Positions 1 to 64,000 of a stretch of 64,000 bases of DNA are shown piece by piece. This DNA comes from Hirudo medicinalis (lineage: Eukaryota; Annelida; Clitellata; Hirudinida; Hirudinidae). The stretch spans positions 38,473 to 102,472 of the forward strand of contig MPNW01000013.1 of assembly GCA_011800805.1 (NCBI GenBank). The letters are read 5' to 3'. A model generated the notes under the pieces. That model did no database searches. It was not told the origin of the DNA and saw nothing but the letters and a program-made list of their open reading frames with translations. Position 1 is the stretch's first letter. Every line of letters begins with the position of its first letter. The position numbers and the translations under genes were made by a program.

Positions 1-48
1 TATTTCTTGTTATTGTTATTTTTTTATTTATTATTATTATTATTGTTA

Positions 49-85
<37 letters not shown>

Positions 86-93
86 CATTGTTA

Positions 94-134
<41 letters not shown>

Positions 135-154
135 GTCGCGATCAATCAAATTGT
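1..154. repeat. TTA/TTG trinucleotide microsatellite
   Basis: This is almost pure TTA repeat with TTG interruptions. A short (CCTT)n tract follows at about 199-229. No coding signal is visible. Confidence 0.95.
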
Positions 155-522
155 TTTCTTTTTAAAATATAATTGTTTTGAGATTAAACATATTCTCAAG
201 CCTTCCTTCCTTCCTTCCTTCCTTCCTTGAGTTTCTACAACAACTTGAGTTTGTTCAAACACGGTGAGCAGTTGAAAATGATGGCTAATTATTTTCATTA
301 TTAATTCAGTTTTATTTTATTTTCTTTTATATACTTTTGCTTTTTATTTCATTAAATTTAAATTCCACAGATTGTCGAACAAATTGCAGAGTTATTGTGA
401 ATTGAAAATATAATCATCGAATAATTTTCACGAATTCATTGAGGCTCATAATTCAATTCAGCTCAATCGACTTCACGAAATGAAACGCAATAAATCACGA
501 TGAATTCATTGATCTAGAAATT

Positions 523-634
523 AATTTGTGAACTAATTAAATTAATTAATTAATTAATTGTGAACTAAATAATTAACTAATTAATTAATTGTGAACTAAT
601 TAATTAACTAATTAATTGTGAACTAATTAATTAA
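523..634. repeat. A/T-rich tandem repeat
   Basis: The phrase ttgtgaactaattaatt recurs about four times with variable numbers of attaatta units between copies. The flanking stretch 230-1500 shows no gene I can support. One small open frame at about 669-743, ending in TAG after a possible acceptor, might be a last exon of a gene to the left, but it matches nothing I recognise. Confidence 0.8.
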
Positions 635-1514
635 CAACCATCACTCATCGACTCACAATTTCGTCCTCAGAGTGTTCATTGCCTGTCCCATGGTCTCTCT
701 CGATCTCAATGACACCAAGGCTATCGGATTTAAACACTTCTAGACTTCTCACGAGAAGCTGCCAAAGAAACAGATCACAATCCCAAGGAATACCTTCCTT
801 TTCCTCTGGAAACTGACCAGCTGATCTTCAAATTATTCGACCGAAGCTGGTACGAAATCACACCGCTGATCCTAACTTCTCTTCAGCAATAAACAGGCGA
901 CGCTCTGTTCGCAAGCAGAAAGAACCAACAGACTCGGAGATTGTGACTGAAAATCGAGAGAGGAAGAGGCCAGGCAAGACAAGGCAGACACAAGGGGCCT
1001 TTAGATTTCTGTACACAGCAGGTTGAATCCTATTGGGCGACGGACTGACAGAATGGATGAACGGAATGCATACGCAAATACGAGAATACTTGAATAGCAA
1101 GTCAAGGGCAGAGCTTTCCTGGTTTTAATGCATTGCAGTTGCTCTGCAGACTAAAAATAGAAGAGGAGAGATCCTGAGATCGTGAGATCGTGAGCTTGTG
1201 AGAGAGGGGATAGATTGGCCGAAATAAACAGAATTAAGTTGACTAATGAATGGGAAATATTGAAATGTTTGACGAATAAATGCCAGAATGTGATCCTTTT
1301 TTTAGCATTTAATTGTATTAAATTAATTATTAACTAATTGTTGATCAAATTAGGCCTGTCTAACTATTTCATGTCTCTGGGACGTCGTAAATGCGCTTTA
1401 CATCCGATGTCACCAGGTGGACGCAGAGCCAGGTTTAAGAATGCAACTGCTAATGTAATTGTAATTGATTGTAATCCTGTAATTTATTTAAGAATGTTTC
1501 CTTATAGTGTAATG

Positions 1515-1722
1515 TAACATGATGTGATGAGACGTGATGAGATGTGATGTGATGTGATGTAACATGATGTGATGAGAAGTGATGTGATGTGATGTAACAT
1601 GATGTGATGAGAGTGATGTGATGTGATGTAACATGATGTGATGAGAAGTGATGTGATGTGATGTAACATGATGTGATGAGACGTGATGTGATGTGATGTA
1701 ACATGATGTGATGTGATGTAAT
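1515..1722. repeat. 35-bp satellite built from GATGT pentamers
   Basis: About five units of roughly 35 bp each begin with aacatgatgtgatgaga and continue with GATGT repeats. Each unit is itself seven pentamers. The overlapping minus-strand open frames (His/Ser/Thr-rich) are by-products of the repeat and are not annotated. Confidence 0.9.
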
Positions 1723-1909
1723 GCAACGCATTGTAAATTGAAACCTTGAAATGTCATCTTGCCCCAACATATTGTTGCTCCGATGTTGATGTATTCGCTA
1801 CATTATGACACATTGTGGTCTAACCCTATCCCTAACCCAAGCCAGTTCAACAGTACAACTTAGCTGTACAATATTTTGTCAAATTAAGGTAAAAATCTTC
1901 GCAACCCTG

Positions 1910-2040
1910 CACCGCCAGGGAGCGCCCTGGGGTAGGGGCGCTATATAAATGGTAGATCGATTAAAAGGTGCCTTCAAATCCCATTCGGATAGATAAGGCA
2001 CTCAAAAGATGGGCTAAATACAAATACAAATATCCAAAAA
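1910..2040. repeat. Probable dispersed repeat containing a TATA-like tail
   Basis: A GC-richer patch ends in gcgctatataaatgg. The same 15-base string occurs on the minus strand at about 5766-5780, and a one-base variant occurs near 24330. That suggests a short retroposon or MITE tail rather than a promoter. No coding potential is seen. Confidence 0.35.
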
Positions 2041-2319
2041 TAAATTTTGTTTTTTGTTTTCTCTTTAAAATTGTGTTAGTTTAAAAAAATGTATTTATGC
2101 TAACATTAGCACAAATTATTATGATTTGATTCGTGCTAATTTATTCGTTGCGTTACTAAAATGTTTTTTTTTACTAAAATTGTTTAGCTTAGTGACGTCA
2201 CGTCTGCTTAGCACCTGTATTGAAAGCATTAGTCATCCGAGCTGGGTTTTTTTTCTCTCATCCAAACTCACCTTTAAGGAGACGTTCTCAATCGATCGCT
2301 GTTTAAAGGTACGACTGAC

Positions 2320-2631
2320 TGCAACAACAACAACATCAACAGCAACAACCACAACAACAACCACCACAACAACAACAAAGATTGCTATGATGACGACGAC
2401 GATGATGACGATGCCGATGACTGTAACGACGATGACGACGATGATGATGAGCAACAATATCACCGTTGTTGCTTCATAATTACAACAACAACAACAACAA
2501 CATGATTTAGTTTGTGCATGAAAACATAATTATGCCAAAAGCGACAATAACTAGTAATAATTACTAGCGACGCTACGCATGACTGCAGGTCGCACAGTTG
2601 ACGACGACGACGACGAATGTGATGATTATGA

Positions 2632-2665
<34 letters not shown>

Positions 2666-2735
2666 GGTGGTGACGATGACGATGATGACGACGAATGTGA
2701 TGATGGTGATGATGACAATAACGATAGCGATGCAA
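2320..2735. repeat. Compound trinucleotide repeats (CAA, GAC, GAT, GGT)
   Basis: There are two blocks: 2320-2480 (CAA/GAC/GAT) and 2605-2725 (GAC/GAT/GGT). They generate poly-Thr, poly-His and poly-Val open frames on both strands, which are low-complexity artefacts. The sequence between and around them (2041-2320, 2735-2970) holds nothing I can support. Confidence 0.9.
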
Positions 2736-2974
2736 TTAGAACTTAAGCTCCATCTTGTGACAGGCCTTTTGAAATGAGATGATAAGATAATATTTATCTC
2801 GGCCTAAGCGTAATCATATAATTTGCCGGTACTAATAAGAATAATTAAGTGATTGTTATGTAACATGCTGGTAACATTGCAATGGCATTGACGAGATGCA
2901 ACGATTGTCAACGATGCCCGGCAAAAAATGTAATATTAAGGAAATCAAATTTCAAAGGCTGATCACTTAATCAT

Positions 2975-3080
2975 AATGTCATAAATGACATATAAGTCAT
3001 AATGTCATATGATGACATATACGCCATAATGTCATATGATGACATATACGTCATAATGTCATAAGTGACATACATGTCAA
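2975..3080. repeat. Palindromic minisatellite (gacatata/tatgtc)
   Basis: Three to four tandem units of about 30 bp are built from cataatgtcatatgatgac. Each unit is largely self-complementary, so single strands could form hairpins. Confidence 0.8.
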
Positions 3081-3439
3081 CACAAAATAAATTATGTTAA
3101 TGAGCAACTGCACTAAATAAAGCAGTCTTTAGATTAGTCACATCTTGTGGGTATCTCGTAGATCTCCAATGTCTTTCTTAGGTACCGTTAAGTCTTTGTT
3201 AGTAATTTGATTTAGAATTAAATTGTTGAAATAATTTCGCTATTTCATTTAAATTCTGAAACCAATTTTCTCCGGCAAGGAGTTGGAAGAATTTTCTCAC
3301 GTGCAACTAATTTGGATTAGTTTAGAAGAAATTCTATTTTAAATCTGGTCGAAAGATGTCCGATATTTTTCAAAATGCAAAATCATTGGAAGAACCTGTA
3401 ACTAAAAAAACTAATTATTAAATCAACTAACAAACTATT

Positions 3440-3606
3440 CTAACCCTAACCATAACCCTAACTTAACCCTAGCTTAACCCTAACCTTAGCCTAACCCTAA
3501 CCTAACCCTAGGTTAACCCTAGTCTAACCCTAACCTAACCTTAGTCTAACCCTAACCCTAACCCAAATCCTAACCCTCACCACATCTCTAATCCCAACTC
3601 TAACTC
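3440..3606. repeat. Interstitial telomere-like (CCCTAA)n tract
   Basis: About 165 bp of taaccc/taaccctag repeats form the complement of the animal telomere repeat TTAGGG, degraded by substitutions. A terminus should be longer and purer and should end the sequence. This tract lies between unique sequences, so it is interstitial. Confidence 0.9.
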
Positions 3607-3966
3607 ACTAAGCATTATCCTTGACTTTAGTTTTCGGTCCTCTATATTATTCAACCGCGCATTTTTTTTGTGACTAAAAAAATTTAACTGTTGACGTGAT
3701 TTTGAAGAACAACAATTTGCAGATTGGTCATAATTCATAATTTTATCCGATTGCCAATCAAGCATGCCTGATTAGCAGACTATAACAGATAAGAAAAACG
3801 AGGTTACTTTCAAATTCAGAAATTGAGAGAATTGACAAACGAAGCGCTTGCAGATTATAATATTTTATTCGAGTCATAAAATCTCCTTTTGAATGAATTT
3901 GCTTTAATAAATTATTTCCAACATTTTGAATTCAATCAATTTCAATCCAATTGAGATGAGAAATCA

Positions 3967-5351
3967 TTATCCTATGCGTACGAATCCGGTTCTTCTTTTG
4001 CCTGTCTCGGCGATGTTCTGATTGTGGAATCTTTCCTCTTTCGACTCCCGGCGAAAACTCGGAACGTCTGAATGATCGAACCATCTTCCAATCCTTACGA
4101 ATCCGTTCCTCCTTTTTCCAAGTTCAGTTTCCGCCAAACGCTGTCTGTTCCTTGAAGAAATTCTCGTTAATGAACCAGTTTTGCTTTCATCATCGAGGTC
4201 TCTGACAGCCTCCTCAAAGACCTTGTTCAGGGCATGCATTTCGAGGCTCCTTGGCCTGTCGAAGGTTGGTTCGGGGTGGTTTTCCATGTCGAAGAGGCCG
4301 GCGACATTTGGAAATTCCTCGAGAGATTTTTTTGTCATTCTGATTCCGTTAGGTAGATCGATTTTCGTGAATGGGTTTGTTAGTGAACGAAGTGAACTTT
4401 TTGAAGATTTTCCTAGTTTTACGAAGACGGATTTCTTGTCTCTGGAATCGAGGTTGTTGGAAAGTGCTTCCTGATCGTCGTCATCTTTTCTTGATTTCGT
4501 GTCTCCATCCGGAATGGAGTTGTACGATCTGCTGGTTCTGTAAGGCGTATTCAAGGGAATCAGAATTAGTTTCAAAATCAGAAATCACTGATCTTCAGGT
4601 TTGGTTAAAAATAATTGATTGTTCTTGATTGATTGATGGCTTCTTAATTATTCTTAATATATTCAATAATATTAATTATATTAATTATCGTCAAATTTTC
4701 AAAAACTAGAACTAAATTTTCACGCAAAAATGTCATTCCGATAGGACGACCTCTCCAAGCGTTCGGTGCTTTTGAACCCTCTCAAATCGAGATACACGAA
4801 AGCAACGTTATTGGTCTGCTCGACTCGAAAAAGTTTTTGGATCAGTTTCCAATTGAAATTTCAGATTTAATCGTACAATGATGAATTCCATTTTGTTGTT
4901 GTCGTGGAAAATGGTAGAATATTAATTTATTACTTAAAAAAGAAGAGTATTTAAAAAAGGTTTAAACTAGATTCTCCTGCACCTTAAGATTGCTTATGAT
5001 TCAATCTCAAACTGCAACCATCTACATTACAAGGTAACTTTCAAAATTGAACATGACTACAATTCTGATGATAATAATAATTTAGATTAAAATCGCCTAA
5101 TATTATTATTAGTTATGCAGCATTGGTTATTTAACTAATTGTTATTCGGATCTTCCGTACCTGTACATAACATATGAGAAACCCTGGTAGCAATCCAACA
5201 AGCAGAGTTGGAGCTGTCCGCTCATCATGGTACTTTGGCACTGCCTCTGACATCTCCTGAGGTCGCCAGATTCTTGACAGTGGGTCACTGTCGAATAGTG
5301 ATTGATGAGGATGATCATTAACATTCTAAGGATGAATTTCTTGTTCGCCAT
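3967..5351 (-). CDS. FVRIamide-type neuropeptide precursor (2 exons)
   Basis: Exon 1 is 5351-5161 and exon 2 is 4537-3967, about 253 aa in total. The junction (CAG|gtacgg ... cttacag|AACC) is a phase-2 intron and restores an Arg codon. The protein starts with a hydrophobic signal peptide (about residues 1-25), followed by a small C-x3-C ... C-x3-C region. The C-terminal half carries amidated-peptide cassettes: KRR-NGFVRIG-R, and KRR-TGFVRIG directly before the stop. Upstream there is a third candidate, KK-SVFVKLG-K. Glycine donors next to basic cleavage sites predict FVRIamide and FVKLamide peptides. FxRIamide/FVRIamide peptides are known neurosecretory products of annelids and molluscs. A reverse-strand AATAAA lies near 3865. 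The gene stands alone and points away from TMEM30. The splice junction is inferred, and the mature peptides are predicted. Confidence 0.85.
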
Positions 5352-5765
5352 TTCTGAAATTCTGAAATATAAAATCTTACCGGTAAATAATTGCTTGAAT
5401 AAAAATCAATTAATTTAAGCAAGCGAAGTTATTTTTGTTAGATTTAAATAAAAAATATTAGATTATTTTCTTGAACTAATTTTAAGAGTTAAATATTTAA
5501 ATTTACCAATTATTGACTGATAATTCTTCTTACACACTCCGTGCAACTTCTTGTTATCAAAAAACAATGAACTGACCGACTTAAGTTAGGAATTGCTACA
5601 CATCATCTAACACAAAGCAGCAAGACAATGTTTTTTACTATTTCAACAATCTTCCAAACATTATTACGAACAAGACAAAAGTTACAAAATCTTCATTTAC
5701 AATAAAAGCTCCAAAATACCGGGCCGTCACAAACTTAAGACCGTCTTTCTCAACAGAGACGAGCC

Positions 5766-5774
5766 ATTTATATA
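5766..5774 (-). promoter_or_regulatory. Possible TATA box of the neuropeptide gene
   Basis: The minus strand reads TATATAAAT about 410 bp upstream of the start codon. A 5'UTR intron is possible because an acceptor-like tttcag sits just before the ATG. However, the surrounding 15-mer recurs at about 1940, so this may be part of a dispersed repeat instead. Confidence 0.3.
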
Positions 5775-5779
5775 GCGCC

Positions 5780-7180
5780 TAACTCGCAGGTCATGAAATT
5801 ATAACGAACTGCGATAAGCTAATTCCGATTATTTTTCAATCAAACAATTATTCAAATATTCCGGATAATTTGTACCTGATTCCACAAGCCGTCAGTTCCA
5901 ATATATCTCACTAACCTAGGGGTCACCAGCGGATATAAATTGGAACTCGCCTGGATACCTACTGATGAGACGCAGGTATGAGCGGCCATTTTCCATCCCT
6001 CCCTCGGTGAGAGATGCAGAATAAAGAGAGAAAAGATTAATTTGCAAAATGCATCGTTTTTTGTTCAGATATGACCATGGACATCAAAAAGGGAGGGCCA
6101 TTTACCCGAGTACCCAGGTTAGGTGTGGGTGACCAAATACCCCCTCGATTTTTTTACTACTAGAGCTGTTAAAGCGTGAGATCGTAACTTTTTGGGAAGG
6201 CTTTGGAAAAATCGCGGAGTGCGGGATCTAAACAAATGATTACTCTGATTATACTAAATTTTAATTATCTATTTCAGTTAATTAACTAATTAGCCAATAT
6301 TCATAAATGTAATTTCATAAGGTCAGCTTATCCCCTTGAAAAATGTCTCCATAACTGTCATCATTGACCTATCCTGTTTAACGTTGTGAGAACCTCGTAA
6401 ATGGTACGCCATGTCGACCCATCCACACCCTTTTCCATGCCTACCGTCGTTTTATTCCCCAATTTCACAAAATGGTGCAGTTTTCACGGACCGTGTGGCT
6501 TATCCAATCACTATGATTGGTTCATCAAGTCATCTTAATGATAATTAATATTAATATTTGAAAGTAAATTTCGTTAGGAATTGTCGTAAAATATAGTTGC
6601 TCGTGCAGTCGGAATTTGGCTGAAGAAAAACTAAGAAGATTGGGGTCAATCATATTTAGTGCCCAGTAAGAGAAGCTTCTGCCAGAAGAATCAGCGTGTG
6701 CACACACATTGGCTTTTCATCGTAACTTAATAATTGATGACTTGTACCTGGGTGTCACTATTCTACAATTGAATTATTTCAAAAATTATTCAAATCATTG
6801 AATGTAAGAGCACTTTATCAAGCCAAAATTTATACAAATTTTTCAAATCCTCTAGTAGAAATTTGAGTTGTCCGCTCATAAATATTTCATTTCAAAATGC
6901 AGGTAATTATTTTTTTCCTTTTCTTGACCAAATGTTGACTCGATAAAATATTTACGGCATTAGCACGGCCGCGATAGCTAAATGAAATTGCATTTTTCGA
7001 GCGCTGGGTGCATTCGTTTATTGCAATTTGGCATTTCTCTTTTGTCCGTCATCTCTTTCATGCCATTTCACTATTCGCCGAAGAAACAAACATATCGGAA
7101 CGTTCTAACAGTAATTGCAAAACAAGACGGCAGGAGGATTTTTTAAAGTTAGTTGCTTTTCTTTTTTTTTTATAAGATTT
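5780..7180. other. Intergenic, no supported gene
   Basis: This is AT-rich sequence with scattered stops in all frames. I see no splice-flanked conserved peptide. The short minus-strand open frames around 6525-6707 have no signal peptide, no motifs and no splice context. Confidence 0.6.
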
Positions 7181-7186
7181 AATCGC

Positions 7187-7880
7187 ATTAGACTAGAAGC
7201 ATGGATGATGAAGTTGAACCGCAAGACGATATAGACGGAGCAAAAGAATGCTTCAACGAATGGCAGATGAAAGTGAATTTCAGTAAATTTTGGTGCCATA
7301 AATAGAGAAGTAAATTATGAATTGAGGGATCCCGATGGAGTGAAACAGGAGATAATGGTGAAAGAATGTGTCTCTGATTTAGGAGTTTTTTAGATTCCAG
7401 ACTGAACTTCAAGGAACATATCCTGATAAGGATAAAGAAAACCAATGCAATGCTTGGAGTTGTTGCATGACACATGGATTTGCTCCAACTGCTACATGCC
7501 CTGCAAAGATATTCTGTCAAGATGAAAGGACAAGAGGGAATTACCTGAAACTGTCAACTACATCGGTCCTTAGGATCATAGAAATGTTTTAAGTAATAGG
7601 ATGGTGTGGTGCATAGTTGAAACTCCCTCCTGCAAAAAGTGGTGAAGACTCAGAACACATCGAACTTTAAATGTCTGGTAGATAATTTTTATGGAGATAG
7701 TGATAATCACTATCATGACATATTATGACATTTGATTTTGTGGATATGTTGTTTTGATAGCTTTGCTTTTCATATTGTTCATTGTGTGATCCGAGAGGAG
7801 AGGGGTTCGCACGTGCTGGTAAGTAACTAATTAAATAATAACAATAATAATAATAATAATAATATAATAATAATAATAAA
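7187..7880 (+). mobile_element. Dead non-LTR retrotransposon (LINE) reverse-transcriptase 3' fragment
   Basis: Translating across stops and frameshifts gives the end of a LINE reverse transcriptase. There is a stretch like 'CFNEWQMKVNFSKF', then 'DLGV', then 'LNFKEHIL..IKKTNAMLGVV' in a shifted frame. This order (EWQMKFN.SKC, ERDLGV, LxFxxHI, KANxMLG) is typical of the RT thumb region of Jockey/CR1-like elements. The copy has several in-frame stops. It ends in an A/T-rich (AATA)n tail at about 7830-7880, as expected for a retrotransposed 3' end. Minus-strand open frames here are shadows. Confidence 0.75.
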
Positions 7881-8341
7881 TGAAAGCATCGATCACACTA
7901 CCGACAATTTGCCAAAGACGCGCGTTCAACAGTTTTCGACATCAGTATTCCAAATAGTGTTGATAAGATGCTAATTCACTAAAAGGGTTTGTTTGTGCCA
8001 TTTTGAATAATTTATGGCTCGCTTCCATGAAATTCAACGCTGCTATTTCCAGTTGGCTTTGTTACGCCTTTTGCCTGTCTTTTCGAGAAAAAGGATTTTC
8101 TTTTCATTCTTTTTTTGAATTTCGAAACAAGTAAAAACATTAAAATAAATTGGGACATTTGAAGTTAGGAGTAGTATCTTTTCTGGGTTGAAATGCAATG
8201 CAAAATCCTTATCCTGTCAATTTATGAAGTTATATTTTCCGAAAACATTTTCTGGATATAACAGAATTTCCCAAAAGCATAAAATCTCTTCTTAATGTAG
8301 GAAGATCACAATATCATAGAGTGTGGCTAACTTCTTATTGG

Positions 8342-8428
8342 CTCGTATTCTTGAGTAAAATAATACGTTCGAAATATAAAATTTTAAAACAACTAATTTA
8401 TTGCCACTTTAAATGATGAAATATGTCC
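8342..8428 (-). repeat. Left copy of an inverted repeat around TMEM30 exons 1-4
   Basis: About 85 bp, including tttattgccactttaaatga and cgttcgaaatataaaatttt, is nearly the reverse complement of 10241-10345. The two copies lie about 1.9 kb apart in opposite orientation. They may be two insertions of one short transposon-like element or MITE. Confidence 0.75.
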
Positions 8429-8658
8429 ATATTAATGTCAGCGCAATTGCGGCAAAGGTTTGATCCTAATTTAATCTTAACAAATTAAATAACCTAACTT
8501 TAATATATTTATAAAAATTTAGTAAACAGACTTCCTCTTATTTACCTAGCACAGGTATATTTTTTATAAACTTTGTTTTGGGGTTGGGCTTTATCAACCG
8601 TACGTGCTAACGATTAGGTTCTTCATTGAAAATCTGATCTGGAATCCAAAATTTCAAA

Positions 8659-11600
8659 ATGGTCAGATCTGAAATTGTTAGCGAAGCAGACGTTATGATA
8701 AAAAAGCCAATCAACAGACCTGGAGGTTTGCGAAGCTTCACTAAAACATATTTTCCATAGTAATTGAGTGCTGGGGAAGCCGAAGCTGAGTCTCGATTGT
8801 TAATATGCGACTGTAATAAATTGTGTAATGGAAAATTATTTAACCTTGGCCAATGTGGTAGTTTGAAGATTTAATTGTCAATCAGGTACAAAATTCAAAC
8901 AGCAGAAGCTACCAGCATGGCAACCTGTCCTATCTGCAACAACTGTCCTTCCAGTGTTGTTGGCAGTAGGTCTGTGCTTCATTCCTCTCGGGATTGCATT
9001 CATCGTTGTAACGAACGCGGTTGGTCGGGCTGGACAAATTACATTTACGTTGAACATACATGCTTTGTATATCAACATTTGTGCTTGTATTCATTGTTGA
9101 GCAAAAAATTGCAATCTTATATTGTAGTGCCTTAACATCAGGATGATTGTGGACTTAAAAAGTTGGATGAATAAATTGTAAATTCTAGTTATGTCACCTG
9201 GTGTAATTAATGCCAGGTTAAGGAGAAAGTCATCGACTACACATCTTGTCCGTCGGTCGCCAACTTGAACAAGACATGCTCTGAAGTCTTGGAACAGAAC
9301 ATCAATGAATCCTGCTCCTGTCTCATCAACTTCGAACTCGGAGAAGATTTTCCGGTTTGGCAAAAGTTTTTGAAGACTCACTTTTTGAATGTTTTCTTTT
9401 CATTATTTATTCTAACTAAAACAAGTTAAATTATAAATAAATGTTGTTATAAATAATAAATTAATAAGAGCAAAATCAATGTTTATTCTATTGCGAAGAA
9501 CACAACACCTATTTGTTGTCCACAGGGACCGGTTTACCTGTACTATGGACTGAAGTCATTTTACCAGAACCACAGAAGGTACGTCAAGTCCCTCGACAAC
9601 TACCAGTTGGCAGGCGATAAAGTCAGCTCCTCTTCGTCCGACTGCGAGCCCTTTGCCAAAGACCGGTCGGGAAATATCTATGCCCCCTGCGGTGCCATTG
9701 CCAACAGCCTATTTAACGGTAATGGTTTGGTGTTTTTGTCGATGTCATGGTTTTCGAAAGAGGAGTTTGATTTGTGTTTTGCATTTAGCTGATCTTTTGG
9801 ATAACTTGTGCATTGAAATAGGTTGTAAAGGCACTTTGTAATCACTCTACATTTACCTGTGTCTGAGGGCACACCCTAGCCTAGCGGTGCAGGCCTGGGG
9901 TTGCTGGCAGGAGTTTGAAAAGATAAGGAAGTTATGCATAGAGAACAATTGGTGTTAAAAACAGGATCCAATTTAATTTGTCTGCTTTGTTGATGGGAGG
10001 TTCTTAGTCATCATCATCATCATCATCGTTGTCTATGTCATCATCATCATCATCATCGTTGTCTATGTCATCATCATCATCATCATCATCATCATCGTCG
10101 TTGTCTATGTCATCATCATCATCGTCGTTGTCCATGTCATCATCGTCGTCGTTGTCGTCAAAAATCATGCCGTCATTGTCTTCATCACTGCAATTGTCAT
10201 GTATTTCTACTACTAGCCTCCCACAATTGCGCCGACATTAATACGGACGTATTTCGTCATTTAAAGTGGCAATGAATTAGTTGCTTTAAAATTTTAAAAT
10301 TTCGAACGTATTATTATTATTATTATTATTATTTTACTCAAGATTACTTCCGACAACTGAATGCTTAAAGTAAATTATTTTACGAAGCAGTTGTAATGAG
10401 TTGATGATCGTTTAAATCTTACTCTTCTAAGCAGTAGGTTACCGTTCATTTCTTCAGACACCTTTGTCTTGAGCTACCTGGACAAGGACGTCAACGAGTC
10501 CAGAGTTCAAATCTCGAAGACGGGCATCGCTTGGCCGACTGACCTTCAAAAGAAGTTCCAAAACCCCGCTGGCTATGTCAATTCCACCATTATAGGTCCA
10601 GGTGAGTGCACTTTGTGATAATTGTGTTTTTTTTATTAAATTAAATTATTTATTAATTATTATTTTATTATTCTTAATTTTTAAAAATTATTATTAGCTA
10701 TATCCCTGAGAACATTGTTTTTTTCAGTTTTCAGTTTTTTTTCTAATTAGCTAGTTAAATATTTGTTGACAAGATGATTGAATTGTAAAATCCATGACGC
10801 ACAACGACACCTCATGCTCCTCCTCAGTGTTTAGAAATTCTTCCAAGCCCCCCTACTGGAGGAAACCCATCTACGACATGGATAACGGCTACAGGAACGA
10901 GGACTTTGTCGTCTGGATGAGAACCGCTGCCTTCCCCAGCTTCAGGAAACTCTACGGCAAGATCGATCGCAGTTCAGGGCGCTTCGCCCAAGGACTCAAG
11001 AATGGATCCTACCAGTTGATTATTGAATACAGTAAGTGGTACAGGTGGTGCTAGTCATGGTAGGTGGATGGATGTTGCTTTTCGGGAAGATATTTTTTGA
11101 CATATTTACTTAAGAGTAGCTTTTAAGTGCACGAAAATCCAGACGGGACTGAAAGCGATAAACAATAAACATTGGTTAATCGCGTAAAAACTACCCAATG
11201 AAATAAAAGCCCTAATGTCGTAACTATCGAGAGTAAAGACAGAAAATTGTTTTTTGGTGATACCAGGTTATAAAAAAACAAGTTTCATTTGAGATGATGA
11301 TGATGATTATGATGAGGATGATGATGATGAGGATAGTTTTGTAAGTCGTTTACGACAATGACGTCTAAGACACTGGTGCCATCAGAATGCCTAATTTTTA
11401 ATGCTCATTCTCCACCAAGACTACCCAGTCTCAAAGTTCAAGGGGTCGAAGAAGGTCATCCTGAGCACGACCTCATTCTTGGGAGGAAAGAATTCATTTC
11501 TGGGAATCGCTTACCTGGTAGTGGGGAGTCTGAGTCTCATCATCGGGCTGGCATTCCTCATCGTCCACCTGAGAGTTGGAAAAAGGTATGTGATGATGAT

Positions 11601-11937
11601 GATGATGATAATGACCATGGCCATGATGATGGTAACAATGACGATGATGGTGGTGGTGATGATGATGGTGATGGTGATGATGATGATGATGATGATGATA
11701 ATGACCATGGCCACGATGATGGTAACAATGACCATGATGATGGTGATGATGACCATGACGACGGTGGTGATGAAGATGATGATAATAATACTAATTCTGG
11801 TTATTTTATGTGCTTAAAAAAATTTATCTCCCTTCAAAAGGACCCAGAGTTCAATGATTTCCCTGAGCAAGAGTTCGCCCTACTTCGACACTACCATGTC
11901 TGACCTCTTAAGATCCAGGATGACCTCTTGCTACTGA
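8659..11937 (+). CDS. TMEM30: TMEM30/CDC50 family P4-ATPase (flippase) beta subunit
   Basis: Eight exons: 8659-8725, 8886-9019, 9217-9354, 9526-9718, 10458-10601, 10828-11031, 11420-11585 and 11841-11937. All are GT-AG with matching phases, giving about 380 aa. CDC50 proteins pair with P4-ATPases and are needed for their exit from the ER and for phospholipid flipping. Family marks are [12 protein letters not shown] before TM1 (about residues 37-64), [49 protein letters not shown], and [14 protein letters not shown] leading into TM2 (about 323-345). Paired ectodomain cysteines and N-glycosylation sites (NKT, NES) are present. Exon 1 is chosen because its ATG reading joins in phase to exon 2. 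Length is close to the human homologues. Introns hold (TCA)n and (GAT)n repeats. Confidence 0.95.
9878..9925 (+). repeat. Possible tRNA-derived SINE fragment
   Basis: The string tagcctagcgg fits an RNA polymerase III A-box (TRGYNNARNGG). No clean B-box follows, so this is at most a SINE remnant inside a TMEM30 intron. Confidence 0.3.
10010..10165 (+). repeat. (TCA)n/(TCG)n repeat in TMEM30 intron
   Basis: About 155 bp of tcatcatcg repeats punctuated by gttgtctatgtca, about six units. It creates a poly-Ser open frame that is not a gene. Confidence 0.9.
10241..10345 (+). repeat. Right copy of the inverted repeat, expanded by TTA repeats
   Basis: This is the reverse complement of 8342-8428 with an inserted (ATT)n run before ttttactcaaga. 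It lies in the TMEM30 intron before exon 5. Confidence 0.75.
11290..11790 (+). repeat. (GAT)n repeats in the last TMEM30 introns
   Basis: A short GAT run lies at 11293-11335. A longer block at 11589-11790 contains a partial duplication: the phrase gataatgaccatggcca occurs near 11608 and again near 11698. The Asp-rich and Met-rich open frames over it are artefacts. TMEM30 exon 7 (11420-11585) lies between the two blocks. Confidence 0.85.
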
Positions 11938-13431
11938 GAAGTGGCAGACGACACGACACTGTTAACAACTCCCAACAAATTTGAATCAAATGCTCCCAAT
12001 TCGAACCTTGATGTTTTACATCCATTACATTACGTACATCCATTACATTACGTACATCCATTACATTACTTACGTTGCCCAAATATTTTCTGTAAATGTC
12101 GATCTGAAAGTCATTTATCGCCCGAAACCATGATCGAGCAGTTGTTAACTGACTTTTTTTTTATTGGCAAACTATTTTTGGAATAATTTTTTTCACATGC
12201 CTCTAGTTTTGGCCTGCAGATAACCTTTAGGCTCCCGTCGTCATCAATGTGCTTTGTGCTTCGTAGAAAGCAGTTGATGCAACTTCTGAGTGTCTTGCGA
12301 CTTTAAATCCGATTCCAGTGAATCCTAAGTTGGAAGATATTCTTCCAGAGTGTCGTTTCACCATTCTTCTGGATCGTTGAAAATGTTTATCGGTGCACGA
12401 AGCATATCAGATGTATTTTAAATTCTACTCGTGCTTTCATACATCATGAGCAGGAACCAATTGTTTGTTTGTTTGTTTTTCTTTTTGCATATGTTTGTGG
12501 ATGAAATAATCTCAAGTGATTGATCATTGTCCATCTGTCGATCATATCGGTTATCAAAATGATTGAAATTATGGAAAGTCGATAGTTTGTTTCCTCTGAG
12601 CCATTCTCCCTGCGATCTTAGCTTTTATTTCATTTTACCAATATTTGACATTGTTTAGAAAATTTAATATTGTTCTTTGACCTATTTTTGCCATCTGCCT
12701 TTGCTGGGTTCATCGTCTGTGTATTTTACTCTTGAATGTCGACCAACGGATGAAAAGTTATTGCCTTTTCCAGCATTTAAGCATTTTGCCTTCACTATTC
12801 TCTTCAGGTTTGCCTCTGGTTTTGGCCTGGAAAACCTGGCAGGTTTGTCATTCCTGATGTTGTTTTCACTGTCATCACAATTGTGGCCCTTGGACTCAAG
12901 ATGCATGTGTTTTTTTCTTCATAAAATTGTCCAGTTTATAGCCTTCACTCAATTAATAATTTAGTTAACTTGCACACAAAATTTGTCTGATTTTATCTTT
13001 GATTGATCTAATAAACTAATTGCATCGGATCATAACTGAGCATTTTTTTACATTCTACGAGGAATAATGATCGTAATGATGGAACTGTTATTCTGAGTTT
13101 GTGACAACTGAACAGAAGTTGGAGAACGATTAGCAGATGTCAAATTCTGCCCATCGTTCCCAAGTTAAGCGAAATAGCCTTGGGTTGAGTAACGCTGAAA
13201 ATTGTGGCTTAATAAAATAATAACCTAATAAAATGGCGTTGAACAAACAACAAAATTCTATAAAGTGGTTATATTAATAAATATTAAAAAAAAAGATAAT
13301 TGATCCCAAGTGATAAATTTATAGAATTTGTTGATAATCTTTTATTGCTAAAACCGAACCTATGTTTATAGTCTTGTTTTGATTTACTTTTTATTCGGTT
13401 ACCTCATCCACAAACTTGGAACAGCTACAGA
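11938..13431. other. TMEM30 3' flank and intergenic spacer
   Basis: An 18-bp unit (gtacatccattacattac) is repeated about three times at 12018-12072, probably within the TMEM30 3' UTR. The rest is AT-rich. The opposing open frames at 12677-12964 have no recognisable motifs or splice context, and I do not call them. Confidence 0.6.
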
Positions 13432-16400
13432 ATGTCTAACCGTGGGTTTCATGGATGTTAATTAAAATTTTAAACGTCTTTATAGGCTCCACCGTCCACA
13501 ACTTTTGAAACAATTTTTAGCCATTACTTAATGGCGATTCTCCATGTTTTCGATTAACCGACTTGATCAACATCGACAATAATTTAATTTTTTTCATCTC
13601 GATTTTTTGTTTCTAAATCTTATGGAACATATTGCAATTTGCTCTTGTGCATTTCTTGTTTTACATTTATTTCGTCTGACTTCAACTTATCTCTAAAATT
13701 CAACAGAGGAACTCCATTCAAATCCTTTGCCTCCCAGCGATGATGAGATGGAAGAAGAAGAGAGGTGATTTCTTCAGTCTTAATTTTTAGCATCCTAATT
13801 ATGGAATGATTTTGTTATTTTTGCCTTCAATGCGGTGGTCAGGCATCTAGAACCATTTAAATGCATGTCATTGCTTCCCTTGAAGACAGTTTTGCTTCTG
13901 GCTTTCTTGATAATGTTTCAAGTAATAAATTTAATTAATTAAAGAATAATGCTTGCACATCAGTCCACTTGAGTGTAAATTCAATAATTTCTTAATTGAA
14001 TAATTTTGAATTTATTTTATTCTTCTAGGCCTCACGGAAAGTTGTCCAATGCCGACTTCCGAAAGCTGCTGATGACTCCGAGGGTCGCGTCGGGTGGCTC
14101 ATCCGGTGCGCCCCAGCCGCCCTCGACGTTTGCCAAACCGAAGCCAATGTTAGTAGATGAACTCATTGGTCGGCACAATATTATTTTTAAATATTTTTGT
14201 TAACGATGATGGCAAGAGTGAAGCCAACGAGTTGTTAATATTGTTAATATTAAATTGAAATATTTATTTTTGCCTTCATAATTTTTAATAAATTATTAAA
14301 TTATTGCTTAATTTATTCAATTACTTTAGCGAAAAGAAAGAAACCTCTGATGCCAGTAATGCCAGGAAGAAAAAGAAGAGGTGAACATCTGTTGTTATGC
14401 GAATTAATTATTACTAAGTTGTTAGGAATATTTGTTGCATTAAAAACCATCCTGATTATTATATTTTTGATCGATTACAGTAATTTTTTTTTTAAACGAT
14501 ATCCCATAATTCTTCATAATTTCAGTTATTATGCCCAGCTGAAGAAAGAGGAGGATGAAAGGGACAAGGAACTTGCGATCAAGTACAGAGACAGAGTGAG
14601 TTCTGATGCTCCTTCGGCCGCAATATTGGAGCCGAACGACTCAATAATAGCCGACATGAATATTTTCTACTATATTTTTTTCTATTCTTTATCAACATGA
14701 TTAATTTCAATATTAAAATAGTGAAAAAGCAGTTAAAAGTTAAAAAGGCACAATTCTCCGATAGCAGCAGCAGGCAATATTGATTGTCCAATATAATGCG
14801 TATAAGCATTTAAGCACATTATGTTGATTCATTTAATTAACATAATGCAATCAGTGCATGATTAACACATCATTAACATATTATGATGATCAACCAGGCC
14901 AAGGAGAGGAGAGAGGGCACCAACACTGACCAGGCTCAGACCATCGACGTCTCCACGACGGCCAATTATAAAGCAGTGGCTCCTGACGCCAGGGTGTAAG
15001 CAACGAATACATTACATTATTTTTGAATAATTTACTACCATAATTATTATAACTTATTATTAATATTATTTTAACTTGTTGTAATTATAATTATTATTAA
15101 TTATAGAGGTCAGTCGATGGCCGAGAGGAGAAAGCAGGTGATCGAAGAGTCGAAGTATCTGGGAGGTGACATGGAACACACCCATCTTGTCAAGGGTCTC
15201 GATTATGCCCTCCTCGAAAAGGTGACATGTTCTAATGATGACAATTGACAATTGATAACTCGAATAATTATCATTATTAATTGAAATTTATGCTCGTAAA
15301 CACATCTGATTTGTTCTCCCCACTCAGGTCAAGGCCGAGATCGCTGCCCAAGAGATGGAGGAGCTGGAGAATGCCAAGAACAAGAGGTTTGTCGAGAATT
15401 TTATTTCACAATTTAATTTATTGTTTTTTTTTAAATTGCAAAACACATAATTGTATAAACCATAATTCATAATAAAGCAACGACAAGGAGGAGGAAGAAG
15501 AGGAGGAGGCTATAACTTTTAGGACTAAGTTTGGTGAGTTTGTGATCAATTGATCAGTCTTTTTTTTATAAATTTTATAATAAAATAATTTATTTTTACC
15601 AAACACTAAGATGGAACTATTAATTTGCCAGGTAGGAACATCGTCAGAGCAGCTCTATCGAGAAAGGGTCCGGTCGAGCGCAACGACCTCTTCCTGCCTG
15701 GCCGCATGACCTACGTGTTTGACCTTGACGATCATTACGAGGACTTGCCCACGACCATAATCCGCAGCAAGGCAGACTGCGCCGGCATGGAGACGTCGAC
15801 GACGCTCAGCAACAACGACATCGTCATCAACAAACTGACGCAGATCCTCTCCTACCTCAGACAAGGAAAGGGCAGGGACAAGAAGAAGAAAGACAAGAAG
15901 GAGAGGGGTCATTATTATATTATGTTGTCGTTATTATTAATATTATTATTATTGTTGTTGTCGTCGTCATCGATATTGCAGTAGTTAATTTAGGTTTTGC
16001 TATTTGAAGATTGCTTACACTTTTTATTTCGCTCTTAATGTCTCCATTGGTTTGATTAATTTGATTATTTGATGCTGCAGAAAAGTCCAGAAAAGATGAA
16101 GAAGTGATGGAGGCCACCAATGAAGAGTGAGTGTTTCAGTAGTTCACCAGCACGTTGGACTGGCTTCAAAACCCAGCTCGACTCGTCACAGTTTTGCAGT
16201 TATTTTAATTCTCGCTAGCGGCTAGGATTTGAATTCCTAATGGAGCTGCACCATAGGGAAAGCCTTAACCGCTCGGCCTGACCGATGCCCGGGTTGATTA
16301 ATAACTTAGCCTGCATTCCTTGCTCATACCTGGTCACCATCAGGAATCCACCATTTCTTATTTTGTAGATATTTTTTATAATAATTTTTTTACATCAAAA

Positions 16401-17666
16401 CTGCGTTATTTATTCTTTTCAGCATCTTCGAGGGCACAGACTCTGGCGACCACAGGTCTCGTGGCAAGCACCGCAGGCACGAAACATCGAGGATGGAGAG
16501 GAGGGATGGGGAGAAGAGGTCTTATTTTGAGAAGCCATCAGAAGAGGTTGGTTTGTTAAGCAATCAAATCCTGATCAAGTTACAAATAAGCCAATTAAAA
16601 TTAGCAGTAATTCTTAATTAACAACTCAATAATTATCCTTATTATTATTAACTATTAAATATTAACTATTTATTGTTTTCATTAAATCATTTTTGTACTT
16701 TGACAACCAGGAAAGCAAATTCGACGAATCAGGTCCTAAGATGAACGCCAAGGAGTTCGTCAAGAACATCAACGACAGATACGGCAGGGTATTGTGACGT
16801 TTCAATTCGGCTATCGACTAAATGTCATGCATATTAATTAGAGCCTCCGACGCTATGCAAATGGCGCATTATAAATTAACTATTATTATTAATTGATCAA
16901 CTGGGCAAATCCATTAATTGTGTTGTTCAGGGCAACTGGGGAGGCATAACCGGGGACGAGGAGGTAGAAAAGCCCAAGGCCCCCTCGAAGGATCAGCAAG
17001 AGAAGATCAACAAGTTCAACAGTCAGATGGAGATCGACAGCTATGCAGAGTGCTACCCTGGGTTGGTATTTGGCATCCTTGTGATCGGACGACCGATTCG
17101 AACTTTTAGATTATTGCTTGCATTATAAATTAATTGTTATTCTTCAAATTTATGCTAATTAAAAACAATTGCTCAAATTAACTATCCAATCGACTAATCA
17201 ATTAAACCCAATTCCAGCATGATGGAGATGGTGGATGCCCTTGGGGACAGTGACGACGAGGCCGACTACACCAAGATGGACCAGGGCAACAAGAAGGGCC
17301 CCGTGGGTCGCTGGGACTTTGAGACCCAGGAAGAATACAGCAGCTACATGTCCAGCAGAGAGGCCCTTCCAAAGTTAGTCATGTTTATTTTTACTGACAC
17401 TTGTTAACATTGTATTATTATATTAATAATTAGTACTTTAATTGATATCAATTAATTTAACCTATGACCTACAATTATGGCTATTGTGTTCCTAGGGCTG
17501 CATTCCAGTACGGGGTCAAGATGGCCGACGGCAGGAAGACGAGGAGGGCCGGCCTCGAGATGAGAAGAAGGAACTGGACAGGGAGTGGACGAAAATCCAG
17601 GGCATCATCAGCAAGAGAAAGTCAGACTCCCGGGACGTCTTTGCCTCCAAAAAGGCCAAGCATTGA
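13432..17666 (+). CDS. IK: RED/IK spliceosome-associated protein (apparent frameshift in last exon)
   Basis: About 16 exons: 13432-13441 (tentative), 13707-13764, 14029-14148, 14330-14380, 14526-14595, 14898-14995, 15107-15221, 15328-15386, 15478-15533, 15632-15907, 16081-16126, 16423-16546, 16711-16788, 16931-17061, 17218-17373, 17496-17666. Phases agree throughout, and the product is about 540 aa. RED is a nuclear component of the spliceosomal B complex. Marks include LSNADFRKLLMTPR, KYRDRAKERR, GGDMEHTHLVKGLDYALL, NDLFLPGRMTYVFDLDD, KLTQILSYLRQGKGR and MDQGNKKGPVGRWDF. The Arg-Asp/Glu repeat of vertebrate RED is short here (about 16455-16530). In the last exon the frame conserved up to GRKTRR does not continue into the conserved DEKKELDREW...KKAKH-stop frame. 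One base is missing (or two extra) near 17541-17558. A polyadenylation signal AATAAA lies near 17786. Confidence 0.93.
16217..16293 (-). repeat. tRNA-Leu/Ser-like pseudogene or SINE head in RED intron
   Basis: The minus strand reads ggccgagcggttaaggc (an A-box and D-arm like those of Leu/Ser tRNAs) and, further on, gaattcaaatcct (B-box-like). The ends do not pair into an acceptor stem, so I call a tRNA-derived repeat rather than a functional tRNA. Confidence 0.5.
16841..16893 (+). repeat. Dispersed repeat copy 1 (ctatgcaaatggcgcatt)
   Basis: The block gcctccgacgctatgcaaatggcgcatt is followed by an A/T trinucleotide tail in a RED intron. A near-identical block with a longer (ATT)n tail is at 45865-45935. 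Shared core plus a simple-repeat tail suggests the 3' end of a retroposon. Confidence 0.65.
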
Positions 17667-18295
17667 GCAGAAGCTTGCACTCAAACAACCTTTAATTGTT
17701 TTAAACATTTTTTTAGATATTCATTCTCTGGTCTGGGAATGTAGATTTTTGAATGATTGTCGATTTGTTTTCTTGGTTTGTTCTAATAAATTAATTAATA
17801 AGCCGTAAATTGGACATTTTCAGTGGGCTGGTTATTTTTGGAATTAGTCATTTGGTTGTTACTTTCTTAGTTATAAATATAAAAAATAATATTTAATTAT
17901 GTAACTGGTTAACGTTATTAATTGTACCTTATTATAAAATAATAATAATAAGCTACCTGCCTTCTTGATATTGCTAAATTGTCGAATAGACAATTCCATG
18001 AGATGAAGCGCGGGATGCCGGCATGGTTTTCCAGATGTTGCAGGGCTCAGTTCTCATAATTGTGGAGGTCCATAAACCCTAGAAGTCATGTTTTGGTAAC
18101 AATTTGGGAGACGGATGTTCCCGAGTTATTTTGCGATTGTCTTTGCAATATGGCTGCTCGTCATCAGAATTTCCAGCTGAATAGATTGATCAAATTATTA
18201 ATTGAATTATTGATGGAACGTTCTGTCTGTCGATCGAATGTTTGCTTGAACATTACAAAAATATATAAAAACAGGAACAAATTAAAACATTATTT

Positions 18296-18425
18296 GATGT
18301 TTTATGGCCACCATGTCAGGGAATGTAAGTTTATTTTTTGATGTTTTATGGCCACCATGTCAGGGAATGTAAGTTTATTTTTTGATGTTTTATGGCCACC
18401 ATGACAGGGAATGTCAGTTTATTAT
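18296..18425 (+). repeat. Three tandem copies of a ~46-bp unit upstream of PAN1
   Basis: The unit gatgttttatggccaccatg(t/a)cagggaatgt(a/c)agttta occurs three times. Only one diverged copy lies at the matching place before PAN2 (about 20856-20895), so the array expanded after the two genes duplicated. It sits about 40 bp upstream of a TATA-like tatttaaatgcaggga at 18462-18477. Confidence 0.85.
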
Positions 18426-18637
18426 CATGGTGATTAGTTTATAAATTATTGGCCTCAAATCTATTTAAATGCAGGGAGAAAGTAAGCTTGTTTAAAATAG
18501 TTTACCTGTTAGTTCGAGTATTCATTATCAGAAAATAATCATGCTGTCTACAATAACTATTCTACTAATTCTAATAATTCTCTTCGACGTTGTCAAATTA
18601 TTAATAATAATTAATATTATAATTACAGATGTTAAAG

Positions 18638-19563
18638 ATGATTCTTTGGTTTGAAATACTGTCCCTGTCCTTCCTCGGATTGGTTGCAGGCTAGTAAAGC
18701 ATTATTGAAAATGTCATAGCGAGAATAATGGTTTATTAGTATATAATAAATTATATATAATAAGTATAAGGAGTTTACAATTAAAGTCTAGAGCAGAGCA
18801 TAGTCGTAATCTCAATCAGACAGTCTACCTTAAACATATGTAGCATAAAAAGAAAGGTGTGCCCTGTAATTCTTTTGATCTTAACCTTTGATATAATCGA
18901 CCTTCAACTCATTTTAAACTACTAGGCGAGTCTGCCTGGACCACCTTTCCCAAAGTCCAGGTCACTGGGTTGACAAAAATATCTGAGACCAGACTGGAAA
19001 TGTGTCTGAAAAGCTGCCTGTATATCGAGTGGTGCAACATTGTTTCCTACGACAGCGAGGCAACTTTACCATGTGAAATCCAAACCAGTTTAAAGGGTAT
19101 GGGGGAAAGTAACGAAACGAAAGATTCAGTCACTATTTACGCGCATGATAAAGTCAAGGTAGCCCTGGGTTGGTATTTCGATTACTTAATTACTTTCAAA
19201 AAATCAATAAGAAATCGTTTGGACGATATGTTGGATCACGAAATGCTTATCAGGTACTAAATGACTTTCAATTTCAAAATTTTTGATAAAATGACTCTAG
19301 GTCAAAAGTGCTGGAAAGCTGTACCTGGAAAAACTGCCAAGGATTTTCTGGCGTCATCACATGATGCACGTTATGAGTGCCTTTTATATTGCGTCGGCAT
19401 AGGGGTTTGTGAGGCCGTGGTTTTTGATCCAGAGTCCAAACCCTCTTGTTGGTACCATGTGGGCGTTTCAGGGTCTGTAAAGGAGGAAGATTTGATCCCA
19501 ATAGAAGGGGCAGCAACTACTTATCTGCTTGACAAATCCTGCATCCTTCCAGAGAGCGTGTAG
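18638..19563 (+). CDS. PAN1: secreted two-domain PAN/apple-like protein
   Basis: Exons 18638-18689 (signal peptide), 18926-19168 (domain A) and 19301-19563 (domain B plus stop); about 185 aa. Intron 1 begins GC (GTTGCAG|gctagt), intron 2 begins GT; both are phase 1. The signal peptide reads MILWFEILSLSFLGLVAG. Domain A has four Cys in a C-x3-C ... WCNIVSYD ... PCEIQ pattern. Domain B has six Cys: C-W start, C-x3-C, C, SCW, and a closing DKSC. This order matches the core and outer disulfides of PAN/apple modules, which bind proteins or carbohydrates outside the cell. I prefer the second in-frame ATG because paralogues conserve only that one. It lies directly downstream of RED. The ligand is unknown. 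Confidence 0.85.
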
Positions 19564-19904
19564 GCCAACCAAATTGGTCCAGTGGAAAATTATGACCCCT
19601 CAAATTTGAACTCAAGAGAAGAAATTTAATGATGCTTCGTTAATGTGAAAGAAATTAAAAACTTTAGATACTTTTGAATAAAGTCATGTTTCCGTATAAA
19701 TCCATATTTGACTGAATTTGTTTCCCATGGTTTGAGGTCTTGAGGTTAGAGAGTGCAAATAAAGTGGAAGCGCTGACATCATGTGACGCCAATAAATATT
19801 TAACGTTGTTGAGCGTTAATTCTGAGTGTTATTTAGTTATTTCACAAACATGTGTTACATTTTTCTGCGCGTGTAATTGCATGCAATATAAGTTTGAGTA
19901 GTGG

Positions 19905-19990
19905 TTGTTGATTAGGACGGTACTCCCACAACAGGATTCGAATCCGAGCTAACATCCTCAGAGACTGAAGAAGAGTTCAAAACATGGCAG
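19905..19990 (-). repeat. tRNA-derived SINE copy 1
   Basis: The minus strand contains cggattcgaatcctg, a B-box-like element, in a context shared with 38459-38545 (gattaggacg...attcgaatccg). It lies between PAN1 and PAN2. Confidence 0.5.
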
Positions 19991-20276
19991 TTATGGCTTT
20001 ATGTCATTACTTAAAAATCTTCTTCTGCCTTAACGTTGATATTTCACACTCTCCTTGCACTGGGCCTCTCCAGACACATCCATCCATCCATCTATTATTT
20101 CCTCCTGAAGCTTCATTGACAACATCCTAATGAATTCACTACAGCTCCTGATAAACCGTTGTTGTCATGAAAACAATTTGAAGAGAATAAAAACTGAGTA
20201 CTCGATAAGTTTTGATCTGTTAAGGAATTTTCTCCAGATGTTCAAGCTTTTCCCTGTGGTCACATAAATTATATTT

Positions 20277-20480
20277 TCAAAGAAGGCCAAGCATTGAGCA
20301 GTCGTTTGCACTCAAATGGCCTTTATTATTTTAAACGTCTTTTGGAATCATACTGATTTCCTGGTCTGGGAATGTAGATTCATGAGTAATTGTCAATTTG
20401 TTTTTTAGTCTTAATAAAATCCCTAAATTGGGAACTGTTTTCCGAGTCATTTGATTTTCGGATTCATATTTTGGTTTATG
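20277..20480 (+). pseudogene. Fossil copy of the RED 3' end
   Basis: From aaggccaagcattgagcag onward this stretch matches the end of the true RED gene (17650-17850). It keeps the KAKH-stop codons, the actcaaa...cctttaatt...ttttaaac run and tggtctgggaatgtagat. Sequence upstream of about 20277 does not match RED exon 16. It is therefore the left edge of a tandem duplication that copied RED's tail together with PAN1 to make PAN2 (or the reverse order). It encodes nothing by itself. Confidence 0.85.
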
Positions 20481-20943
20481 CTGGTTTGTTTATTCGTCAA
20501 AAGAACAAATTGTTTTATTTAACTTAATAGAATTATTAAATTTTACTTTTATAATGTGATGAAATCCAGAGGCAATGGGCAAGTAAGGTAATTAAGCCAT
20601 CGAAATGGCAGATGTTCCCGAAGTAAATTTGTCATTGTCATTGCAACATTACTGATCAATATTTAATCCTCGCTAATGAGTGCCGACCAAAATAAATTGA
20701 TCTTATTTCTTATTCAATTATTATTGCAATACTTTGTCTGATGGATCGAATTTTTGTTTGTCAAATTGTTATTTATTAAATTCTGAAATTACAATTTAAT
20801 TCTGAGGAATTAAATCATTTGTCAAAGAAAATAAAGAAGACATGAACAAAGTTAATGATGTTTTATGACCACCACGACTAGGAATGTCAGTTTTTTGGAT
20901 TTAAAAATTTTTTTTTATCGTGGTTCAGTGGCCCCAAACCAGT

Positions 20944-20950
20944 ATAAATG
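20944..20950 (+). promoter_or_regulatory. TATA box of PAN2
   Basis: TATAAAT lies about 140 bp before the start codon. An acceptor-like tttttgcag sits 8 bases before the ATG, as in the paralogues, so a short 5'UTR intron is likely. Confidence 0.55.
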
Positions 20951-21090
20951 AGAGAATACTAAGCGAGCTGGAAGCAAATAGCTCTCATGAAGGTTTAAAT
21001 ATTTATATGAATAAATTAGTCTTATTAAATGTAATATCTAATCGATATTGTCAAATTACTAAAACTGTGAGGTTTTTGCAGACGCTAAAG

Positions 21091-22119
21091 ATGATTCTCT
21101 GGCTCCAAATCTTGTCTCTAGTCAACCTCGGATTAGCTGCAGGCTAGTAGAGAATTATTATAAATAATACGAATTTACTTAATAGTGTGTCATAAATTTA
21201 ATGAATTTTCTGCTAAAGTCTAGAACAGAGATTCTTACACGATGCCGTAATCTAAATCGTTCACTTTACATTAACCCTAGGGTCCTCAAACTAAAAAAGT
21301 AAATCCTAAAAATGTTCTGTAATTCTTCTATGTTACTTTAGAGCTTAAGCTTTAATGTAGTCTACCGTCAACTCATTTCAAACTATTAGGCGAGTCTGCC
21401 TGGACTACACTGCCCAAAGTCCAATACACAGGCCTGACAAAATTATCTGAGACAAGTCTGGAAATGTGCCTTAGAACCTGCCTTTACATCGAGTGGTGCA
21501 ACATTGTTTCTTATGACATCGAAGCAACTTTACCCTGTGAGATCCAAACTAACTCCAGTGGAGTGGAGGAAAGTGAGAAAACCAAAGATTCAGTTACCAC
21601 TTACCAGGTGGATAAATTCAAGCTAGCCTCAGGTGGGTAATTAAATGTTTTCAAGTATTTGAAATGTCGAATGGTCTTTAGAATCTTGAAATGAGGTTTA
21701 AATGTTCAATTGTTTCTCAGTTTTATTTAGAGTCATTTAAATTGTTCAAAGTTTTTATTAATCCAGGTAAAATATGTTGGAAAGCTGTGCACGGAAAAAC
21801 CGCCAAGGGTTTGTTGTCGGGGTCATCCAGCACACTCTATGAAGGTCTTCTTTATTGCATAGGCATTGGGGTTTGCGAAGCTTTGGCCTTTGACCCTGAA
21901 TCCCACCCCTCTTGCTGGTACCATGTGGGCCTTTCAGGATCCGTAAAGGAGGAAGATTTGATTCCAATGAAAGGATCTGTTATTTATTTGCTTGACAAAT
22001 CCTGCGTTCTCCCGGAAGGCTTGAATGTGGATCAAAGCGGTCCCAAAGTGGAAAATGATGCCCCCAAAAGAGATGAGAAACCGAAGAAACCGAAAAAGAA
22101 GACTCCTCTTGGGTTGTAA
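21091..22119 (+). CDS. PAN2: secreted two-domain PAN/apple-like protein with basic tail
   Basis: Exons 21091-21142, 21390-21632 and 21767-22119; about 215 aa. The signal peptide MILWLQILSLVNLGLAAG ends at a phase-1 GC donor (GCTGCAG|gctagt). Domain A keeps its four Cys. In domain B the first Cys of the C-x3-C helix is replaced by Gly (TLYEGLLYC where paralogues have YECLLYC), so one core disulfide cannot form. The C-terminus is longer than in PAN1 and ends in a Lys-rich stretch (KKPKKKTPLGL). PAN1 and PAN2 are duplicates, as the RED fossil between them shows. Confidence 0.85.
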
Positions 22120-22639
22120 CCTTTTGAGAGTAAAGGTCATTGTGGATTCTCGGACATTGAGTAATACTTTGGTTGGTAAAAAGAGCTCGGAAGCATATAA
22201 AAAAAATACCAGAAAGATTGTGAATGATTACATTTTAGTTTAAAATTCCTCTTAAATATTGATTTATTTCAAAATAAATTCACGTTTGACTGAACGGACG
22301 TTCTCGTGACTTCGTAACGGTGAACAGGAGATATCAATATTAAGGCAAAACATTACAACACAGTTTTTATTTATTTATTTTATTAAAGTCCCTTGCATAA
22401 CTGAGTTGATTTGGACTGTATGACACTGTTGTAATAAAACTACTATTGTCACACAACAGTGCTACCAAATTTATCCAAAAAATGTTAGATCAGCTTCTGT
22501 AATTAAATCACATTCGACTGATTTATGTGATTTATTATATTTTGATTTTGAGATTTATTAACCAAAATCAAAAATAATCGATTGGTAAAAACACACCATA
22601 TTTAAGGTATCTGAATAACAGACATACCCTTATCTGCCT

Positions 22640-22870
22640 GTTATAATCGTGTGGCTATGATAATAATAATGCTGATGATTATAATGATAATAATAATAAT
22701 AACGATGATTATAATGATGATGATAATAATAATGATGATTGTAATGATAATAATAAAAATGATGATTATAATGATGATAATAATGATAATGATAATAATA
22801 ATAATAATGATGATGATTGTAATAATAATAATAATAATAATAATGATGATTGTAATGATGATAATTTAAG
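22640..22870 (+). repeat. (AAT/GAT)n microsatellite
   Basis: About 230 bp of aataat/gatgat repeats. Poly-Tyr/His and Met/Ile open frames on both strands are artefacts. The flanks 22120-22640 and 22870-23600 show no gene. Confidence 0.95.
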
Positions 22871-23609
22871 TAGCCATAACACACGTTAAAGAATAATACA
22901 CTTTTTCGACTTCTCATGTCATTCTTTGTGTTGAAGCTGCACTTGGTGAACTCTCGAACCATTCACAAAACTGAATTCATCGCCAAAAATAATAATAAAA
23001 AAAAAATAATTATCTTGAAGTCTTTTCTAAACATCGCATTCAAACAGCTTCGTTTTTTTTTGTGGTCTTTTTACCAGTGCAAAATCTCTCTACGATCTTT
23101 TATTTTCACAAATGTCAAATATGAATGAGCTCCCTGCCTTCTTTTTGTTTTGAATCGAACGAATGAATTGTTCTTCTCTCTTCAACGAATTCTCGTCCGA
23201 CTGACATGCGTGTGAAGTGATGCACGAAGATGTGGAGTGAACAGAATAAAGGAATATTTCTATTCTAAGTTATCCTCAGCAGGACCGTATTTACCCCGGC
23301 GTAGGCTCCGGTGCAGTCTGGTTGGTGGAGGCCAACAAGCCAACCTCTGTCTCCCCTGACAACACCTGACAAGCAAAAAAAGGGTTCTTCTGGTTGGTGG
23401 CCCGTGTGCAGGACGACCATGCTTAAATCCGGAATTGATCCTCAGCTTTGTTTGGAACTTGACAGTTTAAAATTCACACGACGGATGTCCCGCTTTTGAA
23501 AGTTTTATTGTTGGTTTTAAGATTTTGAAAAGAAACATTAAGCTGACGTTAAAAGGACTGAAATGCCGTGAAATTCTTCACGGAACGTCGATTTTTTTTT
23601 ATTCGAGAC

Positions 23610-23619
23610 TATATAAAAG
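23610..23619 (+). promoter_or_regulatory. TATA box of FTP1
   Basis: TATATAAAAG lies 39 bases before the ATG at 23649. Transcription should start near 23640, which rules out the upstream in-frame ATG at 23568 as the main start. Confidence 0.7.
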
Positions 23620-23648
23620 CGAACAATCTTCGAAATGTTTGCACAATC

Positions 23649-25281
23649 ATGAGCAATTTCGTACTCAACGCGTTGCTGATCAACTTAGTGACCGTAGGCC
23701 TTGGATTGAAAACGTTCAAGGCCGTACGATCATGCTATGGAAAAGCTGGGTGCTCGTACAATAATCCGGATGGCATACAAAAACTCGCGGATATTTTAGA
23801 CGACTTAGCCAATGTCATTCCAGATTGTCATCGGGTAAACCTGTGCGCTTTTCTGTGCCTCTCTGACAAGGATTGTCTCGGCTTCAACTACCTCAAGGAC
23901 ATTGATTCCTGTTACTTTTATCATTTCTATCCCAATGTGATCTACTACAAGAAGGATTGTGTTTATTTTGAGGAAAGTTTCGCGATTTTAATTTCAACAA
24001 AAAACGATTCGTCTAACAATGTCATTTAAATAAATATGAAAATTAATAAATACAATAACCTAATTAATTAATTGTAAAATATCAATAAGCTCTTTGACGT
24101 TTTCTCGTCAAATATTTAGAATTTGATTACAAAATACATTTAAATGTTTAAATTCATTAGTTCCAAATTGTGACCAAATGTTTAATCGTTTTCAGACATT
24201 AAAATCAAATCCCTACGTCGTCAAAGGTAAGTAACTTGAATAATTTATTTTTTTTTAGCCATAGTTATAGTTTTTTTTTTCTTTCTATAAGCGGTTCTAA
24301 GTGCAAAGCGTCAGAGGCGCCTTCGTTGACCATTTATTTAGCGCCCACTTCCAATGGCGTTTATGGCGACTCAAGTTGGATTGAGAACACGGCATAGTAC
24401 GAGCGCAAATGGGAACGAAACTCTCCAAACTTATCTATTTGCTAGCAACTTGCTATCTAAGTTTACCAATTTGAAGCCGTCGTAAGGTTCCTGAGGACCA
24501 TCCTTTCCGTCCTAATCATCTAGTTATGAAATGGACGTTAATTAAACACACACACACACGACCACCTTTGTAATACATGCATTGTTTGACTCAGAAAATG
24601 TCAACCTGGCTTATGGAAAGAAAACCTGTTACAGTTCCATGGCTGTGTTCAACCTGATTTCTCTGGGACCCCACAATTTGGTTGACAATCTTGTGAAACC
24701 GAGGGAAAGATGCGCCCAGACGAGCGAAAGCCCTTCCGGTGCCAATTGGTGGATGATTGATATGGAGCAGAACATCCAGGTTGGCCGAGTGAGAGTGGTC
24801 ACTGGAAATGTATCGGAAGGTTTCAGTAAGTTGGAACCAATAATGAACTAATTATTCGTTATGATAATATATGTTATGATGAATGAGTGCTATAATAACT
24901 AGATATTATTATGATATTAATATTATTAAGATTAATGTCTCAAAGAAATTCTAACAAAAATCAAAACAGCTTAACAAATAATATATAATTTATAAAAAAT
25001 ATAAATTTATCAACTCCAATATATCAGGCGAAAGACTGGCTGGCTTTATCATGGGCCTCACGAATATCTCGTGGTTCGAAAAGCATCCCACTAGGGGCAA
25101 CTACTCGATCTGCGCGGTCAATAACTACACCATGGTACCTCTCACCACTTACACCTACAATTGCTCTCAAGATACCCCACCAGGTCGCTTCATCGTCATC
25201 CAGCAGGGCGTCTTAAACAGTACAACACCTGGAATATTCATGCTTTGTGAAGTTCAAGTGTATGTGTTGGTTGTACCGTGA
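23649..25281 (+). CDS. FTP1: secreted apple-like plus fucolectin (FTP)-type lectin protein
   Basis: Proposed exons 23649-23972, 24196-24226, 24595-24825 and 25028-25281; about 279 aa. The signal peptide (MSNFVLNALLINLVTVGLG) is followed by an apple-like domain with LCAFLCLSDKDCLGFNY and DCVYFE. A tiny linker exon then leads to a fucolectin/tachylectin-4-type F5/8C domain. Its marks are ENVNLAYGKKTCYSS, NWWMIDMEQNIQVGRVRV, GERLAGF, and the closing GIFMLCEVQVYV. Such domains bind sugars, often fucose; the usual HxxxxR-type fucose site is not obvious here. The first donor would be GAG|gaaagt, which is not GT. Without that splice the frame stops at 24029 and gives only the apple-like domain. The third donor could be either 24819 or 24825; both keep frame. 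FTP2 has the same architecture. Confidence 0.75.
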
Positions 25282-25789
25282 AGACATTTTCACATTGTAC
25301 TGGTTCCAATTTTATGTATGATTGAAAATGGTTTCAAAAACTGCTTGAACTGTTGATCATTCAATACCTTTCAACGGAATGATGTTGTGGTAGAAAACAT
25401 GGTCGGGATCCTGATGCATTTACACCATTGACGGAAAAATTATTTATAACCAATGAAAATATCTATTTAGCTTTGCTTTGTTGCAGGTTTTAAATAAAAA
25501 AGGATTTATAAGATAAAATTTATCTCATTGATTCATTCATTTTACCCTCTTGATTTTGAATCAGCACAACCTAAGATAAGAGTTAAATGTGGCAAATGTG
25601 GAGATAATTTAAAAGAATATTTAATTGCGTCATGACTTATGTCATGGTGATTTATGATGATTTATGTCAAACAAAGTTATTGATCCTATTTAACAAAGTT
25701 AATGCTGAGCTGTGTTTTTTCTTATCAATTTGTCAATCTGGAAAAGTCTAATGGATTATTTTATGGTCAACTGCATCTATAAATTTGAG

Positions 25790-25826
25790 GTGAATGAATG
25801 AATGAATGAATGAATGAATGAATGAT
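25790..25826 (+). repeat. (GAAT)n microsatellite
   Basis: Nine tandem gaat/aatg units. The spacer 25282-26249 is otherwise AT-rich and featureless. Confidence 0.9.
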
Positions 25827-26249
25827 GTTTGACAGTTTGAGAACTATTGCTAAAATTTAGTTTAGTTCTTAATCGAGTTATAATTTGTTTTCGAGTGATT
25901 TTTCAATTTATAGTCTTGTCTCTCCTTTATTATGGCCGGTTAGTAAGTAGCCTGACTTCGAGATGCTAAGTGATCAATGAATGGAATGGTTAGAAATATA
26001 ATCGCAGTTTGATAATTAAAACAGATAGCAATAAATAGTTACTATACATTGTTTGAGTGTTACTAAAACATGTCCGCCTATTTGCCACTCTGAAGCAAAA
26101 TGCATTTTGTGATTAAAATTAAAAGTTGTATTTGCTTTTTATGCTCTTGGTTTAAAATGAGCGCATATAAGTCTTATGAAGAAGGAAGGCATGAATAATT
26201 CGCGTATTTAGAAAACAACATAAACTTTGAAATAATTTTTGTTAATTAG

Positions 26250-26925
26250 GTGAATCTTCTCGGACCACAGTGCCGAAACTCCACGTAAATGGTTTGGTTC
26301 AAACATCGGACACTGAGTTGGACAGGTACCTTGAGGCATGCCTTCTCGTTGAAAATTGCAGCGTTGCCTCTTTTGATGTTAATGACGATCTTCTCTGGAT
26401 CTTCCCTGTTGGATCCAGATAAATTCTACTGGAGTGGGAGAAAAATCCAATCATAAAGATTGCGTCACGACTTACTTGCTGGAAAGAACAGATTTTTTTT
26501 TAAAGGTTTTTAAAATGTTTCATGTTTTGACTAAGTTTGGTTTTAGTAAGTTCACTAAAAGATATTAAAGACATAGTTTTAATTAAAGTAATAATTTTCT
26601 TTGATATTATTAACAATATTTTCCAATAAGTATTTCTAATTAAAGTTTGAAAAAGCCAGAAAATGTTGGACTATGAAAGAAGAGAAAACTACTGAGGGTC
26701 TTTTGGGTAGCACCAGCCTCGATCTGTGTTATTCTTTCCTCTAACATATAATTCTTGAAGTGTGCGAGGTCATCGTCTTTGATGTGAATTCACATTCAAA
26801 TGGTTGGTTTAATGGGTCCCTTGGGTGCTACAACAGAAGAGGAATTGATTCCAATGCCTGGGGCTGTCGCTTACTTGTTCGACAGATCCTGCATTAGACC
26901 TGAGGGATTTGAGAGCTCGAAATAA
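26250..26925 (+). pseudogene. Decayed PAN-like gene (PAN6/7-like subfamily)
   Basis: Exon A remnant is at 26250-26505 and exon B remnant at about 26656-26925. Exon A starts well (VPKLHVNGLVQTSDTELDRYLEACLLVENC) but shifts frame after DDLLW, and one Cys of the C-x3-C helix is Tyr. Exon B has an in-frame TAA within the YCxxxE helix and a second frameshift after the GSLG region. No signal-peptide exon is recognisable upstream. Residue choices (VPKxxxxGLxQxSxxxL, GLLGSTS) place it with PAN6/PAN7 rather than with its neighbours. Confidence 0.85.
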
Positions 26926-27737
26926 ATGAATGCAAAAGAAGGTCTAAAGGCCAATGATAAGACAAAGAAATCATGATGAAAGAATGGCGATCAAAATATA
27001 AATATAAAAATGAAGAATTAATTCTAATTGCCTTTGAAAATGGGTTAAATTTTAGTTTCTTGTCAGTTACAATGATTAAAGATTTAAAAAATTTAAATGA
27101 TTAAAGTATTTAAGCTAAGGAGAGATTTGTCTCTCAACAAAACTGGAAAACCGCAGTGATAGAATTATAAACGATTCAGAAATAAAGGTATTGGAGAAGC
27201 ACAAAATGTATTTTGAAATCAGTAACATCGGAGAGGCCATTTTACTTATCCAATAAAGAAATGTAAGTATTGTAAAGACAATTTGTTGGAGCCTGCCAAG
27301 GAAATTTGGTCACGAGCGAAGCCTCTAACATTAATTAGTTTTATTAGAAATTTAATTACATTAAACACACTTAATCAATAGTTAATGCTAAATTTTCGAA
27401 ATGTTAAAAGCCACAAAAATTAAAGAACTCTGAATGTTTCCCAACATTTTGTTAATCGTGTCAATGCCTGTTTTCCCCGAGAAATTCATTCGCTTCATTG
27501 AGATATTTTTTCTACAATGCATTTCTTGCTTTGAAACCCAAATTGTGAGGATCGGCATATAATTCAGTGAGATAGTGACAAAGTTATTTTGACAGAATTA
27601 ATGAATAAAATAAAGAATAAAATTTCAGAAAAAAGATTCAGAAAAAAAAGTCAAAAAATTTTCCAGATGTAAATAATTGTCTCTAGTCAAGTTTTTCAAT
27701 TGATCAATTGCATACCTCAAGACAACCGATGTTTTTG

Positions 27738-27832
27738 AAGGCTTCCATGATCGCTTCTGACAGATTGTGTCTTAACAAGATGGCTTTTTAAATGATCATC
27801 TTTAATGATGCTCCGAAGTTACTAGAGATCAA
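27738..27832 (+). promoter_or_regulatory. Conserved upstream block of PAN genes (PAN3 copy)
   Basis: A block with gcttctgacagattgtgtcttaac and atctttaatgatgct lies about 300 bp before the PAN3 TATA box. Similar blocks occur before PAN4 (31318-31400), PAN5 (34755-34845), the decayed copy at 39.6 kb (39278-39355) and PAN9 (46670-46735), each 200-350 bp before the TATA. It may be a shared enhancer, or only duplicated flank that has not yet diverged. Confidence 0.45.
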
Positions 27833-28069
27833 AACTTTAAACCATAAATTAGCATTATTAGTATTACTATTAATATTACTATTATTTATAGTTAAATCTT
27901 TTTTTATATTTGATGAATAAATATTTTATTTATTAAAACAAATTAAAAAATAAATTATTTATTATATATTTTAGCATTTATAGAAATAGATTTTGATATG
28001 CCGGATCATCATGACACAGATCACCATTCATTGGACTGCTTGTAAGGTCAATTACCTGGCCTAGATGGC

Positions 28070-28076
28070 TATAAAG
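28070..28076 (+). promoter_or_regulatory. TATA box of PAN3
   Basis: TATAAAG lies in the position of the tataaatgcag element of PAN4, PAN5 and PAN9. A probable 5'UTR intron runs from 28121 (gtttgg) to the ccag before 28207. Confidence 0.6.
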
Positions 28077-28215
28077 GCTTTAAGACACCGTCTCACTAAA
28101 TAGAAATAATTTCTATGATGGTTTGGAAATATGATTTTACGAATTAATTCAAACTAAATTATCAAATTTAATGGTAATTTTAAAAAAGCAAAATTGTAAA
28201 TTCCAGATTTCAAAG

Positions 28216-30447
28216 ATGATTCTTTGGCTTCAAATTTTGTCTCTATCCTCCATCGGAATATCTGCAGGCTAGTAGATAATTTTTTTTTTAATATTAATGG
28301 GCGTACTTTAGTGGCTAATTCTGCTAAGGATTTAAGTAAAATGACTTAATAATCCTCTGAGTAGAACTAGCTGTTACCCCCTTCGTTATCATGAAACACT
28401 TAGAGACATCAACAAAAACGCGAATTATTATTCTTAAATTAAAATATACGCGAATTATTGATAATTTTTTTCAGGTCCGGAAACTCTATGGTACTTTTTT
28501 AATTCAAAATTATGATAACGGATTTCATTACATTTTTGGTAAATCACTTATACATTCACTTCTCTAAAAGCCCAAGGTGAATCGGCTTGGACCACCTTGC
28601 CAAAGGTACACTTCAATGGTTTGACCAAAATATCTTTAACTAGACTCGATGAGTGTCTGAGAATCTGTCTTCTCATCGGATGGTGCAACGTTGTTTCTTA
28701 CGACAGTGAGACAACTTTACCATGTGAGATCCAAACCAATTCCGTTGGTGTGGAGGAAAATAAGGAAATGAAAGATTCTGTCACCAGCTATGTTATGGAT
28801 AAATACAAACTCACCTCGGGTAAATATTTTCATAAAATATTAGTTCGTAATTAAATTTGCATGACACATTTGTGAATATCGTTCAATTGTCATATCTTTT
28901 AATTTTATTCAAGTAAATTATTTAAAACGATTTTATTCACGTCTTAAATATCGTTCCAGGCAAAATATGTTGGAAAGAAGTACAAGATAAAACAGCCAAA
29001 GGTTTAATGGCAAGCACACCAAGTGACCTTTATGAATGCCTTATTTTATGCGTCGCATCTCAAGTTTGCGAAGCTTTGGTCTTTGATCCCAAGTCCAAAT
29101 TCCCCTGCTGGTTTCATGTAGGTCTTTCAGGGTCCTTAAAAGAAGAAGATTTGATTCCAATGGAGGGGTCTATTGTTTATTTGCTCGACAAATCCTGCGT
29201 TCTTCCAGAAGGCTTGAATGTGAGTCAAAGTGAACATAAAGCAGAAATTTGTGCCCCCAAAAGTGGTGAGTATCCGATAATAAACCACTTATGTTTCTCT
29301 GGTGATATTGCTAGGCATCTTGTTAGGTAGAACAAACTGCACGAGTATCCGATGCCTTCGCTTAAAACAATATTAATTCCAGAGTTTACATAAATACATA
29401 AACATAAGATACAGACTCTTCAAGTGTAAAAGTTCAATTTTAATGTAATGTTTGTTATCTAACGTAAAAAATAGCAACAAGACCATGTCCAAACTCTTGG
29501 TGTAAAACGCGAGGGTACGATACAACAAAGATAATAGATAGTTATATATCAATATCGACGCACAATTTACATATATATCACCTGCTATTTTTCATTTTTA
29601 GTTTAGAACCTTTACTTATAAATTACAACATGGGACTTATTTAATTCTTAGATTTATACTTCTTAAAAATAGAGATTTATTAAATACAACTTGTTTTAAA
29701 GCACGAGGTGAATCGGTTTGGACCACCTTGCCAAAGGTTCACTACAAAGGGTTGACCAAAATATCTGTAACCAGACTTGATGAGTGTCTGAAAATCTGCC
29801 TTTTAATTGAATGGTGCAACGTTGTTACTTATGACAGTGAGGCAACTTTACCATGTGCGATCCAAACTTATTCCATTGGTGTGGAGGAATGTAAGGATAT
29901 GAAAGATTCAGTCACCAGCTATGTTGCGGATAAATTCAAACTAACCTCAGGTGAATTGAATATGCAAAGCTCTTTAAATTATGTTAAATAAATGTACATG
30001 TTGCATCCTGATGTAGAAGTATTATTGTCTTATCTTATTCAAGTTTATTTTAAATCGATGTTAATATTTGACCATATTTGACAATAATTTGACCATATCG
30101 TTGCAGGCAAAACATGCTGGAAAGAAGTACCCAATAAAACTGTCAAGGGTTTGGTAACGAGCTCACTGCGTGAACTTTATAAATGCTTTATTTATTGCAT
30201 CATGTTAGAAATTTGCGAGGCTTTGGTCTATGATCCCAAGTCCAATTCTCCTTGCTGGCTTCATGAAGGACTTACAGGGTCCATAAAGGAGGAAGATTTG
30301 ATTCCAATGGAGGGGTCTGTTATTTATTTGTTTGACAAATCCTGCATTTTACCAGAGGACTTAAATATGGGTCAAGGTGAACTTAAAGCAGAAATTGGGG
30401 ACCCCAATTGTGAAAAGAATCCGATGAATACACCATTTGTTTTGTAA
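28216..30447 (+). CDS. PAN3: secreted four-domain PAN/apple-like protein (A-B-A-B)
   Basis: Exons 28216-28267 (signal peptide, GC donor), 28577-28819 (A1), 28960-29265 (B1), 29708-29950 (A2) and 30107-30447 (B2 plus stop); about 394 aa. All introns are phase 1. B1 ends at a strong donor (AAAAGTG|gtgagt) and A2 begins at acgag|GTGAATCGG. No signal-peptide exon lies between B1 and A2, so I join the two pairs in one gene. If that intron is retained, translation stops at 29330 and gives a two-domain product. Domain A modules carry 4 Cys and domain B modules 6 Cys. A2 has an extra Cys (GVEECKDM), shared with A2 of PAN4. Confidence 0.82.
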
Positions 30448-31570
30448 CCTTCCGGAAAAAGAGATTATTCATGGCTTGCTATAAATGAATTACACTTTGT
30501 TTTGGTGAAAGTAACTTGGAAGACACTTGATAAAAATAATATTTTATTAAAAATTATGATTAATATTTGATTGGCTTAAAAATAAATTCATATTTGACTG
30601 AAGTTTTTATTTCATCACATTGAAACTGGTTTGATGAATTATTCTGCATTCAACACAAAATTTGAAGTTTATCGTCAGCTTTAACTTTATTTAAGAAACC
30701 TTTAAAACATCATTTAAACAGCTTTGTGAGTGTTCAAAACCATTTTACGATGATTCCATATTTGGATTTCAACAAGACGGATAAAACGTCTATGATTGAA
30801 CTTAATAATTGACTTGGAATTGAAGAAATAGGGATACTCAATATTAAGCATAAAAAATGTAAACATTGTAATTTAGAATCAGTAAAATTAGATAGGCCAT
30901 TTTACTCGCTCAAAAATAAATAAATAAAAATATAAGCATCACAAAAACAAATTGTTTTAAGTGTCCAGGAAATTTGGTTTCTATCGTAGCTCCCCGAATT
31001 TAATAATCTCTCAAATACACTCAATGAATTTACTAAATACCTATTACCAAAGGATAATAAAGTGCTTTGAATGTCTTAAGCCGAGGTCTTAATGTGACCT
31101 GTTCAATGGGAACTTTTGTGACGATTGTTTTCCAATCTGTCAGACAATGACAAAGTTATTTTCAAGAAATTTAAAATTATTATGGAGTTAGAATTTTTTT
31201 AGAAATTTTCAAATTTTATCCGGTTGCCTACAACTGTCCGTAGGATCACGTAGTCATATTTTGAAAGTCAAATTGTTATTTGAACAATTATGAACGTAAA
31301 GGCCACAGATGACATTGAATGATTTCGTGATCGCTTCTGACAAATCATTTCTTAACAAGACGGATGGCATTTCTTGGCTTTTTTTAAACGATGATTGTTA
31401 GTAATAACATTAGTTAATTAATTATTATTAATATTACTACTATAATTAGTTGAATAACTTTATATTGAATATTTTGGAAATAGTCTAAAAAGAAAGATTT
31501 TTATTTTCTGGACAATTGTGAATGATGATCAATCATCATTATCATTTGATTTTTACTTGGCTCAGATCGG
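30448..31570. other. PAN3-PAN4 spacer
   Basis: A likely PAN3 polyadenylation signal (AATAAA) lies near 30583, followed by AT-rich flank resembling the spacers before PAN3 and PAN5. No coding region is seen. Confidence 0.6.
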
Positions 31571-31576
31571 CGCAGT

Positions 31577-31583
31577 TATAAAT
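31577..31583 (+). promoter_or_regulatory. TATA box of PAN4
   Basis: gttataaatgcaggaatttcat matches the element before PAN5. A probable 5'UTR intron starts at 31624 (gtttgaa). Confidence 0.65.
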
Positions 31584-31715
31584 GCAGGAATTTCATCTCT
31601 AGAGGAAAACATTTTTCAAGATGGTTTGAATTTAAAATTTTCCAAATTAATTCAAATTTTATTATCAAATTTCGTGATAATTTTAAACCTCTAAAATTGT
31701 AAATTGTAGATAAAG

Positions 31716-33688
31716 ATGATTCTTTGGCTTCAAATTTTGTCTCTAACCTGCATCGGATTAGCTGCAGGTTAGTAGAAATTTTAAGTTATTAATATTATTG
31801 ACTGTATTTGATTAGATAATAAAGATTGATGGTTAATTGTCTTTTCAATCTGCCATCAATCTGAGAAATTTGTACAGAAATAGTTTCACTATACATATGC
31901 GAGTTAAATAAACATACTAATTGTTAAATAAAGTTCGGAAACTCTATTTCAACGGACTTCCGTTTTAAGATCAACTTCTTAAACATCTTTAAACCACAAG
32001 GTGAATCGGCTTGGATCACCTTGCCAAAGGTACAGTTCAATGGCTTGACCAAAACATCTCTAATTAGACTTGATGAGTGTCTGAAAGCTTGTCTTTACGT
32101 CGGATGGTGCAACGTTGTGTCTTACGACAGTGAGGCAACTTTACCATGTGAGATCCAAACTAATTCCGTTGGTGTGGAGGAAAGTAAGGAAACGAAAGAT
32201 TCAGTCACCAGTTACGTGGTGGATAAACACAAACTAACCGCAGGCAAATATTCATTTTTTTTAAAACTTATTAGTTCATGTTTAAATTTACATGACATGA
32301 TTTTAATTACTATTAAATTATAATATTTTTAATTTTATTAAAGTAAATTATTTTTGAACTAGTTCCTTCACATAGTCCATCATGTTACAGGTAAAATATG
32401 TTGGAAAGAAGTACAAAATAAAACTGCCAAGGGTCTAGTAGTGGGCTCAGCGAATAAACTTTATGAATGCTTTCTCTATTGCATCGGAATAGAAATTTGC
32501 GAGGCTTTGGCCCATGATCCAAACTCCAATTCCCACTGCTGGCTTCATGAAGGCCTTTCGGGGTCCATAAAGGAGGAAGATTTGATTCCATTGGAGGGGT
32601 CTGTTGTTTATTTGCTCGACAAATCCTGCATTCTTCCAGAAGGCTTGAATGTAAGTCAAAGTCGACCCAAAGCCCCTAAAAATGGTGAGAATCCGATAAA
32701 TACACCATTTGAGTTTCTCTGGTGATATTATTAAGCAACCTTTATATAAAATAAACTGCAAATACGACCGATACCTTAGCTTAAAAAAGCCTCAATCTTT
32801 GAGCGGAATCATAGAACAACTTTATAAAAACTATGTTCGAGATATGTTTATATATATCAGTTGGCTATTGTAGTTTATGTTTAAAAGCTGCATTTATAAA
32901 TTATAATTTAAATCTCAAATTCGCTGAAATTAGAGTACAATTATTATGCTAATAACTCGTTTTAAAGCACGAGGTGAATCGGTTTGGACCACCTTGCCAA
33001 AGGTTCACTACAAAGGGTTGACCAAAATTTCTATAACTGGACTTGATGAGTGTCTGAGAATCTGCCTTTACGTCGAATGGTGCAACGTTGCTACTTATGA
33101 CAGTGAGGCAACTTTACCATGTGCGATCCAAACTTATTCCGTTGGTGTGGAGGAATGTAAGGATATGAAAGATTCTGTCACCAGCTATGTTATGGATAAA
33201 TTCAAACTAGTCACAGGTGAATTTTGAAATGTTTAAAAAATATGGCAACTAAATTTAAATGTTGCATTCTGAAATGCACTTCAAGTATTCTGTCTTTTAA
33301 TTTTATTTTAAATAAGTAATTTATTTTAAATCGCTCGCTTCATGAGGGCCACATCGTTGCAGGCAAATTATGTTCGAAGGAAGTGCCCAATAAAACTGCC
33401 AAGGGCTTGGTACCAATTTCATCGGATGAACTTTACAAATGCTTTATTTATTGCATCATAGTAGACATCTGCGAGGCTTTGGCCTTTGACCCCAAGTCCA
33501 AATTTCCCTGCTGGATTCATGAAGGCCTTTCAGGGTCCATAAAGGAGGAAGATTTGATTCCAATGGAGGGGTCTGTTGTTTATTTGCTCGATAAATCTTG
33601 CCTTTATCCAGATGGTCTGGATGTGAGTGAAAGTGGCCATAAAGTGGAAAAGGATGAGAACCCCTTGGAGGCACCTCTCGGGTTGTAA
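31716..33688 (+). CDS. PAN4: secreted four-domain PAN/apple-like protein (A-B-A-B)
   Basis: Exons 31716-31767, 32001-32243, 32391-32684, 32974-33216 and 33363-33688; about 385 aa. Here intron 1 has a standard GT donor (GCTGCAG|gttagt), while the A1-B1 intron has a GC donor (GCAG|gcaaat). B1 is 12 nt shorter than in the other four-domain genes and ends AAAAATG|gtgaga. In B2 the Trp that normally follows the first Cys is Ser (KLCSKEV). The tail is short and ends in PLGL, like PAN2 and PAN5. The paired architecture and lack of a second signal exon match PAN3. Confidence 0.82.
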
Positions 33689-34930
33689 CTTTCCGTGAGA
33701 AATTAATGTGGACCTGGTGAAATTTAATCATACCCTTTTAGCTAAAAAAAAAAAACTTGAGGACATGTTTGAATAAAATTATTTATAAATAATCATGTTT
33801 ACATTGAATGTATTTCCAAAATAAATTTATATTTGACAGAATTTGATGTTTCTAATTTACATTAAAACAGCATTTGATGAGATGTCTAGCATCAAATAAA
33901 AAAAAGCACTCGAAGTTTATCGTCATTTGACAGCATTTGTAAATTTTTAAAACATAATTTTAACGGCTTCATTATGTTTTTCAATTCACCTTTCTATGAT
34001 GTCAAACATGAAAAAATTTCTAGTCTCTTTTTGGTTGTGTTTTATTTCTTAATTGAACAAACCAAGGAGATGTGTTTCCCTCTTCTCAAAATTCTCAGTC
34101 CAGCTGATGCCTCAGATGATGTGGCATGAGAAGGACACATGATTTTGGTGCCATAGCAGGGAAGATCTGATTCCAGGGACTTGGGCTGCCACTTACATCG
34201 TTTCGACTGATAATGAGGTTTCTTTTTGAAGCCTGATGATTTAATTTTAAAAATGACACATGCAAAAGTAAAACGAAAAGTTTAAAAAAAAAAAAACGGA
34301 AGTGGCTTGTTGGAAGATGAAGACGTGGAAGCGAGAACTAATAACTTTAAAAGAAGTAAAACTTAGATGGAAAATCTAAGCATCACAAAACAAATTATTT
34401 AAGTCTCTAAGAAAATTGTTTTTCGTGTTTTGCTTCCCAATTGTAATCACCCATCAAACACACTTGATGAATTTACGAAATATAATACATGCTGCCATGG
34501 AAAAATCAAGACCTCTGAAGTTCTTCGCCTTGGTATTGATGTGACCTCCGTGTGCTTTCATCTCATTTGAAACGCAAATCGGCTTCCAATCTTCCAGTCA
34601 GACAATGGCAAAGTTAAAGAGGAATAAAATAAATTTAGACATTTTCCATAAAATTGTAAAATTATTCCAGATGTTTGTAATTGTCATCAGGATCACGTAG
34701 TAATATTTTCATTTGAGCAATTATGAACCTTAGAGCAACAGATGGCATTGAATGCTTTCATGATTGGCTCTGACAGATTGTGTTTTAACGAGATGGGTGG
34801 GGCATCGTCTATAATAAGTAAATCATCCTTAATGATGCCCCATTTTAATGAATAATATTAAATTTTTTATTAGTTGAATTAATGAAATTAGTATTGAATA
34901 TTCTATCATTTATTTTTGCCTGGCTCAGCG
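33689..34930. other. PAN4-PAN5 spacer with conserved upstream block
   Basis: AATAAA occurs near 33822. The block at 34755-34845 matches those before the other PAN genes. No coding frame is supported. Confidence 0.55.
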
Positions 34931-34935
34931 CTGGT

Positions 34936-34942
34936 TATAAAT
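34936..34942 (+). promoter_or_regulatory. TATA box of PAN5
   Basis: ggttataaatgcaggaaattt is the clearest copy of the shared core promoter, preceded by cctggctcagcg, which also precedes the TATA of PAN4 and of the 39.6-kb copy. Confidence 0.65.
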
Positions 34943-35084
34943 GCAGGAAATTTATTTCATTAAGAGGAAAATAACTTTCATATTGGTATAAATTTTTGAT
35001 TTTGTAAAATGATTAAAACATTGTTATCAATTCATTTTTTAACAATTTTAAAAATAATAAATTTGTTATTTGCAGATGTTGAAA

Positions 35085-37908
35085 ATGATTTTTTGGATTC
35101 AAATTTTGTTTCTAGCCTACCTAAAATTAGTTTCAGGTTAGTAGAACATTTCTGTAAATGTATTTAATTAAATAATAATGATTGTATTTAATCGATAATT
35201 TGTGGTTAATTGCATGAAAATAAATATTGATTGTTTTCGACTAAAGTGGTTTAAAGTGGTCCTTTAGGCTCACCGGCAGATCACCTGCTGTACTATACTA
35301 GAACTTAGAAATATTTTAAAACATGCATTATCTTAGCCAATCTTAGCCAACCTATTTAAAAATACGGAAACTGTCAATCTGCATTAAAATTACGGAATTC
35401 ATTATTTATGATAAAATACTCAGACACGCCTATAAACCCAAGGTGAATCGGCTTGGACCACTTTGCCAAAGGTGCAGTTCAATGGCTTGACCAAAATATC
35501 CATAGCAAGACTTCCTTTGTGTCTCAAAATTTGCCTCTACATTGAGTGGTGCAACGTTGTTTCTTATGACAGTGAGGCAACTTTACCATGTGAGATCCAA
35601 ACTAATTCTGCTGGTGTGCAAAAGAGTAAGGAAACGAAAGATTCAGTCACCAGTTACGTTGTGGATAGATACAAACTAACCTCAGGTTAATATTGAACGT
35701 TCTTCTTTTTTTTTTTAAATGAAACGGATTTAATTAAACGAGACTGGTGTAGGTTTTAGCCCCGTTTGGATTTTAGCCCCCTTTGGCAATTTAAAATATT
35801 GTGTCCCCTCAGTAACGGCTAGTGGTGCCCCACGAGTTATAAATCCAAGTTTTGTTACGACACTATTTATTTTCTTTAATTTTACCTATTAATACCTATG
35901 ATTATTCCTATAATTACATTTGCAGAAAATGCGTATATTTATCAAATTCATTCTCTGCAATCATTATTTACTTCAAAACTGTCACATTTTACAGGTTTTT
36001 AAGGTTCAGTAATTTTTAAATGTGGAGTTGGACAGCCCAAATTTGTAGTAAAGGAGTTTTTGAGAATAAGAAAGAGAATCAAAATCATAAATTAAAAAAT
36101 TCATTTTGGTGCCAATCATTATAAAAATAAATAAATTATAACTTACAACTTAAACACTGGAAAACTAAAAACTAGAAGATTTCAAAAGGTAACAACGATT
36201 CACTTATTAAGTAGATCCACAGGTCAAGAAATATTGTATTTTTTATCATACAATTTGTTGACGCTTTGTAAACATTTATCGCCCAGGGCAACTGCCTCCT
36301 CTCCCCTAGACTCCCACCTTACGCTGAGGCCACTCTTAAAACTTTATTTCTTTATACAACATTCAAATACCATATCTTTTAATTTTATTCAAGTCATTTA
36401 TTATTAAACGGTTGTTATTCGTATTGCAGGTAAAATATGCTGGAAAGAAGTACTCGATAAAACTGCCAAGGGATTGATTTCGAGCTCAATACATGATCTT
36501 TTTGAATGCCTTCTATTTTGCATCGGGATAGAAATTTGCGATGTTGTAATCTTTGACCCCAAGTCTCATCCCTCCTGCTGGGTTCGTGAAGGCCTTTCAG
36601 GGTCCGTAAAGGAGGAAGATTTGATTCCAATGGAGGGGTCTGTTGTTTATTTGCTCGACAAATCCTGCATTCTTCCAGAAGGCTTGAATGTGAGTCAAAG
36701 TCGACCCAAAAAAGAAATTTATGCCCCTAAAAGTGGTGAGAATCCGATAAACACAACACTTGAGTTTCTGTGGTGATATTGTTAGACATCATTTAAGCAG
36801 AACAAACTGCTTGCATGCCTTTGCTTAGAATCACCTAAATCTTATAGAGAAATCACTAAAAAATGTTTAAAAATTCATGGGGGCGTCTTACACAAGGGGA
36901 AACTCGTATGTAGCAACTTCGGTTTTTTTTCGAAGTTGGACCCCTAAACATGTAATAAAATATGAAAGTATTATATTTTATTAACCAGTAGATCAATTTG
37001 TGAGTGTCTGGTTGAAACGAGGGTGGATCGACCAACCCTAATGTATACATCACCTGCTAATTTATATTTTAGTTAAAGAGTCAATTCACAATATTAACAT
37101 CGCGCTTCTTTAATCCTTAAATTGATACTAGTTAATTATTATAGATTAAATTTTAGACTAACAACTTGCTTTAAAGCACAAGGTGAATCAGCTTGGACCA
37201 CTGTGCCAAAAGTACACTTCATTGGCTTAACCAAAATATCTGAAACCAGACTTTATGTTTGCCTGAGAATCTGTCTTTACATCGAGTGGTGCAACGTTGT
37301 TTCATACGACACTGAGGCAACGTTACCATGTGAGATCCAAACTTATTCCGTAGGTGTGGAGGAAAGTAAGGAAACGAAAGATTCAGTCACCAGTTACGTT
37401 TTGGATAGATATAACCTAGCCACAAGTGAGGCTGAACATTTTCCAAAATATATTGACCAAATTTATATTTTGCATCCTGAAATACAAATCAAGCATTACA
37501 TATTTTAATTTTATTCAAGTATTTATTAATTTATTTTTAAAAGATTTTGTTGACTATTTCGTTGCAGGCAAAACATGTTGGAAAGAAGTACCCAATAAAA
37601 CGGCAAAGGGTTTCATATCGAGCTCATTGCGTGATCCTTACAAATGCCTTCTATATTGCATCGCAATAGATGTTTGCGAGGCATTGGTCTATGATCCAAA
37701 CTCCAAAACCCCCTGCTGGTTTCAAGAAGGCCTTTCGGGTTCCACAAACGAGGAAGATTTGATTCCCATGGAAGGGTCTATTGTTTATTTGCTCGACAGA
37801 TCCTGCGTTCTTCCAGAGGGCATCACTATTGGCCAAATTGGCCCTACAGTGGTAAACGGTACCGCTAAAAGTGATGAGAATCTGATAAAGCCATCTCTTG
37901 GGTTGTAA
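35085..37908 (+). CDS. PAN5: secreted four-domain PAN/apple-like protein (A-B-A-B)
   Basis: Exons 35085-35136, 35443-35685, 36430-36735, 37183-37425 and 37568-37908; about 394 aa. The signal peptide has drifted (MIFWIQILFLAYLKLVSG) and uses a GT donor. The A1-B1 intron is 744 nt instead of about 65-160 because of inserted sequence. B1 ends AAAAGTG|gtgaga; the A2 donor is ACAA|gtgagg. Where B1 has the donor GGTGAG, the terminal B2 exon reads GATGAG, so it is not spliced and runs to the stop. Cys patterns are complete in all four domains. Confidence 0.82.
35735..36360. mobile_element. Insertion of unknown origin in PAN5 intron 2
   Basis: About 600 bp absent from the matching introns of PAN3, PAN4 and PAN9. 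It includes C-rich stretches (tttggattttagcccc, ctcccctagactcccacc) unlike the local AT-rich introns. I see no open frame, terminal repeat or clear target duplication. Confidence 0.5.
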
Positions 37909-38217
37909 CCTTTCTGACGGAGAGGTTATTTTGGACTGGCTAAAATTGGGTCATAAATTGTTTTAGCGAAAAGAACTTGAAGACATTTTTGAATAAAATT
38001 ATTTTATAAATAATGATGTTTACATAAATGTGTTTAAAAATAAATTTATATCTGATTGAATTTGATTTTTGTGCTTCAACACAATAAATAATAAATAAAA
38101 TAAGTGTGTAGGTTCATTAAAGAATGTATTAAGTCTAGATGTCTCCTTGTAATAAATCTAAATCTGGTTGCTTAATCAATAGCATCTCTTAACTAACACT
38201 TCTAAACATTAAACAGC
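37909..38217. other. PAN5 3' flank
   Basis: The 3' UTR includes AATAAA near 38040, as after PAN2, PAN3 and PAN4. Nothing else is seen. Confidence 0.5.
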
Positions 38218-38458
38218 TAAAAAGTGCTGGACTGTAAACGCAAGAACAAATCTTAAATCAAACATCAGCCATCAGTCAAATCAGAAACAATATCAGAAAA
38301 TATCTTGACTATCAAAAAATAAAGTAGAATAATTTGCGAACAATTTGAACAATTTGGAACTAAATTGAGATAAGAATAAATCGTAAAAAAAAGGGGAAGA
38401 TTCGGTTGGTAACAGTTAAGAATTTAACATAAATTAATTTTTTGTTAACGTCAATTGC

Positions 38459-38545
38459 ATAGCTAAATGATTAGGACGATGATCCCCAACGGGATTCGAA
38501 TCCGTGCAGCCATAGTGAGAGGCGTTAGTCTCAACCATTAGATCC
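38459..38545 (-). repeat. tRNA-derived SINE copy 2
   Basis: The minus strand reads gggatctaatggttgagac ... ggattcgaatcccgttgggg, an A-box-like and B-box-like pair about 50 bp apart. It shares its 3' part with 19905-19990. It is not a complete cloverleaf. Confidence 0.6.
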
Positions 38546-38790
38546 CGTGCGGGAACGCAAGTAAGAATTTAGAGAAGTCAAGTTTACTGTTACAGCAGCG
38601 GATCTTAGAGAAGGAGGTAGAGGTTACAATGTCATCTGGCAATGAGTTCCAGACTGAGGCTATTGGAAAGAAGAAGTATTTGCTTGCGTTTAATAGTAAA
38701 CGAGAATGTCTAAGAATAGTGTAGAGAATGGTCTCATTTTTTAGGTGTAGCCTCTCGTACCAGAATAGGAGGCTGGATGGTTACTGTTTA
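38546..38790 (-). mobile_element. LINE reverse-transcriptase C-terminal fragment
   Basis: The minus strand translates to RLLLNASKYFFF, then VWNSLPDDIVTSTS, then LDFSKFL. The WNSLPDD motif followed by a short helix marks the C-terminal end of many Jockey/CR1-like LINE RTs. The fragment is truncated at both ends. Confidence 0.7.
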
Positions 38791-39541
38791 TAAGGTTCTT
38801 CTTCATATATCCATGCAGGATTTTGTTGGTACAACTTGGTGCTATCAAAGAGGATGATCTAATTACTTGTTCGATAGATCTTGCTTGAAACCAGTATTGT
38901 TAAAAAATATATTTAAGTTAAGGTAATTTTTCCTGGCAAATTCATTACAACTTGGTTTCTCTCATAATAAATAATTTTGAGTTGAAAACCTTCAAATATA
39001 ATTTAAAAATGCCACTCTGGCTATTTTATTATCTGAATTGAATTTCCACGTTTCTCTATTGATTACATGTAATGTCTCCATAAAATGTATTTTGATCAAA
39101 ATATTGCTGGTTAAATAATAACTGCAGTCCTGGTCATAATCAATATGACAGAAAGAAGATTTATTTGATAATGTTGATGGCTTTATCCAGATGTATATGA
39201 TTGTCCCTAGGCTCAAAGAATTTATGTTTTAAAAGTCATAATTTTTTATGTACATCAAGGCAGCAGATTTTTTCGAATGCCCTCAAGATGGTCTCTGACA
39301 GATTGTGTCTTGAGAAGACGGATGACAACATCTTTAATGATGCTCTTTATCAGTGAAACTATATTTAGTTAAATATTTGAAATAATATAATATATTATTA
39401 TTATTATAATGTAATATTATATAAATTTTGTTGAATTGTTATTTTATTTTTTAAATTCAGGAATTTTTTGATGTGCTGGACTGCAATTTGAAAGATCATC
39501 AATTTATTTGTTAGTCCATTTACGCTTGGCTCAGCGATTTC

Positions 39542-39548
39542 TATAAAT
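39542..39548 (+). promoter_or_regulatory. TATA box of the 39.6-kb decayed copy
   Basis: ctataaatgcagtaaattcatttcac keeps the shared promoter, so the copy may still be transcribed. Confidence 0.5.
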
Positions 39549-39616
39549 GCAGTAAATTCATTTCACTAGGAAGAAATAACTCATTCTTCTAACATTGTAA
39601 ATTATAGATGTTGAAG

Positions 39617-40320
39617 ATGATTCTTTGGCTTACAATTTTGTCTCTATCTTATATCGAATTATCTGCAGGAAAGTAGGATATTTTTTAAATATTGATGGTT
39701 GTAACGGTTACGTATTCAGGAAATACTAATTTATTTCTGATAGTGAGTTAATTACCTGAAAATGTCCAACTCAGTAGGTGATGTGATTTAGACATCCTTT
39801 AAGTTGAGCAAACTGCATGATCGTTCGATGCCAAAGCTTAATTCCATTTTAATAAGAATGGTTAAATAATAAAGATATAATAATTAAATCGTAATTGCTT
39901 AATTCGTTAATTATATAAAAATTCGTTTGAAATCGAAAGGTGATTCGTCTTGGATCACCTTGCCAAAGGTACACTTCAATGGCTTGACCAAACTATCTTT
40001 AACTAGACTCGATGCGTGTCTGCAAATCTGCCTTTACATCGAGTGGTGCAACGTTGTTTCTTACGACAGTGAGGCAACTTTACCATGTGAGATCCAAACT
40101 TTTTCCTTTGGTGTGGAGGAGAGTCAGAAAACGAAAGATTCAGTCACCAATTACATGGTAGATAGATAAAAACTAGCCACAGGTTAATATTGAAACGTTT
40201 ACAAAATATGATGCTCAAATTTATATTTTGTATCCTGAAATAAAATTCAAGTATTGGGTGTAAAGTGGCCCTAACATGGAAAATGGTGCCCTAAATGTGA
40301 TGAGAATACTGCAGGGTTGT
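39617..40320 (+). pseudogene. Recently broken PAN-like gene (nonsense and lost B exon)
   Basis: The signal-peptide exon is 39617-39668 and the A exon 39940-40182, still exactly 243 nt. The first donor reads GCAG|gaaagt instead of gttagt or gctagt. The A exon has one nonsense change: TAA where paralogues have a Tyr codon just after VVDR. Exon B is missing except for its tail (about 40263-40320: aatgtgatgagaat ... gggttgtaacc). Everything else in exon A, including the four Cys, is intact, so the loss is recent. Confidence 0.85.
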
Positions 40321-40689
40321 AACCTTAAGGGAGGTCATTGTGGACTAGCTAAAATCGAATCTTATATTTTTTAGTGAAATGTACTTGAAGACATTCTTGA
40401 ATGAAATTATGTTATAAATAATTATGATTAATATTAACAAAGCTTCAAAATAAACTCATATTCAATTGAATTTCTATTTTTTTGGCTTTATTGTTTTGAG
40501 TCTGCATTTGATGTGTTATCCAGTCTTCAAGGCAAAAATGAACTGCACTTTTTCATTAAAATGATATTTTATTTTCTTGATTTTAGCAATATGTACCAAT
40601 AATCATTTTTATTAAATTCTTACTTGCTCGAAATAGCAACCAAAAAAGAAATTACAGATTGATCAATAAAAAATGGGAATAAAAACCTC

Positions 40690-42605
40690 TTTAAAATAAA
40701 TAAATGAACCAAAAGACAAATTGTTTAATCTTGGAAATTTGGCTCCAATTTGGAAGTTTGATCATCCATCATCATTGACAAATTGTGTTTACTCCTGCAA
40801 ATGAAGTTTGAGTTTTTATTTGTCTTGACGAAGAAAGATTGTTCTTGCCATAAACATTCAGTTGCCTGTTTGACAAATTGACATTGAGTAATTTAAATAA
40901 ACATTTCCAGCAAAGGGTAATCTGTTCGGCCAAGGAGAGCCTTAGACAACGTGAGGTTCTTTACATACTGAAAATGTTTTAATTATTAAATTTAAAAACT
41001 TAAATGTAATTTTAGATTAAATCATGAACACTAATCAAGTGTTGCATCTCATTGTAGTTCTTTTCCTCAATCAGTACGCACTAGTAACCGGTAAGAAATG
41101 CTTGATTATGAACTGGGTCGAGAGATTTATTTTCGATCCCCATCTAAAAATTTACAAGTTAAATATTAAAAAATAAAGTACCAAATCGAAATTTTTTATT
41201 TTTTATTAATAAAAGAGAAAAAATTCTTATTTAAATTGTTAGGTGAATCTACTTGGACGGTTGTGCCGAAGGTCCAACTTACAGGTCTGACCCAAGTGTC
41301 GGAATTTGATTTGGATGGATGCCTAGAGGTTTGTATCTATGTTGAAACGTGCAATATAGTTTCATTCGATGTTGAGACCGACCCCCCGTGCTGGATCCAA
41401 GTGAATTCCACTGCGTTGGAAAAGAATCCAGTTCCGAAAAATTCTGTCACCACTTATTTGTTCGAGAGAGGAGACTTCTTAACTGGTGAGTGATTAAAAG
41501 TTGATACCTAAGCTTTGAAATCAATTAAACACGAATTAGTTTTTAAAACATTCTAGTTAGCCTTGGTGATGGACACCAATGCTAGTAACGAATATTGATA
41601 ATATTTTCATTTTTATTAATATTACTAGATTGTTTTTTTTTATTTATTAATTACTTTAAATAAATTATTTTTAAAAATTGCAGGAAAAACGTGTTGGACC
41701 GTGGTAGAAGGAAAAACGGCCAAAGGTCTCTTAGGAGGCTCAACTAAAAATGTTTATCTATGTTTCTTATACTGCGTTGTTTTGGAGACCTGTGATGTCG
41801 TGGCCTTTGATGAGAAGTCTAGATCGAATTGCTGGTACAGTTTCGGTCTCCTGGGTTCAATAAAGGAGGAAGACTTGATCCCTATGCCAGGCTCTGTCAC
41901 GTACATGTTGGATAGGTCTTGCATGAAATCTGAGGGCTTAGAAAGTTAGAATTTGAATGAAGTTTGAATAAAACTGAAAAGTTCTAAGAAGAAAGCAAAG
42001 CTGTCCTTAGATAAACCAAACAATTCGTTTCATTTCTTGGAGTAAATTTAAACTCTTCAAAATGTATTTCAATAAAAACAAAACTAAAATATTAGAAAAT
42101 ATGGTTGGCGATCTGGATTTAAAAAAAATCTAAAATGCATTTCATTCCTATCATCCCGTTTGTCCCTGATTATTCAGTTAATCAATTGAGGGTAACGCTC
42201 TACTGCGTTTAAGAAGTAAATTTTTAGGGACATTCATACTAATGGACAGTTAACTATACAGAACCGACATACGTCATTCGAGTATTGATCGTTTCTTATT
42301 ATTTGTATAGATGTTGTTGTTGAGAAGAGAAACAACATAAAATCAGTTACTAACCTGACCATATGCTGCCCTAACATTTGCTAAAGAATATAGTTATAGT
42401 GCATCTTTAGATGAATTCCAAATCATAAAAAATAATTCTGGCCACTTATGAGCAGGATTGGACAATATTTAGAGGTCTTCCAAAAAAACAAAGTTTCAGT
42501 TTCTAGAGATAATCAAATTTAGCGGTGACTTACATTCTCTAAAGCTTATTTGTATTTGCACCAATTACAAGAAACAAAATTGTATTAAAAGCACTTTGTC
42601 TTTAA
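40690..42605 (+). repeat. Tandem duplication unit 1 (contains PAN6)
   Basis: This unit matches 42606-44480 at an offset of about 1.92 kb, including noncoding sequence such as aatcttggaaatttggctcc and cattcctatcatcccgtttg. Start codons lie exactly 1920 bp apart. Confidence 0.88.
41024..41949 (+). CDS. PAN6: secreted two-domain PAN-like protein, second subfamily
   Basis: Exons 41024-41090, 41243-41485 and 41684-41949; about 191 aa; all GT-AG, phase 1. The signal peptide differs from the main subfamily (MNTNQVLHLIVVLFLNQYALVTG). Domain A reads WTVVPKVQLTGLTQVS ... CNIVSFDVETDPPCWIQ, with PCWIQ where the others have PCEIQ. Domain B reads GKTCWTVVEGKTAKGLL ... SNCWYSFGLLGSIKEEDLI ... MLDRSC and keeps six Cys. 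It ends shortly after the last Cys, without the polar tail of PAN2-5. Confidence 0.88.
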
Positions 42606-44480
42606 AATAAAGAAATGAACCACAAAGACAAATTGTTTAATCTTGGAAATTTGGCTCCAATTTGGAAGTTTAATCGTCCATAATCATTGACAAATTGTGT
42701 TTACTCCTGCAAATGAAGTTTGAGTTTTTACTTGCCTTGACGAAGAAAGATTGTTCTAGTCAAAAACATTCAGTTGCCTGTTTGACAAATTGACATTGAG
42801 TTATTTAAATAAACATTTGCAATAAAGGGTATAATAAGCTCGGCCAAGGAGAGCCTCAGACAACGTGAGGTTGAGTTCTTTATATCCTGAAAATGTTTTT
42901 AATTATTAAATTTACAAAGTTAAATGCAATTTTAGATTAAATCATGAACACTAATCAAGTGTTGCATCTCATTGTAATTCTTTTCCTAAATCAGTACGCA
43001 CTAGTGACCGGTAAGAAATGCTTGATTATGAACTGGGTCGAGAGCTTTATTTTCGTTCCCAATTTAATAATTTACAAGTTAAATATTAAAAAATACTAAA
43101 TCGAAATGTTTATTTTTTGTTATTTTATTTTGATTAATAAAAGAGAAAAAAAATTCTTATTTAAATTGTTAGGTGAATCTGCTTGGACAGTTGTGCCGAA
43201 GGTCCAACTTACAGGTTTGACCCAAGTGTCGGAATTTGATTTGGATGGATGCTTCATAGTTTGTGTCTACGTTGAAACGTGCAACATAGTTTCATTCGAT
43301 GTTGAGACCGACCCCCCGTGCTGGATCCAAGTAAATTCCACTGCGGTAGAAAAGAATCCAGTTCCGAAAGATTCTGTCACCACTTATTTGTTCGAGAGAG
43401 GAGACTTCGTTCGTGGTGAGTGATTAAAAGTTGATACCCTTAAGCTTTAAAATCAATTAAACACGAATTAGTTTTTAAAACATTCTAGTTAGCCTTGGCG
43501 ATAGACACCACTGCTAATGACGGTTATTGATAATATTTTAATTTTTATTAATGTTACTAGATTGTTTGTTTTTTTATTAATTACTTTAAATACAACATTT
43601 TTAAAAATTACAGGAAAAAAATGTTGGAACATGATAGAAGGAAAAACCGCCAAAGGTCTCTTGGTCTCCCCAAATACGGATAACTATTTATGTTTCTTAT
43701 TCTGCATCGTTATAGAGACTTGTGAGGCTGTAGCCTTTGATATGAAATCTAAATCGAATTGCTGGTACAGTTTCGGTCTCCTGGGTTCAATAAAGGAGGA
43801 AGACTTGATCCCTGTGCCAGACTCTGTCACGTACATGCTGGATAGGTCTTGCATGAAATCTGAGGGCTTAGAAAGTTAGAATTTGAATGAAGTTTGAATA
43901 AAAAATGAAAAGTTCTAGGATGAAGGCAAAGCTGTCCTTAGATGAACCAAATAATTCGTTTCATTTCATAGAATGTATTTAAACTCTTTAAAATGTATTT
44001 GAATAAAAACAAAAATAAAATATTAGAAAATACGGCTGTCGATCTGGATTTTAAAAAATCTAAAATGCATTTCATTCCTATCATCCCGTTTGTCCCTGAT
44101 TATTCAGTTAATCAATTGAGGATAACTCTCTACTGCGTTTAAGAAATAATTTTTTTGGATAGCATATATAAGTATATATAACTATATAAATCGATATACT
44201 TCGTTCGAGCATTTATCGCTTATTATTATTGTATAGATGTTGTTGAGATGAGAAACAACATAAAATCAATTATTAACTTGACCGTACACATCCCTAATAT
44301 TTGCTAAAGAATGTAGTTTATAGTTACATTCCAACTTTAGATGAGTTCCAACACATAAACAATTAATTCTGGCCACGTTAGAATAGGATTTGACAATATT
44401 CAGATGTCGTTCCACGAAACTTCAGTTTCCCGAGGTAATCAAATTCAGCGTTGGCCTACATTCTCTAAAGCTTATTTGTA
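42606..44480 (+). repeat. Tandem duplication unit 2 (contains PAN7)
   Basis: Second copy of the 1.92-kb unit. Similarity fades just after acattctctaaagcttatttgta. Confidence 0.88.
42944..43879 (+). CDS. PAN7: secreted two-domain PAN-like protein, twin of PAN6
   Basis: Exons 42944-43010, 43173-43415 and 43614-43879; about 191 aa. The signal peptide matches PAN6 except one position. Differences cluster in the helix of domain A (CFIVCVYVE vs CLEVCIYVE) and in the loop of domain B (VSPNTDNYLCFLFCIVIETCEAV vs GGSTKNVYLCFLYCVVLETCDVV). The framework and the introns are nearly identical. The upstream in-frame ATG at 43106 is intronic. Confidence 0.88.
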
Positions 44481-44925
44481 ACAAAATAGATATATGTATT
44501 ATTATTTTGAATTTAAATTATATATTATTATATAAATCTATTTTGTTATCTATGTAATGTCTATGTTAGTCTTTATAATTATAGAACCAAAATTGTGGTT
44601 GAAATGCCGAAAACCTGAATTCTTAGTTAATGGTTTTAAGACATCATCATTTTTATCATTTGAAAATTTGTGACTGGCGGATTGCTAAACATCGATTAGA
44701 CAGAAGATAAATGGCACTGGGAAGACATAAATTTAAGTTTTACAAAAAAAAATAATGTCTTATGACTTTGCTGCTGAATTTAATAGGTTAATAAAGCTTT
44801 ATTTATTTATTTATTTTAATTAATTTATTTATTTATCCGATCGAAGGGATTTTTATAATATATATTATAAAATATATTAAAAAAATATTGAAGTAAAAGT
44901 TTATTACAGGTGAGGAGATATCGCC
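44481..44925. other. Spacer before PAN8
   Basis: Very AT-rich, with a near-palindromic ataatt/tatatta region around 44490-44570. No coding signal is seen. Confidence 0.5.
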
Positions 44926-45779
44926 ATGAAAGTGTTGTTCCTTCTCACAGTCTTGCTTCTCATGGGTCTTGTGCACGTGAAAAGTTGGAATAAGAAATAC
45001 TTGGAAATATATATTCAATAATTATTTTAAACAATTATTTTAAATATTTACAAAAACATTAATGAAAATGAGACAAATTATGAAATAATATCACATTGTT
45101 CAATCATTTGTGATATTAAATGATATTAAAACATGTTGAATTTAATCACAATTACTAATAGTAAATAATTAGTAAATAACAAATAAAAATTCATTCTACT
45201 TGAAAGCTGAATCAGCATGGACCAAATACCCAGGACTCCAAGTCATCGGTCTGACGCAAATCTCGGAGAAAGAGCTGTTAGGCTGTATCCAGATTTGCAT
45301 TTACATCGACAAGTGCAGAGTCTTTTCCTTCTACTCTGACGATGAGCTTCCCTGCTGGATTCAGACGAACTTCACCGAAATGAAGGAAAGTTCAGTCAAA
45401 AAGGATTCAGTGACAACTTACGTAATGGACAAAACCGGTTCCTTTTCCGGTATTTCAATATAAATAAAAATATTGATATAATGAAATATAAGACTTCAAC
45501 TTAAATCCATTCAAATAAATCGCAGGAGAGACTTGCTGGACTCGAAAAAATGGGACAATTGGCAAAGGTCTCGTGGCTTCCACTACTCACAATCTACCTT
45601 ACTGCATACTGTATTGCCTAGGCCTACAGGTCTGCGATGTTATTTCATTTGATTCTAAATCCAGAAATAACTGCTGGTACCACATGGGAATAATTGGTTC
45701 TATGAAAGATGATGACTTTCTTCCAATGGAGGGAGTCCAAACCTACAAGCTTGATATGCCTTGCCTTTACTCAGTGTAG
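44926..45779 (+). CDS. PAN8: divergent secreted two-domain PAN-like protein
   Basis: Exons 44926-44983 (tentative donor AAAA|gttgga), 45207-45449 and 45526-45779; about 184 aa. The signal peptide is MKVLFLLTVLLLMGLVHV. Domain A is 243 nt like all others but reads CIQICIYIDKCRVFSFYSDDELPCWIQ. Domain B reads GETCWTRKNGTIGKGLV ... CILYCLGLQVCDVISFD ... NCWYHMGIIGSMKDDDFLP ... LDMPC, so all six Cys are kept. It is the most divergent intact copy and may approach the ancestral form. Confidence 0.8.
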
Positions 45780-45864
45780 ATCAGCAAACTCAGGATTGAA
45801 AAACAATTATTATGAAGTTAAAGACAAAATAAATTTTAACCAGAATATTGATGGGAGACCAGGC

Positions 45865-45935
45865 AGGCGCCTCTGATGCTATGCAAATGGCGCATTGCAA
45901 ATTTACTATTATTATTATTATTATTATTATTATTA
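45865..45935 (+). repeat. Dispersed repeat copy 2 with (ATT)n tail
   Basis: Core gcctctgatgctatgcaaatggcgcatt as in 16841-16893, followed by a pure (ATT)n tail. Confidence 0.65.
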
Positions 45936-46069
45936 TCCTTAAATCTCATTGAAAAGTGGTTGTTATTGAAATTTCGTAATAAAGATATTAGTATTCAAGT
46001 CATTTATTTTTTTAAATTTATAATTTATAAAATTTATAATTGTTCAAACTCTAAATATCACGGAACTTA

Positions 46070-46950
46070 GAAAATCCGATAAAAGCAGTGTTGATAAGAT
46101 ATTTGGATATTTTCAATTTATTAATGATCAGTGATACACATGATGCTGATCCTGATGGAGATGTAACATTGCATGTCCTTGCATGACAGTAATACCGAAT
46201 TTTCGTTCTAATGCGATGGAAACTTTAGGTAAAATTTCTTTAGTGGAAAATTAGGTTAAATACATAAGAATTCAACATGTATCTCTGAGGATCAAACCTC
46301 AATAAATAATATTTAGTTTAATTAAATTTTTTTTTTGTTTCAATAATTTACGACTTTGGAAGAACATTTTAGTAGCTGTGCCCTCACCCGCCAAAGAGTT
46401 CTAGAGATCCTCCCCTGTCTGAGGAGTCACATTTGGACATCTTTGTGCGTTTGTTTCTCTATTGTCTACATAAGTACCTAAATCGTACCTATCGAATTTT
46501 TGGACAGAACATTGATGCTCTGGTCATCATTTTGATGACGAATGAATAGAAGTTTGAGGATTGATTTGATAATGTTGATGGCTTTATACAGATGTCTTTG
46601 ATTGTAGGCTGACAGAAGTCAAGTTTTTAAAGTCATAATTTCATTTGGGCATTTACAGCATCAAGACAGATGATTTTGAATGATAGTTTCTGACAGATTT
46701 TGCCTTACCAACGTTAACGATGCTTTTCGTCAGTAACAGTCTATTAATATATTATTATATGCTATAATTAATTAGCATTAGTATTTGCTTATTGAAAATT
46801 ATATACATGTATATTTCATAAAATCTCTGAATTTTTTATATTTCAAATATTTCAGTTCTTATAGAAAATGAAAGCGCTTGACCACCATGCTGCACCACCA
46901 CATCAATTTATTGGATCATCAATTTATTTTCGATTTTTGCCTGCCACTAC
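46070..46950. other. Spacer before PAN9
   Basis: Contains the shared upstream block (tttctgacagattttgcctt at about 46685) but no coding frame. Confidence 0.55.
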
Positions 46951-46956
46951 AATCGC

Positions 46957-46963
46957 TATAAAT
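46957..46963 (+). promoter_or_regulatory. TATA box of PAN9
   Basis: cgctataaatgcattcacttcac corresponds to the PAN4 and PAN5 element. A probable 5'UTR donor is at about 47001 (accg|gtttgaa), with an acceptor 11 bases before the ATG. Confidence 0.6.
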
Positions 46964-47086
46964 GCATTCACTTCACAGAGCAAAATAGTCTCGACACCGG
47001 TTTGAATTTGTTATTTTATAAATTAATTCAAATGATATTTTAAAAACTATTGGTTATTCTAAATTCGTAAATTCCAGATTTCAAGG

Positions 47087-48750
47087 ATGATTCTTTGGCT
47101 TCCAATTTTGTCTCTATCCTACATCGGAATAGCTGCAGGCTAGTAGAACGTTGTTATAAATATTGAGGGATGTTCAGGATGAGTATCTTTTGAGGAAGCA
47201 ATAAGTCCTAACTTAGTCCTAACTCGTAATAAGAGTTTAATTATTTAAATAATTCATTATCCAAATTGTGTTTTAAATCGCCAGGTGATTCGGCTTGGAC
47301 CATCTTGCCAAAGGTTCACTTCAATGGCTTGACCAAAACATCTGTAAATAGTTTTGAAGCATGTCTGAAAGCCTGCCTCTTAATCGGATGGTGCAACGTT
47401 GTTTCTTACGACAGTGAGGCAACTTTACCATGTGAGATCCAAACTTTCTCCGTTGGTGTGGAGGAGAGTAAGGAATCGAAAGATTCAGTCACAAGTTATG
47501 TGGTGGATAAATCCAAACTAAGCTCAGGTGATCATTCAAAAGTATTCTAAAGTATATAAATTGATTTTATTAATGTGGACCATTTCGTTGCAGGTAAAAT
47601 ATGTTGGAAAGAAGTGCACGATAAAACTGCCAAGGGTTTAATGGCGGGCATATCAAATGACATTTACGAATGCCTTTTTTATTGCGTCATGGTAGAAATT
47701 TGCGAGGCTATGGTTTATGACCCCGAATCCAATCCCTCCTGCTGGTTTCACGGAGGCCCCTCAGGGTCTTTAAAAGAAGAAGATTTGATTCCAATGAAGG
47801 GGTCTGTTGTTTATTTTCTCGACAAATCCTGCGTTCTTCCAGAAGGCTTGAATGTGAGTCAAAATAATCCTAAACTGGAAATTGATGTATCCAAAAGCGG
47901 TGAGAATCCCATAAATATACCACTTGAGTTTCTTGGGTGATATAACAGATGATAATTCCTATTTCAAAACAGCACTTATGATTTTATATTATCAGTTATC
48001 TTTAAATCTTAAATTAATACCACTTAATAATTAGAGAATAAATGTTAGACTAACAACTCATTTTGAAACCAGGTGAATCAGCTTGGACAACCTTGCCGAC
48101 AGTACAGTTCAAAGGTTTAACCAAAACATCTGTGACTAGACTGGATGTGTGTCTGAAAGCCTGTCTTTACGGCGTTTGGTGCAAAGTCGTTTCTTACGAC
48201 AGCGAAGCCACTCTGCCATGTTTGATCCAAACTCATTCCGTTGGTGTGGAGGAAAGTAAGGAAAGAAAAGATTCTGTGACAAGTTACGTAGTGGATAAAT
48301 ACTCGCTAGGTGCAGGTGAATATTCAAAAAAAATTCAAAATGTGGTAATTAAATCAATGCGTTGTAAACTCGAAAACGATTGAAGCATTATGTCTTAGAA
48401 TTTTCTTGAGGTAATTTATTGTAAATCGGTTTTATTCACGTTTATTTATTATTGCAGGTAAAACATGTTGGAAAGAAGTACACAATAAAACTGCCAAGGG
48501 TTTGGTAACGACCTCACTGCGTAAACTTTATAAATGTTTCTTTTATTGCATCATGATGGAAGTCTGCGAGGCTTTGGTCTATGATCCCAAGTCCAATTCC
48601 CCCTGCTGGCTTCATGAAGGACTTACAGGGTCCTTAAAGGAGGAAGATTTGATTCCAATGGAGGGGTCTGTTATTTATTTTCTCGACAAATCTTGCATTT
48701 ATCCAGATGGTCTGGATGTGGGTCAAAGAAAAACGGAAAGTGAAAAGTGA
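47087..48750 (+). CDS. PAN9: secreted four-domain PAN/apple-like protein (A-B-A-B)
   Basis: Exons 47087-47138 (GC donor), 47285-47527, 47594-47899, 48073-48315 and 48458-48750; about 378 aa. Both A exons are 243 nt. B1 ends AAAAGCG|gtgaga. Read through that donor, the frame stops at 47940 (ending PLEFLG), a possible two-domain isoform. A2 shows changes in the usual framework (YGVWCKVVSYD, PCLIQTHS). The terminal B2 ends soon after a Lys/Glu-rich tail. Introns are compact (66 nt between A1 and B1). Confidence 0.82.
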
Positions 48751-49097
48751 AAAAATAGTGGCCCTTAAAGTAGTCCGATGGAATCTTTCGGAAGTCGTTC
48801 TTGAAATTGGGACTTACATTTGTTTAGTGAAAAGTACTTACAGATATTTTTTCAGTAAAGTTACATTACAAAAAAAAATCACAATTAATACTTGAAATGT
48901 TTGAAAAATAAATTTACGTTTGACTGAATTTGCATTTTATGCCTCTTTATGCCAAAACTGCATCTGGTGATTATTCTTTGATACAATTTTTGCCTCAAAT
49001 ACTTATTAAATATGATTTTTCGACTCTTTTGTCTTGGAATATTTGGCGGTGAATGGAAAGTTTTATTTTTAAAGTTTTAATTGAATCGATATGTCAG

Positions 49098-49320
49098 GTA
49101 AAAGCATTTGGACAGAGAAACCTGAGCTTCAACTGAACGGTTTGACCCAAATGTCAGAGACTGAATTGCCTTAGGGTTTGACTTTGTGTATAACATTGCA
49201 AGGTTGCGTCCTTTGATATTGATGACAAACCTCCTTGCTGGATTCATGCAACTCGGTCAAACTTAACAATAGATCTGGCTCCAAAAGATTCTGTAAACTT
49301 ACCTTCTTGATAGAACATCT
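49098..49320 (+). pseudogene. Decayed PAN-like A exon
   Basis: Reads GKSIWTEKPELQLNGLTQMSETELP, then a stop and a small deletion where the C-x3-C helix should be, then FDIDDKPPCWIH and KDSV in another frame. It resembles the PAN6-8 subfamily. No convincing B exon follows. Confidence 0.75.
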
Positions 49321-49329
49321 TTCCTACAG

Positions 49330-50300
49330 GATAATTGGCTAAAAAATCCTTCAAGTTACTATTTTACAAATTAAAATTTTAAAATATGCATTTAATCTGC
49401 TTTTTAGATTGTTGGGTGGCTCATATTATACAAATAAAAACATATAAATTTAATAAATTTAAAATTTAACCATTTTACATGATTTAAAAAAAATTATTAT
49501 TAATTAAACAAATTTCCAGTAATTACATAAGGAAGTAATTATAATGAAATCAGAAATACCAAATGAGAAATACCCTAAAAATCTTGGGTTTTTGTGGAAA
49601 CTTCTGCAGACAAATGAGAGTCTCAAATATTCCTCAGTTTAAAAAACAAAGTAAGAAATTGCCAAAAAAAAAATGTGAAGAAGCCTACAAAAAGTTTGCA
49701 ACCAGAGACGATTCCTCATTGCATCGGCACTGAAAATGTCCTCACGGGATGTTTCTAAATAGTTGATTTAGATTTTAATTACATGATTATTTAATTACAT
49801 AAACATTTAAAATTTCATTATTAGAAACAGATTAAGCAATAATAATAATGTAAATAAAAGTAACAATTCTAACAGATGGCAGTTAATATATTATTATTAA
49901 TTATAATATTTAATTTATTTGTACTTAGTAAGAAATCTTAAGGAACAAAAAGACACCGGACAAAATGCTGGAAAATAAGCGGCAAACTTAATGCATGGGT
50001 ATCGAACGCTTCGACACAGAAATAAAAGGTGTGGGAATTTCTATGGTTCAGCTGAGAAAAGATATTCAAAAGAATATTTTTTAATTAATTAAAAACATCA
50101 ATTTTAGATGTTGTGCCATTGAAATGGATCTGAAATAAGATTCTAAAAGCAGGCACGCATTTGAATTCTCGAATAATTTCTCGCCTTGTGGTTTGATCAT
50201 TCAGTTTCTTGCTGTTATGAATAAAAAAATAATTGATTAATTGAATTATTATCTTAAATTATTACATTATCTCGAACGCATTTATTGTGATTTCAGAGAT
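49330..50300. other. Spacer between the decayed PAN exon and FTP2
   Basis: AT-rich with no open frame of note. Any remains of a B exon are too decayed to call. Confidence 0.5.
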
Positions 50301-50311
50301 TTCAATACACT

Positions 50312-50319
50312 TATATAAT
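50312..50319 (+). promoter_or_regulatory. TATA box of FTP2
   Basis: TATATAAT lies 108 bp before the start codon. Confidence 0.45.
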
Positions 50320-50426
50320 CAGCTGAATAATTATTGTGGACCGAAATTATTTTCGAACTCTTTTTAACTTCAGCTGCTTGTTATTAATAAAAATTTACCT
50401 TTGTCTGAAATTTAATACCTTAAAAA

Positions 50427-51738
50427 ATGCTCTCCATGATTTATTTGTGTCTCATCTCTCTGTGTCTGAGAAATGAATGTTGCGTATCTTTCAAAAAGTC
50501 AGTGGCTTGTGGCGGATCCGTGGGGTGTAACTTGGAAGCACCTTCGGCTTCAATACCCTTAGCCGAAATCTATCTTCAACGGACACCAGAAAACATGACA
50601 AACCTCTTGGCAAGACCCTGCTCCAAAATGTACCCAGTAGTTCTGTGTGCTTATTTTTGCCGAATTGATAACATTTGCATTGGATTCAACTTTAGAAATG
50701 ATTCTTCAATTTGCGAGACTTTCATTTCTAAGCCGAAATTCCTCCAGCAAAGCAAGCAGTGCGAGTACTACCACCAAGTAAGCATCTGGTTTTGGTCATC
50801 CTACCATGTCATTTTTAACGCAATAAAATAAACTCAAAAAAAATTCAAATGGCATGAATACATAATTTCACACGACCTTGAAGTGGTTTAAATACATTTA
50901 CTCAAATAACTTAATATTTAATCGAATAAATAAATAAATAAATAATTAATTAACGTGTCTCCACTTCCTTCACCAGGACATTGGCCAATCCGGTAAGTTG
51001 TGACATCCATTTCGCTTTCCGAGCATCTTATCCACGTACGACTTCTCGATTTGCAGATAATCCCAATTTGGCGCTGGGCAAGATGGCTTGCCAATCGAGC
51101 ACATTCCAAGGGAATGAGCAGCTCAATGGAGCATGGCGATCTGTGGATGGAGAACTTGGATCGAACTCCAGCAGCAACGGTTGCAGTATAACAGCCTTAA
51201 GTTACAGATATAAGAGTTGGATTATGGTTGATCTTGACCAGAGCTACCACGTTGCTTATATTCTTCTCTATACTCCTATTGAAGGTTTGATTGTCTCGTC
51301 TGTTTTCACCTTTCTAGCCTTTAGACTTAAAGATTTTCATTTTATGGTTATAAAGGTTTTTTTTTAATGAATTTAAATTGAATGTTATTGTCTTTGTCGT
51401 TTTTATTTAATATTTCTCGTTATTACTTTTGATTTATTATTGCATATTATTAATATAAAATTAATGCATAATACATTAATGCATTAATACATCACAACCC
51501 AAACTTAGATGATATCATGGAACTGGATGGATTCCAGGTCAAACTGCAGGACCATCCCTTGGATTGGAGCTTTAGAACTATCGGATCTCAAGGTGGCATG
51601 TGTTTCAAGACCTATGAAACTAGGGTTTATCAATATCCATACAGGATGGATTGTCAACCTGGAATGCCAATGGCAAGATATGTCGTCCTGTCAAACATCG
51701 GTCCTATGTTTGTTTGCGAACTTGAAATATACTCTTAG
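50427..51738 (+). CDS. FTP2: secreted apple-like plus fucolectin (FTP)-type lectin protein
   Basis: Exons 50427-50777, 50977-50992 (16-nt microexon), 51057-51284 and 51509-51738; about 274 aa. All junctions are GT-AG and phases agree (0, 1, 1). The signal peptide (MLSMIYLCLISLCLRNECC) is followed by an apple-like domain with VVLCAYFCRIDNICIGFNF and QCEYYHQ. The microexon encodes DIGQS. The FTP/F5-8C-like domain starts NPNLALGKMACQSS, has WIMVDLDQSYHVAYILLY, and ends MFVCELEIYS. It shares order and exon phases with FTP1 at 23.6 kb, so the two arose by duplication. Such domains commonly bind glycans; binding here is inferred. Confidence 0.85.
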
Positions 51739-53240
51739 GCTCCATTTCACGAAGATGCTATTTGTTGATTAGTCCTTTGTTTTGGACGTGAGTCGATTCG
51801 AAGTACTTTTCGGGTTTTATGTTTTGTTTTGTTTTTATTTGTTTTTTATTTCAAATATGAAAAATAAAATGTTGAGAATCGAAAATAATACCTTTAATTA
51901 AAATTCTAAAATTCTTCAATTTAATTTCAAATAGAGTATTTTTCATGTTTATTAAAGAAACTGTAAAAACAATGAGTGTTGTGATTTTGAATCAGCATCT
52001 TCCTTAACTTCGTCCAAGTCATCTTAAAAGAAAATGTCATGTTGTTTATCAACCTAGTAATTAGTAACTTCAGTAAGTGATTCTTTATTAGTCATAATTT
52101 ATTAACTGACTTTAAATATTCATTATTTAATTATTCATGAACCTAGTAATAGTAGCTCAAGTTAATATTATTCTTAAACTATTATTTATTATTATTATTA
52201 ATATTATTATTATTATTATTCGTTATCTATCAAGCAATAAAATGTATTGTTGTAAGCAGGGTCGCCGAGAGTTATTTCTGAATACAGCTTTATTAGTTAC
52301 TTTGGTTTTAATTAATTTATTCATTAATTATGAAAATGTTAAAATAATCACATTTAGTATTAACAAGTCCAATAGCGGCATCTTCAACAATATTTACCTC
52401 AAAATGCCGAGGAAATGACAAAGGCAAAAGATAAATTCTTTGGAAAGATACATCTTGCAAAAGTCAACAGAGACGAACCAAACTGCGCATTAAATATTAT
52501 ATTATATATAACATATTACATTTTATATGTATAAAACATTAAACATTGCATATTACATTAAATATTACAATATATTACATTAAACATTACATTGTATTAA
52601 TGTATTGGGTTAAATGCATGTAACATTGCAGAAATCACAAATGTTTTTCATTCAAGCTCTAGAATTTTTTTGATTAAGATTGGATCATATTAGATTATGA
52701 CATTTAGAAAAGATGGTAAACTTTGGAAATGTTAGCTGTCAGACTTTAAGCTGTAACTGTCAATGTTATTACAATTAGAGGCAATACAAGTAACACAAAT
52801 TGTTTCATTAATATTTAATTTGAAATTATCACTGTAACAAAAATAACACTAAGGTACTTTAAAACGTGAATGTTTACAAAACATTTCAAAGTTTAAGTGC
52901 TCTTTGCAGGCAGACAAAATTATTTCTTAAGTATTTCTGTTTTTTTTTTTTATAAAAATAAATTTAATGAATGCAAATATCAACGCAAATGTCACAAAGT
53001 CTTTCGCTCAAAAGTGTCGAGGGTTTTGGACTTTTTTCAGGTCACAAGGTAAGGGTTGGTAAAGGGGCCTTGAATATACAAATGACCTTTTAAGTATGAA
53101 TCAGAATGTCAATCAATGTTATTTTAAAATGCATTTTGTTTGCCAGCCTATAATTAATCACTTTTAAATTATTAATATTATCAAATCCGGATTATATATT
53201 TTGCAACATTCGTAATTATTACTAAACGCTCATATTATTC
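51739..53240. other. FTP2 3' flank and AT-rich intergenic region
   Basis: AATAAA occurs near 51865. A run of tattacatt repeats lies at about 52495-52600. No supported gene. Confidence 0.6.
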
Positions 53241-53248
53241 GACAATCT

Positions 53249-53880
53249 GTGAGGCGTGGATGCATTGAATTTGAATTTTGTTATCTCGTTCAAAAGTACT
53301 GGATTTCCAGAATATTATATTTTCAATTTAGGAGATATATCTATAATAATAAATTTATTAACCACAATTATAAATACCTTTTTGTTCACTCATGCCATTT
53401 CAATTTTTCAACTTTTTTTTCAGAAATCTTACATTTTAAAGATGCTATTTCAAATTTACCAGCAACATCCAACAGCCGAAAATTGAAAATTTATTCAAGA
53501 TTATTGCAATCAGAATAAAAAGTAATTACGTGAAAATTCAGGCAATGTTTTCGATGTAATTGCAAACAAATAGCTGAATAGTTAAATCTAGTCATTTTCT
53601 TTGCTTCTTTGATTCAATAGAAATTTCAATTTTCCTCTAGGACATCCATCAGTGCTGCATGGGATAGTTAACAAATAATAAATAATAAATATTGGCTAAA
53701 TTTAAAATAATTAACTAATCCATTAATTAGAAGCACTTAAAATTACCAAATTAATTACAAAGTGTAACCATGTCAGCTGCTTGTGATTTTATTGAATTGC
53801 AGAATTTAAGGTTTGGTCCTCACATCAATTTTCGATGTGAGTTGATGTAATTATAAAAAATCTATTTGATTATGAAATCA
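53249..53880. repeat. Duplicated noncoding segment, copy 1 of 3
   Basis: A block of about 600 bp (from tcaaaagtactggatttcc to caattttcgatgtgagttg) recurs at 56660-57275 and 59590-60160. Each copy lies just 3' of one of the three minus-strand genes, so it is part of the duplicated unit. The matching open frames are not conserved beyond their DNA similarity. Confidence 0.85.
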
Positions 53881-53931
53881 ATAAAAGATTAATTTATATT
53901 AATGTATTTATTTAAATGTAGTTAATTGCTT

Positions 53932-53942
53932 TAATAGTAGTA

Positions 53943-53990
<48 letters not shown>

Positions 53991-54003
53991 NTTAATAGTA
54001 GTA

Positions 54004-54051
<48 letters not shown>

Positions 54052-54055
54052 GTAA
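53932..54055. other. Probable assembly gap with duplicated flanks (N at 53991)
   Basis: A single N separates two copies of ttaatagtagtagtaataat followed by (AAT)n. The same sequence on both sides suggests two contig ends that were not merged. Confidence 0.8.
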
Positions 54056-54179
54056 TAACAATGACAACAAAAATGTCATAAATTTTCAATTATTGTTTAC
54101 AACGACAATGACTTATCAAAAAACACAAAATATAATTTAATAATAAATTGCATTGAAATAATAATCATCATCATCACCA

Positions 54180-55595
54180 TCAGCAACATCGAATCCCAAA
54201 GCTTTTGTAATAAGCGGAGATACTCTTTCCAGGGAAGCCACGTTCAAATATTTCCACCAAAGTGATGATACATCCGTGAGTCGCATTTACATATCTAAAT
54301 ATTGAAATCATTACACACTGATTGATATTAATTAAATTTATAATTTAACCGTTAAATATATCTCAAAATACTTGAAGCACATCCATAATATTGTTCAAAA
54401 ACAATGAGTGCAGTTTAACATATCGCCAAAAAAATGTATAATAATAATAAAATTTTTTAATTACAATAATAATAATATTAAAAAATAAAAATTTATAATA
54501 ATAGCAATAATAATAATAATAATAATAATGAGACAGTCAAATTTATTTGCAATATTAATATTTAATAGTAATAACTTCTCTTTAGTCGCTGAAAACGGTT
54601 TTTCAAGTGCATCGATTTCAGCAACAAACTCATTATTGGTGCAGGTCCGAAATTCGTCTACGATGCTCTGAACCGAAAGGGGCCTTTTGAGTAGGTTAAT
54701 TAATGTCCACATGTTGTTGAAAACTAAAATTGAAAATCTTAATAAAATAATTTCCACATTGAAAGCTAATGAATAATAATTAATATGTAAACAATTAAAC
54801 ATTAAATTCAAATAAAGTCAAAGAATTATACGTATGTCATCAGAGCAAAGCTTTTCTGCAAATTTGATGGTGGGCAGTCCATGTTGGCTTCGGTTCTGAC
54901 AGAAAGGGCTTTTAATTTCGACGCAAAGCTGTATCTCATCAAGTATCCTGGCATTGAAAAATGAACATTAATAATCCAACTAGAATTATTTATATTTTCC
55001 CGTCAATGGACAAAGGAAGCTGCAGTATTTTCAAATTGAAAACTTATACTCGCAAAAAGGAAGCATCTTGAAAGGTTGAACAATTACAAAAACAAACAAA
55101 ACGGTTTTCCTATAATAATATACTCCTCACATGCAAAAGGCCTTCTTATAAGCCTCTTCGACCAGCATAGGTGAACCTATGTTTTCGAAAACCTTGGAAA
55201 AGATTGCATTGCTTTCGATACATTCACAATATAGCTTAACATAGTCGACCTCTTCGCAGACATCTTTCCCTTTTGTAATTTCAAAGTTTATAATCGAAAT
55301 ACTTTCGAAAAAGTATATATACTCATTAGTATAGAAAACCGCTTAAAATTATGTTATATACGACATGTAAACTCGATTCGTAAAATATAATATTAATTAC
55401 ACCGTTCTAAAATTGTGTCCTTAATTTAAGTCAATATAATAATATTAACAGAGGCAGGAAAGTTTATTGATATTTAAAAATGCTAAGCTAAATTTATATT
55501 TAGATATTATATAATAAATAGATACATAATGTGATTGACTTTCCCCAGACGATAGACACAAGAAAACATGAAAGAACGATCTTGAAGGACAACAT
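54180..55595 (-). CDS. SEC1: small secreted Cys-rich protein, C-terminal frameshift
   Basis: Exons, high to low: 55595-55526, 55269-55131, 54947-54832, 54723-54576 and 54294-54180; about 195 aa. Exon lengths and phases (1, 2, 1, 2) match SEC2 and SEC3. Signal peptide MLSFKIVLSCFLVSIVWG. The first donor has changed (TTAT|gtatct), but exon 1 is still exactly 70 nt. The mature part keeps the family's cysteines (CEEV, YCECI, AFCM, LCVEIKSPFC, LCSDD, RTC, HGC) with one extra. In the last exon an extra G in KSFG shifts the frame and ends the protein at IRCC, removing the acidic and Tyr-rich tail of the paralogues. Family not recognised. It may be functional with a new tail, or an early pseudogene. 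Confidence 0.7.
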
Positions 55596-55633
55596 CTTGG
55601 CAAAGTCACCAAGCAGTGCTGCTATTACAGCCT

Positions 55634-55640
55634 ATTTATA
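55634..55640 (-). promoter_or_regulatory. TATA box of SEC1
   Basis: The minus strand reads ttttggcgtctataaat, a block identical upstream of SEC2 and SEC3, about 40 bp before the ATG. Confidence 0.65.
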
Positions 55641-56659
55641 GACGCCAAAAGACAATTTAATGTATGAAATATTTTGTTTCAAGCACGCTTGAAAATTTGT
55701 TCGTGACAGAAGCATACTTTGGCCAAATTGCTTTACTTTTTTTACTTTTTTAATCTCAGGCGAGGTTAAAAGTTAGATGTGATGTTGTGACGGATTATTA
55801 TACAAATTTTACATTATTACAAAAATAAAGAAAGAAATACTGAACAATTGGTAATTACCAATAATTAATGAGTGTTTGTATTGTTTTATGTGCAATTTGT
55901 TTACAATTGAACGGCTCAATATTCTCCTTTAAACAATTTTCTTGTTAAAGTAATCTGGCCTTTGAGATGAGATTATTAATGTTATTAAATTTAATGAATA
56001 ACTATTACCTAAAGATTATTAATAAATAAATTATCAAAATTGCTGACAACATTAATATGTAAATAATACAAAATGGCTTAATATGTTTGACGGATGTGAG
56101 CGGGATTCACATATATATTAAAATTTGGTTATATCCAGAATATTACATTTTCAATTTATGAAACTTATCTGAAATAAGTTATTTTTACTTTTTATTTTAT
56201 TTTTTTTTTTTATATTAAAGATGTTTTTATAAATATGACAACAACGGACAAACAAATATTAAAAACTTATTGAAAATTATTGTAATTACTATAATCAGAA
56301 TCAAAGTCATTAAAGTGAAAATTCAGGCAATGTTTTCGATACATTTGGAAGTAAATAGTTGAATTAAAGCCAAAGAAGTGCTTTTCTCTATTTCTTTGCT
56401 TCAATATAAATTTCAACTTTTCTCTAGGGTATCCAGAAGTGCTGCAAGGGTTAAAGGATGCTGCATATATGAAAATTGCATTTGCATATCTAAATAATAA
56501 AATTATTACACACTGATTACTCTTCTTCCCATTGAGTTTGACAAGAATTGGAATACAATAAAATTTGTTGATAAGTGCAGTGAATAAATCCTTTATTTTC
56601 GGAAAGGCAACATTTCTAGAACATCTAGATTCAAAAGACTTTCCCTTCAAATTTTAACT
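55641..56659. other. SEC1-SEC2 spacer
   Basis: AT-rich duplicated flank. The minus-strand open frame at 56267-56650 has no signal peptide or splice context, and its sequence is partly repeated at 59460-59560, so I do not call it. Confidence 0.5.
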
Positions 56660-57275
56660 TTTAAGGTTGAAAGGTTGAATTTGAATTTTGTTATCTCGTT
56701 CAAAAGTACTGGATTTCCAGAATATTATATTTTCAATTTAGGAGATATATCGATATTGATAAATTTATTAACCACAATTATAAATAACGTTTTGTTCACG
56801 CATGTCATTTCAATTTTTCAACTTTTTTTTCAGAAATCTTACATTTTAAAGATGCTATTTCAAATTTAACAGCAACATCCAACAGCCGAAAATTGAAAAT
56901 TTATTCAAGATTATTGCAATCAGAATAAAAAGTAATTACGTGAAAATTCAGGCAATGTTTTCGATGTAATTGCAAATAAATAGCTGAATAGTTAAAGCTA
57001 GTCATTTTCTTTGCTTCTTTGATTCAATAGAAATTTCAACTTTCCTCTAGGACATCCATCAGTGCTGCATGGGATAGTTAACAAATAATAAATAATAAAT
57101 ATTGGCTATATTTAAAATAATTAACTAATCCAATAATTAGAAGCACTTAAAATTACCAAATTAATTACAAAGTGTAACCACGCCAGCTGCTTGTGGTTTG
57201 ATTGAATTGCAGAATTTAAGGATTGGTCCTCACATCAATTTTCGATGTGAGTTGATGAAATTATAAAAAATCTAT
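56660..57275. repeat. Duplicated noncoding segment, copy 2 of 3
   Basis: See 53249-53880. This copy is nearly identical to copy 1 and precedes SEC2's last exon. Confidence 0.85.
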
Positions 57276-57302
57276 TTGATATCACAAAACATAAAATATA
57301 AT

Positions 57303-57645
57303 TTAATAATAAAATGCATGGAAATTGTCATCATCACCCTCATCAACATCGAATCCAAAGCTTTTGTAATAAGCGGAGAATACTCTTCCAGTGGAGCCTA
57401 TAAGCTCAGGTTCCAGGACCTCCAATGCAGTCACCATGATACAACCATATGCCGCATTGGCATATCTAAATAAATATTGCACTCATGACACACTGATTGA
57501 TATTAATTAAATTTATAGTTTAACCGTTAAGTATATCTCGAAATACTTGAGGCGCATTATAATATTGTTCAAAAAGCAATGAGCGTTGTTTAGCATATCA
57601 CCAAAAAAATGTATAATAACAATAAAATCTATAATAATAATAACA

Positions 57646-57680
<35 letters not shown>

Positions 57681-58789
57681 GCAGTCAAATTTATTGTAAT
57701 ATTAATATTTGATAGTAATAACTTCTCTTCAGTCGGTTCAAAAAGCTTTTCAAGTTCATCTTTATTAGCAGCGTCTATCCCAAGTTCTTTCTTGATGCAG
57801 GTTAGAAATTTCTCTGCGATTCTCTTATCCGAATTAGGGTTAATGTATTCATTAATTAGGTTCCACATGTCCATTAAAACTAAAATTGAAAATCTTAATA
57901 AAATAATGTCCACATTGAAAGCTAGTTATTAATAATTAATATGCAAACAATTACTCAATAAATTCAAATATTTTAAAACATAACTCATATAAAGTCAAAT
58001 GACTATACGTTTGTCGTCAGAGCAAAGTAATTCTCCGAATTTGATGTTGGATGATCCAACTTGGCTTTGGTCCTGGCAGAAACCGCCTTCGTTTTCGACG
58101 CAAAGCTTTATTTCATCGACTGTCCTGAAACATTAAATCATGAACATTAATAATTCCACTACAAATAATGTCTTATATCTTTAAGTCAATGTAGACAAAG
58201 GAAATTGCAATATTTGCAAGTTGAAAAATCATATTCACGTAAGGAATGCATCTTGAAATGTTGAACATTTGAACAAAAACAAATCAAATTAATTTGCTTT
58301 TCCTACGAAAATGTACTCCTCACTTGCAAAAGGTCAATTCTTCATTCCGTTTTGGCCAAGGACTGAATATGTTACCCATAAATTTGTCTGTATTGATTTC
58401 GTGACATTTTCGATATATCATGTCATTGTGGCCCTTCTCGCAGACATCTTTCTCTTCTGCTTTGGTAATTACGAAATTTATAAGCGATGCATAAGTACAG
58501 AAAACCGCACAGAATTATATTATGTATAACATGTAAACCTGCTTTGTAAAATACAATATTAATTACATTTAAACCGCTCGAAAATATATTCTTAATTTAA
58601 GTCAATTTAATAATAATATTAATAATAATAGAGGCAGGAAACTGTATTCATATTTTTAAATAAAGCTGAATTAACGATTAACTAATACCTAATAATTAGC
58701 AATAACAATTACTCGTAACCTGAGAAGTTTGGCTTTCCCCAGACGATAGACACAAGAAAACAAGAAAGAACGATCTTGAAGGACAACAT
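57303..58789 (-). CDS. SEC2: small secreted Cys-rich protein
   Basis: Exons, high to low: 58789-58720, 58456-58324, 58124-58009, 57879-57723 and 57465-57303; about 212 aa. All GT-AG with consistent phases. Signal peptide MLSFKIVLSCFLVSIVWG, then CEKGHNDMIYRKC, TFCK, LCVENEGGFCQDQSQVG, LLCSDDK, LTCIKKELGIDAAN and YGCIIVTALEVLEPELIG, closing with an acidic and Tyr-rich tail (VDEGDDDNFHAFYY). About eight cysteines are conserved among the three paralogues, and the helical, charged character suggests a compact disulfide-linked helical fold. Exon 2 differs strongly from SEC3 after YRKC, while exon 5 is almost identical. I do not recognise the family. Confidence 0.82.
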
Positions 58790-58825
58790 CTTGGCAAAGT
58801 CACCAAGAAGCTGTTGTGTCACTTG

Positions 58826-58832
58826 ATTTATA
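58826..58832 (-). promoter_or_regulatory. TATA box of SEC2
   Basis: The minus strand reads ggcgtctataaatcaag, 37 bp before the ATG. The 5' UTR must be very short. Confidence 0.7.
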
Positions 58833-58869
58833 GACGCCAAAAGACAATTTAATGTGTCAAGTATTTTGT

Positions 58870-59589
58870 TGTTTCAAAATAACTTCTTGAATTATCTTAA
58901 AAATAGATATATGTTTAATATGTTTACTGAAATTACTGAACGTAATCTTGCGAGATCGAAAGGAAATTTAACCAAATCATGTGATTATCCAAAAATTATA
59001 ACAAATTGTTAAAAATATTCTCCTAAAAAATCAAAACTTTTACAGATTTTTTTCAGGCCAATAGCAACTCATGAACAACTCTTCAACACTTGAAGTTTGA
59101 ATTGACGATAAGGAAAGTGTTTTGCACATTTTCCAGATGAAAATTGCAATATTTAATTTTATAATGAATTTTTATTCTATTTCTAGTGTTAAAAAGAGTT
59201 CTTGTATTGCTTTAGCATCCCCAACCAAGATCCCAAGCTGGAGGTTTAAAATGTCATTCGTGAAAATTCATTTATATCGAAATGTTAAAATTTCATTCAC
59301 GAAGGTAAGAAAAAAAGTTATGGTTTTCATTATTGTTCTGTGATATTTTTATCTTTTCGATGTTCTTTTTGATGTCAGAGCAGCACTTTTTGTTTGGCAA
59401 TTCTCCAACTCATGAGTCAGCCACATCACGTCACAAGTAACTCTTGTTCCCATTGAGTTTGACAAGATTTGTTGTACAATAAAACTTGTTGATAAGTGCT
59501 TTGAATAAATCCTTTATTTTCGGAAAGGCAACATTTTCAGAACTTCTAGATTCAAAAGACTTTCTCCTTAAATTTTAACTTAAGGTTAA
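58870..59589. other. SEC2-SEC3 spacer
   Basis: Duplicated AT-rich flank. Part of it (tgtttactgaaattactga...gtaatct) recurs upstream of SEC3 at about 62305-62340. No gene supported. Confidence 0.5.
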
Positions 59590-60160
59590 AAAGGTTGAAT
59601 TTTAATTTTGTTATCTCGTTTAAAAGTACTGGATTTCCAGAATATTTTATTTTCAATTTAGGAGATATATCTATAATAATAAATTTATTAACCACAATTA
59701 TAAATACCGTTTTGTTCACTCATGCCATTTCAATTTTTCAACTTTTTTTTGCAGAAATCTTACATTTTAAAGATGCTATTTCAAATTTACCAACAATAGC
59801 CAACAGCAGAAAATTGAAAATTTATTGAATATTATTGCAATCATAATAAAAAAGTAATTAAGTGAATATTCAGGCAATGTTTTCGATGTAATTGCAAACA
59901 AATAGCTGAATAGTTAAAGCCAGTCACTTTCATGGCTTCTTTGCTTCAATTTAAATTTCGACTTTCCTCTAGGACATCCATCAGTGCTGCATGGGATAGT
60001 TAACAAATAATAAATAATAAATATTGGCTAAATTTAAAATAATTAACTAATCCATTAATTAAAAGCACCAAATTAATTTCACATCAATTTTCGATGTGGT
60101 TTGATGTAATTATGAAAAACCAATTTGATTATGAAATCAATAAAAGATTAATTTAAATTT
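59590..60160. repeat. Duplicated noncoding segment, copy 3 of 3
   Basis: See 53249-53880. It carries small deletions near 60065-60080 relative to the other copies. Confidence 0.85.
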
Positions 60161-60325
60161 TAATGCCATTTTTTTTATTTAAATCTAGTTAATTGCAATA
60201 CTATTAGTAATAATAATATAATAATAACATTAATAATAATAATAATATTAATAATAATAAAAAGTCCTAAACTTTCAATTATTGTTTACAACGACAAAGA
60301 CATATCACAAAACATAAAAAATAAT

Positions 60326-61756
60326 TTAATAATAAAATGCATGGAAATTGTCATCATCACCATCAGCAACATCGAATCCAAAGCTTTTGTAGTAAGCGGA
60401 GAATACTCTTCCAGTGGAGCCTATAAGCTCAGGTTCCAGGACCTCCAATGCAGTCACTATGATACATCCATAAGCCGCATTTGCATATCTAAATAAATAT
60501 TGAACTCATGACAAACTGATTGATATTAATTAAATTTATAGTTTAAACGTTAAACATATTTCAAAATACTTGAGTGTAGTTTAACATATCACCAAAAAAG
60601 TATAATAATAATAATAGTAAAGTTTGTAATTATAACGATATTAAAAATAACAATAAAAGTAAAGTTTATAACTACAATGATATTAAAAATAACAATAAAA
60701 TTTGTAATATTGATAATACTAATAATAATAGTATTAATGATAATAACAAAATTTATAATAATAATTAATAATAATAAATAGAGAGGCAGTCAAATTTATT
60801 TGCAATAATAATTTTTAATAGTAACAACTTCTCTTCAGTCGGTGCAAAAAGCTTTTCAAGTTCATCGATATTAGCAGCGTCTATCTCGAGTTCTTTCTTG
60901 ATGCAAGTTCGAAATTCGTCTGCGATTCTCTGAACCGATTCAGGCTTATCGAGTATCTTAATTAACTTCCACATGTCCGTGAAAACTAAAATTGAAAATC
61001 TAAATAAAATAATTTATTTATTTGCATTGAAAGCTTTAATGAAAGCTTAATTGAAAGCTTAACTATTAATAATTAATACGCAAACAATTACTCATTAAAT
61101 TCAAATATTTTAAAATATAACTCAAATAAAGTCAAATGATTATACGTTTGTCGTCAGAGCAAAGCTTTTCTGCAAATTTGATGGAGAATGGTCCAACTTG
61201 GCTTTGGTCCTGGCAGAAACCGCCTTCATTTTTGACGCAAAGATTTATTTCATCGACTATCCTGAAACATTAAATCGTGAACATTAATAATTCCACTACA
61301 AATAATGATTTATATCTTCAAGTCAATGTAGACACAGGAAATTGTAATATTTGCAAATTGAAAATTCATATTCACATAAAGAATACATCTTGAAAGGTTG
61401 AACATTTAAACAAAATCAAATCAAATTAATTTGCTTTTCCTACAAAAATGCAAAAATCCTCACTTGCAAAAGGTCTTCTTGTAATTCTCTTCAGTTAGCA
61501 ATGACGAAGGATCGATTAAGGAAGCCATGGTTAAGATGGCATTACCATCAAGACATTTTCGATATACCATGTCATTGTGGCCCTTCTCGCAGACATCTTT
61601 CTCTTCTGCTTTGGTAATTACGAAATTTATAAGCGATGCATAAGTACAGAAGAGCGCATAGAATTATGTTATGCATGAAATACAAACCTTCTTCGTAAAA
61701 TAAAACATTAACTGTATTTAAACCGCTCGAAAATGTTTTTCTTAATTTAAGTCAAT

Positions 61757-61793
<37 letters not shown>

Positions 61794-61987
61794 TAATAAA
61801 AATAATAATAATAATAATAATAATAATAGAGGTAGGAAAGTTTATTCATATTTTTAAATAATGATGAATTAACGACTAACTAATACCAAATAATTAGTAA
61901 TAACAATTACTCGTAACCTGAGAGGTTTGGCTTTCCCCAGACGATGGACACAAGAAAACATGAAAGAACGATCTTGAAGCACAACAT
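60326..61987 (-). CDS. SEC3: small secreted Cys-rich protein
   Basis: Exons, high to low: 61987-61918, 61605-61464, 61261-61146, 60985-60829 and 60488-60326; about 215 aa. Donor and acceptor phases are 1, 2, 1, 2, as in SEC2. Signal peptide MLCFKIVLSCFLVSIVWG, then CEKGHNDMVYRKCLDGN, a hydrophobic stretch, TFCK, LCVKNEGGFCQDQSQVG, KLCSDDK, RTCIKKELEIDAAN, YGCIIVTALEV and the tail VADGDDDNFHAFYY. Exon 4 could instead run on into the intron, giving a truncated form. Function unknown; role outside the cell is inferred from the signal peptide and cysteines. Confidence 0.82.
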
Positions 61988-62024
61988 CTTGGCAAAAGTC
62001 ACCAAGAAGCTGCTGTGTCACTTG

Positions 62025-62031
62025 ATTTATA
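62025..62031 (-). promoter_or_regulatory. TATA box of SEC3
   Basis: Same ggcgtctataaatcaag block as SEC2, 37 bp before the ATG. Confidence 0.7.
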
Positions 62032-62282
62032 GACGCCAAAAGACAATTTAACGTGTCAAGTATTTTGTTGTTTCAAACGCACTTAATTTTTACATTCGTA
62101 AATTCTTATAACAGAAACATACTTTGGTCAAGTAGCTTTACAAGTTTTATGAGCTCAAGTTAAAGGATAGATGTGATGTTGTGAGGGGCTATTGTAAATC
62201 TTCGTATTATTATTGACAACTTGAAGCCAAAATAACTCCTTGAATTAATTTGTAAATAGAAATAATAAAAAATACTGGATTG

Positions 62283-62537
62283 GTCTAAGAAATATTATCC
62301 TTTTAATATGTTTACTGAAATTACTGAAAGTAATCTCGCGAGATGATGTGATGATCCTTAATGAATTGTTACAAATATATAATGTCGAGTGTTTGCGGTA
62401 ATGTCGAGTNGTCTAAGAAATATTATCCTTTTAATATGTTTACTGAAATTACTGAAAGTAATCTCGCGAGATGATGTGATGATCCTTAATGAATTGTTAC
62501 AAATATATAATGTCGAGTGTTTGCGGTAATGTCGAGT
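62283..62537. other. Probable assembly duplication around N at 62410
   Basis: Positions 62283-62409 and 62411-62537 are the same 127 bases, separated by one N. This fits two overlapping contig ends placed side by side. The true sequence probably contains one copy. Confidence 0.9.
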
Positions 62538-64000
62538 GTCTGCTGTTCTTCACGAAGCAGTTTTAATACTAAATCCTCTTCTATGATTAAATAAAAAAAA
62601 ACAAATTTAAAATTATTAATTTTTAATTAGAAATTCAAATTTTTTAATAATAAAAATTATTTCAAAAGCTATCTCTTTTGTTTGCAAATATCTTTCTACA
62701 AAGTCATAACACATGGAGAATGGACTCCAAAATAAATCCTTAGCTAAAATGGCACTTTAATATTTATATTTGATATATTTTTAAAAGTGTTTGGTTATTT
62801 CAAACACACTTAAGATTCTTGTTTGTAATTGTGGTCGATAAATGAAAAGAATGTCAACTCAGGGACAAAGACATATTAGCAAAGACGTGCGCCAGCTTCA
62901 ATCACGAAGACTTCTGCAATTTTCCATTTGTTTGATTCAACGGACCACGATGAATTTTCAGACCATCATTAAATTATCAATAAGAACTGCGTTTGTTGCG
63001 ACAAACTCGAAATTTTATTCTCAAAATTGGCGGCACTTAAACTTTGTAGTTTCTCGAGAGGCTTTCATTTTTGCGAATTGTTTTCGCGATAGCTTAAAAC
63101 TGTTCATTCATTATCTTCATTTTATTACCTGCCATCATGCCGGAGTAAAATGAATTTTTCATCACCAGTTCTTAAAGAATGTTCTCCAAGCATTTTTTAA
63201 TCGATGTAAGGGCGTTTCCCGAATAATAAGATATAAGTTCATAATTCCAGTATTGTTCTATTTTATTTTAGAAGTCAGAACAACACGTATTTTCGGCAAT
63301 TCTCCAACCCTTGAGTTAGATCTGACACGCTATGGCAAGTGTTATAGTACTTGTTTCCATTGTGTCTGGCAACAATTATTGAACAATGAAATTTATTGGG
63401 AGAATTCCTTGATTTGGTCTCTGAAATATGTTCTCCTGACATGCAGTTTTTGTAATCGTTGGAACTTTAAGAAATTTTCATTACTTTTTATCATTACATT
63501 GTATTACATTAATTTATAATATCAGCATTATGCGTTATTTCTTTTATCTCGATTAATAGTGCCATCAAACTTTTTAATCTTAGATTAGACGCATAATTAA
63601 TCTTACTTTTCAAATTATTTCCCAATATATTTTTATCCCAAAAAATCAATTTTATTCATGAAAAATGTTCACAATAGTAGTTTAGAAATAGTTTGTTGTG
63701 GTTCATTAATTCACATTTAGTCAGTTGCTGATGCAAGCGAGTCTGTTGATGTTGTCTGGAGACAGAGAAGAACGCTATTCACAACATCTCCAGAAGGGGA
63801 AAATAACCGTTCACAGCCTTAGATGGAGAAGTTAAGTATTTGAAGGCTACCTTGTCCACAAGGTACGACAAGGTACCTTGTCCACATACGATGGCGCACA
63901 TTCCCGCCGACATTGTAATGGACGCAAGGCTTTGTCAATTTCTGGTTCTGCTCTGTAATGTGATAAAGCTTTTCTCAGCTGCTTACATATCGCCGGAACC
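62538..64000. other. Right-hand flank, no supported gene
   Basis: AT-rich with several short open frames but none with a signal peptide, motif or splice context. Part of 63290-63420 resembles the duplicated SEC flanks (cattgtgtctggcaacaatt vs cccattgagtttgacaaga). A GC-richer patch at 63820-63990 contains the hairpin taccttgtccacaaggta. Confidence 0.55.

Follow-up and report, generated by a model that had tools for sequence, protein, structure and literature searches.

INTRODUCTION

The closest described counterparts of the genes analyzed here are the saratin/LAPP families of leeches. Saratin/LAPP orthologues have been reported to lie in tandem arrays in Helobdella robusta and to be under extensive purifying selection (PMC3631404, which cites Kvist et al. 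2011). For Whitmania pigra, eleven saratin genes, one of them a pseudogene, are described, and for Hirudinaria manillensis two, with six cysteines (PMC10887747), a count for H. manillensis with which PMC10671345 agrees; PMC10887747 also describes high saratin expression in a non-blood-feeding leech. For Hirudo, PMC7191736 reports PAN-domain proteins in the salivary secretion that were aligned to LAPP and whose role is yet to be established, LAPP/saratin homologues and clusters in the H. medicinalis genome, and known anticoagulant genes without differential expression in salivary cells. The available text of PMC7303139 disagrees with these homologues, as LAPP/saratin was not recovered there in H. 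medicinalis. The whole words PAN, apple, and saratin are all absent from the main text of PMC10087013, and our open-access literature search returned no report of leech PAN pairs in which four-Cys and six-Cys domains alternate. Here, we describe a locus where such pairs form the repeating unit.

RESULTS

A tandem array of genes with one or two A-B pairs

We analyzed a stretch of 64,000 nucleotides of Hirudo medicinalis DNA (hereafter, the window), corresponding to positions 38473-102472 of contig C13 in a 133-Mb assembly of 1557 contigs. Between 18.6 and 48.8 kb on the + strand, the window carries an array of 13 intact A exons and 13 B exons. As an earlier note on this DNA had stated, all 13 intact A exons lie on one strand and each measures exactly 243 nt, running from a phase-1 acceptor to a phase-1 donor; the B exons form a family of about 87 aa plus a tail. 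The exons assemble into eight in-frame gene models of 185 to 394 aa without an internal stop. Four of these have the layout SP-A-B: g1 (18638-19563, 185 aa; exons 18638-18689, 18926-19168, and 19301-19563), g2 (21091-22119, 215 aa; exons 21091-21142, 21390-21632, and 21767-22119), g6 (41024-41949, 191 aa; exons 41024-41090, 41243-41485, and 41684-41949), and g7, a recent duplicate of g6 (42944-43879, 191 aa; exons 42944-43010, 43173-43415, and 43614-43879). The other four have the doubled layout SP-A-B-A-B: g3 (28216-30447, 394 aa; exons 28216-28267, 28577-28819, 28960-29265, 29708-29950, and 30107-30447), g4 (31716-33688, 385 aa; exons 31716-31767, 32001-32243, 32391-32684, 32974-33216, and 33363-33688), g5 (35085-37908, 394 aa; exons 35085-35136, 35443-35685, 36430-36735, 37183-37425, and 37568-37908), and g9 (47087-48750, 378 aa; exons 47087-47138, 47285-47527, 47594-47899, 48073-48315, and 48458-48750). 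A ninth copy, g8 (45207-45779, + strand), consists of an A and a B exon only (45207-45449 and 45526-45779), whose phase-1 ends, read as for every other copy individually, fit each other; a scan for its signal exon found none. The count of nine intact copies is thus a fair one, with eight models that splice in frame plus g8.

The proposed arrangement of one domain per exon with 1-1 phases was borne out, as all 24 introns of the eight models are in phase 1. Five of the 24 begin with GC instead of GT at the donor, namely the first introns of g1, g2, g3, and g9 (starting at 18690, 21143, 28268, and 47139) and the second intron of g4 (at 32244). We saw no protease or kringle exon in the gene models. 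A signal-like first exon is present in eight of the nine genes: six have in common a 52-nt exon with a MILW or MIFW start, and g6 and g7 have a different one of 67 nt. All seven copies of the MILW-type exon, a decayed one included, have a TATAAA in the 260 nt preceding the start codon, although these do not amount to seven independent tests because the copies share descent; the motif is absent from the same 260-nt interval of g6 and g7. A 91-nt block, which we considered as a possible 5′ exon, lies 379 to 523 nt upstream of four signal exons (27693-27783, 31273-31363, 34706-34796, and 39231-39321) and is 65 to 77% identical to its first copy.

Decayed copies and lectin-like neighbors

At a threshold of E = 0.01, we detected three decayed places, all on the + strand, and not the four or more that had been claimed. 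The first comprises A and B pieces with a broken frame and a stop in B (26249-26915). The second is a signal exon whose donor reads GA, followed by an A exon with an in-frame stop (39617-40182); no B exon was found for this copy at 39.6 to 40.2 kb. The third is an A-exon piece with stops (49167-49295, or 49097-49237 in a second search).

Two further + strand genes neighbor the array copies, and their coordinates denote open frames, not exon ends. The first (23562-25281) combines a PAN exon frame (23562-24029) with FTP-like frames (24546-24851 and 24982-25281), and the second (50424-51738) a PAN-like frame (50424-50831) with FTP-like frames (50954-51367 and 51472-51738). The earlier description of these as two apple-FTP lectin genes finds weak support: the first gene scores above the Pfam cut-off for PAN_1 (25.1 bits, E = 1.6e-5) and the second below it (15.2 bits), and the FTP exons match fucolectin-type structures weakly (E = 0.047 and 0.0078, respectively).

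Elsewhere in the window, an open frame on the − strand (3967-4584) contains two dibasic-flanked GFVRIG motifs and presumably resembles a precursor of FVRIamide-type neuropeptides. A unit of ~3 kb occurs in two to three copies, up to 98% alike, at 53265-61996, with matching open frames on both strands, and a 128-bp tandem duplication with 98% identity lies at 62278-62533.

Domain B adopts a PAN fold, and domain A is homologous to it

The six-Cys order that had been noted for domain B is kept in 12 of the 13 copies, the exception being g2, where Gly replaces the second Cys. Domain A has four conserved Cys in 13 of 13 copies. We take the pairing of the core Cys in both domains to be that of other PAN domains. 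The second A exons of g3 (29708-29950) and g4 (32974-33216) have in common an extra fifth Cys, in the motif GVEECKDM, which could link chains.

The earlier note had named predicted structures lacking a PAN fold as evidence against its reading. Prediction for one B domain gave a PAN fold, with fold matches that include LAPP; the apple/PAN domains of factor XI, prekallikrein, plasminogen, and HGF; and microneme apple lectins of Sarcocystis and Toxoplasma. In a viral fold library, the matches were PAN/apple proteins, for the most part from large DNA viruses, and were uninformative here. The model of domain A was poor (pLDDT 48.4), and a fold search with it gave ten meaningless rows, so that the PAN reading of A comes through B: because A is homologous to B by profile comparison, we read it as a derived form of the PAN domain, in which four Cys are conserved against six in B. 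The Pfam PAN scores of the four A or B exons tested, 13.0 to 16.4 bits, fall below the curated cut-off of 21.1 to 21.4. On other contigs, PAN_1 does match some of the relatives, with E as low as 7.3e-7.

A sequence link to saratin and LAPP runs through other exons of the genome

The likeness to LAPP and saratin that had been suggested stands for the fold of B; in sequence, it was seen only for other PAN exons of the genome. The window's own profiles matched nothing at E up to 1, whereas a profile of 15 exons from contigs C324, C1421, and C1092, built without window rows, gave saratin (E = 2.4e-5) and LAPP (0.0026) as the top matches among 177635 PDB sequences. This profile (A3) used 15 of 27 frames not of the A-B type; those lacking the first Cys were set aside, as were one frame containing an unknown base and some others. 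A mixed profile (A4) matched saratin as well (E = 7e-4). Direct saratin membership of the window genes was not accepted, since this match was gone in profile A6, which comprises B exons of the A-B type with relatives of that type added and matched neither saratin nor LAPP; relative to A4, A6 gains one window row and loses two rows from C324, one each from C1421 and C12, and the protein P0007. An A-type profile matched Toxoplasma microneme protein 4 (E = 1.8e-4). A 78-residue saratin stretch searched against this genome at E = 0.001, with no positive control, gave no match. Hence, the sequence link between the window genes and saratin/LAPP runs only through the C324/C1421/C1092 exons, and because only non-window or mixed profiles match, we regard the two, as far as sequence can tell, as cousins in a wider leech PAN family, with orthology unsupported.

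The A-B pair appears to predate the array

Exons of the same kind occur on contigs C324, C1421, C831, C88, C1199, C1406, C1092, and C12, to which a further search added C339, C426, and C878. The numbers of genome matches are lower bounds from overlapping sets: at least 36 with the A query, 42 with B, 60 with C1421, and 61 with C324. C324 alone has at least 18 open frames (within 158001-180030 and 180433-182932); these form a second PAN-exon array, on the minus strand of its contig, nearer to saratin/LAPP in sequence than the window exons are. Adjacent A-B pairs were found on C88 (one), C831 (three, on both strands), C1199 (one), and C1406 (one). In a 43-row tree, which has few columns, the A exons (19 rows; support 87/81) and the B exons (19 rows; 94/79) each fell on one side of a branch, and five C324/C1421 rows formed a third group (92/91), none of these three branches being starred. 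Given A-B pairs on four other contigs and separate A and B groups in the tree, the pair appears to predate the array, and as judged from these copies, it is the pair, rather than either domain alone, that is conserved as a unit. Within the tree, the B exons from the second A-B unit of g3, g4, g5, and g9 join the first B of g4 (97/91, starred), which fits a four-domain gene that existed before being copied.

Relatives from outside this genome number 16 proteins (P0001-P0016), near copies in other assemblies that perhaps belong to the same or a close species: eight on a contig of 769247 bases, two on one of 263856, three on one of 395058, and three on short contigs, with P0003 and P0015 labeled as encoded within the window. 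The genome furthermore carries 46 antistasin-domain matches and a hirudin match above the cut-off (E = 1.8e-8 and 2.1e-5), around which a signal-like exon and two Cys-rich exons run into an assembly gap; these findings support the leech setting.

The exons are under purifying selection

Across all counted pairs, dN/dS was below 1: for 35 of 35 A pairs (median 0.29) and 42 of 42 B pairs (median 0.395), where the pairs, not independent of each other, are those with dS of 0 to 1, and 43 of 78 A pairs and 36 of 78 B pairs were dropped (dS of at least 1 or incomputable). Positive selection as in venom genes accordingly finds no support, with dN/dS above 1 in 0 of 77 counted pairs. For g3/g4, g3/g9, and g4/g5, the A and B exons are 76 to 93% identical versus 54 to 73% for the introns, and a 300-nt repeat unit was detected in 11 copies without any profile, both of which place the conservation of the array above chance. 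In g6 versus g7, the B exons (41684-41949 and 43614-43879; dS 0.314) are 86% identical and the second introns 92%. Because these B exons differ at silent sites too, the pattern suggests uneven exchange between the two copies, which may have taken place.

DISCUSSION

The data directly support the gene anatomy, the PAN fold of one B domain, the homology of A and B, the presence of A-B pairs elsewhere in the genome, and purifying selection. We propose that a hirudin-bearing leech has tandemly expanded genes for small PAN proteins of one or two A-B pairs. With one domain per exon and 1-1 phases, duplication of A-B units as well as of entire genes could leave the frame intact. The signal-like first exon predicts that the array proteins are secreted; less certainly, they would act extracellularly, with a protein or glycan of the matrix, plasma, or cell surface as the ligand. 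Binding would be multivalent through the pairing and doubling of domains, and the array would provide a spread of specificities. The likeliest setting would be the secretion of salivary or other glands, where the proteins would serve as anti-adhesion factors of the LAPP/saratin kind; an anti-haemostatic role is plausible. To this reading as a whole, secreted A-B PAN proteins that bind extracellular ligands and are likely gland-secreted anti-adhesion factors, we give an even chance.

A different function is conceivable for the same anatomy. The PAN pairs might bind glycans or microbial surfaces in mucosal or immune recognition, alongside the neighboring PAN-FTP lectins, a reading that we consider unlikely overall. 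The lectin-like neighbors with PAN and FTP-type exons at 23.6 to 25.3 and 50.4 to 51.7 kb speak for it, as do the Sarcocystis/Toxoplasma apple lectins among the fold matches and, weakly, among the sequence matches of related profiles, and the lack of differential expression of known anticoagulant genes in salivary cells that PMC7191736 reports; yet the lectin matches are weak, and it is saratin and LAPP that come closest to the wider family in sequence. Less probable still is a structural or adhesive secretion (mucus, cocoon, or epidermis) in which multi-PAN proteins crosslink within the leech's own matrix. Such a role would suit the four-domain genes, the extra Cys of g3 and g4, the related arrays elsewhere in the genome, and the high saratin expression in a leech that takes no blood (PMC10887747), but the gene models display no low-complexity repeats or crosslinking motifs.

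The array could also consist of decaying, mostly silent duplicates, as its three decayed places, its GC donors, and the one B without a core Cys might indicate. We consider this very improbable: eight models are open in frame, dN/dS stays below 1, exons are better kept than introns, and near copies exist in other assemblies.

Beyond the proposal of gland-secreted anti-adhesion factors, we see a bolder extension that is rather doubtful at present. The array might represent a distinct, old leech class, a secreted heteropair of a four-Cys A and a six-Cys B, with the unit at five loci and doubled to four domains, that forms a modular ligand-binding set beside saratin/LAPP, or in their place where these are unevenly reported. 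If true, a paired-domain class would be added to the leech secretome, the window proteins would be candidates for the Hirudo salivary PAN proteins of PMC7191736, and there would be a route to ask what replaces LAPP/saratin where PMC7303139 did not recover them. The clean exon borders allow A, B, and A-B proteins to be made and tested separately for ligand binding.

How do these genes compare with known systems? The phrase "undescribed system" in the earlier note was too strong, since tandem saratin/LAPP-type genes and salivary leech PAN proteins are in print (PMC3631404, PMC7191736, and PMC10887747). Domain B has its fold in common with the apple/PAN domains of factor XI, prekallikrein, plasminogen, and HGF, where PAN domains likewise come in strings; unlike these proteins, the window models contain neither protease nor kringle exons. 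LAPP (PDB 1i8n) is a single domain with 89 modelled residues to which the window profiles give no sequence match, and saratin (PDB 2k13) is likewise a single domain, whereas all eight window models have two or four. The saratin/LAPP families of Helobdella, W. pigra, and H. manillensis are also multigene, have signal peptides, and are in tandem in Helobdella, but their six cysteines imply one domain, and the available text of these reports mentions no alternating four-Cys/six-Cys pairs. The Hirudo salivary PAN proteins of PMC7191736, compared by description only, are leech PAN proteins like those of the window. Overall, the fold and the family are known, and what is new is the pairing of the domains and its occurrence at several loci: the window proteins are a new two-domain version of known leech PAN proteins, under purifying selection.
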